From: Aliarcobacter cibarius
GTDB lineage: Bacteria > Campylobacterota > Campylobacteria > Campylobacterales > Arcobacteraceae
DNA length: 64,000 nucleotides
Direction of reading: 5' to 3'
Assembly (NCBI RefSeq): GCF_013372265.1
Contig: NZ_CP054051.1
Coordinates: forward strand, 2,194,596 to 2,258,595
Positions 1 to 64,000 of the stretch are shown piece after piece. A program made the translations under genes and the position numbers. How positions within the stretch are numbered: the first letter of the stretch is position 1; each line of letters starts with the position of its first letter. Under the pieces are notes generated by a model. It was not told the origin of the DNA. It saw only the letters and a list, made by a program, of their open reading frames with translations, and did no database searches.

Positions 1-7
1 GTCAAAT

Positions 8-334
8 TTGAATTCTGAAATTCTTATAAATAAGCTAATGGCTTATTTTAATGTATTTAGTATGCATGAACTTGCAACTAAACTTGAGATATCTCAACAA
101 GCGATATCAAAATGGAAAAAAAACAACTCTATTATGGCAATAAAAAAAAGATGTAGAGAGCTTGGAATTTATAATGAAATATTTATAGATTTTGATAAAG
201 AAGATTTTGGAATTAATTTTCCAAATGATATTAAAAAAACATTAAACATTATAAAAACTATGATTAAAGATAATCAAGAACTAAAAAATCAATTTCATCA
301 ATATTTAAAAGATTTTATAAAAGATAATTTATAA
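8..334 (+). CDS. phage CI repressor-like helix-turn-helix protein
   Basis: About 108 residues. Residues 18-42 form a helix-turn-helix of the phage CI repressor type (HELATKLEISQQAISKWKK), followed by a charged helical tail (KDNQELKNQFHQYLKDFIKD). It probably binds DNA as a repressor, perhaps of the TA-like operon that follows 79 bp downstream. The only start seen is a TTG at the very edge of the window and the frame is open upstream, so the true N-terminus may lie outside. There is no S24 peptidase domain, so it is not a full LexA/CI protein. The helix-turn-helix call is fairly sure; the regulatory target is inferred from position only. Confidence 0.6.
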   Translation: MNSEILINKLMAYFNVFSMHELATKLEISQQAISKWKKNNSIMAIKKRCRELGIYNEIFIDFDKEDFGINFPNDIKKTLNIIKTMIKDNQELKNQFHQYLKDFIKDNL

Positions 335-413
335 TATTAAATAGTATTTATTAATACTTAATAATATTAATTCATAATTACGATAGAATATAAAAAATAA
401 AAGGAATTAATAT

Positions 414-812
414 ATGTCTGCAAATGATTATATTTCAGGCTGGGAAGCTTTAAATATTCCTACTTCTAATGGTTATATTGCTGATTGGCACCCACAATTT
501 TATTTTAATGAGAAGAAAGAATTAAAAAAATATCCTTACAATGAAATATTAAAAGATAGTGGTATTTCAAAAAGATATATACCTTTTTTAAATAAAGATG
601 AATATACAGCAAACTATCCAAGAGCTATTGCTGATTTAGTTTATGAAAATAATACAAGAGAACTTCAAAATTGTGTATATGATTTTTTAGATGATGATGA
701 AGCAGTAGAATTGTTTAAATACTCAAAAATTATTAACAAGTATAAAAATATTGAAGATTTTATGAAATATGAACTCACAAAACTATATTTTAAGGAAATA
801 AAAAATGCTTGA
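414..812 (+). CDS. upstream partner of a broken AbiEii-like toxin
   Basis: 132 residues, preceded by AAAGGA at a good distance from the ATG. No catalytic motif or membrane segment is seen. The protein is rich in aromatic and acidic residues, with a predicted helical C-terminal half. Its end overlaps the start of the AbiEii-like gene by 8 bp, which points to translational coupling as in TA operons. By position it would be the antitoxin or accessory partner. It does not look like the classical winged-helix AbiEi antitoxin, so the family is not recognised. The upstream gap contains AT-rich repeats (TATTAATA-like) that could be an autoregulatory site. Confidence 0.5.
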   Translation: MSANDYISGWEALNIPTSNGYIADWHPQFYFNEKKELKKYPYNEILKDSGISKRYIPFLNKDEYTANYPRAIADLVYENNTRELQNCVYDFLDDDEAVELFKYSKIINKYKNIEDFMKYELTKLYFKEIKNA

Positions 813-1545
813 AAAATACCAAGAAGATAGAATTAATCTTATGAAAAGTATATTGCCATATTTTGGAGATAATTTTGTACTTAAAGGTGGTACAGCTTTA
901 TCTTTATAGTATGGATTAAATAGGTATTCAGAAGATTTAGATTTTGATGCAAAAAGTAATAATATGAATTTTATAAATAAACTTAAAAATCATAAAGATT
1001 TTAAAAACTGGAATATAAATATTAAAAAAGATACTGATACTGTATTTAGAGCAATGATAGATTACAAAGCTAAATCTCACTTAGAAGATTATCATCTAAA
1101 AATAGAAGTAAGCAATAGAAATAAAATATTTCTGCAAACTGACTCTTTAAAATATGAAAATATTGATAGAGTAAATGTATATTCAATAGATGAACTAATA
1201 AAAATGAAAACTATTGCTTTTAGCGGTAGAGATAAAATTAGAGATTTTTATGATTTAGGATATTTACTTGAGAAATACCCTAAAAATTTTAGTAAAGAGT
1301 CATTATTTGCTGTACACGAAAAAGTATCTTATGCTGGAACAGAAGAGTTAAATCTACTTCTAAAAGATGAAGTCAAAAAACACAAATTAGTTTCTTCAAA
1401 AGATATCGATATTACAGATAATTATTCACAAAATATTCTTAAAAAAGTTGAAATATTAATAGAAAATAAAAACAATTTAGAACAAAAAAAAACTTTTAAA
1501 CTAAAAGATAAAGCAATATCTAAAAATCAAGGTATTGAGAAATAA
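805..1545 (+). pseudogene. AbiEii-like nucleotidyltransferase toxin, broken by a stop codon
   Basis: Reading from the ATG at 805 gives 34 residues ending KGGTALSL, then an in-frame TAG at 907-909. The frame then continues as YGLNRYSEDLDFD and on for about 200 residues to 1545. Together these rebuild the nucleotidyltransferase motif of the AbiEii/AbiGii family (GGTALSL-x-YGL-x-R-x-SEDLDFD), and the stop falls inside the active-site motif. An ATG at 964 could restart translation, but the product would lack GG-T and the SEDLDFD acidic residues, so it should be catalytically dead. The later part shows IKMKTIAFSGRDKIRDFYDL, typical of the family. In AbiE systems the toxin is known to act on tRNA or nucleotides; that is family knowledge. 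Confidence 0.8.
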
Positions 1546-1595
1546 TTAATATTATAAAATATTAACTAATACTAAATAAGATTAAAGGAAAGAAA

Positions 1596-1859
1596 ATGGC
1601 AAAAAGAAAAATAGAACCTGTAAAGATAGACGATTTGAATGTAATTATCGAAACAAAAGAGATAACAGATTCAAAAACGGATAAAATCGGTCGCCCTAAA
1701 AAGTTTACAAAGAAATTAAATACTCCTGTTAATATTTATCTTTCGGAGGGTCAATTACAAGCTATTGATGATAAATTAAAAGAAATTGGATTTAGTGTAA
1801 GACAAGATTATTTCAGAAAACTTTTAAGGTCTGATATACCAAATTTTGATGAGTTATAA
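1596..1859 (+). CDS. small ribbon-helix-helix-like protein
   Basis: 87 residues starting at an ATG preceded by AAAGGAAAG. The C-terminal half (NTPVNIYLSEGQLQAIDD, then a second helix with SVRQDYFRKLL) has the strand-helix-helix pattern of CopG/Arc/ParD-type DNA-binding proteins. The N-terminal half is basic, with an RPKKFTKK stretch. Such proteins act as plasmid copy-control, partition or antitoxin repressors. No toxin partner follows: an IS21 element begins 107 bp downstream and may have separated it from one. The fold call is moderate and the role is unknown. Confidence 0.5.
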   Translation: MAKRKIEPVKIDDLNVIIETKEITDSKTDKIGRPKKFTKKLNTPVNIYLSEGQLQAIDDKLKEIGFSVRQDYFRKLLRSDIPNFDEL

Positions 1860-1960
1860 TGTACTGGAAAAACAAAAGTGAATAGATTTTAAAATTATGA
1901 TTCAATCCCAATTTTTGTAAAATTATATACCATAGATTAAAAGAAAATAGAGAATCAAAT

Positions 1961-1966
1961 ATCAAT
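1961..1966. repeat. left target-site duplication of the IS21 element
   Basis: ATCAAT here is repeated at 4598-4603, directly outside the terminal inverted repeats, as expected for IS21-family insertion. Confidence 0.75.
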
Positions 1967-2069
1967 TGTTGAGACGCATGCACTTGGCCACACAAATGCA
2001 TAAACATTTGGCCAGTTGAATAGTTAAAAAGTATTCTTGGTGTATTGTAACATAAGTGGCCAAATGTTT

Positions 2070-2810
2070 TTATTTTTTTGCTAAATATTCTCTCATAGAA
2101 CCACCTTTTAATTCCAATTTATGTGCAGTATGAATAAGTCTATCCATCATTGCATCAGCTATTGTTTCATTTCCTAAATATGCATGCCAATCTTTTATTG
2201 GAAGTTGAGCTGTTATAATTATTGAACCATTAAATACTCTATCTTCTATAATTTCAAATAAATCATTTACTTCATCAGGTCTTAAAGCAGATACTCCAAA
2301 GTCATCTAGAAGTAAAAGTTTAAATTTTGAGATTTTTGCTAAAGTTTTTGTATAATTTCCTGCCATTCTTGAAACTCTAATTTCTTCAAGTAAGTTTGAA
2401 ACTCTATAATACTTTGTTGTATATCCTAAATCAATTGCTCTTCTTGCAAGACATTGCATGGTAAAGCTCTTTCCAACACCACTTGGACCTGTAATTAGAA
2501 CGTTTTGATTGTTTTTTATGAAATTTCCAGTTGCTAATGACATAATTACTGATTTATCTAAATTTCTTTTTGGAAGATACTCTATTTGATCTAGTGAAGC
2601 TGTTTTATCTTTTAGGGTTGCAGCTTGTAAAACTCTTTTGATTCTTTTATTATCTCTTTGAATAATCTCTGCTTCAAATAGATGATAAAGCCTCTCTTCA
2701 AAGCTCAATGAGCTGTAATTAGCATCATTACTTTGATGCAATAATGAATCTTTAAATCCTGTTAGATTTAATATTGTTAGTTGCTGTACAATTGTATCAA
2801 CTGATATCAT
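2070..2810 (-). CDS. istB: IS21 helper ATPase IstB
   Basis: 246 residues, the normal length for IstB. It is an AAA+ ATPase that works with the IstA transposase in target choice and strand transfer. The Walker A motif (GPSGVGKSF) lies near residue 108 and Walker B (LLLLDDFGV) near residue 168. The sensor/arginine region ends with DAMMDRLIHTAHKLELKGGS, as in the DnaC-like family. It lies 45 bp downstream of istA in the same element and is probably co-transcribed with it. No damage is seen. Confidence 0.92.
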   Translation of the reverse strand: MISVDTIVQQLTILNLTGFKDSLLHQSNDANYSSLSFEERLYHLFEAEIIQRDNKRIKRVLQAATLKDKTASLDQIEYLPKRNLDKSVIMSLATGNFIKNNQNVLITGPSGVGKSFTMQCLARRAIDLGYTTKYYRVSNLLEEIRVSRMAGNYTKTLAKISKFKLLLLDDFGVSALRPDEVNDLFEIIEDRVFNGSIIITAQLPIKDWHAYLGNETIADAMMDRLIHTAHKLELKGGSMREYLAKK

Positions 2811-2855
2811 GATTTTTTCCTTATTGTTTTTATTTTTCTAATTTTTGTCGATAAG

Positions 2856-4403
2856 TTAAATATCACTTTTTGCATAATATAATCCACCTCTAATATTTTC
2901 ATGGTCATTCAAGTAAGAGTTATTTACACTTTTTTCTTGAGTGTAATAGTAAAGATAACTTTTTGTTTTTAGCATTGCTTCAATTAAACTTACTTTTAAA
3001 ATATTTGCTTCAAGTGCAACTTTTGAGACTTTTTCAATCTCCTCTTTTCCATAAGTATTTGAGAAACTTAGTATTGCTATACAAGATTTATAAGCTCTTA
3101 CTTCATGGCCTTTTGAATCCATTATTTGTTGCATTAATAAACTTGTATTTTTTCCAATACTATTTGCCCAATTTAAAATTCTTCTACTATTCCACTTCTC
3201 ATATTGATACTGATGTTCTAAAGGCATATGCTCTTTCATGGTTGAATCTGTATATGCTTGATATAATCTTTTATGATGTGCAATTGCATTTCCATCAAGT
3301 GAAATTACTACTGATGTTGAAGAATATGTAATATCTACTTTTTTACCTAAATAAAGATATGGTACAGAGTATCCATTTCCTAAAAGTTCAACATGGTAAT
3401 CAATTCCAACAGTAGCTTTTTTAAACTCTTTATAAACATACCGATTTGCTCTTAAAGGGTGTAAATATGGTTTATCTAACAGTTCAAATAGTTCAGTTCT
3501 ACTTTTATTAAATCTTCTTACTTTTTTAAGATTATAAAAATCTAGCAATTTATTTATCTTTTCATTTAATTGATCAACATTAAAAAAAGTATGATGACGC
3601 AATCTCATAAGTATCCATCGCTGAATTGCTTTAACTCCTAGTTCTACTTTACTTTTATCTTGTGGTTTATATGGTCGTGCTGGTTCTATTGCTATTCCAT
3701 AATGTCTAGCCATATCAGCATAAGCATCATTTAGTTTTACTATTCCTTTTTTATTACTTATAACTGCTGCTTTTAAATTATCAGGTACTAATATATTTGG
3801 AACACCTCCATAAAAATAAAAAGCATTTATATTGGAATTTATAAAATCTTTTGTGCTTTGAGTCATACTTGCATGAACATAGGTATAACCTGAAGCTCCA
3901 AGAACTGTTACAAATATTTGAGCTTTACTTATTTCACCAGTTCTTTGATTTACAATTGGCATTGTAAGACCACTATAATCAATAAAAAGTTTATCTCCAC
4001 CATAATGTATTTGTCTCATTGAAGGATTTACTGTTTGTACAAATTTATTATAGTAACGATTAAATTGGCTATAACTATAGATATTTGGGTTATTTACTGA
4101 AATCTCTTCATACAATAGTTTTCTAGTCATCCCTTTTTGTGAAAGTTCATAATGTACATTATCCCAATCTATTTCAATAGCTGTAGTTGTTGATTTTTTC
4201 TCCGAAGGTTTTTTAGGATGAAATAGTTGTTCTACCTCTACATCATTTAAATTTAATGTTTTTTCCAAAGAGAGATTCATTTCATTAAATGAAGTTACAT
4301 AATTAGCAACACTATTCCTGGAAACTCCAGTAATAGTTTGTATTTGTCTATTTGACAATTGATTAAGAAGCTTTAATCTTAATACTTCTTTGATTTTACT
4401 CAT
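2856..4403 (-). CDS. istA: IS21 transposase IstA
   Basis: About 515 residues from the ATG at 4403, which has AGGAG 7 bases upstream; another ATG at 4418 would add five residues. The N-terminus has a helix-turn-helix (NRQIQTITGVSRNSVANYV). A DDE integrase core follows, with the first Asp in LFIDYSGLTM, the second in ILVPDNLKAAV and the Glu in PQDKSKVELGVKAIQ. The C-terminal Mu-transposase-like beta-barrel region contains NGYSVPYLYLGKKVDI. The length and all three acidic residues are intact, so it should be active. Confidence 0.9.
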   Translation of the reverse strand: MSKIKEVLRLKLLNQLSNRQIQTITGVSRNSVANYVTSFNEMNLSLEKTLNLNDVEVEQLFHPKKPSEKKSTTTAIEIDWDNVHYELSQKGMTRKLLYEEISVNNPNIYSYSQFNRYYNKFVQTVNPSMRQIHYGGDKLFIDYSGLTMPIVNQRTGEISKAQIFVTVLGASGYTYVHASMTQSTKDFINSNINAFYFYGGVPNILVPDNLKAAVISNKKGIVKLNDAYADMARHYGIAIEPARPYKPQDKSKVELGVKAIQRWILMRLRHHTFFNVDQLNEKINKLLDFYNLKKVRRFNKSRTELFELLDKPYLHPLRANRYVYKEFKKATVGIDYHVELLGNGYSVPYLYLGKKVDITYSSTSVVISLDGNAIAHHKRLYQAYTDSTMKEHMPLEHQYQYEKWNSRRILNWANSIGKNTSLLMQQIMDSKGHEVRAYKSCIAILSFSNTYGKEEIEKVSKVALEANILKVSLIEAMLKTKSYLYYYTQEKSVNNSYLNDHENIRGGLYYAKSDI

Positions 4404-4597
4404 ATCTATTCTCCTCATTATTTACACCTTTTTTAGGTGTATTATATTGAAGAATACTTCTAAACTTAACTCAAACTTATAGACGCATCATAAAGGTTTT
4501 AGTGGCTCTCTTTGAGATGCGCACACTGGCCAAATCATAATGCGTCAGCTGGCCAAGTGTGAATGCACTCGGTGGCTAAATTCTTTGCGTCCCAACA

Positions 4598-4603
4598 ATC
4601 AAT
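4598..4603. repeat. right target-site duplication of the IS21 element
   Basis: ATCAAT, matching 1961-1966 on the other side of the element. Confidence 0.75.
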
Positions 4604-4733
4604 TGAGATATTTATAAGTTTGGAGCAAAATCTCCAACTAAAATGGTAGAAAAAATAAAGATGGTTTATGCTTTTAAAGGTAACTTTTTTCAAAAATCAA
4701 CTGTCCAGTTTAGCACATCGTTTTACATCTAGA

Positions 4734-5576
4734 TTAATAGAAAATATTCCAATATTTATTTAGCATATAGTAGTCCTTATTTTTTTCAGTATAAAAATTA
4801 AGTTCTGATTTCTTTGCATGAAATTTTGAAAGTTCATTTTGTGAATAACCAATTTGTTCCAAATAAAATCCTGCTAACTGAAAGTAAGGATAGATAAAAT
4901 CAAATTTTTCAATAATAGTGTAAATCTCATCTACGTCAAGCCTATTTTTTATATTTGTAAAAACTTTAATTACATTTTTGCTAGATTGAAAATAATGAAT
5001 ATTTGTAATCATCTCTACAAAAGCTCTATTAATTGAAGATATTTTATATCCATCATATTTTATAATTCCAAAACTATTAGTATTATTTGATTCAAGTAGA
5101 ATTACAATACGATTATCAATTTTATCATAAGCAGCAGTTCTTCTTGGTCTTTTACTAAAAGCATTATTTATATTTTCTTGAGTTAAAATTGCATTGCTAT
5201 GCTTTATTCTTTTTGTTCTTTCTTTTGAAATAAATATGTACTCATCTCTAAAATAACTCACTTTTAGAATATTAAGTGCTGTACTCATAGAAAAAAAACT
5301 ATTTTTTTCTAAAGAATTACAAAAATTATAGATATTAAAATCTTGATTAAAGGTATATCTTGTTTTTAAATGTCCTCTTATAATGATACTTTTTTGAGTT
5401 AATCCCTCATCGATAAGCTTCAATAAAAAAGAGTTAAATGATAGACTATTTGATACTAAAGATTTATTTTTTAATATTACTAATATCTCTTTCAACTGCC
5501 CCTGGGATAAAAATTCATATGAATAAATAAATTTTAAAATTTCTTGCTTATTTAAAGTAAAATAGTCTTGTTTCAT
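4734..5576 (-). CDS. AbiEi-like winged-helix protein, divergent partner of a HipA-like kinase
   Basis: 280 residues. The N-terminus looks like a winged helix (FLSQGQLKEILVILKNK). Further on are features resembling type IV AbiEi antitoxins: a helix with STALNIL, a strand region YIFISKERTKRI, a conserved-type ISSINRAFVEMI segment, and a late helix YFQLAGFYLEQIGY. It is divergent from the HipA-like gene, with 140 bp between them holding a perfect 24-bp palindrome. The inference is that it represses the shared promoter region and takes the place of HipB as partner. Distant similarity only; a generic transcriptional regulator is the alternative. Confidence 0.5.
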   Translation of the reverse strand: MKQDYFTLNKQEILKFIYSYEFLSQGQLKEILVILKNKSLVSNSLSFNSFLLKLIDEGLTQKSIIIRGHLKTRYTFNQDFNIYNFCNSLEKNSFFSMSTALNILKVSYFRDEYIFISKERTKRIKHSNAILTQENINNAFSKRPRRTAAYDKIDNRIVILLESNNTNSFGIIKYDGYKISSINRAFVEMITNIHYFQSSKNVIKVFTNIKNRLDVDEIYTIIEKFDFIYPYFQLAGFYLEQIGYSQNELSKFHAKKSELNFYTEKNKDYYMLNKYWNIFY

Positions 5577-5586
5577 TTATTAGTCT

Positions 5587-5610
5587 TAGTAAAGTAAATT
5601 TACTTTACTA
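5587..5610. promoter_or_regulatory. perfect 24-bp palindrome, likely operator
   Basis: Two 12-base arms (TAGTAAAGTAAA and its exact complement) meet with no spacer. The site starts 10 bp upstream of the AbiEi-like start codon, within its promoter or leader. The symmetry and position fit an autoregulatory binding site of the divergent pair. Confidence 0.6.
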
Positions 5611-5655
5611 TATCAAATATTTTAAATTTTGTCAAGATGACTTTCTATGTAGATA

Positions 5656-5702
5656 TTGACTTTTATTAAATGTTTGATAAAATTAAGTATATGTACTTAA
5701 TT
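5656..5702 (+). promoter_or_regulatory. likely promoter and second dyad upstream of the hipA-like gene
   Basis: TTGACT at 5656-5661 with TAAAAT 16 bases later (5678-5683) is a plausible sigma-70-type promoter. It runs into an imperfect palindrome at 5681-5702 (half-sites AATTAAGTA and TACTTAATT). The dyad covers the expected transcription start, 14 bases before the ATG, so a bound repressor would block the gene. Confidence 0.4.
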
Positions 5703-5716
5703 AAAAGAAGTAAATA

Positions 5717-7063
5717 ATGAAAATATTTGTAGTAAAAAATAAACAATTTATTGGGACTCTTAGTGAAGAGATTGGAAAAATTAGATTTGTTTACAATGAT
5801 GAAATACCTGCAGGCAGTTATTTCCAAGGATTAAAAGAAAAAGAAAATATATCAAGCAATCTATTTCCAATTTTTGAAAATATGCTACCAGAGTTTGAGC
5901 AACTAAACTTCATTAAAGCTCAAAATAATATCTCAACTCAAATTGAAGTTTTACTTTATCTTACTGACATCCACGGAAGCTATGAATTTTATACTCAAAA
6001 TGATATTGAAAAACTTGAACTACAAAAGCAAAATATTTTCAATTTTATTGATACTAAAGAAGAGATACTTGATAACAATTATACTTTTCCAAATATTTTA
6101 GACTATTCATTAAGTATAGATGACTCAATTTTATATCCAAATGGTTTGGCAAATAGTAAAGTTATAGGACTTTCAGGATATCAATATAAGTTTAGTATCA
6201 TAAAAGATGATATAAACAAAACAATTTCTTATGATGAAACAAAAAATAGTAATTATTTCATGAAACCCTATAGTAAATTCTATACATCCTACATGCCCAA
6301 TGAAAAAGATAGAAGTTACATCCCATATTTACTCATCAATGAACATTTATTTATGAGCCTTGCTAGAGATTTTGGATTTAGTGTTCCATACAATGGAATT
6401 ATAAAACATGATAGCGACTACCACTATATCATTAAAAGATTTGATAGATACGGAGAACTTAAAATCGACCACCATGAAATACTGACATTAATGAATAAAA
6501 ATAGTGATCAAAAATATAAAGTCTCAATGAGAGAAGTTTTGGAAACTGCAAAAATGTATATTTCAAAAGAACAGCTTGTAGAACTTTTTAGATTTATTGT
6601 CTTTTCTGTAGTTATTGGTCATGGAGATTTACATGCAAAGAATCTTTCGCTTATTTATTCAAGCAACAAATTGGATGAAAGAGCTATGCAATTATCTCCT
6701 TTTTATGATATTTCTACCACAAAAATTTATAAAGATACAAAAAAAAACGATGTAGGATTAAAAATTGAAAACAGAACCAGTAAAGTAAAAAAAACAGATT
6801 TATTACAACTCGCTTTATGTATAGATATTGATCAAAATTTAGTTGATAATTTAATAGAGCTAACATCAAAGCAATTTATTGACACTTTTCAAACTTATAT
6901 TGAAAAACTACCTGATAGCATAAAAGCACTACCTTATCATACATCAAAATATGGTGGACAAAAACCATTTGAAGCTGTTTTGAAAGAGTATTATAAAAAT
7001 AGAGTTGAAGATTTATATAATAATTTGTTAGAAAAATTTAATAGTCATAGTATTTGGGAATAA
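5717..7063 (+). CDS. HipA-like serine/threonine kinase toxin
   Basis: 448 residues, close to full-length HipA. The N-terminal subdomain (residues 1 to about 105) has the HipA couple-domain pattern (FIGTLSEE, then YFQGLKEKENIS, then LFPIFENMLPE). The kinase part has GLSGYQYKFS (glycine-rich loop), YFMKPY (ATP Lys), FDRYG, the catalytic loop GHGDLHAKNLS and the metal-binding SPFYDISTT. All key residues are present. HipA kinases are known to phosphorylate aminoacyl-tRNA synthetases or similar targets and stop growth. No HipB-like gene is adjacent; the divergent AbiEi-like gene is the only candidate partner. The ribosome site AGAAG lies just before the ATG. Confidence 0.82.
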   Translation: MKIFVVKNKQFIGTLSEEIGKIRFVYNDEIPAGSYFQGLKEKENISSNLFPIFENMLPEFEQLNFIKAQNNISTQIEVLLYLTDIHGSYEFYTQNDIEKLELQKQNIFNFIDTKEEILDNNYTFPNILDYSLSIDDSILYPNGLANSKVIGLSGYQYKFSIIKDDINKTISYDETKNSNYFMKPYSKFYTSYMPNEKDRSYIPYLLINEHLFMSLARDFGFSVPYNGIIKHDSDYHYIIKRFDRYGELKIDHHEILTLMNKNSDQKYKVSMREVLETAKMYISKEQLVELFRFIVFSVVIGHGDLHAKNLSLIYSSNKLDERAMQLSPFYDISTTKIYKDTKKNDVGLKIENRTSKVKKTDLLQLALCIDIDQNLVDNLIELTSKQFIDTFQTYIEKLPDSIKALPYHTSKYGGQKPFEAVLKEYYKNRVEDLYNNLLEKFNSHSIWE

Positions 7064-7516
7064 GGTCAATAAAAAGTAAAAAACTAAATTTACATATAAG
7101 ACACTAATTTTTTTAGCTTTTATATTAAAGTCATCATTTCAGATATTTTACTCTCAACAATTTAATAAATCAATTTTTACAAACGATCGTTTTCAAGAAT
7201 TAAAAAAAGTAAATTTCTAAATTCCATAGAATCAATATTTAGAAATTCTCAAAAACTATTCTCAAAACCAATTCTTAATTTACTATAGTAATAATAAGTT
7301 TTAAGAATATTTTATAACAACAAATGTTCTTGTTCAAATTCCATTTAAAATCCAAGTATTATTGGGAAAAAACTGCTAGAGCTTTATAATTAAAAGATTA
7401 ATATTTTCTCTTCAAAGAAATTAAAAATGAATCAATATTTCATATGAGTCAACTATTTTAAATTAATAGTTAAACTTAAATCAAAAAATTAATATAAGAG
7501 TTTCAGTTGGAAACTT
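7064..7516. other. non-coding gap between the hipA-like gene and IS110
   Basis: About 450 bp, extremely AT-rich, with no open frame of note and no clear terminator. The right end of the IS110 element must lie somewhere near 7400-7516, but IS110 ends lack obvious inverted repeats, so no boundary could be set. Confidence 0.4.
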
Positions 7517-8713
7517 TTATATTGCTAAATTTGTGTGATTTGATTCAAATTTAGTATTGTTCTTTAACATTTTAAAAATAATACGAATGAGTTTATTGGC
7601 AACAGCAATAACTGATTGTTTAAAAGTTTTGCCTTCATTTCGTTTTTTATCATAATAGGATTTGAGTGTTTCATTCCAAACAGTTGCTGCTCTTGCCATA
7701 TGCCATATGGTTCTTCTTAAATGAGAGTTGCCTCTTTTTGAAATTGAACCTCTAATATTAACTGAAGATCCACTTTGGTAAATAGCTGGATCAGTGCCTG
7801 CAAATGCAATAATTTGCTTAGGTGATTCAAAGTTTTTTATATTTCCTATCTCTGCAAGAAATGATGAAGCACTATCTTTTCCAACACCAGCAATAGATGT
7901 TAATATTTCAATATCGTCATTGTGATGTTCGTCAACAAACTCTTCTATTATTTTAATGTACTCATCTAATTGAATTTGTAAGAATTCTAATTGTTTGATT
8001 TTAGAGATGAGTATTTTTTCTAAAGATGGATTGTTAATACCAATAGAATTTTGAGCTAATAAAAGTATATCATTAGCACTGATTTTAGCTTTAGCTCCTC
8101 TTTGGTTATCTTTGTTTAAAAGTGAAGCTATTTTCTTCTCTTTCAAGTTCCTAATAGCTTGTTTGCTAGGAGCTTGCAAGAGCAGATTTAAACTGCTCTT
8201 TGAAAAGATATTTGTGTTCTTTAAAAATTCTGGGAATAATTGATTAACTAATGCTTTAATATCAGTTTTTATAGCTGATATTTGGTTGGTAAGTTTCTCT
8301 TTTTCTCTAATGATAGGTTTTATTGTTTCTAAATCACTAAGCTTTGATAGCCTAAGTGTACTACTATTTCTCTTTGCAAATAGAGAAATAGTATATGCAT
8401 CCTTGCTATCTGTTTTAGTTTTTCTAATAGTTATTGATTTAGTAAATGCATTAACAAACAATGGATTTATAACACATACATTAAAATTAAGCTCTAATAA
8501 AAATGAGAGTAAATTTAAATGGTATATTCCTGTTGCTTCTATGCATATTAAAATTTCATCCTTAGAAAAAGAAGATAAAATATCACCAAGATTAGTAAAA
8601 TCTTCATAACTCATAAGATAATGATTTTTATCTAATAGCTTCTCGTTTGAATCTATAAAACAAAAATCAAAACTATCTTTAGAGATATCTATTCCTAGAA
8701 AATATTGGTACAT
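7517..8713 (-). CDS. IS110-family transposase
   Basis: About 398 residues from the ATG at 8713, which is preceded by AAAAGGA. The frame is open further upstream to a TTG at 8824, but the family's N-terminus (YFLGIDISKDSFDF) starts right after the chosen ATG. The N-terminal DEDD/RuvC-like catalytic domain includes ICIEATGIYHLNL and RKTKTDSKDAYTI. The C-terminal transposase_20 domain includes LTSIAGVGKDSASSFLAEIG, FAGTDPAIYQSG and RGNSHLRRTIWHMA with the nucleophile-type Ser. IS110 enzymes are known to be guided by a bridge RNA from the element's own non-coding end. Full length, no damage seen. Confidence 0.9.
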   Translation of the reverse strand: MYQYFLGIDISKDSFDFCFIDSNEKLLDKNHYLMSYEDFTNLGDILSSFSKDEILICIEATGIYHLNLLSFLLELNFNVCVINPLFVNAFTKSITIRKTKTDSKDAYTISLFAKRNSSTLRLSKLSDLETIKPIIREKEKLTNQISAIKTDIKALVNQLFPEFLKNTNIFSKSSLNLLLQAPSKQAIRNLKEKKIASLLNKDNQRGAKAKISANDILLLAQNSIGINNPSLEKILISKIKQLEFLQIQLDEYIKIIEEFVDEHHNDDIEILTSIAGVGKDSASSFLAEIGNIKNFESPKQIIAFAGTDPAIYQSGSSVNIRGSISKRGNSHLRRTIWHMARAATVWNETLKSYYDKKRNEGKTFKQSVIAVANKLIRIIFKMLKNNTKFESNHTNLAI

Positions 8714-8825
8714 AAATTTCCTTTTAAATTGGAGTTTATATTTGAATATAAAAAATAAAAACCAAAAGTTATTTAAAAACATACAAACAGATAAGCAAAT
8801 ACTTGACTTGATCCTACCTTCCAAA
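8714..8825 (-). other. 5' non-coding end of the IS110 element, possible bridge-RNA region
   Basis: This stretch lies just upstream of the IS110 transposase. A diverged copy of its outer half occurs in inverted orientation at about 10053-10115, which suggests that the element boundary is close to 8820-8825. In the IS110 family the non-coding end beside the transposase encodes the bridge RNA (established for IS621 and relatives). Whether this short stretch holds one could not be folded or tested here. Confidence 0.35.
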
Positions 8826-8833
8826 TGACAGAG

Positions 8834-8868
8834 GTTCTAAGACCTAATCAACTAATTGGGATTGAAAG
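8834..8868. repeat. single CRISPR-repeat-like motif (no array)
   Basis: A 35-base stretch starts GTTCTAAGACC and ends GGGATTGAAAG. It contains an internal stem (CCTAAT pairing with ATTGGG around a 6-base loop). The GTT start, ATTGAAAG end and internal stem match the general look of type I/III CRISPR repeats. No second copy and no cas genes were seen in the window. It may be an array remnant cut by the IS110 and IS630 insertions, or chance. Confidence 0.25.
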
Positions 8869-8905
8869 CAAGTAACAGACTCGTATGGAGATTTATTATC
8901 TATTA

Positions 8906-10019
8906 TTACTTCACCGATAAATAATCTGAATTATAATATAATATGGGATGGAAAAAATAGATGCAAGAAAATTATCACCAAGAGAGTTGTCTGAAAAACG
9001 GAAGATAGCCATAAAGTTAAGAGAAAAAGGTGTGCCAAATAAAGAGGTAGCAGAGATTGTTGGGATATCAGCTCAAACTATATCAACCTACTATACACAA
9101 TACAAAAATAGTGGAGCTAATATTTTTAAAGTCAAGAATGCTGGACGACCTAAAAAAAGTGGTAAGCGATTAAGTGATGAACAAGAAGCTAAAATTATTA
9201 GAATGCTTATAGATACAAATCCACAACAACTACAATTTAAATTTGCACTATGGACAAGAGAGGCAGTAAGACAACTAATTTTTAGAGAATTAGAAATAGA
9301 TATGCCAATATCAACTGTTGGAGATTATTTGGCTAAATGGCAATTTACTTCAAAAAAGCCAATAAAAAGGGCATATGAGAGGAAAGATGTAAATACTCAA
9401 AAATGGCTAAATGAAGAGTATCCGCAAATAAAAAAAGAAGCAAAAAGTGAAAATGCCGATATTTGGTGGGCTGATGAGACAGCTTGTGTTTCACTACCTT
9501 CAAACCTAAAAGGATATGCACCAATAGGAAGTAAAAATAAACCAATACTAAATCATCCAGCACAAAAATTTAAGATCAATATGATAAGTGCTATTACCAA
9601 TACTGGTAAATCAATGTTTGCTCTTTATAATGAATCTATAAATATTGATAAATTTATAGATTTTTGTCAAAAAGTAATAGAATCAAATAATGGTAAAAAA
9701 GTATTTCTTATTGTAGATAACCTAAGAGTTCATCATGCAAAACTTGTAAAAGAATGGGAAGAAGAGAATTCAAAATATATAAAACTATTTTATTTGCCAC
9801 CATACTCACCAGAGTTTAATCCAGATGAATATTTAAATCAAGATTATAAAAGAAATGGAAATAAAAATAATATTCCAAAAAATCAAAAAGAGTTAAAAGA
9901 GAATACTCAAAATTATATGGAGAATTTACAAAAGAATCCACAAAAAATTGCTAATTTTTTTCAACATCCAAGTGTTAAATATGCTTGCTGATTTTTCAGA
10001 TTATTTGGTGGTGGAGTAA
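8906..10019 (+). mobile_element. IS630-family (Tc1/mariner-like) insertion sequence
   Basis: About 1.11 kb. The left end (TTACTTCACCGATAAATAAT) and the inverted right end (TTACTCCACCACCAAATAAT) match in most positions and the match runs on into TCTGAA. TA dinucleotides flank both ends (8904-8905 and 10020-10021), the target duplication known for IS630. It carries one full transposase gene. It sits about 80-90 bp outside the IS110 5' end, so the two elements are clustered. Confidence 0.8.
8948..9991 (+). CDS. IS630-family DDE transposase
   Basis: 347 residues. The N-terminus has two helix-turn-helix units (NKEVAEIVGISAQTISTYY, then the winged part with SDEQEAKIIRML). The DDE/D catalytic domain shows the first Asp in WWADETA, the second in FLIVDNLRVHHA and the third acidic residue in LPPYSPEFNPDEYLNQDYK. 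The stop codon is about 28 bp inside the right end. It looks intact. Confidence 0.9.
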   Translation: MEKIDARKLSPRELSEKRKIAIKLREKGVPNKEVAEIVGISAQTISTYYTQYKNSGANIFKVKNAGRPKKSGKRLSDEQEAKIIRMLIDTNPQQLQFKFALWTREAVRQLIFRELEIDMPISTVGDYLAKWQFTSKKPIKRAYERKDVNTQKWLNEEYPQIKKEAKSENADIWWADETACVSLPSNLKGYAPIGSKNKPILNHPAQKFKINMISAITNTGKSMFALYNESINIDKFIDFCQKVIESNNGKKVFLIVDNLRVHHAKLVKEWEEENSKYIKLFYLPPYSPEFNPDEYLNQDYKRNGNKNNIPKNQKELKENTQNYMENLQKNPQKIANFFQHPSVKYAC

Positions 10020-10052
10020 TAATTTAAAATTTTAAGTTTAATAGATAAAATC

Positions 10053-10115
10053 TAAGGATAAAACGTTCTCTTGCTTATCTCTTTGTATGTTAATTTTACA
10101 AAAATTTTTGGTAGA
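10053..10115 (+). repeat. diverged inverted copy of the IS110 5' region
   Basis: The core TTGCTTATCTCTTTGTATGT at 10071-10090 matches, with one mismatch, the minus-strand sequence upstream of the IS110 transposase near 8780-8800. Shared GGAT and TTTTTGGT blocks lie on either side in the same order. It is probably the leftover end of a second, related IS110 element whose transposase is gone. Confidence 0.45.
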
Positions 10116-10120
10116 AGGTT

Positions 10121-10157
10121 AAAATAATATTTGAGGTGTTATTTCAAATATTATTTT
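10121..10157. terminator. 14-bp perfect hairpin downstream of the zeta operon
   Basis: Arms AAAATAATATTTGA and the exact complement are separated by 9 bases, starting 13 bp beyond the stop of the 70-residue gene. It is likely a factor-independent terminator, although the stem is all A/T-rich. Confidence 0.5.
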
Positions 10158-10169
10158 GTAATTTATACA

Positions 10170-10382
10170 TTACTTATTAAAAAAATTATCTGTTATTCTT
10201 TTCTCTTGAATATTAATATTTTTAGCCATAGCTCTAATTTTTTCATCTTCTTCATAAAGTGCTAATTTTTGTTTTACAAAATCTTCTGCTCCACTAATAC
10301 TTTTTGATTTTTCTATAACTTCTTGTTGTAATTCATTTATTCTAATAAGTGCATTTTGCATAAGTTGATTATCAAATTTCAA
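10170..10382 (-). CDS. small partner of a zeta-like toxin
   Basis: 70 residues, mostly helical and charged (NALIRINELQQEVIEKSKS, then QKLALYEEDEKIRAMAKN). No membrane segment. Its start overlaps the end of the zeta-like gene by 11 bp, so translation is probably coupled. In epsilon-zeta systems the small antitoxin usually comes first; here the small gene is second. By position it is the likely antitoxin, but the sequence is not recognisably epsilon-like, so the role is inferred from context. Confidence 0.5.
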   Translation of the reverse strand: MKFDNQLMQNALIRINELQQEVIEKSKSISGAEDFVKQKLALYEEDEKIRAMAKNINIQEKRITDNFFNK

Positions 10383-11028
10383 AATATTCTCCTATTTTAT
10401 TTTGTATAAAATTGTCATCAATATTTTCATAAAAAGAGTCATTTCTTTTATCTATAAAATGTAAATTAACACTATCTTTAAATATTGATTTTATCTCTAA
10501 AATTGTTTTGTAAGAGTTGATATTACTCTTTACAAATACTTCTTTTGGAACTTTTCTATGTGTTACTATTTCTCTTCTTGTTGCATATTCAAAACAAACT
10601 TTTGGATAATTATAGAGATAATATATATGAATATTGTAGCCTCTTTTTAATAATCTTTCAATATTTTGAATTGCTAAAGTAATATTAGAAAAATTAGAAT
10701 CTAGAATAATAGAGTAACTTTGTTTTAAAGCATAGTTAAAAAGTTCATTAAATCCTCTACTAGCCACCTTTTGGAAAACATCAGAATTTTGACCATCATA
10801 ACCAATAGGCTTAAAAAATTCTCTTATATTATCTGTATCAATATGTAAAATATCAGGATTATTTTCTTTAAAAAAAATCCCTAATTCAGTTTTTCCAACT
10901 CCACTCATACCAGCTGTAAATATAGCTATTTTCTCATCAGTTACTTTTATTGTATTTGTATAATCATTTAGAAATTTTTGTTTGTTTTGATTAAGATATT
11001 CAATAGCTATTTTTTCTAATTCATTCAT
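10372..11028 (-). CDS. zeta-toxin-like kinase
   Basis: 218 residues. Walker A is AGMSGVGKTEL near residue 40, followed by IDTDNIREFF (substrate-site acidic residues), SIILDSNFSN, and the lid region ATRREIVTHRKVP, which matches the family's R-x(n)-H-x-VP pattern. Zeta toxins are known to phosphorylate UDP-GlcNAc or related substrates and block wall synthesis; PezT-like and tRNA/nucleotide-directed relatives also exist, so the substrate is open. It is followed by an overlapping 70-residue gene. Length and motifs are intact. Confidence 0.7.
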   Translation of the reverse strand: MNELEKIAIEYLNQNKQKFLNDYTNTIKVTDEKIAIFTAGMSGVGKTELGIFFKENNPDILHIDTDNIREFFKPIGYDGQNSDVFQKVASRGFNELFNYALKQSYSIILDSNFSNITLAIQNIERLLKRGYNIHIYYLYNYPKVCFEYATRREIVTHRKVPKEVFVKSNINSYKTILEIKSIFKDSVNLHFIDKRNDSFYENIDDNFIQNKIGEYFEI

Positions 11029-11099
11029 TTTAGTTATTCTTTTATAAATTTTAAAGTTCTGTAAAAGTATTTTGATAATTTAAGTTAAATTGTAGCATA

Positions 11100-12401
11100 T
11101 TATTTCAATTTATCTAAGTTATCAGACACTAGAATAGCTATTGCTTTTTTAACTTGCTCATCAGATGCATTTGGAAAGAGTTTTTTAATACCTAAAAAAT
11201 TATCTTCAACAACTTCTACATCAATTATCTCTTCTTCCAATAATAGAGTTGTTGCACTAGTAAACTTATCAAGTGCTTTTTGAGCATGGTCTTTATTTTT
11301 ATCAACATATCTTTTTTCTGTTGTTGCAATATTAGAATGTGCTAATAATGCAGATACATCATATATATTTGCTCCATTATCTAATGCAGTTTGTGCAACT
11401 AAGCTTCTTAAATCGTGTAAATGTAAATCATATATTCCTAAATTTGCCATACATTTTTTAAAGTTTGCAAGTACCCATTTACTACTTAATGAAAAAATTA
11501 GTCCTTCTTTTTTTATTTTTCCTCTTGATTTAATAGCATCAATTAGAGGTAGAGTAAGCTTAAATTCAATATCTTTTCTTGTTTTAACATTCTCTTTTGG
11601 TATTAAATTAGTGTTCCAATTTATATTTTCATATCTTAAAGCTAAAATTTCTGATATTCTTCTTCCTGTTAATGAAAAATGGAAGATAGCTCTTACTTCT
11701 GGATGTTTATAATTTAATAACTCATTAATTATTTGTTTTGTTTCTTCTTTAGATTTTTTATATTTTCTTTCATTATCAATTTTTGGCTCAATTAATTTTT
11801 TCCAATTTAAAATCACATCATAATGTTCTAATAAAGGTTTTACTGTAGGTTTAATTCTTGATATTGTCGCAGGTGCTTTTTTATTACTTAATTCATTATT
11901 TATAATATTTTGTACATGTCTTATTGTAATCTCATTTACTTTCATTTTATGTAAAGGTTTTAAATAAGTATTAAAAGCATTTTTATAAATCAAGTAAGTT
12001 GAATGTTTGATTTTATCAGTAGCTAACTGCGTTTCATAGTACGATAACCAGCAATCTGCAAAGTTTCCATTAGTTTGTTTTATATCTGAAAAAGTTACTT
12101 TTTCAGTTTTTAAAGTGCCTTTACTTTTAAGTAGATTAATCATTTCATTTTTTTTACCTTGAAGTGATTGAACAGCTTTTACTATTGATGTACCTAATGG
12201 AATATTAAATGATTTTTTACCTCTTTTTCTTCGGTTGTTATAGATAGCTTCTACTTCTATTTGAATTTTATATGCTCTTCCACTAGGAGATTTTGTATTT
12301 CCATCTTTGTCATATTTGATTTCTTCATCAGTTGCTAATAGATACATTCCTGAAGCTGTACCATTAGATAGTTTTATTTTATAAGGTTTATAAATAGCCA
12401 T
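11100..12401 (-). CDS. tyrosine recombinase (phage/island integrase)
   Basis: About 433 residues from the ATG at 12401, chosen because AAGGTG lies directly before it; an in-frame GTG three codons earlier is less likely. The N-terminal part resembles an arm-binding domain, followed by a SAM-like core-binding domain (residues about 105-190). The catalytic domain has Arg in SLTGRRISEILALR, the HxLR box in LHLHDLRSLVAQ, His in ALLAHSNIATTEKRY and the Tyr nucleophile in that same stretch. It probably moved the accessory island at its left, since it lies at the border with the aldehyde dehydrogenase gene. No att site could be identified. Confidence 0.88.
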   Translation of the reverse strand: MAIYKPYKIKLSNGTASGMYLLATDEEIKYDKDGNTKSPSGRAYKIQIEVEAIYNNRRKRGKKSFNIPLGTSIVKAVQSLQGKKNEMINLLKSKGTLKTEKVTFSDIKQTNGNFADCWLSYYETQLATDKIKHSTYLIYKNAFNTYLKPLHKMKVNEITIRHVQNIINNELSNKKAPATISRIKPTVKPLLEHYDVILNWKKLIEPKIDNERKYKKSKEETKQIINELLNYKHPEVRAIFHFSLTGRRISEILALRYENINWNTNLIPKENVKTRKDIEFKLTLPLIDAIKSRGKIKKEGLIFSLSSKWVLANFKKCMANLGIYDLHLHDLRSLVAQTALDNGANIYDVSALLAHSNIATTEKRYVDKNKDHAQKALDKFTSATTLLLEEEIIDVEVVEDNFLGIKKLFPNASDEQVKKAIAILVSDNLDKLK

Positions 12402-12420
12402 TTTTAGCACCTTCTATTCA

Positions 12421-12458
12421 TCCACACTTTTTGATGTTTTTCTAGAAAAAAGTGTGGA
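12421..12458. promoter_or_regulatory. stem-loop just upstream of the integrase gene
   Basis: TCCACACTTTTT and its exact complement face each other across 14 bases, 20 bp before the integrase start. It could be an operator, part of the recombination site, or a leader hairpin. Confidence 0.4.
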
Positions 12459-12594
12459 ATTTTGTAAATAATTAAAAATAATTGTAGCTGATTATAGTTG
12501 TAAAGTAAAGATTAAAACCCTTAAAATAGGGTGCTTGTATGTCATTATAGTTTGTTATAAATATATTGAAAATAAAAGATAGATTTTATTGAAT

Positions 12595-12624
12595 ATTACA
12601 AAGAGAATAATTTCTCTTTGTAAT
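12595..12624. terminator. 13-bp perfect hairpin after the aldehyde dehydrogenase gene
   Basis: ATTACAAAGAGAA and its complement are separated by TAAT, 31 bp beyond the stop codon. No strong T-run follows, so terminator activity is likely but not certain. Confidence 0.5.
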
Positions 12625-12654
12625 TCTAAAATCATATAAATATAAAATTAACTA

Positions 12655-14154
12655 TTAGAAGAACCCTAAAGCTTTTGTATTAAATGAAGTTAAAATATTT
12701 TTTGTATGTCTATAATTATTTAACATCATCATATGAGTTTCTCTTCCAATACCTGATTTTTTATATCCACCAAATGAAGCATGAGCAGGATATAAATGAT
12801 AACAATTCACCCAAATTCTTCCAGCTTCAATCGCTCTTGAAGTTCTATGAATTTGATGAGCATCTCTAGACCAAACTCCTGCTCCTAAACCATAGATTGT
12901 ATCATTTGCAATTTTTATTGCTTCTTCTTCATCTTTAAAAGTTGTTACAGATAAAACTGGTCCAAAAATCTCTTCTTGGAAAATTTTCATTTTATTGTGC
13001 CCTTTGTAAATTGTTGGTTGAATATAAAAACCATCGGGATTAATTGTTGAATGATAAATATCCCCTCCTACTAAACACTCCGCTCCATCTTCTTCCTTTG
13101 CCAATTTTAAATATTTAGCAATCTTCTCTTTTTGATTAAAAGAGTTTTGAGCACCCATTGTATTTTCAGTATCTAAAGGATTACCAAGTTTTATAGCTTT
13201 TACTCTTTCAATCACTCTTTTCATAAATGGTTCATATATTGACTCTTGAATTAGCGCTCTTGATGGACATGTACAAACTTCTCCAGAATTAAATGCAAAT
13301 AGTACAAGTCCTTCTATAGCTTTATCAAAAAATTCATCATCTTCTTGCATAATTGATTCAAAGAAAATGTTTGGAGATTTTCCACCCAATTCCAAAGTTG
13401 AAGGAATAATATTTTCTGTTGCATATCTCATGATTTCTTGACCTGTTGATGTCTCTCCAGTAAATGCAACTTTTTTAATATCTGGATGTGTTACTAAATA
13501 TTTACCTATTTTTCCACCTGATCCATTTATAACATTTATAACACCTTTAGGCAATACATCTTTTATTAGATCTAAAAATAAAAGTATTGAAAGTGGAGTT
13601 GAGCTAGCAGGTTTTAGTATTACACAATTTCCAGCAGCTATTGCTGGAGCTAATTTCCATGCAGCCATTAAAAGTGGAAAATTCCAAGGTATAATTTGAG
13701 CTACTACTCCATAAGGTTCATAAATTTCTTGCGAAATAGTATTTTCATCTAAATCAGCAACTGTTCCAGCTTCTGCTCTTATAACTGATGCAAAATACCT
13801 AAAATGGTCTATAAATAGTGGTAAGTCAGCATTTAACGTTTCCCTTACTGCTTTTCCATTATCTAGTGTTTCAGCAACTGCTAAAGTCTCTAAATTTTGC
13901 TCTACAATATCTGCAATTTTATTCAATAAAGCACTTCTTTGTGCAACTGATGTATGTTTAAATTCTTCAAAACCTTTTTTAGCTGCTTCAATTGCTAAAT
14001 CAACATCTTTTTCATTTGATCTTGGTATTTTTGTAAGAACTTTTCCATCAACTGGAGAAATATTTTGAATGTACTCTTTGCTATTTGGAGGAATCCACTC
14101 CCCACCTATGAAATTTTCATATTGCTCTTTATACTTTGGTCTATCGTAAATCAT
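12655..14154 (-). CDS. NAD(P)-dependent aldehyde dehydrogenase
   Basis: About 499 residues from the ATG at 14154, which has AAGGAT just upstream. The frame is open ten codons further, but those codons lie inside a hairpin. It oxidises aldehydes, probably acetaldehyde, to acids (AldB/ExaC-like by overall look). Key features are IIPWNFPLLMAAWKLAPA (cofactor and oxyanion Asn), FTGETSTGQEIM, the Glu in TLELGGKSP, the catalytic Cys in SGEVCTCPSRALIQ and EEIFGPVLSV. The C-terminal SFGGYKKSGIGRE is also typical. It is a single gene ending at a hairpin, with two long inverted repeats upstream that may control it. Confidence 0.9.
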   Translation of the reverse strand: MIYDRPKYKEQYENFIGGEWIPPNSKEYIQNISPVDGKVLTKIPRSNEKDVDLAIEAAKKGFEEFKHTSVAQRSALLNKIADIVEQNLETLAVAETLDNGKAVRETLNADLPLFIDHFRYFASVIRAEAGTVADLDENTISQEIYEPYGVVAQIIPWNFPLLMAAWKLAPAIAAGNCVILKPASSTPLSILLFLDLIKDVLPKGVINVINGSGGKIGKYLVTHPDIKKVAFTGETSTGQEIMRYATENIIPSTLELGGKSPNIFFESIMQEDDEFFDKAIEGLVLFAFNSGEVCTCPSRALIQESIYEPFMKRVIERVKAIKLGNPLDTENTMGAQNSFNQKEKIAKYLKLAKEEDGAECLVGGDIYHSTINPDGFYIQPTIYKGHNKMKIFQEEIFGPVLSVTTFKDEEEAIKIANDTIYGLGAGVWSRDAHQIHRTSRAIEAGRIWVNCYHLYPAHASFGGYKKSGIGRETHMMMLNNYRHTKNILTSFNTKALGFF

Positions 14155-14163
14155 ATTAAATCC

Positions 14164-14224
14164 TTCGTATAATACATTTATCAATCAAAGTTTAAAATAT
14201 TGATTGATAAATGTATTATACGAA
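14164..14224. repeat. 24-bp perfect inverted repeat overlapping the aldehyde dehydrogenase leader
   Basis: Arms 14164-14187 and 14201-14224 are exact complements, with a 13-base A/T loop. The near arm touches the ribosome site of the aldehyde dehydrogenase gene, so a transcript starting upstream would carry the whole hairpin against it. Each arm also contains TATAAT. It could be a regulatory leader or a symmetric operator. Confidence 0.55.
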
Positions 14225-14276
14225 CCATCCTATAAAGAATAGCTTAAACGACTAGGCTATTTTTTATAGGATGGTT
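14223..14276. repeat. 21-bp inverted repeat adjoining the previous one
   Basis: Arms 14223-14243 and 14256-14276 pair over 21 positions with one G-T pair and a 12-base loop. It shares two bases with the first repeat. It may be a terminator for something on either strand, or part of a small palindromic mobile or regulatory unit. Confidence 0.5.
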
Positions 14277-14284
14277 TATTATTA

Positions 14285-14753
14285 TTTGAATTAACTTCAA
14301 GATAGAATTCTATATGTAATAAATAGCAATAAAATAACAATTTACATTTTTTATATTATTTAATTATAAGAATTATAAGTTTTAAAAATATATTGGATTT
14401 AATAAATTTGAAGTATCTTTTAAAAACTAACCACCTTTAAAGATGGTTAATTTATTTACTATAATGCTTTTACAACATTTTTATAATTTAAGAGTAAGTA
14501 AATAATTAATCTTTCTCAACGTTCACACTTAAAAATCATTAAATTCATATATAAAAGCTTAATTAAAAATTATAAATAAACACTTTTTATATAATTATCA
14601 CCTCAAATAAATTATAAAAGTTTTATAGGTACCAAGCTGGGCAGTTGAAAAATAAATTTATGATAAATTATAAAATAGCTAAATTAACCCAAGAAGAATA
14701 TGATATGATTTAGCTATACAAGCACTTTGTAAAAATTTCTCATAGGATTTAAC
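14285..14753. other. non-coding stretch upstream of the serine recombinase
   Basis: About 470 bp, AT-rich. It holds an imperfect palindrome at 14430-14451 (TAACCACCT facing AGATGGTTA) and a 17-codon frame at 14660-14713 (MINYKIAKLTQEEYDMI) that may be the stub of a lost gene. No clear recombinase crossover site was found. Confidence 0.35.
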
Positions 14754-15302
14754 ATGCTAATAGGTTATGCAAGGGTTTCTACAACTGATCAAAATCTTAC
14801 ATTGCAAAAAGAGGCTCTAGAAAAAGCTGGTTGTGAAAGAATTTATGAAGATGAAATAAGTGGCACAAAAGATAATAGACCAGGACTTGAAAAAGCTCTA
14901 GAACATTTAAGAAAAGATGATACTTTAGTTGTATGGAAATTAGATCGTCTTGGAAGAAGTGTAAAAAGTTTAATTGACCTTGTAAGTGACCTTAATTCGA
15001 GAAATATACATTTTAAAAGTCTAACTGATTCTATTGATACTTCAACACCATCAGGAAGATTCTTTTTTCATGTAATGGCAAGTTTAGCACAAATGGAAAG
15101 AGAATTAATTGTTGAAAGAACAAAAGCTGGTCTTGATGCTGCAAAAAAACTTGGACGCATTGGTGGTAGAAAAAGAAAAATGACCGATAGTAAACTTGCA
15201 AATGCAAAAAAACTTTTAGAATCTGGAGCTCTACCTAAAGATGTTGCAAAAGATTTAGGAATTTCTCTTGCTACATTGTATAGATGGATTCCTGCAACTT
15301 AA
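14754..15302 (+). CDS. serine recombinase (resolvase/invertase family)
   Basis: 182 residues, the normal length for a small serine recombinase. The catalytic Ser is in YARVSTTDQ at the N-terminus. Other family marks are EDEISGTKDNRPGLEKAL, VWKLDRLGRS, and FFHVMASLAQMERELIVERT at the dimer helix. A C-terminal helix-turn-helix follows (PKDVAKDLGISLATLYRW). Such enzymes invert or resolve DNA between short sites. It is convergent with the SGNH gene, 12 bp away. No partner transposase is present, so it may be a stand-alone invertase or a remnant of a mobile element. Confidence 0.88.
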   Translation: MLIGYARVSTTDQNLTLQKEALEKAGCERIYEDEISGTKDNRPGLEKALEHLRKDDTLVVWKLDRLGRSVKSLIDLVSDLNSRNIHFKSLTDSIDTSTPSGRFFFHVMASLAQMERELIVERTKAGLDAAKKLGRIGGRKRKMTDSKLANAKKLLESGALPKDVAKDLGISLATLYRWIPAT

Positions 15303-15314
15303 TATTCAAATTTT

Positions 15315-16304
15315 CTATTTGCTTATGTAAACTCCAAAATCTTTTAGAACTTCAATATTTTCATCATTAAATAGTTTTGCAAAATATAAGTAACCATACT
15401 CTTGTTTTAAATGTGAAGGATCAATGTAAACATCTTTGTTATTTGTTATACTATTCTCGTACATGAAATCCCAATAAGGATAAATCTTCGCTATTTCATT
15501 TTTCCATTGATAAAACACATCCATTTTGTCCGTTTCTTCTAATAATTTTATCATGTCAGAGTGAACTGCTGTAGTAAAAACTTTTAAATTAACTCCATAT
15601 TTTTGACATAGTTCAACCATTAATTTATAATATTTTGTACTTTCTTCTCCCCATTCCAAATAATCTTCATATTTTTCTTTATAACCTTTTAAAGTTCCTT
15701 TCCACATTTCTTCTTTTGGATTATTTTTTATAACAACGTTTTGATGACTAGCTGTTATTCCCCCATCTTTATATAAATTCTCTATTTCTTTATGATTTAA
15801 AACATATTTTAGATATTTAAATAATGGAACCTCTACATAATGCTTTATTTGCTTGAATAATGTAAATCCATCTTCGAGTAAATCTTTATCAAAATCACTA
15901 TTATTTTCTTCTAATCTTTCACTAAAGGTATATAGATTTAGACCAATTACAACATTCTTTATGTCAAAATGTTCTAAAGAATATTTTAAATAATAGTATT
16001 GCTCTTCAAGAGTTGAAAAGCTAAAACCCAAATTATAAACTCTATCTTGAGTATATTTTGCTAAATCTTGATTATTTAAATAATGAACTCTACTTCCACC
16101 AACTATCAAAGTATCTGGTTTAAAATTATTTAATTCTACAAATTTTTGAGTCCTATAGGCTAAAGCAACATCTTTATATAATCCTATGTCAAATTTATTA
16201 TTTAATCCAACTGGATCAATTATATACTTAATACCTATTCCAAAAGAAAAAATTAGAAGTGAAAAAAATATTGAAGTGAAAATATAAATTTTATGTTTTT
16301 TCAT
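15315..16304 (-). CDS. SGNH-like partner protein of an MBOAT O-acyltransferase
   Basis: 329 residues. A single N-terminal membrane anchor (residues 5-28) is followed by a periplasmic domain. TLIVGGSRVHYL carries the GxSR-type version of the SGNH Ser block, and IDPSHLKQEYGY carries the D-x-x-H pair. Such proteins (AlgJ/AlgX/DltD-type and relatives) are known to accept acyl groups from an MBOAT partner and pass them to a surface polymer. The MBOAT gene lies 9 bp upstream on the same strand, so the two form an operon. Confidence 0.7.
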   Translation of the reverse strand: MKKHKIYIFTSIFFSLLIFSFGIGIKYIIDPVGLNNKFDIGLYKDVALAYRTQKFVELNNFKPDTLIVGGSRVHYLNNQDLAKYTQDRVYNLGFSFSTLEEQYYYLKYSLEHFDIKNVVIGLNLYTFSERLEENNSDFDKDLLEDGFTLFKQIKHYVEVPLFKYLKYVLNHKEIENLYKDGGITASHQNVVIKNNPKEEMWKGTLKGYKEKYEDYLEWGEESTKYYKLMVELCQKYGVNLKVFTTAVHSDMIKLLEETDKMDVFYQWKNEIAKIYPYWDFMYENSITNNKDVYIDPSHLKQEYGYLYFAKLFNDENIEVLKDFGVYISK

Positions 16305-16313
16305 CTATTTTTC

Positions 16314-17696
16314 CTAAAATTGAAAATATAAAAACTCTTTTGCACTTGAAAAAGTGAACAAACTAGTAGCTAATAGCACTATTGTATAAAGAGTATATTT
16401 TATATTTGGTTTAAAATTTTCCGCAATTTGGGCGCTATTTTTAAATCCTAAAGCTAATATTAAAGCAATAGCAAGATAAAGACTTTGTAATATAGGATCT
16501 ATATAAACCAACCCTTCAAATTTTAAATTCATAGGATTAAACATAGTTTTTGTAACATACCAAGCATCACTAAAATCTTTTGCAACAAATAAAGTTCTTG
16601 TAATAATTAACCCAATAAACATTAAAAACCATGCTACATAAAAATTCATTTCTAAATTAGCTTTTTTCATCATATGTGCCATTACTACAAAAATACCATT
16701 TAATAATCCCCAAACAACAAATGTCCATCCAGCACCATGCCAAAAACCAGAAACAAAAAAAGTAATCATAATATTCAAGTAAATAATCCAAACAATATTT
16801 TTATTGCCACCTAAACTTTTATAAATATAATCTCCTAAAAATCGACTCAAAGTCATATGCCATCTTCTCCAATAGTCAGCAAAATTTCTTGCTTTATATG
16901 GAGAATTAAAGTTTTTTGGTAAATCAATATTAAACATTTTTGCAATTCCAATTGCCATATCTGCATAACCTGATAAGTCAAAATAGTAGGATAAAACATA
17001 TGAAGTTGAAGCATACCAAGCTTCTATCATAGTTAATTTTTGAGCATTATCAAAAGCATATTGAGCATAATCTGTAAGTGGATCACCTATTAATGTTTTT
17101 TTTGCAAGACCTATTGCAAAAATAAATAGTCCTAAAGAAATATTTTCCCATCTTAAAATACTTCTCCATTTTAAAGCAAATTGGGGCATCATCTCTTTAT
17201 GATGAACAATTGGACCCATTAAAAGCTGTGGAAAAAAAGTAATAAATAGTGAATAATTTAAAAAACTAAACTCTTTTACCTCTCCTCTGTAATTATCCAC
17301 TAAAAAAGCAATTTGCTGAAATGTAAAATAACTAATTGCTAATGGCAAGGCTAGATGAAGTAAATCAACATCCCTACTTAAAACCCAATTAAAATTTTCT
17401 ATAAAAAAATCTGTATATTTGAAATATCCTAAAAGTGCAACATTACCAATAATTCCAAATATAAGTAAGACTTTTGAAGCAGTTTTTCCTAAAGATCTTC
17501 CAATTATAAAATTAAAAATCATACTTCCTAAAATTAAAAGTAAATAAATAGAATTCCACCATGAATAAAAAAATAAACTTGCAATCACAAGCATTAATTT
17601 ACTCAAAGTAACCATTTTTATAGAATTTAGATAAAAATATAGTATCAAAGTTATTGGTAAAAATAGTAGTAAGAATTCATAAGAGTTAAAAAGCAA
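16314..17696 (-). CDS. MBOAT-family membrane O-acyltransferase (AlgI-like)
   Basis: 460 residues with about ten or more membrane segments. The family motifs are clear: FLPITLILYF at the N-terminus, PQLLMGPIVHH, YADMAIGIAKM, NFADYWRRWHMTLSRFLGDY and the catalytic His in FFVSGFWHGAGWTFVVWGLLNG. It moves acyl (often acetyl) groups across the inner membrane for acylation of an exported polysaccharide. It forms an operon with the SGNH gene and is divergent from a Wzz-like gene, which suggests a role in surface glycan modification. Confidence 0.9.
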   Translation of the reverse strand: MLFNSYEFLLLFLPITLILYFYLNSIKMVTLSKLMLVIASLFFYSWWNSIYLLLILGSMIFNFIIGRSLGKTASKVLLIFGIIGNVALLGYFKYTDFFIENFNWVLSRDVDLLHLALPLAISYFTFQQIAFLVDNYRGEVKEFSFLNYSLFITFFPQLLMGPIVHHKEMMPQFALKWRSILRWENISLGLFIFAIGLAKKTLIGDPLTDYAQYAFDNAQKLTMIEAWYASTSYVLSYYFDLSGYADMAIGIAKMFNIDLPKNFNSPYKARNFADYWRRWHMTLSRFLGDYIYKSLGGNKNIVWIIYLNIMITFFVSGFWHGAGWTFVVWGLLNGIFVVMAHMMKKANLEMNFYVAWFLMFIGLIITRTLFVAKDFSDAWYVTKTMFNPMNLKFEGLVYIDPILQSLYLAIALILALGFKNSAQIAENFKPNIKYTLYTIVLLATSLFTFSSAKEFLYFQF

Positions 17697-18090
17697 TCAA
17701 ACCTCTTCTTAGTAAAAACTATAACAATTTAATAAAAAATGTAATAAAAATTGTTTAATGATTATTATAAATATGCTATAAACAGGTTTATAGCTTAAAT
17801 AAATAAAGAAATATATTAAATTGTTACTTAAAAAACAAAAATTAATTACTATATTAAAATTCTTATATTTATCTTACATCTATTTCATATAATACTAAAC
17901 ACAAGTTATGTAATAAAAATTAGAATTTTAATAGAACTAAGTATTTGAGAAATATATTATTTCCTTAAAATGTAATTTTAAAAATAACGTTTCTAATACA
18001 TAATTTGGATTAAAAATAAAAAAATATTTATATATGGAAGTTCATTATTTCTTAATTTTCGTATATTTTATAATTTAGGGTTATTAAGCT
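17697..18090. other. divergent non-coding region between the MBOAT and Wzz-like genes
   Basis: About 390 bp, AT-rich. It contains a dyad at 17775-17794 (GCTATAAAC, 2 bases, GTTTATAGC) that could be an operator or part of the MBOAT promoter region. No gene is seen. Confidence 0.4.
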
Positions 18091-19371
18091 ATGCAAGAAA
18101 ACATTAAACAGTATGAAGATGAAATAGATTTAAGAGAACTTTTTAAAACTATTTGGGATAAGAAAGTTTTTATAGTTGTATTTACATTATTAGTGACTAT
18201 TTTAGCAGGTTTTTATGCTTATAGCAAAACACCAATCTATGAAGTAAAATCTTATGTAGAAATTGGCTATATAAATAAAGAAAAAATTGAAGATATTGAT
18301 GCATTAGAACACAAATTAAAAGTACTTTTTGAAGTTGAAAATCCAAAATATGAAGAAGATAGTTTTGAAAAAGGAATTGTAAGTTCAATTAAACAAATAA
18401 AAGGTGTAAAAAGTTTTTTAGAAATAAAAACTGAAGCAATTAGTAATGAAGCAGCTTTAAATAAAAATAAAGAAGTTTTAAAATTTATTCAAGAATCATC
18501 TCAAGAAAGTATTAAACAATATGAAATAGTTTTAGAAAATACTATTTTAAATAAAAAAAGAGAAATAGATTTTATAAATGAGATAAATATAAAAAATATA
18601 AAATCTGAAATAGATATTTTAAAAGAGCAAGAGTTAAAAAATATAGATACAAAAATAGCAATATTAAGAAATCAAAATATTGAAAGTGTCAATAAAGAGA
18701 TTAGTTTGTTAAAAACTCAAGAAATTCCAAAACTTAGAACTCAAATAAATTTTTTAGTAAATTCAAAAATTAAATCATTACAAGATAAAATTATTTATCA
18801 TTCTAAAAGTTTAAATATTTATACTAATGAACTTGACAAAATAAATAAAAATATAGAAAAATCTGATAGTACAACAGCAATGGTAGCATCTGTTCAAATT
18901 TTAAATTATCAGAATTTAATAACAAATTCACAAAATCAAATAAAAGATTTGGAATTGCAAATAGAAGTAATACAAAATGAAACAATACCAGATTTAAAAT
19001 ATAAACTTGAAAATATAACTAATGTACAGATAAAAAATTTAGAATATAAAAAAGCTAACATGTTAAGTGTTGATATAAAAGATTTAGAAAATCAAAGGTT
19101 AAATGTTTCAAATGAAAAAATTAGAAAGCTACAAGATAAAATCAATATTGAATTACAAACAAAAATTTCCCAATTAAATGAAGAGATTGATACTTTAAAT
19201 TTTAAAAAATCAGAACAAAATCTTAGCAATACAAAACTTGTTGGTGAGTATATAGTAAATAATTTTCCAGTAAAACCTAAAAAATCTCTTATAATTTCAG
19301 TTGCATTTGTAACCGGATTTATACTTTCAATTTTCTTGGTATTTTTAATAAACTTTATAAGAAAAAATTAA
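18091..19371 (+). CDS. Wzz-like polysaccharide chain-length protein, copy 1
   Basis: 426 residues with the Wzz topology. A first membrane helix (residues about 27-45, VFIVVFTLLVTILAGFYAY) is followed by a long periplasmic coiled-coil region full of K/E/N/I heptads. A proline-rich motif PVKPKK lies just before the last membrane helix (SLIISVAFVTGFILSIFLVF). Such proteins set the length of O-antigen or capsule chains. A near-identical gene lies on the other strand at 22060-23337. The two differ mainly around residues 230-265 and at the first few residues. Confidence 0.8.
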   Translation: MQENIKQYEDEIDLRELFKTIWDKKVFIVVFTLLVTILAGFYAYSKTPIYEVKSYVEIGYINKEKIEDIDALEHKLKVLFEVENPKYEEDSFEKGIVSSIKQIKGVKSFLEIKTEAISNEAALNKNKEVLKFIQESSQESIKQYEIVLENTILNKKREIDFINEINIKNIKSEIDILKEQELKNIDTKIAILRNQNIESVNKEISLLKTQEIPKLRTQINFLVNSKIKSLQDKIIYHSKSLNIYTNELDKINKNIEKSDSTTAMVASVQILNYQNLITNSQNQIKDLELQIEVIQNETIPDLKYKLENITNVQIKNLEYKKANMLSVDIKDLENQRLNVSNEKIRKLQDKINIELQTKISQLNEEIDTLNFKKSEQNLSNTKLVGEYIVNNFPVKPKKSLIISVAFVTGFILSIFLVFLINFIRKN

Positions 19372-19386
19372 ACTAGAAAATTATTA
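18117..19386 (+). repeat. 1.27-kb inverted repeat, left copy
   Basis: This segment and 22045-23312 are near-identical in opposite orientation. They cover almost the whole Wzz-like gene plus about 15 bases past its stop, while upstream flanks differ. A recombination between them would invert the 2.7 kb in between. Confidence 0.8.
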
Positions 19387-19581
19387 ACATATTTGTGTTA
19401 TCGTAATTAATTATTTCATGATATTCTAAATGCATAGTTATAATATTTTATAAAGTTCTAAAGTATAATTATTTAGTAGTATTTATGTATAAAATATTAT
19501 TTTAATCTTTAATTTAAAGTAATTTTGGTACTATTCCACGATTCATTTACACAGAATAACTACAAAAAAAGGAAACATAAA

Positions 19582-19902
19582 ATGAAAAAAATTTTATTCT
19601 CATCAGTTGTTGCTATTGCGATATTTACTGGTTGTACAGAAGACAAAAAACCTACAGAAGTAAAAACTGAAGCTGCTAAAGTTGAAGCTGTTACTACTAA
19701 AGTAAAAGAAGCTGCTACTGAAGTAAAAGAAGCTGCTACTGAAGTAAAAGAAGCTACTACTGAAGTAAAAGAAGCTACTACTGAAGTAAAAGAAGCTACT
19801 ACTGAAGTAAAAGAAGCTACTACTGAAGTAAAAGAAGCTACTACTGAAGTAAAAGAAGCTACTACTGAAGTAAAAGAAGCTGCTACTGAAAATAAAAAAT
19901 AA
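19582..19902 (+). CDS. lipoprotein with seven-residue tandem repeats
   Basis: 106 residues from the ATG at 19582, preceded by AAAGGA. A lipoprotein signal ends at the lipobox IFTGC (Cys at 18). After a short acidic part, residues 41-103 consist of nine units of the pattern VKEA(A/T)TE and should form one long amphipathic helix, like the LEA-type or Lpp-like rods. The protein is probably tethered in the periplasm or outer membrane; its function is unknown. The 21-bp DNA repeats make length variation by slippage likely. It lies between the two inverted Wzz-like genes. Confidence 0.75.
   Translation: MKKILFSSVVAIAIFTGCTEDKKPTEVKTEAAKVEAVTTKVKEAATEVKEAATEVKEATTEVKEATTEVKEATTEVKEATTEVKEATTEVKEATTEVKEAATENKK
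19702..19890 (+). repeat. nine 21-bp tandem repeats
   Basis: Units of GTAAAAGAAGCT plus (G/A)CTACTGAA, in frame and nearly identical; six central units are the same. Copy number could change by multiples of seven residues without a frameshift. Confidence 0.85.
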
Positions 19903-19905
19903 TTT

Positions 19906-19932
19906 ATATATCCGTGTATGACACGGATATAT
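19906..19932 (+). terminator. terminator of the lipoprotein gene
   Basis: ATATATCCGTGT and its exact complement are separated by ATG, starting 4 bp after the stop codon and followed by TTTCT. Confidence 0.75.
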
Positions 19933-20068
19933 TTCTATATTTAAAATACTCTCAATTCTAAATTTACAGTCATTTTCAAGACGTGATAGCTCTCCTGAAA
20001 TATATTATAAAATAGTTATAAAATTCATTCTCTTTATAACAAATATTTTATATTCTAAATATTATTAA

Positions 20069-21064
20069 TTAAAATTTAATTCTTTTCATTCTCTCTTGAT
20101 AAGATGATTTATAAAACTTTTTTGCACTTTCACTTAAAAATGATTTATCAATCAACTCTTCAACTTTAGGATAACTTTCTTCTATAAACTTCATAATTTT
20201 ATTGAATCTAACATCTGGTAAATCTATATACTTTGCAAATGTTTTGAAATCATCATAAGTATAATATCCGTATTTTTCATAAGTAGCTGTATATCCATCT
20301 AATAACTCTAGTGCCATATCTCCATATTTTTCATTTACATGAAATCTAGTATTTAGTAGATCATAATTTGGTGTTAAAAAATATTCATTTGAATTTACTT
20401 TACTAAACAAAGAAAAGTTTTTCAAATGAGCATCGCCATTACAAATTAGATAATTCAAAATAATTCTCTTAAAAAAGTCTTCTACTGAAACTACACTAGA
20501 AGCTACATATTTTTTTATTATTCTTACACAATCAAGATAACTACAAGCATCATATTTATAGTTTTCACCATGAGATGATGGTGTTACACCAATAATTCCT
20601 GCAAAATCTTCTTGGTCATATTTTAATCCTGAAATATCATCATAATCAAATCTTTTAGTTATATATGCAAGTTCACCATCACTAAACTGTATTAATCCAC
20701 AACTTGCTGTTGGGATATTAAAAATATTTTTTGATATAAGCATTGATAAATGTTCATTTGCAACAACATCTTTTTCATTTTGAATATATCCATCACCACT
20801 AGAAATTGGTTTTAAGATATATTTTCCATTAATCGCAGTTGGAACTAAATCTTTTTTTTCAAAAGTTAAAGAGATTTTATCTTGAACTCCTGAAATTGAC
20901 ATTCTAGGTGATAACTCAGCTCTTTTTTTAGTAAATTCAACTCTGTCAAAATTTAAAGGATTTGGTACTATCCCATTAAAAAGTTCTTTTATGCATTTTA
21001 AACAATAATTATTTTTAAGTGTTTTATTTGTTGCTAAACAACCCAAACAAATATCATTTTCCAT
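20069..21064 (-). CDS. HipT-like kinase of a tripartite HipBST-type system
   Basis: 331 residues, shorter than HipA because the N-terminal couple domain is a separate gene upstream. The N-terminus has a zinc-ribbon-like CLGC...CLKC and then LFNG. The kinase core has SISGVQDKIS (Gly-rich loop with the Ser positions that are autophosphorylated in HipT), YILKPI, ITKRFDYDD, the catalytic loop NGDAHLKNFS and LTPNYDLLNT. In E. coli HipT is known to phosphorylate TrpS; the target here is unknown. It starts 2 bp after the HipS-like gene. Confidence 0.82.
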   Translation of the reverse strand: MENDICLGCLATNKTLKNNYCLKCIKELFNGIVPNPLNFDRVEFTKKRAELSPRMSISGVQDKISLTFEKKDLVPTAINGKYILKPISSGDGYIQNEKDVVANEHLSMLISKNIFNIPTASCGLIQFSDGELAYITKRFDYDDISGLKYDQEDFAGIIGVTPSSHGENYKYDACSYLDCVRIIKKYVASSVVSVEDFFKRIILNYLICNGDAHLKNFSLFSKVNSNEYFLTPNYDLLNTRFHVNEKYGDMALELLDGYTATYEKYGYYTYDDFKTFAKYIDLPDVRFNKIMKFIEESYPKVEELIDKSFLSESAKKFYKSSYQERMKRIKF

Positions 21065-21066
21065 AT

Positions 21067-21393
21067 TTATGTCTCATCTTTTTCTATAGTTATAGAGCCT
21101 ATTGTATTCTCTTTTGTTGTTAGTATAAGTCTTGAAAAATCATCATCTTTATCTATTCTTAATTCTTTACATTGGATATCTTTTAGTTTTCCTTCTGCTA
21201 GTAAGTTATAAAAAAAAGGAAATAAATAAGGTGATTTAAACTCTTCCTTTTGTAATGGTAAAGTTAAACTAATAGGTTTTTTATTTGGTAGTTTCAAATA
21301 CTCTTTATCATAAACAAAAACGTACTGTTTTTCATTTAGTTTCGTAAGTAATCCTACAAATATATTGTTTCTAAAAACTTTGGCTCTTTGCAT
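21067..21393 (-). CDS. HipS-like protein (separate HipA N-terminal domain)
   Basis: 108 residues matching the couple domain of HipA: KVFRNNIFVGLLTKLNE, YLKLPNKKPISLTLPL, and PFFYNLLAEGKLK. In HipBST systems this small protein, not HipB, is the direct antitoxin of HipT (family knowledge). It shares one base with the hipB-like stop codon and lies just upstream of the kinase, giving the canonical B-S-T order. Confidence 0.8.
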   Translation of the reverse strand: MQRAKVFRNNIFVGLLTKLNEKQYVFVYDKEYLKLPNKKPISLTLPLQKEEFKSPYLFPFFYNLLAEGKLKDIQCKELRIDKDDDFSRLILTTKENTIGSITIEKDET

Positions 21394-21605
21394 TATTTAG
21401 TTACTACCTCAATATTTATTTGCATACCCAAAACATCTAAAAGCTTTTCAAGAGTTTTTATAGTTGGATTTGCTTTTCCATTTTCAATATCTGAAATTGA
21501 AACATAATTTACACCTGAATAATCTTGTAAATCTTTTAATTCAAGATTTAATTCCATTCTTCTTTTTTTGATAATTTTTCCTATTTTTATATTAGTTAAT
21601 TCCAT
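21393..21605 (-). CDS. HipB-like Xre repressor
   Basis: 70 residues, almost all a cro/CI-type helix-turn-helix (IGKIIKKRRMELNLELKD, then YVSISDIENGKANPTIKTL). It should repress its own operon by binding the palindromes upstream. First gene of the B-S-T operon. Confidence 0.82.
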   Translation of the reverse strand: MELTNIKIGKIIKKRRMELNLELKDLQDYSGVNYVSISDIENGKANPTIKTLEKLLDVLGMQINIEVVTK

Positions 21606-21629
21606 TTTGTGCCTTAAATAAATACTCTT

Positions 21630-21709
21630 ATTTAGTATATAAGTTAAATATGGTTAATTATATATATCAAATATTAAATACATATTAATATTTAGTTTAT
21701 AAACTAAAT
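21630..21709. promoter_or_regulatory. two palindromic operators of the hipBST-like operon
   Basis: A perfect 20-bp palindrome at 21690-21709 (ATTTAGTTTA, then its complement) and a close imperfect copy at 21630-21649 lie 25-104 bp upstream of the hipB-like start. Spacing between centres is 60 bp, fitting cooperative HipB binding. The remaining gap up to 22005 is AT-rich with nothing else seen. Confidence 0.65.
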
Positions 21710-22005
21710 ATATTTTGTGAATTATCAAATGATTTTTATAACCTAAGCAATGAATTTAATGAAAATTACTCTATCTACTAAAAGTTTAAAATACTCACGA
21801 AAACTCAAAACCACTTTTATCTATATAATAACTTATTATATTTGTATAATATAATTCATATCTACTTTTAATTTATAAAAGTCTTATAAGTAAAATATAG
21901 ATGATTCTGAAATAAAGGAATTACTTAAACGAATAAAAAACAACTAGATTTCTTTAATCAGCTTTTCCAACTTGAAATAATATTTTAAGATAGTGGAATA
22001 TAATC

Positions 22006-22037
22006 TGTGTTATTAGGTATTTTTACCTAATAACACA
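22006..22037. terminator. 14-bp perfect hairpin after the second Wzz-like gene
   Basis: TGTGTTATTAGGTA and its complement around a TTTT loop, 22 bp beyond the minus-strand stop. Probably a terminator. Confidence 0.6.
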
Positions 22038-22044
22038 TGAATAC

Positions 22045-23312
22045 CAATAATTTTCTAATTTAATTTTTTCTTATAAAGTTTATTAAAAATACCAAGAAAA
22101 TTGAAAGTATAAATCCAGTTACAAATGCAACTGCTACTATAAGAGATTTTTTAGGTTTTACTGGAAAATCATTTACTATATATTCACCAACAAGTTTTGT
22201 ATTGCTAAGATTTTGTTCAGATTTCTTAAAATTCAATGTGTCAATTTCCTCATTTAATTGAGAAATTTTTGTTTGTAATTCAATATTTATTTTATCTTGT
22301 AGTTTTCTAATTTTTTCATTAGATACATTTAATTTCTGATTTTCTAAATCTTTTATATCAACACTTAACATGTTAGCTTTTTTATATTCTAAATTTTTTA
22401 TCTGTACATTAGTTATATTTTCAAGTTTATATTTTAAATCTGGTATTGTTTCATTTTGTATTACTTCTATTTGTAATTCCAAATCTTTTATTTGATTTTG
22501 TGAATTTGTTATTAAATTCTGATAATTTAGAATTTGAACAGATGCTACCATCGCTGTTGCATTATCTGTTTTCCCTATATTACTATTTATTTTATCAACT
22601 TCATTTATATAATCATTTAAACTTTTAGAATAGGTAGCGATTTTATCTTGTAATGATTTAATTTTTGAATTTACTAAAAAATTTATTTGAGTTTTAAGTT
22701 TAGGAATTTCTTGAGTTTTTAACAAACTAATCTCTTTATTGATACTTTCAATATTTTGATTCTTTAATATTGCTATTTTTGTATCTATATTTTTTAACTC
22801 TTGCTCTTTTAAAATATCTATTTCAGATTTTATATTTTTTATATTTATCTCATTTATAAAATCTATTTCTCTTTTTTTATTTAAAATAGTATTTTCTAAA
22901 ACTATTTCATATTGTTTAATACTTTCTTGAGATGATTCTTGAATAAATTTTAAAACTTCTTTATTTTTATTTAAAGCTGCTTCATTGCTAGTAGCTTCAG
23001 TTTTTATTTCTAAAAAACTTTTTACACCTTTTATTTGTTTAATTGAACTTACAATTCCTTTTTCAAAACTATCTTCTTCATATTTTGGATTCTCAACTTG
23101 AAAAACTACTTTTAATTTGTGTTCTAATGCATCAATATCTTCAATTTTTTCTTTATTTATATAGCCAATTTCTACATAAGATTTTACTTCATAGATTGGT
23201 GTTTTACTATAAGCATAAAAGCCTGCTAAAATAGTCACTAATAATGTAAATACAACTATAAAAACTTTCTTATCCCAAATAGTTTTAAAAAGTTCTCTTA
23301 AATCTATTTCAT
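22045..23312 (-). repeat. 1.27-kb inverted repeat, right copy
   Basis: Partner of 18117-19386. The similarity ends shortly after the stop codon and near codon 8. Confidence 0.8.
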
Positions 23313-23337
23313 CTTCTTGTAAATATTTTTCCTGCAT
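22060..23337 (-). CDS. Wzz-like polysaccharide chain-length protein, copy 2
   Basis: 425 residues with the same two membrane helices, coiled-coil middle and PVKPKK motif as copy 1. Differences cluster in one patch in the middle (after SKIKSLQDKI) and at the first residues (MQEKYLQEDEID against MQENIKQYEDEID). A strong terminator-like hairpin follows this copy but not copy 1. The near identity of the rest suggests recent duplication or ongoing gene conversion; the variable patch may alter chain length set-point. Confidence 0.8.
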   Translation of the reverse strand: MQEKYLQEDEIDLRELFKTIWDKKVFIVVFTLLVTILAGFYAYSKTPIYEVKSYVEIGYINKEKIEDIDALEHKLKVVFQVENPKYEEDSFEKGIVSSIKQIKGVKSFLEIKTEATSNEAALNKNKEVLKFIQESSQESIKQYEIVLENTILNKKREIDFINEINIKNIKSEIDILKEQELKNIDTKIAILKNQNIESINKEISLLKTQEIPKLKTQINFLVNSKIKSLQDKIATYSKSLNDYINEVDKINSNIGKTDNATAMVASVQILNYQNLITNSQNQIKDLELQIEVIQNETIPDLKYKLENITNVQIKNLEYKKANMLSVDIKDLENQKLNVSNEKIRKLQDKINIELQTKISQLNEEIDTLNFKKSEQNLSNTKLVGEYIVNDFPVKPKKSLIVAVAFVTGFILSIFLVFLINFIRKN

Positions 23338-23529
23338 TGTATCCCCTTGATTTTTTAGGGCTTGATTATATCAAAACATTCTTTATATTATTCGAGATTT
23401 TCTAAATTTATATACTTCAAAAAGATTAAATTTTTTGAGTAGAAATAAAATGAATAAAATTGTCAACATAATAAAGATACATTTTATAATTAATATGTGG
23501 CAATAAAACTATATTAAAAAGTGCCTTTT

Positions 23530-24250
23530 TAGAGATTTCACACGCATGTTTCCACCCATTTCACAAATAAGTTTCCACTTGTTTCACTAACTTGTTTCCA
23601 CCTATTTCACTTTTATGTTTCCATTTTTTGAAACATTTGTGAAATAAATTTGGAAATTTTGTTGGCGAAATAATTTTTACAAGTTTCAAGAGATAAACTA
23701 ACTCCAAAAATATTATTTTGGAGTAAATTATGGAGAAACTTAGTATGGGTAAACTAAAAGAAATTTTACGTTTAAGACATGAATGTAATTTAAGCGCTAG
23801 GCAAATCTCAAGAGCTTTAAATATTAGTCATACAGTGGTAAATACCTATTTATCTAAAGCAAAAGTTTGTGATAAAAACTATGATGAACTAAAAGATCTA
23901 AGTTACAATGAGATTATTTCAAATCTATTTCCTTCTTTAGAAAAGAAGTATAAATTTAATCCTCCAAATTTTGCATATATTCATAAAGAGCTTCGAAGAA
24001 AAGGAGTAACTTTAGAACTTTTACATGAAGAGTATGCAACTTCAAATCCAAATGGATATTATGGCTATACATGGTTTTGCAATGAATATAAGAAATACTC
24101 AAAAAAAGTAAATATATCAATGAGACAAGTTCATGTTGCAGGAGAGAAATTATTTATAGACTTTAGTGGAATGACTATGAATGTTGTAGATAAAGATACA
24201 GGTGAAATAAATAAAGTTCAAATATTCGTTGCTGTATTAGGAGCTAATTT
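23530..24250 (+). mobile_element. truncated IS21-family element, left part
   Basis: Only the end repeats and the first third of istA remain. The sequence leaves the IS21 similarity right after codons for VLGA near 24247. No istB and no right end are seen. This element is a different IS21 relative from the complete one at 1967-4597. Confidence 0.7.
23548..23634 (+). repeat. 23-bp periodic end repeats of the truncated IS21 element
   Basis: Copies of GTTTCCAC...TTTCAC start at 23548, 23571 and 23594, and a degenerate one at 23617, exactly 23 bp apart. These are likely transposase-binding repeats. Confidence 0.7.
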
Positions 24251-24290
24251 TGGACTGCGGTTCGCTGGAGTAATTTGGAACCAAACTTAA
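23730..24290 (+). pseudogene. 5' fragment of an IstA transposase gene
   Basis: 186 residues against more than 500 in full IstA. It has the helix-turn-helix (SARQISRALNISHTVVNTYL) and the first catalytic Asp (KLFIDFSGMTM), then stops matching after VFVAVLGA-type sequence. The last 15 residues (NFGLRFAGVIWNQT region) come from foreign DNA at the break. It lacks the rest of the DDE core and is surely inactive. Confidence 0.85.
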
Positions 24291-24351
24291 GTTTAAATTC
24301 TAAAATATTTATTCCACTCTTCTACTAGAAATTGATTATCTTCTATAGAAA

Positions 24352-24379
24352 AAAGATAGAAACAAAGGTTTCTATCTTT
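24352..24379. terminator. bidirectional terminator after the cyd operon
   Basis: AAAGATAGAAAC and its complement around a 4-base loop, with T-runs on both sides (CTTTATTTTTTT on the plus strand). It lies 10 bp beyond the minus-strand stop of the NifX-like gene. Confidence 0.8.
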
Positions 24380-24389
24380 CTTTATTTTT

Positions 24390-24833
24390 TTAGTAATGAA
24401 TGTTTCTTATAAAACTTTTATATAAAGGTCTTTGTAGTTTATTCTCTGGTTTTTGATTTGTTTTTGAACAATTTTTAGAATGATGATTATCCTCTTTTAA
24501 AAGAGTATGAAAATTTTTATTAGTTAATAGAGTTAAATCTCCATCTGCATATTTTATAATTACATCTTTTAATTCTATTCTTTCATCACCTGCAAAATAT
24601 ACTTTTAATCCTTTGTTTAATAGGGTTTCAAAAGGTTTTTCTCCTAAGTGTGAAGTAATCAATACCTCTACATTTTTACTTTTTAACCAATTTACAACAG
24701 CTTTTCCACCTATTTGTTCATTTTTTAATATTTCAATTTTGTTATTTTCTATAAAAGCAAAATATTTTGCTTTTCCAAAAAGTGTTGATACTGCTGTATT
24801 TTCTTTATTTGTTTTTACTGGTATTGCAATCAT
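24390..24833 (-). CDS. NifX/NifB-like dinitrogenase cofactor-domain protein
   Basis: 147 residues. The first 100 or so match the Di-Nase Fe-Mo-binding fold (MIAIPVKTNKEN, STLFGKAKYFAFIE, VEVLITSHLGEKPFETLLNKG). The C-terminus is basic with HH and Cys (DNHHSKNCSKTN). Proteins of this family bind iron-sulfur or metal clusters. There are no nif genes here. It is the last gene of the cydAB operon, and its ATG overlaps the stop of the 33-residue gene (ATGA). The divergent regulator carries a related domain, which suggests a shared sensing role. Confidence 0.7.
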   Translation of the reverse strand: MIAIPVKTNKENTAVSTLFGKAKYFAFIENNKIEILKNEQIGGKAVVNWLKSKNVEVLITSHLGEKPFETLLNKGLKVYFAGDERIELKDVIIKYADGDLTLLTNKNFHTLLKEDNHHSKNCSKTNQKPENKLQRPLYKSFIRNIHY

Positions 24834-24931
24834 TTTATCTCCTTTATTGCATTTTTATATGAAATTTTATATCCAAGATATATAACCACCGGCCATAAAC
24901 TTAACCAAATTAATTCACTTAAATATTCCAT
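24830..24931 (-). CDS. 33-residue membrane peptide, CydX-like by position
   Basis: Starts MEYLSELIWLSLWPVVIYLG, giving one hydrophobic helix, followed by a short charged tail. An AAAGG precedes the ATG. Its stop overlaps the next start as ATGA. Cytochrome bd oxidases are known to need a small one-helix subunit (CydX, CydS) encoded next to cydB. This gene has the right place and shape but no clear CydX sequence signature. Confidence 0.55.
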   Translation of the reverse strand: MEYLSELIWLSLWPVVIYLGYKISYKNAIKEIK

Positions 24932-24944
24932 TTTTTCTAACCTT

Positions 24945-26078
24945 TTAATAATTATATGAATCTTTAGATTCAATCTCTTCTTTTGTAATTTTTACTTTAT
25001 CCATACTGTACCAAGCATAAGTTATATATGCTAATACAAAGGGAACCATCAATGAAACATAACTCATAACCATAAGAGTGTAGTGACTTCCTGAACTATT
25101 CATAATTGTTAAACTGCTTTGTAAATCAGTAGTTGAAGGATAGTAAGCTGTATTGTTTAATCCCACATTTAATAAAATCGCCATTACAGTTAATACAATT
25201 CCTACTCCACCTGTTTTGATGCAACAAGTTTTTTTAAATGTAATAGTTACAAATACAGCTATAATAACCATCAAGACACCAATTAAGAACATACTTAAAA
25301 CAATTGGCATATCAATAAAGTTTTGAAGATATTTAAATCTTTCAATAACAATTAAACCACTTTTTTCAACTGTATATCCATCTTTTATAAGAATCCATAA
25401 CATAAATCCTAAAAAGAAAAATAAAAAGAAAATCATATTTATTTTTATTGAATTAACTGCTTTGATTCTTATTTTTTCATAATCTATATTATTTATAAAA
25501 TATAAAGCTCCACTTATTTTTGCTAAAAATACAAGTGCAAAGCCCAATAAATAGTTATATGGATTAAGAAGTGCTTCTAAACCTCTTAAAGAATTTTGCC
25601 AATCTACAAAATTGTTTGAATCAACTATAAATTCGCTTCCACTAAAAAAGGTACTAATAGCAACTCCAAGTAAGAAAGTTCCAATGTTTCCATTTATTTT
25701 TAAAAACATTTCATATGTTTTTTGTCCTAAAAAATTGTTTGGTTTAGTTCTAAACTCATAAGAAACAGCTTGAATAATAAAACAAAATAGAATACTTAAC
25801 CAAACCCAATAAGCTCCTCCAAAACTTGTAGCATAAAATAGTGGAAAGGCTGCAAATAAAGCTCCACCAAATAAAACTAAAGTTGTAAAACCTAATTCCC
25901 ATTTTCTTCCTATACTATTTATTAGCATAGTTTTTTCAGTCTCATTTTCACTTAATTTATCTATTAAAGTTTGACCACCTTGAACAAACATAATAAATAC
26001 AAAAAGTCCACCTAATAAAGATATTATTATCCACCAATATTGTTGAAGAGTGATAAGTTCTAAGTTTCCAAATCCCAT
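24945..26078 (-). CDS. cydB: cytochrome bd ubiquinol oxidase subunit II
   Basis: About 377 residues from the ATG at 26078, chosen because GGAGG lies before it and it follows the cydA stop by one base; an in-frame upstream start would overlap cydA. Eight or so membrane helices. The family start is LQQYWWIIISLLGGLFVFIMFVQGGQTL, given here in parts (LQQYWWIIIS, FVQGGQTL), then GRKWELGFTTLVLFGGALFA and FPLFYATSFGGAYWVW. It supports CydA in oxygen reduction at low oxygen in the inner membrane. Confidence 0.92.
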   Translation of the reverse strand: MGFGNLELITLQQYWWIIISLLGGLFVFIMFVQGGQTLIDKLSENETEKTMLINSIGRKWELGFTTLVLFGGALFAAFPLFYATSFGGAYWVWLSILFCFIIQAVSYEFRTKPNNFLGQKTYEMFLKINGNIGTFLLGVAISTFFSGSEFIVDSNNFVDWQNSLRGLEALLNPYNYLLGFALVFLAKISGALYFINNIDYEKIRIKAVNSIKINMIFFLFFFLGFMLWILIKDGYTVEKSGLIVIERFKYLQNFIDMPIVLSMFLIGVLMVIIAVFVTITFKKTCCIKTGGVGIVLTVMAILLNVGLNNTAYYPSTTDLQSSLTIMNSSGSHYTLMVMSYVSLMVPFVLAYITYAWYSMDKVKITKEEIESKDSYNY

Positions 26079-26079
26079 A

Positions 26080-27606
26080 TTAGTGACCTCCATTTGGACC
26101 AATTTTTATCTGTTTTGTCATAATTTTTATTTCTGCTATTAATAAAACAGTAAAAAGTATGGCAAAGATAAAAAAGCTAATCATTACATTTGTTGTTGCT
26201 ATTTTTGTAGCTGCAATTCCAACGGGCATTAAGTCTTGAATAGCCCAAGGTTGACGTCCTACTTCAGCAACTACCCATCCAGCTTCACTTGCAATATATC
26301 CTAAAGGAATACTAAAAAGTGCTGATTTTAAAACAATTGGATAGTTTAGAATCTCTTTTTTTGTTAATAAAAATAAAACTAAAGCAAACAGTATTGTAAA
26401 CCAAATTCCAAGTCCAACCATAATATGGAATGAATAAAATGTAATAGAAACAGGAGGAATAACATCTTCTTTATTTTTAATATGTCCATAACCAAAATAT
26501 TTCATATTTTCATCAAGTAAAAATTTTGAATTATTTAATAATGATTCATTTGAAGTTTTTTTAGCCTCTTTATAAGACTCCAAAGCTTCAATGGCAATTT
26601 TACCTTTTTGCATTTTTTCTTCTACACTTAAAATTCCTCTTTCTTCATTTCCATAAACTAAATCTTTTATTCCAGGAACATAAGCATTTATATCATGGAA
26701 ACTTAAAAATGATAAAGCATAAGGAATTGTAAAATCAAATAAAAAAGTATTTTCATCATTTGTTATTGTTTTTTCTGGATTTAATAAACCAAAAGCTACA
26801 ATTCCAACTTTCTCTTCTCCTTCGTATAAACCTTCCATAGCTGCAAGTTTCATAGGTTGTTTAAGAGCAACTTGATGAGCTGATTCATCTCCACTTAAAA
26901 TCAAAAATATTGAAGTTATAAGTCCAAATGTAGCCCCAATAATCATAGATTTTTTAGCAAATAAAATATCTCTTTTTTTCAATAAATACCAAGCACTAAC
27001 TCCTATAACAAAAAGTGAAGCTAAAACATAACCACTTCCAATAGTGTGTAAAAATTTACTAATAGCAACAGGAGAGAGTAACACATCCCAAAAATTATTC
27101 ATCTCATTTCTTACCGTATCTGGATTAAATGTCATTCCAACTGGATATTGCATCCAACCATTTGCAACAAGTATCCATAAAGCAGATAGATTTGAACCAA
27201 TGGCAACTAACCAAGTTGATAATAAGTGAAATCCTTTACTAACTTTTTCCCAACCAAAAAACATTACAGCAAAAAAAGTACTCTCCATAAAAAAGGCTAA
27301 AATTCCCTCAACTGCAAGTGGAGCTCCAAAAATATCTCCAACAAACCAAGAGTAATTTGCCCAGTTTGTACCAAATTCAAACTCCATTATTATTCCAGTT
27401 GCAACTCCTATTGCAAAGTTTATTGCAAATAAACCCATCCAAAATTTTGTAGTTTTTTTCCAAAATTCATCATTTGTTTTTACATAAATAGTTTCCATAA
27501 TAACAACAATGAATCCAAGTCCCAAAGTTAATGGAACAAAAATCCAATGATACATTGCTGTTAGTGCAAACTGAGCTCTGGACCAATCAACTAAATGCTC
27601 TTCCAT
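26080..27606 (-). CDS. cydA: cytochrome bd ubiquinol oxidase subunit I
   Basis: 508 residues, about nine membrane helices. The N-terminal RAQFALTAMYHWIFVPLTLG holds the conserved His haem ligand. The Q-loop region has SGDESAHQVALKQPMKLAAM with the typical QPxKxAAxE(G). Late motifs are FYSFHIMVGLGI and EVGRQPWAIQDLM. The enzyme oxidises quinol and reduces oxygen to water without pumping protons. It lies 11 bp downstream of the DUF4492 gene. Confidence 0.94.
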   Translation of the reverse strand: MEEHLVDWSRAQFALTAMYHWIFVPLTLGLGFIVVIMETIYVKTNDEFWKKTTKFWMGLFAINFAIGVATGIIMEFEFGTNWANYSWFVGDIFGAPLAVEGILAFFMESTFFAVMFFGWEKVSKGFHLLSTWLVAIGSNLSALWILVANGWMQYPVGMTFNPDTVRNEMNNFWDVLLSPVAISKFLHTIGSGYVLASLFVIGVSAWYLLKKRDILFAKKSMIIGATFGLITSIFLILSGDESAHQVALKQPMKLAAMEGLYEGEEKVGIVAFGLLNPEKTITNDENTFLFDFTIPYALSFLSFHDINAYVPGIKDLVYGNEERGILSVEEKMQKGKIAIEALESYKEAKKTSNESLLNNSKFLLDENMKYFGYGHIKNKEDVIPPVSITFYSFHIMVGLGIWFTILFALVLFLLTKKEILNYPIVLKSALFSIPLGYIASEAGWVVAEVGRQPWAIQDLMPVGIAATKIATTNVMISFFIFAILFTVLLIAEIKIMTKQIKIGPNGGH

Positions 27607-27617
27607 TTCTCTTCCTT

Positions 27618-27830
27618 TTAATTTTCTTTTGTTAGATTTTTATATACAAAATCAACTTTCTCTTCATATGTCTTATATTCAGTTTTGATAGATTTATCAT
27701 GGATAAAATAGTTAAGAAAAACTAATATAACTAATAATTTTATTAATATGATTTTCCATAATGTTTTGCCAATAGTCATATTTTTAAAACCATTAAGATA
27801 AAAAGAGTAAATATTTTTAATATTCAACAT
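27618..27830 (-). CDS. DUF4492 small membrane protein
   Basis: 70 residues from the ATG at 27830, which has AAAGGAG in front; an in-frame start seven codons earlier lies inside the operator-like repeat and is less likely. The N-terminus (YSFYLNGFKNMTIGKTLW) and the following membrane helix (IILIKLLVILVFLNYF) match DUF4492, a family known to precede cydA in Campylobacterota and Bacteroidota. Probably a bd-oxidase assembly or accessory factor. Confidence 0.75.
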   Translation of the reverse strand: MLNIKNIYSFYLNGFKNMTIGKTLWKIILIKLLVILVFLNYFIHDKSIKTEYKTYEEKVDFVYKNLTKEN

Positions 27831-27844
27831 AAAATCTCCTTTTG

Positions 27845-27889
27845 TTGACATATGTTCAAAATAATAACACTTTAATGAACATATGTCAA
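27845..27889. promoter_or_regulatory. inverted-repeat operator between the cyd operon and its divergent regulator
   Basis: Arms TTGACATATGTTCA (27845-27858) and its exact complement (27876-27889) are 17 bases apart. Each arm is itself nearly palindromic (GACATATGTTC). The pair fills the space between the two divergent genes, so one regulator could control both. Confidence 0.7.
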
Positions 27890-27934
27890 TAAAAAATCAA
27901 GAAAATTTTGATATTATTTCAAACAAGGATAAAA

Positions 27935-28519
27935 ATGGGTAGAGATAAAAATAAAAGAAATTTAATATATAAACCGGCATTTAAAGATTTTATACCAGAA
28001 AATAAACCATTTACTGGTGTTACTGTGTTGTTAGATGAAGAGATGGAAGCTATTTATTTAATGGATGTTTTAAATTTATATCAAGAAGAAGCAGCTATTA
28101 GTATGGAAGTTTCAAGACCAACTTTTACAAGAATTCTAAAAAATGCTAGACAAAAATTAACAAGAGCTTTAGTTTATGGAAATAAGATTTCTATTCAAGA
28201 TGACAATTTAGGTTATATTGTAGCTTTATGTTCTTCAAGTTTAGAAAATTTTGAATCAATTTTAGCAACTGATAAATATGTATTGATTTATAAAATCCAA
28301 AATAATGAAATTAAATTATTGGATAGTTTTGAGAATGAAGTCTTTTCCAAAAAATTAAAACCTGCTATTGTTTTACCACAAATATTAATGAAATATAAAG
28401 TAAATATATTTTTATCTACAAGAATAGGGGAGGGATTAAAAAATTCACTCTTTGCAAAAGGGATACAAGCTATTGAGAAACAAATTGATAAAAAAGAGGA
28501 TTTGATAAATTTAGTTTAG
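27935..28519 (+). CDS. DUF134 (UPF0251) regulator with C-terminal NifX-like domain
   Basis: About 194 residues from the ATG at 27935, which has AAGGAT upstream; a further in-frame ATG nine codons earlier is less likely. The N-terminal half is DUF134: RNLIYKPAFKDFIPEN, VTVLLDEEMEAIYLMD, then a sigma-like helix-turn-helix (QEEAAISMEVSRPTFTRIL). The C-terminal half (IVALCSSSLENF, VLPQILMKYKVNIFLSTRIG) resembles the Di-Nase cofactor-binding fold. It should bind DNA and sense a metal or cluster. Divergent from the cyd operon, with the inverted repeat between them. Confidence 0.72.
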   Translation: MGRDKNKRNLIYKPAFKDFIPENKPFTGVTVLLDEEMEAIYLMDVLNLYQEEAAISMEVSRPTFTRILKNARQKLTRALVYGNKISIQDDNLGYIVALCSSSLENFESILATDKYVLIYKIQNNEIKLLDSFENEVFSKKLKPAIVLPQILMKYKVNIFLSTRIGEGLKNSLFAKGIQAIEKQIDKKEDLINLV

Positions 28520-28579
28520 TTTTTTAATTCAAAAGAAGTAGAATAACATCTATATAATCATTTTTATCTAATACAAGCT

Positions 28580-28873
28580 CTAAAACATTCTATAAGCTTT
28601 TTCTTCTTTTATCCACTTTATATTTTCAAGTTTTGCATCAGGAATTTCTGACATCAATTCTAAGATTTTATTTTTTATACTATCTATTTCTTCTTTAGTT
28701 TTTAAACTTGTAAAAAAGAAATCTAAATCTTCTGAATGTCTGTAAGCTTGAGGTAGTACAAATCTTTGTAACCCAGTACCACCTGCAAGAAACATTTCAT
28801 TTTCAAGAGGTTTTAATTGTTTTAGTATTCTATCTTGATTTTCAAATACAGCATCCCAGTTATCTCTATGCAT
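28580..28873 (-). pseudogene. truncated AbiEii-like nucleotidyltransferase
   Basis: 97 residues carrying the nucleotidyltransferase motif FLAGGTGLQRFVLPQAYRHSEDLDFFF, here split as FLAGGTGLQRF and RHSEDLDFFF. Full members exceed 200 residues, so the C-terminal half is missing. After the stop, a +1 frame continues with VLELVLDKNDYIDVILLL, which could be the displaced continuation to about 28524. Its start overlaps the upstream helix-turn-helix gene by 8 bp. Likely a decaying toxin gene. Confidence 0.6.
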
Positions 28874-29279
28874 AATTTAATTTACCTAAGATTTGTTTTT
28901 GTAAATTTAATGGTAAATTTTCTTCAATTTTTTTTAAAATCTTTTGATTTTTTTCTTTTATTCCTTTTAAAATATCATCAGTTGTAAAGTTAGTTCCCCA
29001 AAATGCAGCTTTTAACTTATTCTCTTCTATTTTAGTTAAATTATAATTCTGAACTGTTGGTGGTTGTATATTTCTTTTAAATATTTTTTCAGTTTCTTCA
29101 TCAAGTTTTTTTCTATAAATCATATCTTTTAATATAACCATAGCATAAGGAGGAATATACCCTTTTTTTTTCCAACCAACAACAGTGTCATAAGGAATTT
29201 TTGAATAATCAGCAAACTCTTTTTTCTTAAAATCATTCTTTGTTAATAAGGTTTCAAATATTTTATTAGTAATTTCCAT
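28866..29279 (-). CDS. helix-turn-helix partner of an AbiEii-like toxin
   Basis: 137 residues from the ATG at 29279, preceded by AAAGGAG. The N-terminus has a helix-turn-helix (KKEFADYSKIPYDTVVGWKKKG); the C-terminal half is helical and charged. It is followed by the AbiEii-like fragment with an 8-bp overlap, so it is probably the antitoxin or repressor of that pair. Its regulatory target should be its own promoter. Confidence 0.55.
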   Translation of the reverse strand: MEITNKIFETLLTKNDFKKKEFADYSKIPYDTVVGWKKKGYIPPYAMVILKDMIYRKKLDEETEKIFKRNIQPPTVQNYNLTKIEENKLKAAFWGTNFTTDDILKGIKEKNQKILKKIEENLPLNLQKQILGKLNYA

Positions 29280-29378
29280 GAGAACTCCTTTGTTATTTGG
29301 AAGTTTAACATTTTTATAAAAATATGTCAAAATGACAACTATGAATAATTAGTTAATATGTTTTAAAGTTTGTAAAAT

Positions 29379-30131
29379 TTATACAACCCACAATCTATTT
29401 CTATATTGACCCACTAAAAATTCTTTTTCAAATTTATTTATTATTTTATTTAAAGAATCTTCTTCTAATCCCTGAACTTCTAAAGCTGATGTACTTTGAA
29501 CTAAAGAAACCATAAACAAAGCTTTTTCCTTTGCTCTTTGTTTTTCTAACTCTTTTAAAGGTATTACTTCATTTCCTGCAAAATCAAGACCAAGTAAGTT
29601 TGTAATTTTTTCTATGGTACTTAATTTTACATTTTCACCTGCAAAAAATCTATTTACAGTTCTAATTGTAGATATATAGTATAAATAATTTCTATACCCT
29701 AAACTTTTTGATACTTTTAATAATTCAATTTTATCATAAGAGCTCATAACCGTTTCAAAAGTAAATGATTTTTTATACTCTAGTAACTTTTTTCTAATAA
29801 AATCAGCACACACTGAAGCAAAATATGAATTAATATCAATATTTGTAAAAATAAGTCTATTATTTTCATATTTTAGATCTGAAATTTGATCTTGTAAATT
29901 AAAGGATTTTAGAAGTGTAGAATTTTTAAAAAAATCTAAAACTTCTTTTTCTGGAGATTCTATCTCAAAATCATTAAAATCGAAATAACTATATGTTTTT
30001 ATATTTTTTTCAATATCATCAGGGTTAATATAAATACCCAAAAGTTCTTTATTAATTACATCTTTTATTGTACTTTTCCCACTACCATTTGGTCCAGCAA
30101 ACATTCTTAGTCTTGGAATTTCAAAGCTCAT
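29379..30131 (-). CDS. zeta-like ATPase fused to an Xre-type tail
   Basis: 250 residues. Residues 1 to about 152 look like a zeta-toxin-like kinase: FAGPNGSGKSTI (Walker A), YINPDDIEKNI, and FTFETVMSSYDKIELLKVSK. Then, where zeta proteins continue with the R...GG..VP lid, the sequence turns into a helix-turn-helix antitoxin-like end (RTVNRFFAGENVKLSTIEKI, then LLGLDFAGNE). The junction is near LYYISTI. The kinase should lack its lid Arg residues, so activity is doubtful. Its ATG overlaps the stop of the small upstream frame (ATGA). Confidence 0.6.
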   Translation of the reverse strand: MSFEIPRLRMFAGPNGSGKSTIKDVINKELLGIYINPDDIEKNIKTYSYFDFNDFEIESPEKEVLDFFKNSTLLKSFNLQDQISDLKYENNRLIFTNIDINSYFASVCADFIRKKLLEYKKSFTFETVMSSYDKIELLKVSKSLGYRNYLYYISTIRTVNRFFAGENVKLSTIEKITNLLGLDFAGNEVIPLKELEKQRAKEKALFMVSLVQSTSALEVQGLEEDSLNKIINKFEKEFLVGQYRNRLWVV

Positions 30132-30345
30132 ATTTTAAATACTTTTTTATTTATTTTAATTGATGGTTTTATATCTTTTATAAATTTTTTAGTTCCGTCT
30201 GGAAATACTTCATATATTTTGTTTTTTATAACTTTTGTAACACTCAAACCTGAAGCAAGAGTATCTAAATAGGTTTTTCTAGTTGCACTATTAGCAAGTG
30301 TAGGAATATGACTCTCTAAAAAATCAACTCTTTTTGTGTTCTCAT
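30128..30345 (-). pseudogene. small zeta-partner gene with a frameshift near its start
   Basis: AGGAG and an ATG at 30345 are well placed, but that frame stops after nine codons. The neighbouring frame is open for 72 codons (RVDFLESHIPTLANSATRK ... YEVFPDGTKKFIKDIKP) and ends overlapping the zeta-like start. Adding one A to the A5 run (30331-30335 on the complementary strand) would join the two as MRTQKRVDFLESH. It resembles the short proteins found before zeta-like toxins. One-base loss or a sequencing error. Confidence 0.55.
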
Positions 30346-31027
30346 AATATTGCTCCTATATTTTATTTAATCTTTGATTATATCAAAAATAACTATCTTA
30401 AACTGCTAAAAGGGTAAAGTACTGGAGAATTTCAAATAATATTTTCACTTGTTTCACAGTTAGAGATCACTGCACAACAAAATAACGCTAAATTACATTT
30501 TTCCTAGTAGAAATTTTGATTGAATTTTTAATAAATATTTTAGTATTTATTTTAATGTAATCATGATTTATATAAATTACTGAAAATAGGGACTAATTAT
30601 AAATATGCTAAGTATTTAAAATTTAATATATTGAATATTTTATCCCTAAACTCTTTAGTGTCTTTACTATTTTTCATTTTTTCTACTTCTTTCATACTTA
30701 TTATTTTAACTTAGAAGTTTTTAAATTCTAAGTATAAATTATTGTAATCAGATCACATACTAATATCTATAAATATTTAATGTTTGAATGTTTTGCTTTT
30801 TAATGTTAGAATAAAATTTTAATACATAATATTTTGAAAATAAAATAGAATTTTTTGGTATTTTCAAGTTTATTTTTACCAAAATCAACTTTTCAATTTG
30901 TGCTGTATTATAAGGTAGAAAAGTAAGCAATTTTTATCTTGGGTAGAAATAGGGTAGAAAAGTTTTAAAACACCAAACCTTAAAGTCCTAAAAGATCGGT
31001 AAAATCGCGGTTTAAAGGGAATAAGAA
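30346..31027. other. non-coding gap before the tRNA-Arg gene
   Basis: About 680 bp, AT-rich, with no convincing gene. Three copies of GGTAGAAA occur at 30914, 30942 and 30953, close to the tRNA 3' end. This is where an element integrated at the tRNA would have its end, but no repeat of the tRNA 3' end was found elsewhere. Confidence 0.4.
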
Positions 31028-31104
31028 TGGCACGCCTGGTAGGAGTCGAACCCACAACCCACCGGGTCGAAACCGGTTATTCTATCCAGTTGAACTACAG
31101 ACGC
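31028..31104 (-). tRNA. tRNA-Arg (anticodon TCG)
   Basis: 77 bases on the minus strand, ending in encoded GCCA. The acceptor arm pairs GCGTCTG with CAGGCGT (G-T at both wobble positions). The anticodon stem ACCGG/CCGGT encloses the loop TTTCGAC, so the anticodon is TCG, reading CGA. The T-arm contains GGTTCGACTCC. It lies between the TA-rich stretch and the pilus-like cluster, and tRNA-Arg genes are frequent integration sites. Confidence 0.93.
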
Positions 31105-31180
31105 ACCTAAAAATAGAATTGAATTTTAGCTAATAAAGGCTTAAATTTTCTATAACAAGAAACATAAAAAGGGAGAAGTA

Positions 31181-31843
31181 ATGCCATATTTAGTATCATC
31201 AATAATAGCAATTGTAGCAGCTTTAATAATTTTAATGACAAGATATGAAGCAGATGATAGTGCTATAACCGTAGAAGTTGAAAGAGCGAAATCGATGTTT
31301 ATAACAATTGATGGATTTGTTAATACTTATATTCAAAGCGGTGGAGATATGACCATGGGAGATACTATAAATACTGAAACATATAAAAAAATAAATTTTG
31401 CTTCACTATATAAAGATGGAATATTATTTGGAAATATATCAAAAGAGAATATTTTGAAAGTTAATTTAAATGATAGCAAACAATCAAGTGAAGAAACTGA
31501 CAAAAACAAATTTTTTGAATCTCAACTACAATTTCCAAATAGTAACATTATTTGGCAAATAGTTCCAATTGTAATAGGGGATAAATATAAAGATCCTTCT
31601 GGAATCGAAAAAGATATAAGTACTAGTGCCGGTGCTGGTTACAAAATTTTTGTAAATTTTACAAATAATTCAACTTTAAAAAATAAAGATTCTTTTAGTG
31701 AAAATTTTTTTGGTAAAGAAGTTTGTGAAAAAACACTTTTTGGAACTTTTTTATCAGATGGTATAGATTTTGATACTAATTTCAAAATTGTTCAAACTGG
31801 AAATCTAAAAGATAGTAAATTTGTTTGTATAGTGTTTAAATAA
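31181..31843 (+). CDS. pilin-like protein without a clear leader
   Basis: 220 residues starting MPYLVSSIIAIVAALIILMT, one hydrophobic helix almost at the very N-terminus, then a helix (VEVERAKSMFITIDGFVNTY) and a globular part with two Cys near the end (EVCEKT, KFVCIVFK). This is the layout of a type IV pilin after or without leader removal. No Gly-type cleavage site or Glu at +5 is seen. First gene of the long cluster, with a GGGAGAAG ribosome site. It may be a minor pilin or initiator. Confidence 0.55.
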   Translation: MPYLVSSIIAIVAALIILMTRYEADDSAITVEVERAKSMFITIDGFVNTYIQSGGDMTMGDTINTETYKKINFASLYKDGILFGNISKENILKVNLNDSKQSSEETDKNKFFESQLQFPNSNIIWQIVPIVIGDKYKDPSGIEKDISTSAGAGYKIFVNFTNNSTLKNKDSFSENFFGKEVCEKTLFGTFLSDGIDFDTNFKIVQTGNLKDSKFVCIVFK

Positions 31844-31940
31844 AATTTAAGAGTTTTTTAATAGTAAAAAAAATTATTTTATGGTAAAATGATAACATAG
31901 TAGCCTTAAAGGTTATAATTTAAATTTAGAAGGGGTAAAA

Positions 31941-32615
31941 ATGCCACAGTTGATAGCGATGATTATCATTGTTGTTGGAGCTATGATATATATGTTCCAA
32001 ACATTTGGAGGAACTGGAGATAAGATCGAAGGTATTGCGCAAAAAACAAGTATTATTACTGAAATTAATAATATTAAAAATGGAATACAAATAGCTTCAA
32101 GAGGTGGGGAAGTTATTGTTGGTACGACTTTAGAGGATCTTGCGAATGTTGGTTATTTTGCACAACAAATTAATGACCAGTTAACAGACACAAGAAGTAA
32201 TGCTGCAAATGAGAATATCTATAATGCGATTTCATTTGGTGGACAAGTTGTAACTGCTGCAGATAATACAAGTAATATGCAGATTTCATTAGTTACTCCT
32301 ACAGCAGCTAATCCAAACGCTAGACCTGGTATATTTGTAAATTTATCAGAAGGTAACTTAGCAAATAATGCTGGTTTCTTAGAAACACAAATTGCAAACG
32401 ATTTGGCAGCTATTGCTTCTATTGATAGAACTGCAACTACTGCTACAGCAGTTGATTTAGATGTTAATGGAGATGTACCAGTTGCTAATGCTCCTACTAC
32501 AGTGACAAATGCTGCAGGTAATGCAGGTACTGTTGCAGTGGGTACTGCTACTTTGACTGATGGAATGTTTACTATATATTTTAAAGATATTCCTGCTGGT
32601 ATAAACTTAAACTAA
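31941..32615 (+). CDS. likely major pilin-like subunit
   Basis: 224 residues starting MPQLIAMIIIVVGAMIYMFQ, again a helix without a leader, then an amphipathic helix (SIITEINNIKNGIQIASRGG) and an Ala/Thr/Asn-rich globular domain (TTATAVDLDVNGDVPVANAP). The composition is typical of a surface subunit made in bulk. It has its own upstream gap with promoter-like sequence and a strong AAGGGG site, and is followed by two hairpins that would cut readthrough. These facts suggest the abundant subunit, but the call rests on layout, not on family similarity. Confidence 0.55.
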   Translation: MPQLIAMIIIVVGAMIYMFQTFGGTGDKIEGIAQKTSIITEINNIKNGIQIASRGGEVIVGTTLEDLANVGYFAQQINDQLTDTRSNAANENIYNAISFGGQVVTAADNTSNMQISLVTPTAANPNARPGIFVNLSEGNLANNAGFLETQIANDLAAIASIDRTATTATAVDLDVNGDVPVANAPTTVTNAAGNAGTVAVGTATLTDGMFTIYFKDIPAGINLN

Positions 32616-32642
32616 AATATTTAGGTATTTTGCCTAAATATT
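32616..32642 (+). terminator. terminator after the major pilin-like gene
   Basis: AATATTTAGG and CCTAAATATT around a 7-base loop, followed by ATTTTTTATT. It starts right at the stop codon. Likely partial, since genes follow in the same direction. Confidence 0.75.
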
Positions 32643-32671
32643 ATTTTTTATTGCTATTAAATAATAAAAGC

Positions 32672-32706
32672 AAAAACTAAGTTCTATTTTTTAGAATTTA
32701 GTTTTT
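32672..32706 (+). terminator. second hairpin before the downstream pilus genes
   Basis: 15-bp stem (AAAAACTAAGTTCTA against TAGAATTTAGTTTTT, one G-T pair) with a T5 loop, followed by GTTTTAA. Another terminator, or a leader hairpin of the next gene 31 bp on. Confidence 0.6.
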
Positions 32707-32736
32707 GTTTTAATACAAAAGGGAGAAAGTCTTTTA

Positions 32737-33471
32737 ATGCTTGGAAATATATGGATATCATCTGCTTTGGTTGTTGTCACAATATTTTCTACTGGAGCGT
32801 TATGGAAATCTCTTAGTGATATAAAAGAAACTAAACAATTACAAGAACACTACGAAATAATTTCAGAAATTAAAACTCTTTTAGCAAAACAATACAATAA
32901 AAATCCAAAAGATATTACAAGAGATGAGATAATTGTTCATTTACCAAATGGTCAAAACTGGGAAAAAGTTTTATTGCTTGACAGAGATAAAAGTAGTGCT
33001 ATTTCAAATAAATCTTTGATAAATAAAGATGGATATATTGAAATAAGCGAAGATGAAAAATTAAAACTTCTTGCACTAAAAGCAAAATTAAAATATTTAA
33101 CAGATGTTAACTCAATAACTCCTGAAAATGGTAAATATATTTTTGAGATTGGGAAATCTGAAAAAAATGCTGTTGTACAAGATTTAGAAATTCAGAAAAG
33201 TGTAGATAAGGCTATTCATGCTTTGTCACAAGATATATTGTATACATCAACCTCATCAAAATCTTTTGTTTTGAATAGTGTTTTAGAAAATTTCACTCCA
33301 TATGAAAAATTTCATTTTACGTTTTTAAAAGAAAATGAAACCAGCATAAGTGAAGATGTATTAAAAGAAAGACAACAAGCTTATTTTAAACAAAAAATAA
33401 AAGAAAAACTTTATAAAAATGAATCTTCTATTGAAACTAGACTATATAAAGAGTTGGAAAGTCTATTATGA
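32737..33471 (+). CDS. pilin-like membrane-anchored protein
   Basis: 244 residues. A short MLG is followed by one hydrophobic helix (NIWISSALVVVTIFSTGALW), fitting a class III-like leader cut after Gly, then a long helix (ETKQLQEHYEIISEIKTLLA) and KNPKDITRDEIIVHLPNG. The rest is helical, with a Lys/Glu-rich tail. Probably a minor pilin or a bitopic assembly protein. Its stop overlaps the next start by 4 bp (ATGA). Confidence 0.5.
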   Translation: MLGNIWISSALVVVTIFSTGALWKSLSDIKETKQLQEHYEIISEIKTLLAKQYNKNPKDITRDEIIVHLPNGQNWEKVLLLDRDKSSAISNKSLINKDGYIEISEDEKLKLLALKAKLKYLTDVNSITPENGKYIFEIGKSEKNAVVQDLEIQKSVDKAIHALSQDILYTSTSSKSFVLNSVLENFTPYEKFHFTFLKENETSISEDVLKERQQAYFKQKIKEKLYKNESSIETRLYKELESLL

Positions 33472-34208
33472 AGAAGTTATATCTTATTTTCATATTTTTA
33501 TCAAATATTGCTTTTTCTCTAGATTTAACAAATTTTGAAGATAGACAAAAAATTTTGCAAGATATAAAAAGTGTAATCCTAAAGGAAGAATCAATTGCAA
33601 GTGCATATGAAAAATATATATTAGATAACTATGCAATTCCTGACAAAATTGATTCTTTGTATACATCAAATTATTTAGGTCAAAGTGTAGATTTTTTAAG
33701 TGATATTACAGACTTTTCATCAAATTTTAATCCATTTTCAATATCTGAGAATAAAATTTCATATTCTCTAAAACTCAATGACATTCAACTAAAAAGTTTA
33801 TATGAAAGTAATACTTTCAGAAAGAAAACTTATATCAGAGACAATAAACTATATTTTATTTTAGAAGATGGATTTGCAAAACATTTATATGACTTAATTA
33901 AATTAAACAATGGACAAATTATAATTTGTCCAAATTCAATTATTACAGTACCAATAAATTGTAGAGATAATAATCATATTTACATAGGCCTCACAAAGAA
34001 AAGTGATGGTACAAATTTTATTCCAGACAAATACTTAATAATTTATCATATAGATAAATTTAAAACTGGACCAATAATAATTACAAATGATATATTAAAA
34101 TATTCTACAGAAAGTGCATTCAACTCTATACCCAAAGGTGCTCTTCTTTATAATGCAAATGGTGTTAAACATTTAAAAACTGTATCTGGAATAGAGATAT
34201 TAAAATGA
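33468..34208 (+). CDS. exported protein with the shared pilus-cluster N-terminal module, 1
   Basis: 246 residues. A Sec signal (KKLYLIFIFLSNIAFS) is followed by the module found in four proteins of this cluster: DIKSVILKEESIASAYEKYI, then a loop with IP, then NYLG and FNPF. Two Cys near residue 150 (IICPNS, INCRDN) may pair. No known family. ATGA overlaps at both ends show tight translational coupling. Inferred to be a periplasmic or surface partner of the machine. Confidence 0.55.
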   Translation: MKKLYLIFIFLSNIAFSLDLTNFEDRQKILQDIKSVILKEESIASAYEKYILDNYAIPDKIDSLYTSNYLGQSVDFLSDITDFSSNFNPFSISENKISYSLKLNDIQLKSLYESNTFRKKTYIRDNKLYFILEDGFAKHLYDLIKLNNGQIIICPNSIITVPINCRDNNHIYIGLTKKSDGTNFIPDKYLIIYHIDKFKTGPIIITNDILKYSTESAFNSIPKGALLYNANGVKHLKTVSGIEILK

Positions 34209-34963
34209 TGAAAAACTTAATAATTTTATTTCTATTAATTATTCACTCTAATGCTAATGAGAGTTTAATTGCACAAAAACAAAATACTTTATATGTTCAT
34301 AACCTAATAGAAATTGAAGAAAAAATAGCTCAAAATTTTGAAAAATATCTTTTAGATAAATTGCAAATTCCTACTATTAACAATTTAATAAATGAAAATT
34401 ATCTAGGCATCAATTTTTCAGTTCAAAATAAAATGGGAAGTAACATAGATTTTAGAGATACTAATAATTTACAAATAAAATATGCAATAGCAAAAAATGA
34501 ATTTATAAACTCTGAAGATTATTTAATCTTACTTTATAATAGAGACCTATATAGAGACTATACTACAGTGAATTTTGTCACTACAAGTGATAAAAAAATC
34601 GATTTAACAAAATCTTTTGTTGAATTCAAATTAAAATCACCGGAAGCAATGACTATCTTTAGTATTTTAAAAAATGGTGAAACTATTCTAGAAAATTGTT
34701 CAGCAGGTCTAATAAATAAATATTGTATAAATGATAAAAAATCTATAAGATGGTATAACTCTAGTTCAAACTGGATTGAATACAATATAAAAGAGTTTAA
34801 CAATGGAAATATAACAGTAAGTAGTGAAAATGTTATTGCTTCTGAAATTGAAAAACTAAGACTTTTAAAAATTGGTAGTTACATTTTCATAAAAGATAAA
34901 ACAAAAAATATAAAAATGGCTAATGATACATCAGGTAACTTACAAATATTAAAGGTGGACTAA
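34205..34963 (+). CDS. exported protein with the shared pilus-cluster N-terminal module, 2
   Basis: 252 residues. A Sec signal (KNLIILFLLIIHSNA) precedes a weaker copy of the shared module (LIEIEEKIAQNFEKYLLD, QIP, NYLGINF). Two Cys in LENCSAGLINKYC are followed by SIRWYNSSSNWIEYN, a Trp-rich stretch also seen in the larger paralogs (GVLHWYDSNG and ISWYEYF). Function unknown. The next gene follows with no gap and no normal start codon. Confidence 0.55.
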   Translation: MMKNLIILFLLIIHSNANESLIAQKQNTLYVHNLIEIEEKIAQNFEKYLLDKLQIPTINNLINENYLGINFSVQNKMGSNIDFRDTNNLQIKYAIAKNEFINSEDYLILLYNRDLYRDYTTVNFVTTSDKKIDLTKSFVEFKLKSPEAMTIFSILKNGETILENCSAGLINKYCINDKKSIRWYNSSSNWIEYNIKEFNNGNITVSSENVIASEIEKLRLLKIGSYIFIKDKTKNIKMANDTSGNLQILKVD

Positions 34964-37900
34964 ATCAAAACAATAATTTTAATACTACTTTTTGTTAATT
35001 TTGCTTTTTCAAATAATCAAAATATATCATTAATGAATGACATAAAAAGTGTAATTCAGAAAGAAGAATATATATCTTTAGCTATAAATAAATACATTTT
35101 ACAAAATGGAAAGATTCCTAAGAAAAATGACAATACATTGGATTGGGATAAACTTTTAACTACAGATTATTTAGGTACAAACTTTAATAAATATAATCCT
35201 TTAACAAAACAAAGTATAAAAGTTATTTTTGATGTAAATAATAATACATTTATAAAAGGTGTATTCGAAAGTGAAAGTTCTTATACTTCCGAACTAAACT
35301 ATTTATACAATTTTTACATAAATAAAATCTTTAGGGTAAATACAATTCCTCCTAAAGACAATACAAAATCCGAGCTAGCTAAAGGTTCACAAGTTTTGTA
35401 TAACAAAATACAAAAAGATATAGTAAATGTAATAAATGAAAATAAATATAAAATATTCTTACCAACTCAAAATTGTGAAGTGGGTAACCATTACTACGAA
35501 CTAAAAAATGAAAGTTTAATATATAAATTTTGTAAAACTTCAAATACTTCTATAGAGGTTTATCAAACATCCCCTGTTTATTTAGAAAGTTTAGATGACT
35601 TAAAATATGTAAAAGTAGAAATAGGTGAAAAAGCATATGTAAAAGATGGTATATCTTGGTATGAGTATTTTTATGAAGGAAATGGTTCGTGGATACCAGT
35701 TGGAACAGGAAGGACTACTGGACAAATTAATGATGAAATCAGTATTGAAGATAGAATTTTATCCTATATTCCAGATTCTAAAGATTTAGTTTTAAAACCA
35801 GATGGTGGTTGTATGCTTGCTAATGGAGATATTTTTTGTTGGGGTAAAAATGTTTATAAAAAAGCAGGAATTGAAAATTATGGACAACTAGATACTACTT
35901 TAAAAGCTAATTATGTAAACACTCCTGTAATGTTAAAAGTTCAAAATGAGAATATTAAAACAAAAACTACTACTTTAGATTTGATAGGTAAGAAGTGGTA
36001 TAACAATCCATATAGAGTAAAATTTGAGAAAATGGCAATGAATAGTAAATTTGTTTGTGGAATTTCTCCAATATTTGACTATTATGAATTAGGTATTCGA
36101 TATAAAAAGGGGGGTGATCTATATTGTAATGGATATATCCATTCTGATGATTTTTTTACTGAAACAACAGGACAAACACAAACTTCGATTTTAACAAAAA
36201 GTAAGGCTGTATCAATCGGAAAGGAAAATGGTATTTTTAACCAAAATTCACTTTATCTTAAAGATATAGCAATGGTTGAAGGAACTTTATCTCTTCTAAC
36301 AGATACTGGGATAATTTATACAGTTGGCTCTAATGATAAAGGCGCTTTAGGAATAGATAATCAATCTGGATTAAATATTTATACTTTTCAACCACAAAAA
36401 GTAAATCCTGATGGAGTAATTTTTAAAAAAATATATGCTCTTCGAGATATAAAAAGTTTTGGAGCATTAGACACAAACAACTATTTCTGGATTTGGGGGG
36501 AGAGACCTAGTGGAGAAATCTACTATAAACCTAGAATATTATCAAACTCAAAAAGATTTGATCAAAATGGAATATTTGTTAATAGTAAAGAGTTTGTATT
36601 AAAAGGTTTAGATAATAAATATTATAGAACTTATCTAGACACAATAAAAGAATTAAATGTTGAAGAAGGAGCATTAAGTGTCTCTGTATACGATTTTAAT
36701 GGTACAGAAGAGTTACTCTATGTAGATAAGAATATGCAACTTAAAGGCTCTTCAGATTTTATAAACTGCAGAGATAAAGATTTTAATACATGCTTATCTA
36801 GTGAAGATAATATTTTATTTAAAGATTCTTTTGATGTACTAAATAACTTAACAAACAGTGTAAATAATACACTTTATGCAAATTTTTCAAACATTTCTAT
36901 TTTTGAATCTAATGTAAATAAAAATATTGTTGATTATGGAACGGATTATGTAGAAAATTTTGAAAATAATTCTACAGCAGGCTGGAATGTAAATTATATC
37001 GTTGATGGAGGAACTGCCGCATCAAAATTCTTAGGACGCCTAGGAAAAGAGATAATAAATACGGATACAGGAAGTCAAGCTGTATTTAAAACTATAGATT
37101 TAGGTACTTCATGGGCAAATCAAAATGTAAAAATTACATTTGATATGTATGAAATAGGTTCATGGGATGCTAATAACTATTGGGCGGACTATCTAAATGG
37201 TAAAAGCGAATCATTTTATGTATATATAAATGATTTAAATGTTTCAAGAGATATTTATTCTTCAGATCCAAATTTTGATACAAAAGGTGGAGTTGATTTA
37301 GATGTTGTTACAAGTTCATATACTCAATACGCCCAAAAACACGAATACTCTTTTACAACAACTTTAGATTCCGGGGGAAAAGTAAAATTAGGATTTGGAG
37401 CTATTCTAGGCGAAAAGTATGATAATGAATCTTTTGGTATAGACAATATAAGAATTTCTAGAAAAATAGATAATGTGAATTTTACAAATGGAGTATATTA
37501 TGAAAACTTTGAAGATGGAAACCATGATTATTGGATAGTTCCAAGAGGTCCTGTACCTTTTGCAGAAAGAGATTTTCCATATTTTGCAAATTATCCAATT
37601 TATACAGGACATAATGAATCCACAAAATTTTTGGGAAGATTTAATAGACAAAGTTCGGGTGGAGATATTTATAATGGAAATAGCGATGGAACACAAGAAG
37701 TTTATAAAATTTTTAGTTTTGGATCAGAAAATGCAAATAAAGAAGTAAAAATTGATTATGACTTCTACAGAATAGATATTTGGAGAGATGTTTTAGGCTA
37801 TACAACAGATGAATTTTATACATTTATTAATGGAACTAGATATACAACATATAGATATTCAGCTTTAGATATAGGAGACATTTTTACTTTTAATATTCCA

Positions 37901-38368
37901 AATACTGGTGGAACACTTGATAATAAACATTCATTTACAAAAAATGCTTATTTGGACTCTTATGGTAATATTAAATTAGGATTTGGGGCCTATATCAAAG
38001 ATAACTACATAAATCAACTTTCTTGGGGTATAGATAATGTTAAATTTACATTAACTGGAAATAAAAATCCATCGTCTATTACACCAATTTCTAGTTCAAG
38101 CGTAAAATTGCCATATATTTGCGCAATGACGGGGATTGGTAGCGCTTCACAAATGTACTGTTGGGGAAATGTTGGAAGAAGTATTCCAATTTTAAGTACT
38201 TCTTTGTATGATGTTGGTAAAATAAATACTATAAATAAGTTATTTATTACTCAGGAAAGTGAAAAAACAAAACAAATGGCGTTTGATAACTTCAATAATT
38301 CTGGTAGTTTATTTTTAAAATACCCTACATATATTGGTGGGTTTGATTATCCATTTTATTTTAAATAA
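34964..38368 (+). CDS. giant exported protein: shared module, RCC1-like propeller, two jelly-roll domains
   Basis: About 1134 residues if read from 34964, where AAAGGTGGA precedes an ATC codon (possible AUC start) and KTIILILLFVNFAFS makes a Sec signal. The first normal ATG, at 35033, would drop the signal. The shared module follows (DIKSVIQKEEYISLAINKYI, TDYLG, YNPL). RCC1-type blades appear as NGDIFCWGKN, IYTVGSNDKGALGIDN and WIWGE. Two tandem beta-domains follow (YVENFEN and YYENFED starts; FGIDNIRI and WGIDNVKF ends). One last blade (QMYCWGN) and the C-terminal motif KYPTYIGGFDYPFYFK close it. Likely a surface adhesin or tip protein (inferred). Confidence 0.65.
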   Translation: MKTIILILLFVNFAFSNNQNISLMNDIKSVIQKEEYISLAINKYILQNGKIPKKNDNTLDWDKLLTTDYLGTNFNKYNPLTKQSIKVIFDVNNNTFIKGVFESESSYTSELNYLYNFYINKIFRVNTIPPKDNTKSELAKGSQVLYNKIQKDIVNVINENKYKIFLPTQNCEVGNHYYELKNESLIYKFCKTSNTSIEVYQTSPVYLESLDDLKYVKVEIGEKAYVKDGISWYEYFYEGNGSWIPVGTGRTTGQINDEISIEDRILSYIPDSKDLVLKPDGGCMLANGDIFCWGKNVYKKAGIENYGQLDTTLKANYVNTPVMLKVQNENIKTKTTTLDLIGKKWYNNPYRVKFEKMAMNSKFVCGISPIFDYYELGIRYKKGGDLYCNGYIHSDDFFTETTGQTQTSILTKSKAVSIGKENGIFNQNSLYLKDIAMVEGTLSLLTDTGIIYTVGSNDKGALGIDNQSGLNIYTFQPQKVNPDGVIFKKIYALRDIKSFGALDTNNYFWIWGERPSGEIYYKPRILSNSKRFDQNGIFVNSKEFVLKGLDNKYYRTYLDTIKELNVEEGALSVSVYDFNGTEELLYVDKNMQLKGSSDFINCRDKDFNTCLSSEDNILFKDSFDVLNNLTNSVNNTLYANFSNISIFESNVNKNIVDYGTDYVENFENNSTAGWNVNYIVDGGTAASKFLGRLGKEIINTDTGSQAVFKTIDLGTSWANQNVKITFDMYEIGSWDANNYWADYLNGKSESFYVYINDLNVSRDIYSSDPNFDTKGGVDLDVVTSSYTQYAQKHEYSFTTTLDSGGKVKLGFGAILGEKYDNESFGIDNIRISRKIDNVNFTNGVYYENFEDGNHDYWIVPRGPVPFAERDFPYFANYPIYTGHNESTKFLGRFNRQSSGGDIYNGNSDGTQEVYKIFSFGSENANKEVKIDYDFYRIDIWRDVLGYTTDEFYTFINGTRYTTYRYSALDIGDIFTFNIPNTGGTLDNKHSFTKNAYLDSYGNIKLGFGAYIKDNYINQLSWGIDNVKFTLTGNKNPSSITPISSSSVKLPYICAMTGIGSASQMYCWGNVGRSIPILSTSLYDVGKINTINKLFITQESEKTKQMAFDNFNNSGSLFLKYPTYIGGFDYPFYFK

Positions 38369-38377
38369 GGAAAAGAT

Positions 38378-40045
38378 TTGAGAAAGATTAAGAGTTTAAT
38401 TGCAATTTCTACATCAATACTGCTACTTTCTGGTTGTAGTTCTAAAAGTTTTCATGAAGATATGATAGAAAACACAAAGAAATCTTTAGATAAAAAAGAT
38501 TACGGCGGTATTAAACAATCATATTCAGACAGTCTTGTAGATGAAGTAAATATCAAAAAAGATTACATTTCTATAATAGATGATAAATCTTTAGCTGATA
38601 TACTAAAAGAGCTAGAACAAATCGATGGAAACTTATATTTTTTAAAAAGTAGTGATATATTAATTCCAAAAAGTAGAATAAAAATATCAAGTTTTGAAGA
38701 TTTAAACAACTATATAAATGCTGTTTTAGATAAAACTCTTACAACAGAACAAAATGGTCAAATAGTATTAGTAAAAGTATTAACTTCTAGTGAAAGAAAA
38801 AAAAGATCTATTAAATCAATTCCTTTCAATTTAGATGGACAAATTAGCGTAGAAGAGCTTATTAGATTAATTACTCTGGAGTCTGGTTATGAAATAAATA
38901 TTGGAAGTTTTATAGAAAATAGAAATGATTTCCAAAATAGTATTGTTCAAATTAGCTCTAGGGATTTGCAAGATGCATTAAATTCTCTAGCTCAGTCAAA
39001 AGATGTTTATGTAGATGTAGATTATGATAAAGAGGCTATAAATATTTCTAGATATAAAGATGTTGTAATTGAATTGAATATTCCTCTTTTAGATATGAGT
39101 TCAACAAGTCAAACATCAAATCAAGAAACAACTGGTGGAGAGAGTAAAATAGAAAATAAATCTCAAATTGTTTTATATGAAGAGCTTGATAAAATGTTAA
39201 AAAATATAATTGCAACAGATAAAATCTCAACTTATCATATAGATAAAGCTAGTGGTCTTATATTTTTAAAATCAACAAAATCTATTGAAAATGCTGTAAG
39301 AACACTTGCAAAAGCTTATGAAGCTAGTTTCTCAAAAGAAGCAATTATAGAATTTGAAAGAATAGAAGTCTTATTAAATAAAAGTAGAGAATTTGGTATT
39401 TTAGGAGCTGATTTTACAAGAATTGGTGATGGAACATCTTGGAATGTAGGACCTCTTTCACCCGAAAGTACTGGAGCTTTAGGATTTGAAACTGTAAATC
39501 CAATTAGAAACCTAAGAATGCTTGCTGATTCAAAAAATGATATAGGTAAAATGTTAAACTATAGTAAAAATATGATTGTTCTTAAAAATAATATTCCTTC
39601 TGTTCAAGCTATAACAGACAATACAGATTATGTTGAAAAGATAGAAACAACAAGAGATGCTGATACAAAAGAAAGAACTTCTGATGTTACTGTAAATACA
39701 TTAAAAGAAGGAACTTCTATTACTGCAATGGCCAAAATATCTAGAGATAAAATATTTTTAAATATAGCACCAACAATTAAAAAATTAATCACTTTTAAAG
39801 AAGTTAGTGTAGATGGAACAACTATTCAACTTCCTCAATACAATGACCAAAGTTATAATGTTTCAAAAGAAGTTAAACTAGGAGAAACATCAATAGTTGG
39901 ATCAATTATTGTTCATGATGATGCAAAAGGATACAAGGGAATAGTTCCTATTGAAAGTTTTGCTATTGGAGGAACAGACTCAAAATCTTATGTAAGAAGA
40001 GAGATTGTTTATGTGATTACTTTAAAAGAAATAAAAGGTTTCTAA
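38378..40045 (+). CDS. secretin lipoprotein of the type IVb pilus/PilN class
   Basis: 555 residues starting at TTG, with AAGGAAAAG upstream. The lipobox is LLLSGC (Cys near 20). The N-terminal part holds STN-like and secretin N-domains (SLADILKELEQI, ISVEELIRLITLESGY). The C-terminal secretin core has VNTLKEGTSITAMAKIS, FLNIAPTIKKL and the amphipathic end VRREIVYVITLKEI. It should form the outer-membrane ring. PilN/BfpB/TcpC-type secretins are lipoproteins like this one. Confidence 0.8.
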   Translation: MRKIKSLIAISTSILLLSGCSSKSFHEDMIENTKKSLDKKDYGGIKQSYSDSLVDEVNIKKDYISIIDDKSLADILKELEQIDGNLYFLKSSDILIPKSRIKISSFEDLNNYINAVLDKTLTTEQNGQIVLVKVLTSSERKKRSIKSIPFNLDGQISVEELIRLITLESGYEINIGSFIENRNDFQNSIVQISSRDLQDALNSLAQSKDVYVDVDYDKEAINISRYKDVVIELNIPLLDMSSTSQTSNQETTGGESKIENKSQIVLYEELDKMLKNIIATDKISTYHIDKASGLIFLKSTKSIENAVRTLAKAYEASFSKEAIIEFERIEVLLNKSREFGILGADFTRIGDGTSWNVGPLSPESTGALGFETVNPIRNLRMLADSKNDIGKMLNYSKNMIVLKNNIPSVQAITDNTDYVEKIETTRDADTKERTSDVTVNTLKEGTSITAMAKISRDKIFLNIAPTIKKLITFKEVSVDGTTIQLPQYNDQSYNVSKEVKLGETSIVGSIIVHDDAKGYKGIVPIESFAIGGTDSKSYVRREIVYVITLKEIKGF

Positions 40046-40048
40046 AAT

Positions 40049-41065
40049 ATGCAACTATTTGCCGATCCATATGAGCAGTTTTTATTAGACTATCTTGTTA
40101 CAAAATTAGAAAATGGTTCTAATACAAGAAGAGCATTAATTCTTTATAGTGAACAAATTAGTAGAGAAACAAAATTTAAAAAAAGGCTTCTTGCTGCTAT
40201 AAAAGATATGGAGATAGGAAAACAAAATCTCGAAGCTATTTTATTTAAACATAAATTTTTAAATAGCTTTCAATTTTCATTAGTTGTAAACAGTACAAGT
40301 ACAATAGATGGTTTAAAACTTGTATTATCTTTTAAAAAAGCAAATTCAAATCTAATAGCTAAAATGGTAAATCCAATATTCGTTCCGTTGATTATTGTTG
40401 TTGGAACATTTTATGGACTTATTTTATATCTAGATATTTTACAATTAGATTTAATTACTCTTAGAAAATTAAATCCGGATGTAGAACAGTTTTTAGGAAT
40501 ACCAAAATATTTTACTTATGATTTCGCATATATTGGATTAGCTATTTCTGTCTTTGTAACTTTATTTATCTTTGTTGGTTATTTATACACAGAAAAATAT
40601 AAGCCAGGTTGGCTTTATAAAGTTTTTAAAACTCAAGCTTATTCTGATGGAAGATTTTTATTTAGAATTTTAAATGGTATGCTTAGTGCTGGTATTTCAT
40701 TCCATAAGACATCTTTAATTTTATCAAAAGATTATTTTAAAGAGGGACTTAGACCATTTTTTAGAGATTTAGCTGTTATGATTAATAAGAATAAAAAACT
40801 TTATGTGATGTTTGAAGCATATAATTTTCCTCCTCTTATTACAGCGGATATAAAATTATCAGAACTTAGCAAAACAAGTTTTTCAGAGGTTACGAAAGCT
40901 TTATATCAAACTTGTGATACTATGTATGAAAAACAAATAGATTATATGGTTTTACAGTGGAAATTTGCATTTTGGATGGTTGCCATGTTGGTTACAGTTA
41001 TTATTGGATCGGATGTTATTAATCTAGTTATTAGTACATTTACATTCAAAACTTTATATCAATAA
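40049..41065 (+). CDS. inner-membrane platform protein (GspF/PilC/TcpE-like)
   Basis: 338 residues with two T2SSF-type halves and membrane helices near residues 110-130 (FVPLIIVVGTFYGLILYL), 165-190 and 305-330. The cytoplasmic parts contain the typical L..ml.aGi pattern (LFRILNGMLSAGISFHKTS). It docks the ATPase and moves pilin subunits. It follows the secretin by 3 bp and precedes the ATPase by 10 bp. Confidence 0.75.
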   Translation: MQLFADPYEQFLLDYLVTKLENGSNTRRALILYSEQISRETKFKKRLLAAIKDMEIGKQNLEAILFKHKFLNSFQFSLVVNSTSTIDGLKLVLSFKKANSNLIAKMVNPIFVPLIIVVGTFYGLILYLDILQLDLITLRKLNPDVEQFLGIPKYFTYDFAYIGLAISVFVTLFIFVGYLYTEKYKPGWLYKVFKTQAYSDGRFLFRILNGMLSAGISFHKTSLILSKDYFKEGLRPFFRDLAVMINKNKKLYVMFEAYNFPPLITADIKLSELSKTSFSEVTKALYQTCDTMYEKQIDYMVLQWKFAFWMVAMLVTVIIGSDVINLVISTFTFKTLYQ

Positions 41066-41075
41066 GAGAACTGAA

Positions 41076-42773
41076 ATGCTAAGTAAATTTTCAGCTAAAT
41101 TAAAAAAACCGGATTTTAAATTTCTAAAAAATAAAAAGAATTTTGAGTTTAACAAAGAATCTTTTCAAAACTTGTTTAAAGATTTTGATTATAAAACATA
41201 TTTTGATAAATATAAAAATAAATTTTATGAAATAATGGGTAATGAATCAGATAACTCAAACCATTTAGCAACAATGATAGAAAATATGATTCAAACAAGA
41301 TACAATTTAAAAGGTGGATTCTCGGATCTAATAGCTAATGAAGCAAAATATGAAAGCTTTGTGAGAAGTTTAGGTTATGAATACTTTGATAGTTATACTG
41401 AATTACTAAAAAAGTATAAAGATACTTCAAGCTTTTTAGATGATAAAAAGCAAGAACTTTGTGCAAATATGTATATTATTACTTTGGAAGATATAAAAAA
41501 TAAAAATAAAGTTCTAGGGATTAGAGACGTTGTTAATCTAGATTTTGATGTTCTTAGTAAGTTTTATTTCACAAAAATCGTAGTTCTTGGAGAAGGTGTT
41601 TTATCTTCTGTTTTTGGAGAAGATAGAGAGATTATATTTAATTCAAATGCTGATACAGAAAATGATGAAGAGATAAATAAATACTTTGATAAAATGATGG
41701 GGCAAGCCATACTTCTTGGAGCATCTGATATTCATATTCAAAAAACAAGTAGGTATGCATCTTTATGGTTTAGAATAGATGGTATAAAAGTAGATATGGG
41801 AACAATGCCTATTACTATTGCTAAAACTCTAAAAAGAAGACTAGTAACAATGGCTGATCAAGAAGATTCAGATTATGAATCAATAAATGGTGTTATAAAC
41901 TACGACTATGCAAAGAAAAATATAAAATTTAGGTTAGGACTTATAAACTCTAAATTGAACTTTTCTCTAGTTATGAGGATGATTGGTGGAAAAGGTGTTG
42001 TTTCACATAATCTTTCAGGTTTAAATTATCCAGAAGAAACTATAAGAATATTAAATAATCTTACAAAATATGCAAATGGTATGATATTAATAACAGGACA
42101 AGTTGGTAGTGGTAAAACCCACTTAATGTATGCACTTCTTCAACAACTTGCAAGACAACAACAATACGTAATTACAATAGAAGACCCTGTTGAGTATGTT
42201 GATGAGTCATTTTTCCAAATCGATTTATCAGAGTTTGCAAGTGCTAGTGAAGAGTTTAAATATGGTTACCCTGAAGCCGTTGTTGATATTCTAAGACAAG
42301 ATTCAAATATTATTCTAATTGGAGAAACCAGAGAACCTCAAACTGCTGCACAGCTTGTAAATGCATCAAATTTAGGTCAGTTAGTATTTTCTACTATGCA
42401 TACAAACTCGGCACCTGCTACAGTCTCAAGAATGACTAGTTCATTAGGAATAAATGAAGGTGATATTATAGATAACCTAAGAGGTATTGTATCTCAAAGA
42501 TTAGTTAGAAAACTTTGTAAATTTTGTAGCGTTCCAGATAATAATGGTGGTTATAAAAAAGTTGGTTGTGATGAGTGTAGCAATACAGGATTTAAAGGAA
42601 GGGTTCCTATTGCAGAGGTTGTAAGATTTAAATTAGGACAAGGTGGTGACTTTGAAAATCCTGCTGAATATATGACTGTGGAAAAAGCTGCAATGGCACA
42701 ATATCATGCTGGATTTATAACACTTGAAGATGCAACTGCAATTATTAGAGGGGAAGAAGTATGGTACGATTAG
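41076..42773 (+). CDS. GspE/PilB-type secretion ATPase
   Basis: 565 residues. ASDIHIQK lies near residue 215 (N2 domain), Walker A GQVGSGKTH near 341, the Asp box ITIEDPVEYVD near 366, Walker B NIILIGETRE near 411 and the His box FSTMHTNS near 437. A tetracysteine zinc motif follows (CKFC near 481, CDEC near 498). The first 200 residues are unlike standard PilB. The zinc motif is usual for assembly ATPases rather than retraction ATPases. It powers pilus assembly or secretion. No second, PilT-like ATPase is in the cluster. Confidence 0.88.
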   Translation: MLSKFSAKLKKPDFKFLKNKKNFEFNKESFQNLFKDFDYKTYFDKYKNKFYEIMGNESDNSNHLATMIENMIQTRYNLKGGFSDLIANEAKYESFVRSLGYEYFDSYTELLKKYKDTSSFLDDKKQELCANMYIITLEDIKNKNKVLGIRDVVNLDFDVLSKFYFTKIVVLGEGVLSSVFGEDREIIFNSNADTENDEEINKYFDKMMGQAILLGASDIHIQKTSRYASLWFRIDGIKVDMGTMPITIAKTLKRRLVTMADQEDSDYESINGVINYDYAKKNIKFRLGLINSKLNFSLVMRMIGGKGVVSHNLSGLNYPEETIRILNNLTKYANGMILITGQVGSGKTHLMYALLQQLARQQQYVITIEDPVEYVDESFFQIDLSEFASASEEFKYGYPEAVVDILRQDSNIILIGETREPQTAAQLVNASNLGQLVFSTMHTNSAPATVSRMTSSLGINEGDIIDNLRGIVSQRLVRKLCKFCSVPDNNGGYKKVGCDECSNTGFKGRVPIAEVVRFKLGQGGDFENPAEYMTVEKAAMAQYHAGFITLEDATAIIRGEEVWYD

Positions 42774-43510
42774 CAATTACTGATTTTACTTCAAAAGAAG
42801 AGAGTGAATATTTTTATGTAAATGAAGAATATGAAACTTCTCAAAATATGTTCACATATTCAGGATTTAAAAAATATAGCGCCTATCTACCAAAAGAAGG
42901 TGATTATAAATTTTATTCTTTAAATTTACTATCAAAAAAGTATTTAGATAAAGACAAGTTTTTAATACATATTGCAGATGAAGAGTTTGTAATTTTATTT
43001 AATCATAAAACAATATATAGTGCTAAAATAAATCCTAATTTTATCACTGATGATATGGTTAAATCTATACTAATTTCAAAACATATTACAATGCTTAGTA
43101 GTGGAGGAGAACTTAATAAATTTTATTATGTAATTAATTCAAAATATCGTGCAGCATTAGAAATAATATTGAAACAAAATATAAAAAATGAACAAAAACA
43201 AGTTATTGCGGAATCTCTTGGAGATATTGAAGATTTAGTTAAGCCATTAAAAGATTTAGATACTCCAAAATCTCACTCTATAAAACTATCTATTTTAGTA
43301 TTTTTATTTGGTGGTAGCTTTTGGCTAAGTGCTTTTGGACTTGATATGATTAAAGAAAAATATCTAAAAATAGAGTCTTTAGATCCTCTAAAACAAGAAC
43401 TTAATTTTGAAGACAAATTTAAAAATAGACAAATGAAAACTTTAAATGATGCACAAGCTGAATATAATAAACTTACTGACTGTATTACATATAAAGAGGC
43501 TATTAAATGA
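42761..43510 (+). CDS. bitopic assembly protein (BfpC/PilO-like by position)
   Basis: 249 residues with a long cytoplasmic N-terminal part (1 to about 175), one membrane helix (LSILVFLFGGSFWLSAFGL) and a short periplasmic tail. This is the topology of BfpC, PilO of thin pili or GspL, which link the ATPase to the periplasmic frame. Overlaps the ATPase gene by 13 bp and the next gene by 4 bp. No clear sequence family was recognised. Confidence 0.5.
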   Translation: MVRLAITDFTSKEESEYFYVNEEYETSQNMFTYSGFKKYSAYLPKEGDYKFYSLNLLSKKYLDKDKFLIHIADEEFVILFNHKTIYSAKINPNFITDDMVKSILISKHITMLSSGGELNKFYYVINSKYRAALEIILKQNIKNEQKQVIAESLGDIEDLVKPLKDLDTPKSHSIKLSILVFLFGGSFWLSAFGLDMIKEKYLKIESLDPLKQELNFEDKFKNRQMKTLNDAQAEYNKLTDCITYKEAIK

Positions 43511-43998
43511 TAAGTATTAGTAATAATTCATTAAAAAAATGGTCAAAATATGTAGTTATATCAATATTTGCATACACTATATTTTTTATGACCTCAACAG
43601 TTATAGAATATTATCAAGCATATAAAGAAAAAGAACATCTTACAAATGAATTACAGATAAAAAGAGATGAAACAACATCTCTAAAACAAAAAATAAACGC
43701 TTTAAAAGAGAAGACTAAACTAATTCAAGAAAGTTACATTAAAGAAGATGAGATAAGAACAAGAGTTAGTGAAATTTTTGATAGAGTTTCATTGATTGAT
43801 TATAAATTAAAACTACTAGATGTAAGAAATCAATGTATAGATAGAAATATTCTTGTTGTTAATCTATCTGCTAATAGTGAAAATGGTTTTAAAGCTGGAG
43901 AAGGAATTTTAAACTATTTGGGAGAAACTATAAGAAGTGAACAAAGCGAAAATTTATATTTTGTAAACTATATCTCAAAACCAAGAGATTTAAAATGA
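43507..43998 (+). CDS. PilN/PilO/GspM-like bitopic protein
   Basis: 163 residues. One membrane helix (YVVISIFAYTIFFMTSTVI), then a coiled coil (EKEHLTNELQIKRDETTSLK and on) and a small alpha-beta domain at the end. This is the layout of PilO/GspM-type alignment proteins. ATGA-type overlaps with both neighbours. Confidence 0.5.
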   Translation: MISISNNSLKKWSKYVVISIFAYTIFFMTSTVIEYYQAYKEKEHLTNELQIKRDETTSLKQKINALKEKTKLIQESYIKEDEIRTRVSEIFDRVSLIDYKLKLLDVRNQCIDRNILVVNLSANSENGFKAGEGILNYLGETIRSEQSENLYFVNYISKPRDLK

Positions 43999-46334
43999 AA
44001 ATACTTTTAGTTTTTTATTTTTCAATTTTTTCTATAAATTTATTCGCGGATAACTATATAGATTCAATAACTTTAACAAAAATAAAAAAACTTGTACAAA
44101 AAGAAGAAGAAATTGCTCTTGCTTATAAAGAATATCTATTAAAGAATGGAAAACTTCCATTAACAAATGGGGCTATTGATATAAAACTTTTAGATTTACC
44201 AAAAGGATTTGATACTATTAACCCTTTTGGTAAACAAATCACTCTTAATATTGATAATAATTCAACACCTACAAATAAAAAAGATGATAAACATAGAATA
44301 GATGGATTTAAATCAACAGATCCTATACTCAAATCAAATTTATATGATTATTACTATTCAAATAAATATAGAATTAATACAAAGTCTCCTCTAAGTATTA
44401 ATAATAGTGATGTAGAAATTATCTTATCTTCTAAAGAAAAATTTATATATGAAAACAGTTCTAATGATTCTACATTAAATAAAATCACTACTACAGCTCC
44501 AAATAATTTGGCTAAAACTCCTAAAAACAAATATTATTTGGACAACAAGGGAGTTTTACATTGGTATGATTCAAATGGGAATTATAAATTCTCATATGAT
44601 AAAGAATTACTTCTAGACGAAAGTGTAAGTTTACTAAATACAGATGGTACAGTAAATAGTACTTACAAAGATTTAGTAAAAGATATTGAATTCGCTGGAA
44701 TGACAATACTACACAAAAAAGATGGTGTTGCTCAAGAATATATTAATATTAATATGGGAAATATAATAAAAGTTAATCAACAAGAAAGAGATATTGGTAA
44801 AACAGTTATTCTATTTAATAGAAGAGCTGGTGGGATGATAGTTAATGGAGATATCTATGCATGGGGAAATAATGGAAATGCTATAACAGGGATAGATGCA
44901 AAAATGACTTTATCAGGGAAAACATCAAATGGGATATATCCACTAATTACAGTACCTATTTTACATAAAGCAAAAATATATGAGACTGTAAAAATAGGTA
45001 CAACTGATAAACTAAAATATTATATGGAAAATTATTATTCTTCTCCTAAAAGACCAAAATTTATAGATTTATTTGCAGGAGTTTATACTGGTACTTGTGG
45101 AATCACTACAAAAGGTGAGCTATACTGTGGTGGTACAACAGGAAATCAAAGAGATAATAATTCAACAACTCAAGGTGATTATACGGATGTAGATAAAACA
45201 TCTACAGGAGATGGAGCAAGAAAAGGAGAACTTTTATATAGAAGTACTTATTTCGATGGAAGTGCTGGAAAAAAATTAAAAAAACATTTTGCAAATAATC
45301 AAATTTGGCATTTTTTAGGAGAAGATGGGAGAATTTATATTTGGGGGTCAAACACTTCTGGATTTGGTGCTTTAGGTACACCTCAAAATAAAACTCTCAC
45401 TAATTATCAAGCAATACCTAATTTATATAATATTATTGATATGACCTACCTTACAACATTTGGATTTAGAAGAATTGGGGCATTAAGTAGTAGTGGAGAG
45501 GTTTATATTTGGGGAGTTGAAGATAACAATGGTTCAACAACAGATACAATTTATGGAAATTGCACAAAAACTTGGAAAAATACAAAAAATGTTTCAATTA
45601 ATTATGATATGTGTGCGCCAATTAAAATAACAATTGAAAATTCAAATCTTTCAACTATACCAAATTTCAAATATATAAGAGGTGGGATAGATGCATTTAT
45701 TGCAAAAGATGACGCTGGAGTATATTATAGAATTAGACAAGAAAAAAGTAAAAAAATAGAAGTTGATGATATAAGAAGCTTAATACCTCAAAAATGGGGA
45801 TATAACTCAGTTGATGATCGAGAGATAATTTCAGCAGATATTTCAAGAACAGTAAATGATTTAACTAACTTAGTGAAAATAAGTAATGGTATAGTCTGGA
45901 TAAATAGTAAAAATGAACTTAAAGGTGATATTTTTATTGCTGTAAATCAAAATGATGAATATTTTCTTGATTCTATAAAAAAAATAAAATGGAAGCAAAT
46001 TAAAGTTATAGATGAAAATAATGGAATGTGTGGAATAGATATAAATAATCAAATGTACTGTTGGGGTAATCAATCATATTATAGAGTTGCTGGCTCAAAT
46101 CAAAGATATAAAGTTGCAAGTACCTATTTTATACCTGTATTTAATACAAACTTATATGATTTATCAAAAGATTTTATGGTGGCAGAAGCAAGAGATGATT
46201 ACATAACACCTATTAGCTCAAAAGAGTGGCAAACGACTATAGTTACGCAAGAAGGAATAACTCATTCTGATGCTTTTTTTATAAAATATCCAACATATAT
46301 AGGTGGTTTTAATTATGAATTTGAATTTAAATAA
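43995..46334 (+). CDS. large exported protein: shared module plus RCC1-like propeller
   Basis: 779 residues. Sec signal KILLVFYFSIFSINLFA, then the clearest copy of the shared module: KKLVQKEEEIALAYKEYLLK, NGKLP, and INPFG, which resembles the helix and NPFG turn of GspG-type pseudopilins. RCC1 blades follow at about residues 278 (NGDIYAWGNNG), 365 (GELYCGGTTG), 440 (RIYIWGSNTSGFGALG), 494 (GEVYIWGVED) and 676 (QMYCWGN). The end, KYPTYIGGFNYEFEFK, is almost the same as in the giant paralog. Probably a surface or tip component; no jelly-roll insertion here. Confidence 0.65.
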   Translation: MKILLVFYFSIFSINLFADNYIDSITLTKIKKLVQKEEEIALAYKEYLLKNGKLPLTNGAIDIKLLDLPKGFDTINPFGKQITLNIDNNSTPTNKKDDKHRIDGFKSTDPILKSNLYDYYYSNKYRINTKSPLSINNSDVEIILSSKEKFIYENSSNDSTLNKITTTAPNNLAKTPKNKYYLDNKGVLHWYDSNGNYKFSYDKELLLDESVSLLNTDGTVNSTYKDLVKDIEFAGMTILHKKDGVAQEYININMGNIIKVNQQERDIGKTVILFNRRAGGMIVNGDIYAWGNNGNAITGIDAKMTLSGKTSNGIYPLITVPILHKAKIYETVKIGTTDKLKYYMENYYSSPKRPKFIDLFAGVYTGTCGITTKGELYCGGTTGNQRDNNSTTQGDYTDVDKTSTGDGARKGELLYRSTYFDGSAGKKLKKHFANNQIWHFLGEDGRIYIWGSNTSGFGALGTPQNKTLTNYQAIPNLYNIIDMTYLTTFGFRRIGALSSSGEVYIWGVEDNNGSTTDTIYGNCTKTWKNTKNVSINYDMCAPIKITIENSNLSTIPNFKYIRGGIDAFIAKDDAGVYYRIRQEKSKKIEVDDIRSLIPQKWGYNSVDDREIISADISRTVNDLTNLVKISNGIVWINSKNELKGDIFIAVNQNDEYFLDSIKKIKWKQIKVIDENNGMCGIDINNQMYCWGNQSYYRVAGSNQRYKVASTYFIPVFNTNLYDLSKDFMVAEARDDYITPISSKEWQTTIVTQEGITHSDAFFIKYPTYIGGFNYEFEFK

Positions 46335-46344
46335 GAGAGGAAAA

Positions 46345-47448
46345 ATGAAAAAATTAGGATTAATTATTTTAATAGCTATATCAACTATTATAAATGCTCA
46401 AGAGACAAATGCTCCTACAACAAAAATAGAAGAAAAGCCTACTCAAAATGTTGATAAACTTGATATGTTAGATCAACAATCTAAAGAGTTTTTTAAATCA
46501 ATAACTGGTTTAGAAAAAAGTTACCTAGAAGAACAAATACAAGAATTAAAAAACAAAAAAGAGGAAGCTGACAAAGGAATTATTCAAACAAACGTTCCTC
46601 AAAATTCTTCAAATACTCAAGGACAGGTTATAATGACTGAGGAAGAGTATGAAAAAAATGTATTTAATCACCAAAATGAAATAGCAAGAATTACAACTGA
46701 TTTTGCAAGAACAAAAAAAATAAAAGATTTAAAAATCAAAAGTATGTATACGTTTAATGGTGTAGATTATGCTGTTTTACTATTAGATGATACAGAATCT
46801 GCCTCAAGAAATAAAACTAGCACCGAGCTTAGTGGAAATATCGAAGGAAGATATGTTGAAGGTGATAATATTCTAGGTCTAAAAATAATTGATATAAATA
46901 CTAGAACAAAAAGTATAGAACTATATAAAAAACTTGATGAAGATACAGGTTATACAATATTCTTAAGTAATTATGGAATAAATGTTAGTAATTTGGAAAA
47001 AAGGGATAAAAACGACCCTAGATATACTCAAAATGCTCCTAAAAATATTACAAAGAAAACTGAAAGCTATTCAGACAATAAACCATATGAATCTTCAAAA
47101 AATATAGTAGAAAATCAATCTTCAACTAATTATGAACAAAAAAATAACTCAAGTGTTAAAAAAGTATTTGAAGATGTAAAACCTATAGAAAAAAAATCAG
47201 CATCAGATAAAATTTGCTATGTTGTAAATAGACAAAATTTAAATGTTAGAATCGAACCAAATGAAAACTCTAAAATTTTAAGAGTTTTAAAAATTAATGA
47301 TAAATTTGTAGTTCAGAAATCAAATCAAGATTGGTTAAATATAGATACTATTTATAAAAAAATTTCAGGCGATGTAATGAATGTAAGTGATCAAAGTAAC
47401 TGGGTTCAAAATACAAATGGATCACTAACTCAAACAGAATGTAATTAG
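46345..47448 (+). CDS. periplasmic protein with C-terminal SH3-like domain
   Basis: About 367 residues from the ATG at 46345, preceded by AGAGAGGA; an upstream in-frame start would overlap the previous gene. Sec signal (KKLGLIILIAISTIINA), a coiled coil (LEEQIQELKNKKEEADKG), a beta-rich part (KSMYTFNGVDYAVLLLDD), a low-complexity linker, and a bacterial SH3 domain (NRQNLNVRIEPNENSKILRV ... WLNIDT). Its middle part may act like the pilotin/PilP partners of the secretin, and the SH3 domain may bind cell wall. Confidence 0.55.
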   Translation: MKKLGLIILIAISTIINAQETNAPTTKIEEKPTQNVDKLDMLDQQSKEFFKSITGLEKSYLEEQIQELKNKKEEADKGIIQTNVPQNSSNTQGQVIMTEEEYEKNVFNHQNEIARITTDFARTKKIKDLKIKSMYTFNGVDYAVLLLDDTESASRNKTSTELSGNIEGRYVEGDNILGLKIIDINTRTKSIELYKKLDEDTGYTIFLSNYGINVSNLEKRDKNDPRYTQNAPKNITKKTESYSDNKPYESSKNIVENQSSTNYEQKNNSSVKKVFEDVKPIEKKSASDKICYVVNRQNLNVRIEPNENSKILRVLKINDKFVVQKSNQDWLNIDTIYKKISGDVMNVSDQSNWVQNTNGSLTQTECN

Positions 47449-47456
47449 GAAATATT

Positions 47457-48539
47457 TTGGAAAATACAAAAGATTATAAATCACAGATTTTTTCAAATAT
47501 CTCAAAAGTAGAAAATGAGATAGTTATTCTAAAACAAAAATATAATAAGTTTTTTAGTATAGATCATATTTTTTCAAATGAAAATGGTGGAAAAACAAGA
47601 TTAAATAGACAACTGTATAATGAAAATCATGAAGATATACAAACTTCTATTATGGAAATAAACTATATATTAGAAGAGTCATTAGGTTATTTAAAAGAGG
47701 AGTTAAAAATGCTCCTTGCTAAGTATAATCAATTTGAAAAACTAGATTTAAATGAATTTCTAATAGATGACAAAAATTTCTTTGAACTACTATCTATCTC
47801 TTTAAAAACTCAAATCATGGGTGGAGATTTAAAAAATAGATATATAAATGATATAAAATCAATAATTGATTTAAAAAATAGATTAAATAATCTTAAATAC
47901 TTCATAAGTAATTTTGATACATCTACTTTTGATAGACATATTAATAAATTAGGTATTGAAGAACTTATAAATAGTTCTCTTATTTTTGAAGTAATTGACT
48001 CTTATGCACTACAATATGAAGAGCTATTAAAATTTGAATTAGAAATTATAAATTTCCAAAAACCAAAATATAAAATAAATTCTTTAAAACCTATAAATAA
48101 TCTTTTAGAACTACACAGAAGAAAAGTTGATGATTATTTTTATGCAGATACAAGATATAAAATTATTCTAGATTTTGATACAAATTTTCAATTGAAAAGA
48201 ACTGTAAATTTAAATCTTGCCTATGTTGAAAATATTATCTCAAATCTAATAGAGCAATCTTGTATGGATATTATAAAAAAAGAGTTAAAAAAAGGAAAAG
48301 TTCAAAAATTTATCTCAATTCTAATTAATTACAATAAAAACAAACTTCAAATTATTGTAAAAAACAATGGTTTTGAAGTTGGAGACATTTATAATCTTTT
48401 TATGCTAAATAGTGAAAATAAAACTATTATAGAAACAAAAAATTTAGTAAATTCTCTTAATGGTGAACTTTCGATAGAAACAAAAGAAAATGAAGGTATG
48501 CAATATAGTGTAGTTATTGATGTAAAAAATCAAATATAG
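47457..48539 (+). CDS. GHKL-ATPase-like protein without phosphoacceptor domain
   Basis: 360 residues from a TTG with TAGGAAAT upstream. The first two thirds are helical (coiled coil). The last third resembles a histidine-kinase ATP-binding domain (VENIISNLIEQSCMDIIKK as N-box region, IIVKNNGFEVGD as a G1-like strand, NSLNGELSIETKENEGMQY as G2-like end). There is no visible H-box His, signal or membrane helix. It may be a regulator that binds ATP, or a degenerate kinase. Last gene of the cluster, 9 bp after the SH3 gene. Confidence 0.5.
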   Translation: MENTKDYKSQIFSNISKVENEIVILKQKYNKFFSIDHIFSNENGGKTRLNRQLYNENHEDIQTSIMEINYILEESLGYLKEELKMLLAKYNQFEKLDLNEFLIDDKNFFELLSISLKTQIMGGDLKNRYINDIKSIIDLKNRLNNLKYFISNFDTSTFDRHINKLGIEELINSSLIFEVIDSYALQYEELLKFELEIINFQKPKYKINSLKPINNLLELHRRKVDDYFYADTRYKIILDFDTNFQLKRTVNLNLAYVENIISNLIEQSCMDIIKKELKKGKVQKFISILINYNKNKLQIIVKNNGFEVGDIYNLFMLNSENKTIIETKNLVNSLNGELSIETKENEGMQYSVVIDVKNQI

Positions 48540-48569
48540 AATAAAACTTCTATACTTGATTCACAGTTT

Positions 48570-49370
48570 TTATAAGCCTGCTGTTAAAATTAGATTACTT
48601 TTATTTAACTCTTCAGTTTTTCCAAAATATCTAAAGTCAAACTCCTCAAGATTATTTCCTAAAATTACTTTACTTAAAATATCTAAATATTTATTTGCAA
48701 TTCCAGAATAGTTTAACATTGTTTTTGATAACACCAAACCAGAAATTTGTTGATTTTCCTCTTTATTATTATATCTTTGCTCTTGAAAAGATTTATAAGC
48801 CTCATTTCTATTTAAATTTAGCATATAAGCTTTTATAGAAGCTTCTAAAGATTCAAATACTCTAATAAAATGTGAAGCACCTTGATCTCTTCTTTTTGGA
48901 ATAATTCCAAACTCTTTATCATAAGTCCAGTGACCAAAAATATTATTTGCTTCTTTTACAAATCTACTTTTACCCCAAGCACTTTCTACTGCTGCTTGAG
49001 CAAGTGCTAATGAAGGTGGAATAACATCTATTTTTTTGAGATACTCTTCTAAAGAGTAAATATTTTGTATGTTGTACTTTTGTTTGATTTCTACTAATTT
49101 TGCCAATAATTCAGCATCTTTTTGAAGTTCTAAGAATTTATTATTTAAAACATCTATTACAAACTCTCGCTCTTTTAATATAGCAATATTCTCTTGCTCA
49201 ATAAGTTCATATAAATGCTCTAAAAAATAAGCTTTTGCAAGCTCTTTGTCTTTAATATTGTAAAACTCTTGCGGTAAACCTTTTGCACTTGCAATTTGAA
49301 CCGCACCAGATATAAATAGACTAAGAAGAAGTTTTTTTGAATTTTTTAATAAAATTGTTAAAAACTGCAT
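48570..49370 (-). CDS. Bax-like glucosaminidase
   Basis: 266 residues with an N-terminal signal (LLLSLFISGAVQIASA). The glucosaminidase domain carries PPSLALAQAAVESAWGKSRF with the catalytic Glu, NNIFGHWTYDKE, and FIRVFESLEASIKAYMLNLN. It should cut peptidoglycan glycan strands in the periplasm. It is convergent with the pilus cluster and is followed upstream on the same strand by coaE, 30 bp away. Confidence 0.85.
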   Translation of the reverse strand: MQFLTILLKNSKKLLLSLFISGAVQIASAKGLPQEFYNIKDKELAKAYFLEHLYELIEQENIAILKEREFVIDVLNNKFLELQKDAELLAKLVEIKQKYNIQNIYSLEEYLKKIDVIPPSLALAQAAVESAWGKSRFVKEANNIFGHWTYDKEFGIIPKRRDQGASHFIRVFESLEASIKAYMLNLNRNEAYKSFQEQRYNNKEENQQISGLVLSKTMLNYSGIANKYLDILSKVILGNNLEEFDFRYFGKTEELNKSNLILTAGL

Positions 49371-49400
49371 ATTAGCCTTTAGTGGTCTCTTTTTTTAATT

Positions 49401-49991
49401 TCATATTATTTCTCCTATTAATTTTTCTACCTCGTCTTGAAGGTGTTTTAAATTATATGAGTTATCTATTACATATGTTGATAACTCTTTTTTCTTCTCT
49501 ATGTCCATTTGATTTGAGATTTTTAAAAGAGCTTCTTCTTTACTAATATTGTCTCTTTTTTGTAATCTCTCAACTTGTAAATCTTTTGGTGTATAAACAA
49601 CAATAGATTTACTAATTGGATAATGCATTTTTTCAAAAAATAGTGGAATATCTATAAAATAAGGTTTATTTTGTTCTTCACAAATTTTTGCTTCTTTTAT
49701 AATTTCCTCTTTTATAAGTGGGTGTAGAAGTGCTTCTAATTTAAGCTTATTCTCTTCGTTAGAAAAGATTATCTTTCCCAACTCTTTTCTTAAAACTTTG
49801 CCATCTTGTACATATTGCTTACCAAACATCTCTTCTATTTTTTTAGCATTAATATCTAGTAGCTTATGTGCTATTTTGTCGGCATCTATAATAAGAAAAC
49901 CATGTAGTTTTAGTAGATTACAAACAGTACTTTTACCAGTAGATATACCACCGGTTAGTGCTATTGCATTTTTAAATAAATTGTTATTCAT
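49401..49991 (-). CDS. coaE: dephospho-CoA kinase
   Basis: About 196 residues from the ATG at 49991, chosen because the family starts with ALTGGISTGKSTVC shortly after; the open frame upstream is hydrophobic and unlikely. P-loop GGISTGKST, then IIDADKIAHKLL, LLHPLIKEEI, and IPLFFEK. It makes CoA in the last step of the pathway. Intact. Confidence 0.92.
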   Translation of the reverse strand: MNNNLFKNAIALTGGISTGKSTVCNLLKLHGFLIIDADKIAHKLLDINAKKIEEMFGKQYVQDGKVLRKELGKIIFSNEENKLKLEALLHPLIKEEIIKEAKICEEQNKPYFIDIPLFFEKMHYPISKSIVVYTPKDLQVERLQKRDNISKEEALLKISNQMDIEKKKELSTYVIDNSYNLKHLQDEVEKLIGEII

Positions 49992-50149
49992 CAAGAAATT
50001 ATAGCATAAAAATAGCAATATAAAATTAAAGTGGATAAAATTTATCCTCATTATACCATTTTATGGACTCTTTGAAAGTTGTTAAAATATTTATAAATGA
50101 TTTGATATAATGTAAGAAAATTATAAAAACAAATATTTAAAGGTAAAAA

Positions 50150-51145
50150 ATGGCAACAGTTAGTTACAAAGATGCAGGTGTTGATATCGATGCAGGAAAT
50201 CAATTTGTAGAAAATATTAAACCTTATGTAAAATCTACTTTAATTCCAGGTGTTTTAGGTGGAATTGGATCTTTTGCTGGAGCATTCGAACTTCCTAGCG
50301 GTTATAAAAAACCTGTTATTTTAGCAGGTACAGATGGTGTTGGAACAAAACTGAAACTTGCAATTGATGCAAAAAAATTTGATACAGTTGGAATAGATTT
50401 AGTTGCTATGTGTACGAATGATCTTCTTTGTAACTTTGGAGAACCACTATTTTTCTTAGATTATTATGCAACAGCAAAACTTGAAGTTGAAGAAGCAACA
50501 CAAGTAGTAAAAGGAATTGCAGAAGGTTGTATTAGAAGCGAGTGTGCTTTAATTGGTGGAGAAACTGCTGAAATGCCTGGAATGTACAAAGAGGGAGATT
50601 TTGACTTAGCAGGATTTTGTGTTGGTATTGCAGAAAAAGATGAACTTGATAGAGTTGAAAGAGTTAAAGCTGGAGATGTTCTAATCGCATTACCAAGTTC
50701 TGGAGTTCACTCAAATGGATTCTCACTAGTAAGAAAACTTCTTTTAGAAAAATTAGGAATGAGTTTAGAAGATGATTTTCAAGGGAAAATATTAAAAGAT
50801 GTTTTACTTGAACCAACAAGAATTTATGTAAAAGAGTTCAAAGCAAATAAAGATAAGATAAATGCACTAGCACACATAACTGGTGGAGGAATTACAGAAA
50901 ATCTTCCAAGAGTTTTACCAGAAAATTTAACTGCTGTTGTAGATAGAAGTAAAATAAAAGTTTTACCAATATTTGAATTTATGAGTAAACATGTAGAACT
51001 TGAAGAAATGTATAGAACATTTAATATGGGGGTAGGAATGATTCTTGCAGTAAATCCTGAAAATGTTGATTCTATTTTAGCAAATACAGATGGTTATATT
51101 ATTGGTGAATTAAAAACTGGTGAAAGAAAAGTAGAGTTTATTTAA
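50150..51145 (+). CDS. purM: phosphoribosylformylglycinamidine cyclo-ligase
   Basis: 331 residues, normal length. YKDAGVDIDAGNQFVE at the start, LAGTDGVGTKLKLA, GGETAEMPGMY, and ITGGGITENLPR are all family signatures. It closes the imidazole ring in purine synthesis (FGAM to AIR) with ATP. AAAGG lies before the ATG. Single gene with its own upstream region. Confidence 0.97.
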   Translation: MATVSYKDAGVDIDAGNQFVENIKPYVKSTLIPGVLGGIGSFAGAFELPSGYKKPVILAGTDGVGTKLKLAIDAKKFDTVGIDLVAMCTNDLLCNFGEPLFFLDYYATAKLEVEEATQVVKGIAEGCIRSECALIGGETAEMPGMYKEGDFDLAGFCVGIAEKDELDRVERVKAGDVLIALPSSGVHSNGFSLVRKLLLEKLGMSLEDDFQGKILKDVLLEPTRIYVKEFKANKDKINALAHITGGGITENLPRVLPENLTAVVDRSKIKVLPIFEFMSKHVELEEMYRTFNMGVGMILAVNPENVDSILANTDGYIIGELKTGERKVEFI

Positions 51146-51259
51146 ACTTTACTTTTTAGTTAATATTTAATTTTAGGGGTATTAAATTATTCTTTTCATA
51201 TATATACGCTGCTATACGGACTCAATTATAAATATTCTGCTTGAACAAAGTTGTGAATT

Positions 51260-53818
51260 ATGAAGAAGATATTTTTACTATTTTTTTTCATAACATCACT
51301 ATTTTCAAATAATCTTCAAAAAGTATCTCTTCAATTAATGTGGCTTGATCAATTCCAGTTTGCTGGATTTTATATAGCAAAAGAAAAAGATTTTTATGAA
51401 AAAGCTGGACTTGAGGTTGAATTTAAAAAATTTCATAACTCAACAAATGTCTTAAATGAAGTATTAGAAAAAAGAGCAGATTTTGGTATCAGTTCAACAT
51501 CTTTAATAGTTGATAAATCAAAGAATAAAGATGTAGTGGTTTTAGGTGCAATTTTTCAAACATCTCCACTAGTTCTACTAGCTTTAGAAAATTCAGATCT
51601 AAACTCTTTAAAAGATTTAGTAAATAAAAGACTTATGATTACTCAAGAGCAACTAGAATTTGCAACATTTAAAGCTATGCTTATTAGTCAAAATATTGAT
51701 ATTAACTCTATTAAAATTCTTCCTCACTCTTTAAATGTTAATGATTTAATAAATAAAAATACAGATTTAATGCTATCTTATACAACAAATGAACCTTTTT
51801 TATTAAAAGAGAAAGGTTATGAAAGTAAGATTTTTTATCCTAAAGATTATGGATTTGATTTTTATGAAGATTTGATTTTTACAACTGGTGAATTTGCTAG
51901 GAACAATCCAAAAATTGTAAAAGATTTTTATGAAGCCTCAATGGAAGGTTGGAGATGGGCATTTGATAATCTAGAGCAAACTGTTAATATTATTTATGAA
52001 AAATATAACCCTCAAAACAAATCTAAAGAGGCTTTACTTTTTGAAGCTTTAGAAATGAAAAAACTTGTTTTTGATGAACATGGTGAAATTGGAAAGATTT
52101 CAAAAGAAAAAATAAATCTAATCATAAATACATATAAAGTTATGGGGCTTATAAAAAATGAAATTGATTTGAATACACTTTTATTTGAACATAACGATGA
52201 TAATAATTTAAATCTTAAATTAAATAGTGATGAGTTAGCTTATTTAAAAACAAAAAAAACATTTTCTTACTGTTCCCATAGTAATTTAATGCCTTTTGAA
52301 TCTATTGTAAATAGAAAACATATTGGTATACTTGAAGATTATATGAAACAAATCTCAAAATCTCTTAATATTGACTTGAAGTTTGTTCCTACATCAAATT
52401 GGCATGAAAGTTTTGAAAAAACTGTAAAAAATGAATGTGATATTCTAACAACAATCGCTTATAAAACTAACAGAGAAAATCTTTTAAATTTCACAAAACC
52501 TTACGTTGATTTTCCTTTTGTTATTGCAACAGATATTACAAAACCATTTATTGACGATATTAATAAATTGAAAGACGTAAAAATAGCATTAGTAAAAGGT
52601 TTTGCAACAAGTAAACTAATACAAGAAAAATATAAAAATTTCAAATTTGTTGAGTATCCATCTTTAAATGATTCCCTAAATGCAGTAAAAAATGGAGAAG
52701 TTTATGCAGCTATTGATTCTCTAGCAGTTATTGGATATGAAATACAAAATCATTTCCTTGGAGAATTAAAAGTATCTGGAAGAATTGATGAGCAGCTTAA
52801 ACTACATATGGCTACGAATATAGAAAATAAATATCTTGCTTCGATTTTAGATAAAGCCCTTGATTCAATTAACGATAATCAAAAACATGATTTCTTCAAT
52901 AAATGGGTATATTTAAAATATGAAAATAATCTTGATCGTGAACTACTTATAAAAATTTCCATTTTGCTTTTAATCATATTTATTATTTTTGCTATTATTT
53001 ATAGATACTTTTTACTAAAAAAAATAAATAAAAATTTAGAAGATAAAATAGCATTTGAAATAAAACAAAATGAAGAAAAAAATAGAATTTTAATGCATCA
53101 ATCAAAAATGGCAGCTATGGGTGAAATGTTAGAAAATATTGCACATCAATGGAGACAACCACTATCAACAATTAGTGTTTGCACATCTGGAATGGAACTT
53201 AAAAAATCACTTTCAAAACTAGATGACAAAGAGTTTTTTGATTCAATAAACCACATAAAATCTTCTGTTTCTTATCTATCAAATACAATTGATGATTTCA
53301 GAAATTTTTTAGATCAAAATAAATTTATATCTAGTGTTGAAACAAATAATCTATTAAAAAAAGTTCTAGATATTTTAAATCCTTCTTTTGCAAATCACAA
53401 TATAAATGTCATAAAAAATATAGATGAATTTGAGTTTATATCTATCGAAAATGAATTAATCCAAGTTTTAATGAATATTCTTACAAATGCAAAAGATGCT
53501 TTAAAAGAATTGGACAATCAAAAATCTAGATATATATTTATTGACATCAAAAAAGAATCAGATATTAATTTAAATATAGATATTTACGATAATGGTTTGG
53601 GAGTAAATGGTGAGATTATAGATAGAATTTTCGAACCATATTTTACTACAAAACATAAATCTAAAGGAACAGGAATTGGCCTTTATATGTCAAAATTATT
53701 AGTTGAAACTCATCTTAAAGGTAAAATCTCAGTTAAAAATTATAAGTTTATCTATAAAGAAAATGAACTTTTAGGTGCAAAATTTAGAATTATCTTACCA
53801 TTAAAAATAGATGTTTAG
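51260..53818 (+). CDS. sensor histidine kinase with NMT1-like and SBP3-like sensor domains
   Basis: 852 residues. A signal (KKIFLLFFFITSLFS) is followed by an NMT1/THI5-like domain (LQLMWLDQFQFAGFYIAKEK to about residue 320), then a type 3 solute-binding domain (FSYCSHSNLMPFE to about 550), one membrane helix (KISILLLIIFIIFAIIYRYF), an H-box (ENIAHQWRQPLSTIS, His near 632), N-box (VLMNILTNAKDAL) and G-boxes (DNGLGV, GTGIGLYM). Two periplasmic ligand domains in one kinase should sense small molecules, perhaps pyrimidine-like and amino-acid-like. No response regulator gene is nearby. Confidence 0.85.
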   Translation: MKKIFLLFFFITSLFSNNLQKVSLQLMWLDQFQFAGFYIAKEKDFYEKAGLEVEFKKFHNSTNVLNEVLEKRADFGISSTSLIVDKSKNKDVVVLGAIFQTSPLVLLALENSDLNSLKDLVNKRLMITQEQLEFATFKAMLISQNIDINSIKILPHSLNVNDLINKNTDLMLSYTTNEPFLLKEKGYESKIFYPKDYGFDFYEDLIFTTGEFARNNPKIVKDFYEASMEGWRWAFDNLEQTVNIIYEKYNPQNKSKEALLFEALEMKKLVFDEHGEIGKISKEKINLIINTYKVMGLIKNEIDLNTLLFEHNDDNNLNLKLNSDELAYLKTKKTFSYCSHSNLMPFESIVNRKHIGILEDYMKQISKSLNIDLKFVPTSNWHESFEKTVKNECDILTTIAYKTNRENLLNFTKPYVDFPFVIATDITKPFIDDINKLKDVKIALVKGFATSKLIQEKYKNFKFVEYPSLNDSLNAVKNGEVYAAIDSLAVIGYEIQNHFLGELKVSGRIDEQLKLHMATNIENKYLASILDKALDSINDNQKHDFFNKWVYLKYENNLDRELLIKISILLLIIFIIFAIIYRYFLLKKINKNLEDKIAFEIKQNEEKNRILMHQSKMAAMGEMLENIAHQWRQPLSTISVCTSGMELKKSLSKLDDKEFFDSINHIKSSVSYLSNTIDDFRNFLDQNKFISSVETNNLLKKVLDILNPSFANHNINVIKNIDEFEFISIENELIQVLMNILTNAKDALKELDNQKSRYIFIDIKKESDINLNIDIYDNGLGVNGEIIDRIFEPYFTTKHKSKGTGIGLYMSKLLVETHLKGKISVKNYKFIYKENELLGAKFRIILPLKIDV

Positions 53819-53838
53819 AAGAAAACTCTTCTAAACAT
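53811..53838. terminator. bidirectional terminator between the kinase and metH
   Basis: ATGTTTAGAAGA and its complement around AAAC. Both stop codons (TAG at 53816 on plus, TAG at 53833 on minus) lie inside the stem, so the two convergent genes share it. Confidence 0.7.
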
Positions 53839-56800
53839 TATAATAATTTGCCTCTTTGTTGTGAACAACAATTGCACAAGTTGTTTGCTCTGGGTGCATT
53901 TGGAATGTTTCACTAAGTTCTATTCCAAACTCTTCAGGATTAAGTAAATCAAAAATATCTCTATTTTGTGATAAATCTGGACAAGCAGCGTAACCAGGAG
54001 AATATCTACATCCAACATATTGCTTCATTTGAACATCACTTAATTTATGCCCCTCTTTTGGAACTATATTCCAGTCAAGTCTTATTTGTTTGTGTAATAC
54101 CTCAGCTAATGCCTCAGCTAATTCAACTCCAAGACCATGAACTTGATAATATTTCGTAAATTCACCTTTATTATAAAACTCTCTCTCATAATCAGTAATT
54201 TTTAGCCCTGCACTTGCAAGTGTAAATCCAACAACATCTAATCTATCATTTGCAAAGAAATCAGCTAAACATCTAAATGGTTTTCTTCTTTGTCTTGGAA
54301 ATTCCATAACTTTTATAGCCTCTTCTAAAGGTGGTACTCTTTTTGCCTCTTCAAGATTGTTAAAAAGATATTTTTTATCAAAAATATATAATTTATTATC
54401 ATGAGATATACAAGGATAATATTCATAAATAGCTATTGGTTCAAATATATTTTTTGAAATCAATTCATCTTTTAAAGAATAATATAATGGTTCAACAATA
54501 TCTTTTTCATATTTCATAAATGCTTCAGGTGTTTGTTTACCTCTTTTATATCCCCATCTTTGTCTAAATAAAACTCTATGGTTAATCCAAGAGAATATTA
54601 AATCCTTATCTAACGCATCACCTTTTTTAGCCACCCTATTCCAATATGGAGGAACGACAAAATCTCTTTTTGGCATTTGTATCTCTTCATAAGGAGGAAT
54701 TTCTACTACTTCTTTTTCTATTTTGTCACTTGTATCAACTATTTCTATTAAATCTGCTGCTAGTTTTGTATTGTAGCTATCACCTTTTTCAATTCTTTGC
54801 ATAGCAACTACACCATCAAAAGCATCTCTACAGTAAAATATCGGTCCATCATAAATAGTTCTACAATAATCATCAACGAAATTTTTTGTTAACGCTGCAC
54901 CACCAAGAAGTACAGGAATTTTAAGCCCTAATTTTTGCATCTCTTCTAGATTTTCTTTCATAACAGCAGTACTTTTAACAAGTAGTCCACTCATTCCAAT
55001 AGCATCTGCATTATGCTCTTTAGCCGCTTCTAGAAACTGATTTAAATCTGCTTTTATTCCAATATTTACTATTTTAAATCCATTATTACTTAAAATAATA
55101 TCAACTAAATTTTTACCAACATCGTGAACATCACCTTTTACAGTTCCTATAACCATAGTTGTTTCACTACTTTTTTCTTGTTTTGGAAGATAAGGATTTA
55201 AAGCATCAACTGTTGTTTTCATAGTTTCAGCACTTTGAAGTACAAAAGGAAGTTGCATTTGACCACTTCCAAATAATTCTCCAATTACTTTCATTCCATC
55301 AATTAACCACTCATTTACAATAATCTCTGGTGCAACTACATCTTTTAATTCCATAACTAAAGGTATCATTCTTTCTTTATCACCATCTAATAAAAGTTTT
55401 TTAACTTTATCTATTGGTTCTAACTTTTGATACTCTTCATCACTTTGTTCATCTTGTGACTCAACATTTGAAAAGTGCTCTATAAACTTAAATAATGGGT
55501 CACCATCTTCTTGATTGTTAAAAATTAAATCATCACAAGCTTTTTTATCTTCTGGACTTATTTTATTTAGTGGAATAATATGTTTAACATTTACAATAGC
55601 AGTTGTTAAACCTGCTTTTACACAGTGGTCAAGATATATTGAATTTAAGTAAATTCTTGCATTTGCAGCTAAACCAAATGAAATATTTGACAATCCTAAT
55701 GTAGTTCCAACTTCTGGATGTCGTAACTGAAACTCTCTAATTGCTTCCAGTGTATCAATTCCTGCAGTTCTATACTCATCATCTCCTGAACCAATAGTAA
55801 ATGTAAGCATATCAAAAACTAAATCTGCGGGATCAAATCCATGTCTATTTACACATAAATCATAAATTCTTTCTGCAACTTCAAGTTTTCTCTCAACAGT
55901 TTTTGCCATTCCAATTTCGTCAATTACAAGACAAACTAAGGCTGCTCCAAATTTTTTTGCTAAAGAACAAACTGCATCAAATTTTTCTTCACCATCTTCA
56001 AGGTTAACAGAATTTATTATACATCTTCCACCAATTTGTTTTAAAGCAGCTTCAAGTGCTTTTATTTGCGTTGAATCTGGCATTAATGGTAATGAAATTT
56101 TTTGTGAATATAAAGATACAACTTTATCCATATCTCCAGTTTCATCACGTCCAGCAAATCCAACACTTACATCTATAACATGTGCTCCAGCACGAACCTG
56201 CTGTTGAGCAACACTTAGTGTTCCTTCATAATCATTTGCTTTTAAAAGTTCTCTAAAAGCCTTACTTCCTGTTGCATTACTTCTCTCACCAATTAGAAGT
56301 GGAGCTAGCTCTTGTTTTAAAGGAACTATATTAAATAATGAAGCCAAAGATGCTTTTAAATATCCACTAGGTTTTTTTGGAATCATTCCTTTTACAGCAT
56401 TACTCAAAGCATTAATGTGTTCTGGTGTAGTTCCACAACATCCACCTAAAAATGAAACTCCATTTATTTCTAAAAAACCTTTTTGTAAAGTAGTAAATTC
56501 ATCTGGCCCCATAGGATAATAACTCTTACCTCCCCTATTTTGAGGAAGTCCAGCATTTGCATGAACAGATATAGGAAACCTTGACACTTCACTTAATGCT
56601 TTTACGTGTTTTTGAACTTGAAGAGGTCCCGTACCACAGTTAAATCCTAAAGATAAAATATTAAATGGTTTTAAAATTGCTGCTATTGTTTGAGCATCTG
56701 TTCCTATTAGCATTGTTCCATTTAACTCAATCGTTACTGAAACCATGATTGGAATTTGTGGTGCCACATCATTTAATGCATGAAGCCCTGCTTTTATCTG

Positions 56801-57304
56801 TAGAGGATCTTGACAAGTTTCAAGTAAAAATATATCTGTTCCACCATCAGCCAAACCTCTAGCCATAGTTTTATAGCCTTCATACATTTCGTCATAAGTT
56901 ATATGACCTAAAGATGGAAGTTTTGTTCCAGGACCAATTGATGCTAAAACAAATTTTGGATTATCTTCACTACTATATTTAGCTATTGCATTTTTTGCAC
57001 TTTGCGCACCTAATTTTGATAATTCATAACTTAAATGCCCTATTCCATACTCATCTAAAACCCATGGCATTGAACCAAAAGTATTTGTACTTACTAAATT
57101 TGCTCCTGCCTTTGCATAATTTTCATAAATCTCTTCAAGAATTTCTGGCGCAGTTAGATTCAAAAGTTCATTACAACCTTCTAAATCTTTTTCTTCATAC
57201 TGCCAAAACTCTTTTTTTATTTCTCTTGATTGAAGCTGTGTTCCCATAGCTCCATCTATTATTAAAACTCTTTTTTCTATTAAATTTTTTATTGTTTCTA
57301 ACAT
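53831..57304 (-). CDS. metH: cobalamin-dependent methionine synthase
   Basis: 1157 residues, full modular length. The homocysteine domain (IDGAMGTQLQSREI; zinc Cys in FNCGTG and GGCCGTTPEH) is followed by the methyl-tetrahydrofolate domain (GERSNATGSKAFRELL). The cobalamin module carries the base-off His in DVHDVGKNLVD near residue 730 and SGLLVKSTAVM. The SAM-binding activation domain ends with QTTCAIVVH and contains CRYSPGYAACPDL. It methylates homocysteine with B12. No riboswitch was recognised upstream. Confidence 0.96.
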   Translation of the reverse strand: MLETIKNLIEKRVLIIDGAMGTQLQSREIKKEFWQYEEKDLEGCNELLNLTAPEILEEIYENYAKAGANLVSTNTFGSMPWVLDEYGIGHLSYELSKLGAQSAKNAIAKYSSEDNPKFVLASIGPGTKLPSLGHITYDEMYEGYKTMARGLADGGTDIFLLETCQDPLQIKAGLHALNDVAPQIPIMVSVTIELNGTMLIGTDAQTIAAILKPFNILSLGFNCGTGPLQVQKHVKALSEVSRFPISVHANAGLPQNRGGKSYYPMGPDEFTTLQKGFLEINGVSFLGGCCGTTPEHINALSNAVKGMIPKKPSGYLKASLASLFNIVPLKQELAPLLIGERSNATGSKAFRELLKANDYEGTLSVAQQQVRAGAHVIDVSVGFAGRDETGDMDKVVSLYSQKISLPLMPDSTQIKALEAALKQIGGRCIINSVNLEDGEEKFDAVCSLAKKFGAALVCLVIDEIGMAKTVERKLEVAERIYDLCVNRHGFDPADLVFDMLTFTIGSGDDEYRTAGIDTLEAIREFQLRHPEVGTTLGLSNISFGLAANARIYLNSIYLDHCVKAGLTTAIVNVKHIIPLNKISPEDKKACDDLIFNNQEDGDPLFKFIEHFSNVESQDEQSDEEYQKLEPIDKVKKLLLDGDKERMIPLVMELKDVVAPEIIVNEWLIDGMKVIGELFGSGQMQLPFVLQSAETMKTTVDALNPYLPKQEKSSETTMVIGTVKGDVHDVGKNLVDIILSNNGFKIVNIGIKADLNQFLEAAKEHNADAIGMSGLLVKSTAVMKENLEEMQKLGLKIPVLLGGAALTKNFVDDYCRTIYDGPIFYCRDAFDGVVAMQRIEKGDSYNTKLAADLIEIVDTSDKIEKEVVEIPPYEEIQMPKRDFVVPPYWNRVAKKGDALDKDLIFSWINHRVLFRQRWGYKRGKQTPEAFMKYEKDIVEPLYYSLKDELISKNIFEPIAIYEYYPCISHDNKLYIFDKKYLFNNLEEAKRVPPLEEAIKVMEFPRQRRKPFRCLADFFANDRLDVVGFTLASAGLKITDYEREFYNKGEFTKYYQVHGLGVELAEALAEVLHKQIRLDWNIVPKEGHKLSDVQMKQYVGCRYSPGYAACPDLSQNRDIFDLLNPEEFGIELSETFQMHPEQTTCAIVVHNKEANYYNV

Positions 57305-57383
57305 TAATTCTCTGCTTTAGTTATAATTTTTACATCTATAATTTATTAATAGTATATTTAAATGGGGGTTAAAGTATGTTAAA

Positions 57384-57983
57384 TCAATTTTTTTGAATAA
57401 CAACTCTAATAACACTAGCTTCACCTTGATGCCCTATTCCTTCATCTAAAATTGTTATCTCTTCTGTAATCTTTTTTCTACATAATTTAAAATAGTTTTC
57501 AAAATCCTCTTTTGTATAAAGTAAATCTATATCTTTTGGTCCACCACTATTATAATTTAATTGATTTATTGAAAAAAATTCTGCAGCAAAGTAACCACCT
57601 GAATTTAAAGAATTTTCAATTTTTCTAAATAATTTTTCTCTTTCATTTTTATGCATATGCAAATACGAAGCAACTATAACATCATATTTTTCATCTGTTT
57701 TCCAATAATTTAAATCCATACAAACTGTTTTTATATTTAAATTCTCATTTTTCGACCATTTTTCAAGTTTTTCTAAACCTAAATTTGATGTATCAATAGC
57801 AGTTACATCTAAACCATTTTTTGCAAAAAATATCGCATTTCTTCCCTCCCCTTCACCTAAACAAAGAAGTTTTTGATAATCTTTAAATAATTCTAAGTTT
57901 GATGCTAAAAATTTATTAGGATTTGTACCATAAAAGAAATCTTGATTTGAAAATTTATTATTCCAAAATTGTTGTTGAGTCAT
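57384..57983 (-). CDS. class I SAM-dependent methyltransferase (TehB-like)
   Basis: 199 residues from the ATG at 57983, which has AAGGAG seven bases before it. FWNNKFSNQDFFYGTNPN at the start, motif I LCLGEGEGRNAIFFAKNG, then AIDTSN and DVIVASYLHMH are typical of the TehB/thiopurine-like group. The substrate is unknown. It is divergent from the znu operon and two operator-like palindromes lie between them, so it may share zinc-linked control. Confidence 0.75.
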   Translation of the reverse strand: MTQQQFWNNKFSNQDFFYGTNPNKFLASNLELFKDYQKLLCLGEGEGRNAIFFAKNGLDVTAIDTSNLGLEKLEKWSKNENLNIKTVCMDLNYWKTDEKYDVIVASYLHMHKNEREKLFRKIENSLNSGGYFAAEFFSINQLNYNSGGPKDIDLLYTKEDFENYFKLCRKKITEEITILDEGIGHQGEASVIRVVIQKN

Positions 57984-58027
57984 ATTCAATCTCCTTATTT
58001 ATTAATTTATTATACTATTTTTTTACT

Positions 58028-58048
58028 AAATGCAACTAAGTTGCATTT
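58028..58048. promoter_or_regulatory. operator-like palindrome upstream of znuA, site 1
   Basis: AAATGCAACT, one base, then AGTTGCATTT: perfect 21-bp dyad. It lies about 45 bp from the methyltransferase start and 65 bp from the znuA start. Likely a Fur/Zur-family site. Confidence 0.65.
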
Positions 58049-58072
58049 AAACTTCTCTAATTTATAATTTCG

Positions 58073-58093
58073 AAATGCGACTTAGTTGCAAAA
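58073..58093. promoter_or_regulatory. operator-like palindrome upstream of znuA, site 2
   Basis: AAATGCGACT, one base, then AGTTGCAAAA: an imperfect copy of site 1, 45 bp further on and 19 bp before the znuA ATG. Two sites suggest tight control. Confidence 0.65.
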
Positions 58094-58112
58094 TATTACA
58101 AAGGATATAAAA

Positions 58113-59021
58113 ATGATTAAAAAAACACTAATCTCAACACTTTTACTACTAGGAACAAATGCTTTATCAAACATTAATGTAACAACTACAATTTATCCAC
58201 TATATAATATTGCCAAAGAGGTAGGAACAGATAAAATTAAATTGAATAATCTTATTCCATTTGGTATAGAAGCACATGGTTTTGATCCAATAGCTAAAGA
58301 TATGACCATACTATCTAAAACTGATTTATTAATTTCAAGTGGTGATTTAATGGAGCCTTGGAAAAATAAAATAGTTTCATCTTTAAAAATAGAAAATAAA
58401 GTATTTGATATGAGTAAACATGTAAAACTAATAGAAATAGAAGAAAAAAATCATAATGAGCATGACCATGAAAAAGACCACAATCACAATTCAAATATTG
58501 ATCCACACTATTGGGTTAGTTTAAATAATTACATTTTAATGACAAAAGTTATAACTCAACTTTTTATTGAAAAAGACCCAGTAAATAAAGATATTTACAA
58601 AGAAAACTCTGATAAATATCTACAAAAAATTGAAGCCTTAAAAATAAAATATGATACAAGTTTAAACAGTTGTAAGAATAAAAAAATCTTAGTAAATCAT
58701 AATGCTTTTGGATACTTTGCAGATGAATATGATGTAAAACAATATAGTATTTCAGGGCTTACACCAGAAAGTAAACCTTCTGCTAAAGTTGTAAGCGAAC
58801 TTATAGACTTAGTAAAAAATGAAAAAATAAATACTGTTTTTTTTGAAGAGTTTGCAAGTCCAAAAGTTGCACAAACAATTGCAAAAGCAGCAAATGTAAA
58901 AATAGATACATTAAGACCAGCTGAAAATATTTCTAAAATAGAAAATGAAAAAGGATATGGTTACCTTGAAATTATGGAAGATAATTTAGAAAAATTAAAG
59001 TTTGCTATGGATTGTAAATAA
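58113..59021 (+). CDS. znuA: zinc ABC transporter substrate-binding protein
   Basis: About 302 residues from the ATG at 58113, which has AAAGGAT upstream; an in-frame TTG nine codons earlier overlaps the operator. Signal KKTLISTLLLLGTNALS, cluster A-I pattern with metal His in GIEAHGFDP, a His/Asp-rich loop (NEHDHEKDHNHNSNIDPHYW) typical for zinc carriers, and FFEEFASPKVAQTIAKAA. It delivers Zn to ZnuBC. First gene of the operon. Confidence 0.88.
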   Translation: MIKKTLISTLLLLGTNALSNINVTTTIYPLYNIAKEVGTDKIKLNNLIPFGIEAHGFDPIAKDMTILSKTDLLISSGDLMEPWKNKIVSSLKIENKVFDMSKHVKLIEIEEKNHNEHDHEKDHNHNSNIDPHYWVSLNNYILMTKVITQLFIEKDPVNKDIYKENSDKYLQKIEALKIKYDTSLNSCKNKKILVNHNAFGYFADEYDVKQYSISGLTPESKPSAKVVSELIDLVKNEKINTVFFEEFASPKVAQTIAKAANVKIDTLRPAENISKIENEKGYGYLEIMEDNLEKLKFAMDCK

Positions 59022-59024
59022 GCT

Positions 59025-59657
59025 ATGAATAAAAAACTTATAGAAATTTGTGATTTAAATTTTGAAAATATTTTGTCAAACATCTCATTAGAAATTTTTG
59101 AAGGTGATTTTATAGCAATAGTTGGTTCAAATGGAGGAGGAAAAACAACTTTTTTAAAACTGCTTTTAAATATATTAAAACCAAATAGTGGAGAAATTCA
59201 ATATTTTGAAAATATAAAAAACAAAATGGGGTATGTACCACAAAATGCTACTGCAGTAGATGTAATTTTTCCAGCTACTGTTAAAGAGATTTTAGAAACT
59301 GCTTTTATAACTAACTCTTCAATATTAAAAAAGATTTCAAAAATTGAAAAAGATTATTTAAAATTTTTAATGCAAAATTTTGAAATTACAAATTTAAATT
59401 CAAAACTATTTGCTGAACTATCAGGAGGACAAAAGCAAAGAGTAATGATAGTAAGAGCTCTAGCAAATAAACCAAAGATTCTTTTTCTAGATGAACCAGA
59501 TATGGGGCTTGATAAAATATCTCAATCAAAATTTATAGATAATCTAAACAAAATAAATAAAGAAAATAAGACATCTATAGTCTTTATAACGCACCACTTA
59601 GGAATGATTGAAAAATATATTACAAAAACTTTTTGCATAAATGGGATTTTAAAATAA
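59025..59657 (+). CDS. znuC: zinc ABC transporter ATP-binding protein
   Basis: 210 residues. Walker A GSNGGGKTT, signature LSGGQKQR, Walker B ILFLDEPDMGLD, His in ITHHLG. Three bp after znuA; its stop overlaps the next start (TAATG). Confidence 0.88.
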   Translation: MNKKLIEICDLNFENILSNISLEIFEGDFIAIVGSNGGGKTTFLKLLLNILKPNSGEIQYFENIKNKMGYVPQNATAVDVIFPATVKEILETAFITNSSILKKISKIEKDYLKFLMQNFEITNLNSKLFAELSGGQKQRVMIVRALANKPKILFLDEPDMGLDKISQSKFIDNLNKINKENKTSIVFITHHLGMIEKYITKTFCINGILK

Positions 59658-60457
59658 TGGAAATTTTTCAATATGAATTTATGATTAATGCTTTTATAGC
59701 AGGTATTTCAATAGCTATATTAACCTCAACTCTTAGTCTTTTTGTAGTTGTAAAAAGATATGCAATGTTATCAGATGCTTTAGCACATATCTCTTTATTA
59801 GGAGTTGCTATTGGATTTTTATTTCAAATTTCAACCATATTTACAACAATTATAATCTCAATTATTGCTTCAATAATGATTGAATATTTAAGAAGTTATA
59901 AAAAACTATATTCTGATTCTATGCTATCAATATTTTTATCTTCTGCACTTGCATTTTCGGTTATTATTGTTTCATTATCAAACTCTTTTAATACATCTTT
60001 ATTTGATTATCTTTTTGGCTCAATTGTTGCTATTACACACGAAGATATTTTAACAATTTTAATATTTTTTATATTAACTCTTATATTTATGATTATCCAT
60101 TATAAAAAACTTTTTCTTATCTGTTTTAATGAAGAGTTAGCAATATCTGCTGGAATAAATGTAAGATTAATAAATCTAATATTTACTGCTTTAATTGGGG
60201 CTTTAGTTGCAATTTCAATTAAGATAATTGGGGCATTACTTATTGGAGCAATTATGATAATTCCTGTTGTTAGCGCTCTTTGTTTAAAAAAAGGATTTAA
60301 AATAACTTGGATTCTATCAACTTTATTTGCTATTTTAGGTGTAGTGATAGGATTATTTTTATCTTTTTATATCTCAATTCCAAGTGGGGCAACAATTGTT
60401 ATCGTTTTACTTTCAATATTTATTTTAACACTTATTTTTTCTACAAGAAGTAGGTGA
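59657..60457 (+). CDS. znuB: zinc ABC transporter permease
   Basis: About 266 residues from the ATG at 59657, which overlaps the znuC stop. Seven to nine membrane helices. ABC-3 family marks: FVVVKRYAMLSDALAHISLLGVA (in parts: RYAMLSDALAHISL), and IKIIGALLIGAIMIIPVVSA. Forms the zinc channel with ZnuC. Confidence 0.88.
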   Translation: MEIFQYEFMINAFIAGISIAILTSTLSLFVVVKRYAMLSDALAHISLLGVAIGFLFQISTIFTTIIISIIASIMIEYLRSYKKLYSDSMLSIFLSSALAFSVIIVSLSNSFNTSLFDYLFGSIVAITHEDILTILIFFILTLIFMIIHYKKLFLICFNEELAISAGINVRLINLIFTALIGALVAISIKIIGALLIGAIMIIPVVSALCLKKGFKITWILSTLFAILGVVIGLFLSFYISIPSGATIVIVLLSIFILTLIFSTRSR

Positions 60458-60467
60458 CGCTACTTCT
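60446..60467. terminator. bidirectional terminator after znuB
   Basis: AGAAGTAG and CTACTTCT around a 6-base loop, then TTTT. The znuB stop and the end of the convergent lipoprotein gene lie inside it. Confidence 0.65.
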
Positions 60468-61059
60468 TTTCTATATCTTTTATACTACAATCTGTTGTTA
60501 CCTTATCAATTAAAGTTATGTACCAACTATTTTCTATATAAGATAGATAAAGTACAATATTATTTGTAATAATTAATTTGTAGCTATTTTTTAAAATATT
60601 TTTTCTATCTTCAGCAATAGATAATTTATCTGATAAATTTTCAAAATTCTTTACTAAAAAAACTCCATCTTTTTCCCAACCATAAAGTGAATCATTCTCT
60701 GAAGCACAATTAAATTTTATTTCGTCAAACAAAATAATATTTGAAGCTATATAATCATCAATTTCTTCAATCTTTGTATCATATTTTAAAGTTATATTTT
60801 CATTTTCATCATCGACAAAAATTTCATATAACCCAAAATTTTTATTTATATATGAATCATTTATTAATGTTAAGTTTGAACTTTGTATTAAAGATAAAAG
60901 ATTATTAACTCTATTAATTAATTCATTGTATTTTTTATCTTCAATCTCTTTATCTTTTAAAACTTTAGCCTTATTTTCTTCAATTTTTAGTTGTTCACTG
61001 TTTCTTACACATGAGCTAAATAAAATAGTAATTAACATTAAAAAAATAATATTTCTCAT
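60460..61059 (-). CDS. lipoprotein of unknown function
   Basis: 199 residues. Signal with lipobox LFSSC (Cys near 17), then a charged helical stretch (EENKAKVLKDKEIEDKKYNE) and a mixed domain with a Cys pair (KFNCAS ... TTDCSI) that could form a disulfide. No family recognised. Convergent with znuB. Confidence 0.7.
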   Translation of the reverse strand: MRNIIFLMLITILFSSCVRNSEQLKIEENKAKVLKDKEIEDKKYNELINRVNNLLSLIQSSNLTLINDSYINKNFGLYEIFVDDENENITLKYDTKIEEIDDYIASNIILFDEIKFNCASENDSLYGWEKDGVFLVKNFENLSDKLSIAEDRKNILKNSYKLIITNNIVLYLSYIENSWYITLIDKVTTDCSIKDIEKK

Positions 61060-61174
61060 TTTTTATTATCCTCTATTTTTATTTTTATAATACAAATTTT
61101 TATCTTAAACTCTATTTTTAATTATCTTTAGGTAAAATGTTTATTATTAATTTTTAAATACAGGAAATAATAGA

Positions 61175-62095
61175 ATGACTGAATCAAAATATATATGGAT
61201 GGATGGAGAGTTCACTCCATGGCAAGATGCAAAAGTTCACGTATTAAGCCATACTTTGCATTATGGAAATGGTGCTATTGAAGGTACAAAAGCTTATAAA
61301 ACTGTAGATGGAAGATGTGCAATATTTAAATTAAATGAGCATACTCAAAGACTTTTAAATTCTTCTAAAATGACGTTAATGAATGTTCCTTTTTCACTAG
61401 AAGAGTTAAATAATGCTCAAGTTGAATTACTACAAAAAAATGAATTAACAAATGGTGCTTACATCAGACCACTAGTATATTTAGGATATGGAGTAATGGG
61501 ACTTTATCATAAAGATGCACCTGTAAAAGTTTCTATTTCTGCATGGGAATGGGGTGCGTATCTTGGAGAAGAGGGGCTTAAAAAAGGTGTTAGAGTTAAA
61601 ATATCATCATTTACAAGAACTCCAAATACTTCAGGTATGGGAAAAGCAAAATCAGTTGCAAACTATATGAACTCTCAAATGGCAAAATATGAAGCTGTTG
61701 AAGCAGGTTATGATGAAGCTTTATTAAGAGATGATCAGGGATACATTGCTGAAGCTTCTGGAGCTTGTTTCTTTATTGTTAAAGATGGAAAACTTATATC
61801 TCCTCCAAATGACAACTCTTTAGAGTCTATTACTCAAGCAACAGCTATTCAATTAGCAAATGACATGGGAATAGAAGTTGTTAGAAGAAGAATAACTAGA
61901 GAGGAAATTTACGTAGCAGATGAAGCTTTCTTTACAGGAACAGCAGCTGAAATCACTCCAATTAGAGAAGTTGATGCTAGAATTATTGGCGCTGGTTGTA
62001 GAGGACCAATTACAGAAAAAATCCAGTCTGCATATTTTGATGTAGTTACAGGTAAAAATCCTAAATATACTAAGTATTTAACATATATTAACTAA
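61175..62095 (+). CDS. ilvE: branched-chain amino acid aminotransferase
   Basis: 306 residues, normal length. Starts YIWMDGEFTPWQDAKVHVL; HYGNGAIEGTKAY, the PLP-binding Lys region GMGKAKSVANYMNSQ, EAGYDEALLRDDQGYIAEA and FFTGTAAEITPI are class IV aminotransferase signatures. It makes leucine, isoleucine and valine from their keto acids with glutamate. Stand-alone gene with AGGAAA ribosome site. Confidence 0.94.
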   Translation: MTESKYIWMDGEFTPWQDAKVHVLSHTLHYGNGAIEGTKAYKTVDGRCAIFKLNEHTQRLLNSSKMTLMNVPFSLEELNNAQVELLQKNELTNGAYIRPLVYLGYGVMGLYHKDAPVKVSISAWEWGAYLGEEGLKKGVRVKISSFTRTPNTSGMGKAKSVANYMNSQMAKYEAVEAGYDEALLRDDQGYIAEASGACFFIVKDGKLISPPNDNSLESITQATAIQLANDMGIEVVRRRITREEIYVADEAFFTGTAAEITPIREVDARIIGAGCRGPITEKIQSAYFDVVTGKNPKYTKYLTYIN

Positions 62096-62134
62096 TTTTT
62101 AGTAGGATTGGTAAAAAATAAAATAAGGAAAGAT

Positions 62135-63211
62135 ATGCCTATAGACAACGATTATTTTAAGAATAGACAACAAAATAATACAAATAAACCAAATGGCGGT
62201 GGGAATTTTCAACCTCCATTTGAAGCTCCAGAGTTTTTCAAAAATTTTGGTAAAAAAGCTGGAATGCTTTATGTGGTAATTATAATTATTGGTGCATTGT
62301 TTTTGTTTAAACCATTTGTTATTATTGAATCAGGACAAGTAGGGATTAAAGCAACAACAGGAAAATATGATAAAGAAGCTTTAAATCCAGGTTTCCATTT
62401 CTATATTCCAGTAATACAAAAAGTTATTGTAGTTGACACAAAAGTTAGACTTTTAACATATATGAACACTCAAACTGTAGGTTCTTTTGACCAAAGTATC
62501 AAAAACAACCCTGCAATTAATGTACTTGATTCAAGAGGTTTACCAATCTCTATTGAATTAACTGTTCAATACAATATCATTGCAAGTGGTGTTCCTGAAA
62601 CAATTGCAACTTGGGGACCATCTTGGGAAGATAAAATTGTAAATCAAGTTGTTGGAGAAGTTGCAAGAAGTGTTCTTGGTGGATACAATGCAGAGGTTCT
62701 TCCAATGAAAAGAAATGAAGTTGCTGAAAGCCTTGATAAATTAATTAAAGAAAAAGTAAAAGAAAGATCTAAAAATGCTGTTATTGTTGAATCAGTACAG
62801 TTAAAAGAGATAGTTCTTCCAGAAAAGATTAAAGAACAAATAGAAAAAGTTCAAATTGCAAATCAAGAAGCTGAAAGAGTAAGATATGAAGTTCAAAGAG
62901 CTAAACAAGAAGCTGAAAAAAGAGCTGCTTTAGCAACTGGAGAAGCAGAAGCTAAAAGAATTGAAGCTCAAGGTAAAGCAGATGCTGTGACAATTGAAGC
63001 TAAAGCTCAATCTGAAGCAAATAAAGTTATCGCGGATTCTTTAACTTCAAATCTATTACAAATGCAACAAATTGAAGTTCAAGGTAAATTTAACGAAGCA
63101 TTAAGAGAAAATAAAGATGCTAAAATTTTCTTAACTCCTGGTGGAGCAACTCCAAATATTTGGGTTGATACAAAAGATAAAAGTAGAGATGCTGTAGTAA
63201 ATCAAAAGTAA
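62135..63211 (+). CDS. SPFH/prohibitin-type membrane protein
   Basis: 358 residues from the ATG at 62135, which has AAGGAAAG in front. An Asn/Gly/Pro-rich start is followed by one membrane helix near residues 44-62 (MLYVVIIIIGALFLF) and an SPFH domain (SGQVGIKATTGKYDKEALNPG ... to about 240, in parts), then a long Ala/Glu-rich coiled coil (AKQEAEKRAALATGEAEAKR) and LTPGGATPNIWVD. HflK/prohibitin-like proteins form membrane rings that organise proteases. Confidence 0.85.
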   Translation: MPIDNDYFKNRQQNNTNKPNGGGNFQPPFEAPEFFKNFGKKAGMLYVVIIIIGALFLFKPFVIIESGQVGIKATTGKYDKEALNPGFHFYIPVIQKVIVVDTKVRLLTYMNTQTVGSFDQSIKNNPAINVLDSRGLPISIELTVQYNIIASGVPETIATWGPSWEDKIVNQVVGEVARSVLGGYNAEVLPMKRNEVAESLDKLIKEKVKERSKNAVIVESVQLKEIVLPEKIKEQIEKVQIANQEAERVRYEVQRAKQEAEKRAALATGEAEAKRIEAQGKADAVTIEAKAQSEANKVIADSLTSNLLQMQQIEVQGKFNEALRENKDAKIFLTPGGATPNIWVDTKDKSRDAVVNQK

Positions 63212-63240
63212 TTTGACCTGAAATAGGGAAGGGATTGTTT

Positions 63241-63618
63241 ATGAAAATTTTTTTAATGATTTTTATAATCTTCTCTCCTATTTTTGCAAAAGATATAAAA
63301 TTAGAAAATCAAGAAAAAATAAAATCTCCAAAAGAAACTAAAAAAAATCTGGTAAATTCAAAACAAAAAATAGATGAACCAAAATCTATGGTTTTTAAAG
63401 ATACTCCCATTTTAAATATTTTGGAGATAAAACCTTCATATACAGAAGAAAAATATAATTTAAGTAATAAATATGCTCCTATATTAAAATATAATAATGG
63501 CAATGAAGATTATGATTTAGATTATAAGTTAGGACTTGAATATGAACTTAACGAAGAAACAGGAAAACTTGAAAAAGTAAAATTTGATGTAGAAACAAAA
63601 TTTAAAGGTATAAATTAA
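63241..63618 (+). CDS. small exported protein of unknown function
   Basis: 125 residues from the ATG at 63241; a TTG two codons earlier is the alternative. Signal KIFLMIFIIFSPIFA, then a Lys-rich linker and an acidic C-terminal part (YNNGNEDYDLDYKLGLEYEL). No family recognised. Its stop overlaps the hisI start (TAATG), so it is coupled to it. Confidence 0.6.
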   Translation: MKIFLMIFIIFSPIFAKDIKLENQEKIKSPKETKKNLVNSKQKIDEPKSMVFKDTPILNILEIKPSYTEEKYNLSNKYAPILKYNNGNEDYDLDYKLGLEYELNEETGKLEKVKFDVETKFKGIN

Positions 63619-64000
63619 TGCAACAATTAAATAAAATTGATTGGGAAAAAATAGACAACTTGATTCCAGTAGTTACTCAAGATAGTACTACAAACGAAGT
63701 TTTAATGCTTGCATATATGAACAAAGAGGCTTTAGAATTATCTCTTAAAACAGGTTATGCTCATTATTTTAGTAGAAGTAAACAAAGAATTTGGAAAAAA
63801 GGTGAGAGTTCAAACCATACTCAAAAAATAGATGATATTTTAGTAGATTGTGATAATGATACGATTTTGCTAAAAGTTACACAAAATGGTGTAGCTTGTC
63901 ATACAGGTAGAAAAACTTGCTTTTTTACTAAACTTGAATCAAATGAAATAGTTGAAGATGTAAAAATCAATACAACATCTGCATATGGAATCGTTGATAC
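63618..64000 (+). CDS. hisI: phosphoribosyl-AMP cyclohydrolase, probably HisIE (partial)
   Basis: Starts MQQLNKIDWEKIDNLIPVV and runs off the window after about 127 codons. HisI signatures: MLAYMNKEALELSLKTGYAHYFSRSKQ (in parts: MLAYMNKEAL, AHYFSRSKQ), WKKGESSNHTQ, the metal-binding VDCDNDT and VACHTGRKTCFF. It opens the purine ring in histidine synthesis. The frame continues past the HisI end, as in bifunctional HisIE. Confidence 0.93.
   Translation, partial: MQQLNKIDWEKIDNLIPVVTQDSTTNEVLMLAYMNKEALELSLKTGYAHYFSRSKQRIWKKGESSNHTQKIDDILVDCDNDTILLKVTQNGVACHTGRKTCFFTKLESNEIVEDVKINTTSAYGIVD

Follow-up and report, generated by a model that had tools for sequence, protein, structure and literature searches.

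In Aliarcobacter cibarius, a set of 14 neighboring genes rather probably encodes a divergent type IVb-like filament machine, which would work without prepilin peptidase and would carry propeller proteins through its secretin. Both filament and surface location are deduced here from the genes.

Gene content and conservation of the cluster

The analyzed window comprises 64,000 nt of assembly GCF_013372265.1 (contig NZ_CP054051.1, positions 2,194,596 to 2,258,595, forward strand). ORF analysis of this window detected 14 consecutive plus-strand genes between positions 31181 and 48539 (Table 1). Their products include a secretin lipoprotein, a platform protein, an assembly ATPase and a pair of bitopic proteins. 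Three further products are short, membrane-anchored and pilin-like, and four are exported proteins with a common module; a periplasmic protein of the SH3 type and a soluble protein complete the set. A first-pass annotation of this DNA had already described a co-directional cluster with secretin, platform, ATPase and two bitopic proteins, and had suggested a survey of other genomes for neighborhoods with a secretin and RCC1 paralogs. Indeed, all 14 genes were recovered in the same order and on the same strand in 20 other Arcobacteraceae genomes, which argues that the grouping is more than chance. Among 104 genomes of the family, p2 is present in 25, and these coincide with the genomes holding the secretin, two distant secretin holders excepted. 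Across 397 genomes of the phylum, exported-module proteins are confined to secretin holders. The openly accessible literature yielded no named system that combines these genes, and the first-pass annotation had likewise known of none.

Between close relatives the machine genes are 92-93% identical, compared with 58-78% for the pilin-like and exported proteins. Likewise, dN/dS ranges from 0.05 to 0.08 for secretin, platform and ATPase, and from 0.17 to 0.56 for pilins and exported proteins; at the identities given above, the values are 0.06-0.08 and 0.17-0.44, respectively. Faster change of the latter groups is expected if they are surface-exposed; relaxed constraint is another source from which higher dN/dS values can arise.

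Table 1. Features of the cluster, numbered from the first nucleotide of the window
Feature	Position	Strand	Size	Description	Evidence
p1	31181..31843	+	220 aa	apparently leaderless pilin-like protein, MPYLVSSIIAIV...	hhalign homology to p2
p2	31941..32615	+	224 aa	apparently leaderless major-pilin candidate, MPQLIAMIIIVVGAM...	predicted pilin fold
p3	32737..33471	+	244 aa	short protein, N-terminal membrane helix, no leader	place conserved
e1	33468..34208	+	246 aa	exported protein, module only	signal peptide, shared module
e2	34205..34963	+	252 aa	exported protein, module only	shared module
E3	34964..38368	+	1134 aa	module, RCC1-like region, two inserted repeat domains of ~170 aa	
E3 insert domains, two copies	about 36947-37456 and 37496-38050 (span 36947..38050)	+			self-comparison, HMM
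E3 C-terminal motif	38321..38365	+		YPTYIGGFDYPFYFK	
Secretin	38378..40045	+	555 aa	lipoprotein	MshL/PilN/BfpB-like
Platform	40049..41065	+	338 aa	inner membrane, GspF/PilC type	sub-threshold T2SSF, constant place
ATPase	41076..42773	+	565 aa	assembly ATPase	T2SSE
f1	42761..43510	+	249 aa	bitopic frame protein, long cytoplasmic part, one TM	
f2	43507..43998	+	163 aa	bitopic frame protein, PilO-like layout	
E4	43995..46334	+	779 aa	module and C-terminal RCC1 propeller	AF2 model
E4 C-terminal motif	46287..46331	+		YPTYIGGFNYEFEFK	
SH3-type protein	46345..47448	+		periplasmic, C-terminal SH3_3-like domain	sub-threshold SH3_3, profile matches
Soluble protein	47457..48539	+	360 aa	closes the cluster	

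Exported module proteins and RCC1 propellers

The proteins e1, e2, E3 and E4 carry signal peptides and share an N-terminal module of ~200 residues, for which hhalign returned probabilities of 97-100% in all six pairs. In E3 and E4 the module is combined with repeats of the RCC1 superfamily, which exceed the Pfam cut-off in both proteins (for the E3 repeat, PF00415 scored 24.8 bits against a cut-off of 21.7). The annotated set of four exported proteins with a common module, two of them RCC1-like, was thereby recovered. Structure prediction, proposed alongside as a check on the propeller fold, pointed the same way: the AF2 model of E4 ends in an RCC1 propeller comprising about residues 267-779, which aligned with UVR8 at Z 17.6 over 304 residues and matched RCC1 in Foldseek (E 1.8e-10). 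E4 further possesses six invariant cysteines arranged in three close pairs. Of the 22 full E3 proteins, 21 contain the insert domain once or twice, whereas E4 has none. An almost invariant motif ends all full E3 and E4 proteins; these two genes provide its only sites in the whole genome, ruling out a genome-wide sorting tag. E3 probably starts at about position 34964 with a non-ATG codon (ATC) directly after the e2 stop, since a signal peptide is encoded upstream of the listed ATG at 35033. The start is ATC or ATT in the window and in 7 relatives.

RCC1 proteins are not exclusive to the cluster, as a few genomes of the family encode them elsewhere. A distant cousin cluster (L054) has the module together with a strong RCC1 match (Pfam E 1e-49). 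Phage records contained no E4 relatives. Profile searches with the module against Pfam and PDB sequences hit no known family, and neither the module nor p3 has a known fold. By eye, we had taken the module for a possible headless pilin (motif YKEYLLKNGKLP...NPFG), but hhalign gave this no support. It likewise returned no significant match of p3 to p1, p2 or the module, and did not show either p3 or the module to be homologous to p1/p2.

An RCC1-propeller pilin is already known from Saccharibacteria. There, PilX2 of the T4P-2 pilus forms a seven-bladed RCC1-repeat propeller, has no predicted PilD signal and is required for pilus function and host binding (PMC12206443). However, that propeller is fused to a pilin, whereas here it is joined to a putatively Sec-exported module, in another phylum and next to different machine genes. 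Type IVa pili have an exported β-propeller, PilY1/PilC, at the pilus tip, but neither E3 nor E4 gave a PilY1 Pfam match at E 1, and the conserved H-K minor pilins with which PilY1 acts are not seen in the cluster.

Machine proteins and their relatives

PF00263 did not detect the secretin in a search of its own genome. Matches were obtained to MshL (TIGR02519, E 2e-13, 49.9 bits, below the curated cut-off of 250.2), to PilN (TIGR02520, E 1e-5, 24 bits, below the curated cut-off of 287) and to the solved BfpB (E 8.5e-4), and a lipobox (LLLSGC) is located near the protein start. In a tree with few references, the secretin grouped with two T4b secretins and was separated from T2SS and MSH (100/99). 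The ATPase matched Pfam T2SSE (E 2e-65), but the Arcobacteraceae sequences formed a branch of their own (99/98) rather than part of a T4b clade; the two T4b references grouped with T2SS, MSH and T4aP (95/96), on long branches. The designation as type IVb-like agrees with the secretin tree and with the pilin fold described below, but not with the ATPase, whose separate branch makes the machine like a T4bP and not a proven member. The platform scored below the cut-off for T2SSF (E 0.006), and keeps its place and its length of 338 aa in nearly all relatives. The place of f1 is conserved, L053 and L054 included, and f2 is homologous to its counterpart in cousin clusters (hhalign 58.6%, E 9.5e-5). 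Profile searches with f1 and p2 against PDB sequences retrieved no known family.

The first-pass annotation had noted that the cluster lacks a prepilin peptidase and a retraction ATPase, and neither the peptidase nor PilT was found in it. The genome encodes two A24 peptidases at other sites, one of them within a Tad locus, whereas no PilT, as would be found with a type IVa pilus, exceeded the cut-off genome-wide (TIGR01420). The single classical prepilin signature of the genome lies outside the cluster.

TCP and CFA-III type IVb pili (TcpF, CofJ; PMC9565799) share with the cluster a lipoprotein secretin, which in the cluster is probably of the BfpB/PilN kind, one assembly ATPase, a platform, the predicted TcpA/PilS-like pilin fold and cluster-encoded soluble proteins that are possibly tip-carried via an N-terminal segment. 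Carriage of TcpF on the pilus has been described experimentally (PMC9565799). The cluster departs from these systems in that its pilins have no Glu5 and apparently no leader, a gene for prepilin peptidase is missing, the ATPase forms a separate clade, and four paralogous module proteins as well as RCC1 propellers are present. The core set is also that of the R64/IncI-type thin pilus (PilN, PilO2, PilQ, PilR, PilS, PilV; Vibrio plasmid L126), and the secretins are related (22% over 239 residues). However, R64-type pilins have leaders, and tip variation of this pilus sits in the C-terminus of PilV, whereas variation in the cluster lies in separate exported proteins. MshL of the MSHA pilus gave the best score for the secretin, and MSH loci likewise have no prepilin peptidase (PMC6668835), but an MshM AAA gene is missing from the cluster, the secretin stays below the MshL cut-off and the trees set secretin and ATPase apart from the MSH reference. 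The Campylobacterota cousin clusters L055-L057 and the Caminibacter plasmid L124 have sister secretins (100/98) and an f2 homologue; L056 has module homologues too. Yet, the pilins of L055-L057 bear classical leaders (KKG-ITLIE, KKG-FTILEV), and Pfam detected no RCC1 in the cousin clusters tested.

Alternatively, the cluster could specify a type II-like secretion pseudopilus, in which a leaderless pilin-like piston drives the module proteins out into the medium, with neither surface filament nor tip display. The lack of a PilT match over the cut-off in the genome and the four soluble exported partners encoded in the cluster are in line with this possibility, and a secretion signal could lie in the common N-terminal module and the constant C-terminal motif. 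Nevertheless, we consider it unlikely: the secretin is separated from the GspD clade typical of type II secretion (100/99), the ATPase falls outside the T2SS clade, and the cluster contains no pseudopilin signature and no set of leader-bearing GspG-K pseudopilins. Moreover, the nearest folds of p2 are T4b pilins, and its head evolves fast, as if exposed.

Pilin-like proteins and a proposed route to the surface

The homologous proteins p1 and p2 (hhalign E 8e-7) begin at a hydrophobic helix that has no Glu5 and is preceded by neither a leader nor a cleavage site, and judging from their sequences appear to be leaderless pilins. This trait, which the first-pass annotation did not mention, may be the most unusual of the cluster. 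The class III signal peptide of type IV pilins, which is processed by prepilin peptidase (PMC10191384), consists of a leader ending in Gly or Ala followed by a hydrophobic stretch, and is not recognizable in either protein. They could also be ordinary type IV pilins whose leaders were missed, owing to an unusual upstream start codon or to a short MLG-type leader that is cut. Non-ATG starts do occur in the cluster (ATC/ATT of E3 in 8 clusters), the genome has two prepilin peptidases, and many p3 copies contain MLG followed by N. However, a Shine-Dalgarno-like site lies just before the start Met in 23/23 copies of p2 and 22/24 copies of p1. An upstream in-frame start was found in 0/23 p2 copies and is absent in 22/24 p1 copies; the p1 exceptions are short extensions peculiar to those copies, and the L037 copy has an 11-codon extension that is likewise unshared. 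In-frame stops precede p2 at 2-19 codons from the start, and therefore a leader would not fit in several copies. As the helix also is not preceded by Gly, Glu5 is missing and TIGR02532 gave no match, missed leaders are an improbable explanation.

The AF2 model of p2 (pLDDT 87) comprises a helix (residues 2-54) and an alpha/beta head, and is predicted to adopt a T4b-like major-pilin fold. In VIA-align, the best rows were TcpA (8uhf, Z 7.2 over 164 residues) and PilS (3fhu, Z 6.9), and all nine best rows were type IV pilins at modest Z; Foldseek of the model against PDB yielded no significant match, pilins included. By profile, p2 matched a cousin pilin with classical leader (59.5%, E 9e-5, 165 columns), represented by only three sequences. 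The structure prediction that had been proposed as a check on the pilin fold thus speaks for a type IVb-like pilin in the case of p2. Of the three annotated pilin-like proteins, p2 is borne out by this model and p1 by its homology to p2, whereas p3, which keeps its place in all full clusters, resembles them in layout only and is a possible minor pilin.

Following the divergent filament machine as the preferred reading, p1 and p2 would be anchored in the inner membrane by the first helix, their N-termini facing the cytoplasm. Trimming to an N-terminal Pro, Ala or Gly would fall to methionine aminopeptidase instead of prepilin peptidase. By homology, the ATPase, the platform and the f1/f2 frame would polymerize them into a filament beneath the lipoprotein secretin. 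The module proteins would be exported by Sec and may dock through their common module on a tip formed by p3 or a pilin complex, similar to the N-terminus of TcpF/CofJ on a trimeric minor pilin. Extension of the filament would push them, RCC1 propellers included, through the secretin, to be held as tip adhesins or released. Display or release of the propeller proteins at the pilus tip is probable, and co-inheritance, signal peptides and fast evolution led us to infer carriage of the large proteins to the surface or tip. As no retraction ATPase was found, the filament would not retract or would retract without such an enzyme. Tentatively, we propose a type IV filament without prepilin processing, in which pilins are translated in mature form, a Met-Pro start is trimmed to an N-terminal proline, Glu5 has been lost and the tip consists of Sec-exported docking-module proteins with variable RCC1 propellers. 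The proline, a secondary amine, may stand in for N-methyl-phenylalanine.

A DNA-uptake pseudopilus for natural transformation, with propellers binding DNA or a surface, is highly improbable, for although the related A. butzleri is naturally transformable (PMC8308473) and secretin/platform/ATPase sets take up DNA elsewhere, about half of the genus lacks the cluster, the cluster has no competence gene, and described competence systems have no four variable exported proteins.

Prepilin peptidase processing counts among the steps that define the assembly of type IV filaments (PMC10191384). If the filament reading is true, a conserved machine with leaderless pilins would show that this processing is dispensable and would provide a natural test of the roles of leader, N-methylation and Glu5, and its propeller proteins would be another example, independent of the first, of pili that bear RCC1 propellers. 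They would then be a likely variable surface structure of a family to which emerging enteric Aliarcobacter belong.

As to the last two genes, the soluble protein had no meaningful Pfam or PDB match, and its by-eye likeness to a decayed histidine-kinase (GHKL) ATPase found no support in hhalign, which detected no HATPase relation. The preceding gene, listed at 46303, probably starts at the ATG at 46345. Its product is possibly a PilP-type link or a wall-binding protein; profile comparison gave no support for a PilP relative. SH3_3 scored below the cut-off (E 0.0026), and profile comparison matched the product to SH3 domains of wall hydrolases and, at E 8.5e-5, to a solved bacterial domain.

Gene content and inheritance of the cluster

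The window occupies positions 2194596-2258595 of a closed genome of 2.34 Mb from the Aliarcobacter group, and ORF calls place 14 genes, separated by short gaps or overlapping with their neighbours, in its stretch 31181-48539 (see table). All 14 are co-directional, as stated in the first-pass annotation, and the three short proteins p1, p2 and p3 each start with a membrane helix.

Order and strand of all 14 genes are kept in 20 fetched neighbourhoods, and contig ends truncate two others. Of 104 family genomes, 27 have the secretin; fairly close relatives make up 25 of these, and p2 is distributed over exactly these 25. The module proteins occur in 14 of 397 phylum genomes, all of them secretin holders. 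The set is passed on as one unit and occurs in about half of the genus; its secretin is 91% identical to that of Arcobacter vandammei. Since a glucosaminidase gene and coaE come after the cluster in many relatives, its genomic place is conserved. In two of the 20 neighbourhoods, a 400-aa ORF interrupts the platform gene (L035) or the ATPase gene is split (L038), possibly through decay or switch-off in single genomes.

Coordinates of the cluster and of further loci
Feature	Position	Strand	Remark
Zeta-toxin-like kinase	window 29379-30131	-	ahead of cluster
tRNA-Arg (TCG)	window 31028-31104	-	77 bases ahead of p1
Pilus-like cluster	window 31181-48539	+	p1, p2, p3, e1, e2, E3, secretin, platform, ATPase, f1, f2, E4, periplasmic SH3-type protein, soluble protein
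e2 stop and probable E3 start	window 34961-34966	+	TAA ATC
Sensor histidine kinase	window 51260-53818		NMT1 and SBP_bac_3 input domains
TIGR02532 prepilin signature	genome 1082652
Tad pilus locus (L066)	genome 1146001-1166000		own prepilin peptidase and ATPase
Inovirus-like prophage region (L067)	genome 1242501-1262500		Zot-type protein, secretin; one small protein also begins MPQLI
VirB-type conjugation/secretion set (L068)	genome 2178001-2194700		just upstream of window; VirB11-like ATPase is the genome's third T2SSE match
373-aa protein, p1-like N-terminus	L053 15153-16274	opposite	adjoins a cluster lacking all four exported proteins
Cousin pilus cluster (L124)	Caminibacter pacificus plasmid 6024-31424

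Pilin-like proteins and their starts

The p2 model, of good confidence (pLDDT 87), comprises a 53-residue helix and an alpha/beta head. In comparison with aligned chains, the best nine rows were all type IV pilins, headed by TcpA with Z 7.2 over 164 residues, its mature residue 1 falling on residue 3 of the model, and the next row, unrelated, reached Z 3.2; S. typhi PilS, among the nine, gave Z 6.9. Because Foldseek alone returned no significant match, this likeness supports, but does not prove, the pilin fold expected earlier. By hhalign, p2 matched the second pilin of the cousin Campylobacterota clusters over nearly its full length (59.5%, E 9e-5), whereas no other family of the cluster exceeded 2%. 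p1 is homologous to p2.

Type IV prepilins are defined by a leader that prepilin peptidase cuts (PMC10191384), and the cousin pilins matched by p2 have classical leaders (MKKG-FTILEV). In contrast, p1 and p2 have leaderless starts at the sequence level. In each of the 23 p2 genes, no possible start lies between an in-frame stop, 2-19 codons upstream, and the M of MPQLIA or MPLLIA, which a Shine-Dalgarno-like site directly precedes; p1 follows this pattern with few exceptions. Neither protein has a Gly/Ala cleavage site ahead of the helix or Glu5. At position 2, every p2 has Pro, p1 has Pro, Ala or Gly, and p3 has bulky residues; Pro, Ala or Gly there permits methionine aminopeptidase action.

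The genome encodes two A24 peptidases, one in the Tad locus and one standing alone. Its single TIGR02532 signature lies far from the cluster, and therefore this profile, which can miss some pilins, revealed no classical prepilin set that would serve the machine from another place in the genome. The cluster had been described as devoid of a retraction ATPase; indeed, a profile search detected no PilT over the cut-off anywhere in the genome.

Exported proteins and evolutionary tempo

e1, e2, E3 and E4 share an N-terminal module, and E3 and E4 carry RCC1-type regions, in agreement with the first-pass annotation, which had also proposed a propeller fold. Residues 267-779 of E4 are predicted to form an RCC1-type propeller (UVR8, Z 17.6; Foldseek E 1.8e-10). 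E3 has a related region plus a ~170-residue insert in one or two copies, and both proteins end in YPTYIGGF(D/N)Y.F.FK, a motif absent from the rest of the genome. Module proteins of the most distant relative (L054) have textbook RCC1 repeats, so divergence accounts for the weak RCC1 scores of the window. Six invariant cysteines of E4, arranged as three close pairs, would fit an oxidising compartment.

The probable E3 start ATC immediately follows the e2 stop and leaves the signal peptide intact; ATC or ATT is also used in 7 relatives, and ATG in others. This conserved weak start may hold the large protein at a low amount; alternatively, read-through of the e2 stop would yield an e2-E3 fusion.

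Relative to L032, identity is 92-93% for the three machine proteins secretin, platform and ATPase (dN/dS 0.06-0.08) and 92% for the flanking coaE, whereas p2, E3 and E4 are 58%, 61% and 63% identical (dN/dS 0.30-0.44). Relative to L033, the three machine proteins are 91-94% identical, and e1 and E3 36% and 48% (dN/dS 0.46-0.56). Such fast change is what exposed parts look like, and relaxed constraint is a possible explanation as well.

Place among known systems

Judged against published models (PMC6668835), the cluster lacks features that define the MSHA pilus, type II secretion and the type IVa pilus. The secretin groups with type IVb and cousin secretins, away from those of type II secretion and MSHA (support 100/99). 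The cluster matches type IVb pili in pilin fold and secretin kind, but differs in its ATPase, which falls in a separate clade, and in the absence of a leader. We regard the machine as working like a type IVb pilus and do not class it as one. Its products may form a filament, with the N-terminal module acting in docking; in this scheme the exported proteins would pass through the secretin, be displayed at the tip or released, and function in attachment. An RCC1-repeat propeller on a pilus protein is already known from Saccharibacteria (PMC12206443), and the soluble TcpF is carried on a type IVb tip (PMC9565799). Among open papers no publication on this 14-gene cluster and no named system with this gene set was found, in line with the earlier remark. 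The cousin cluster L124 is plasmid-borne, and its host is a bacterium of deep-sea vents.
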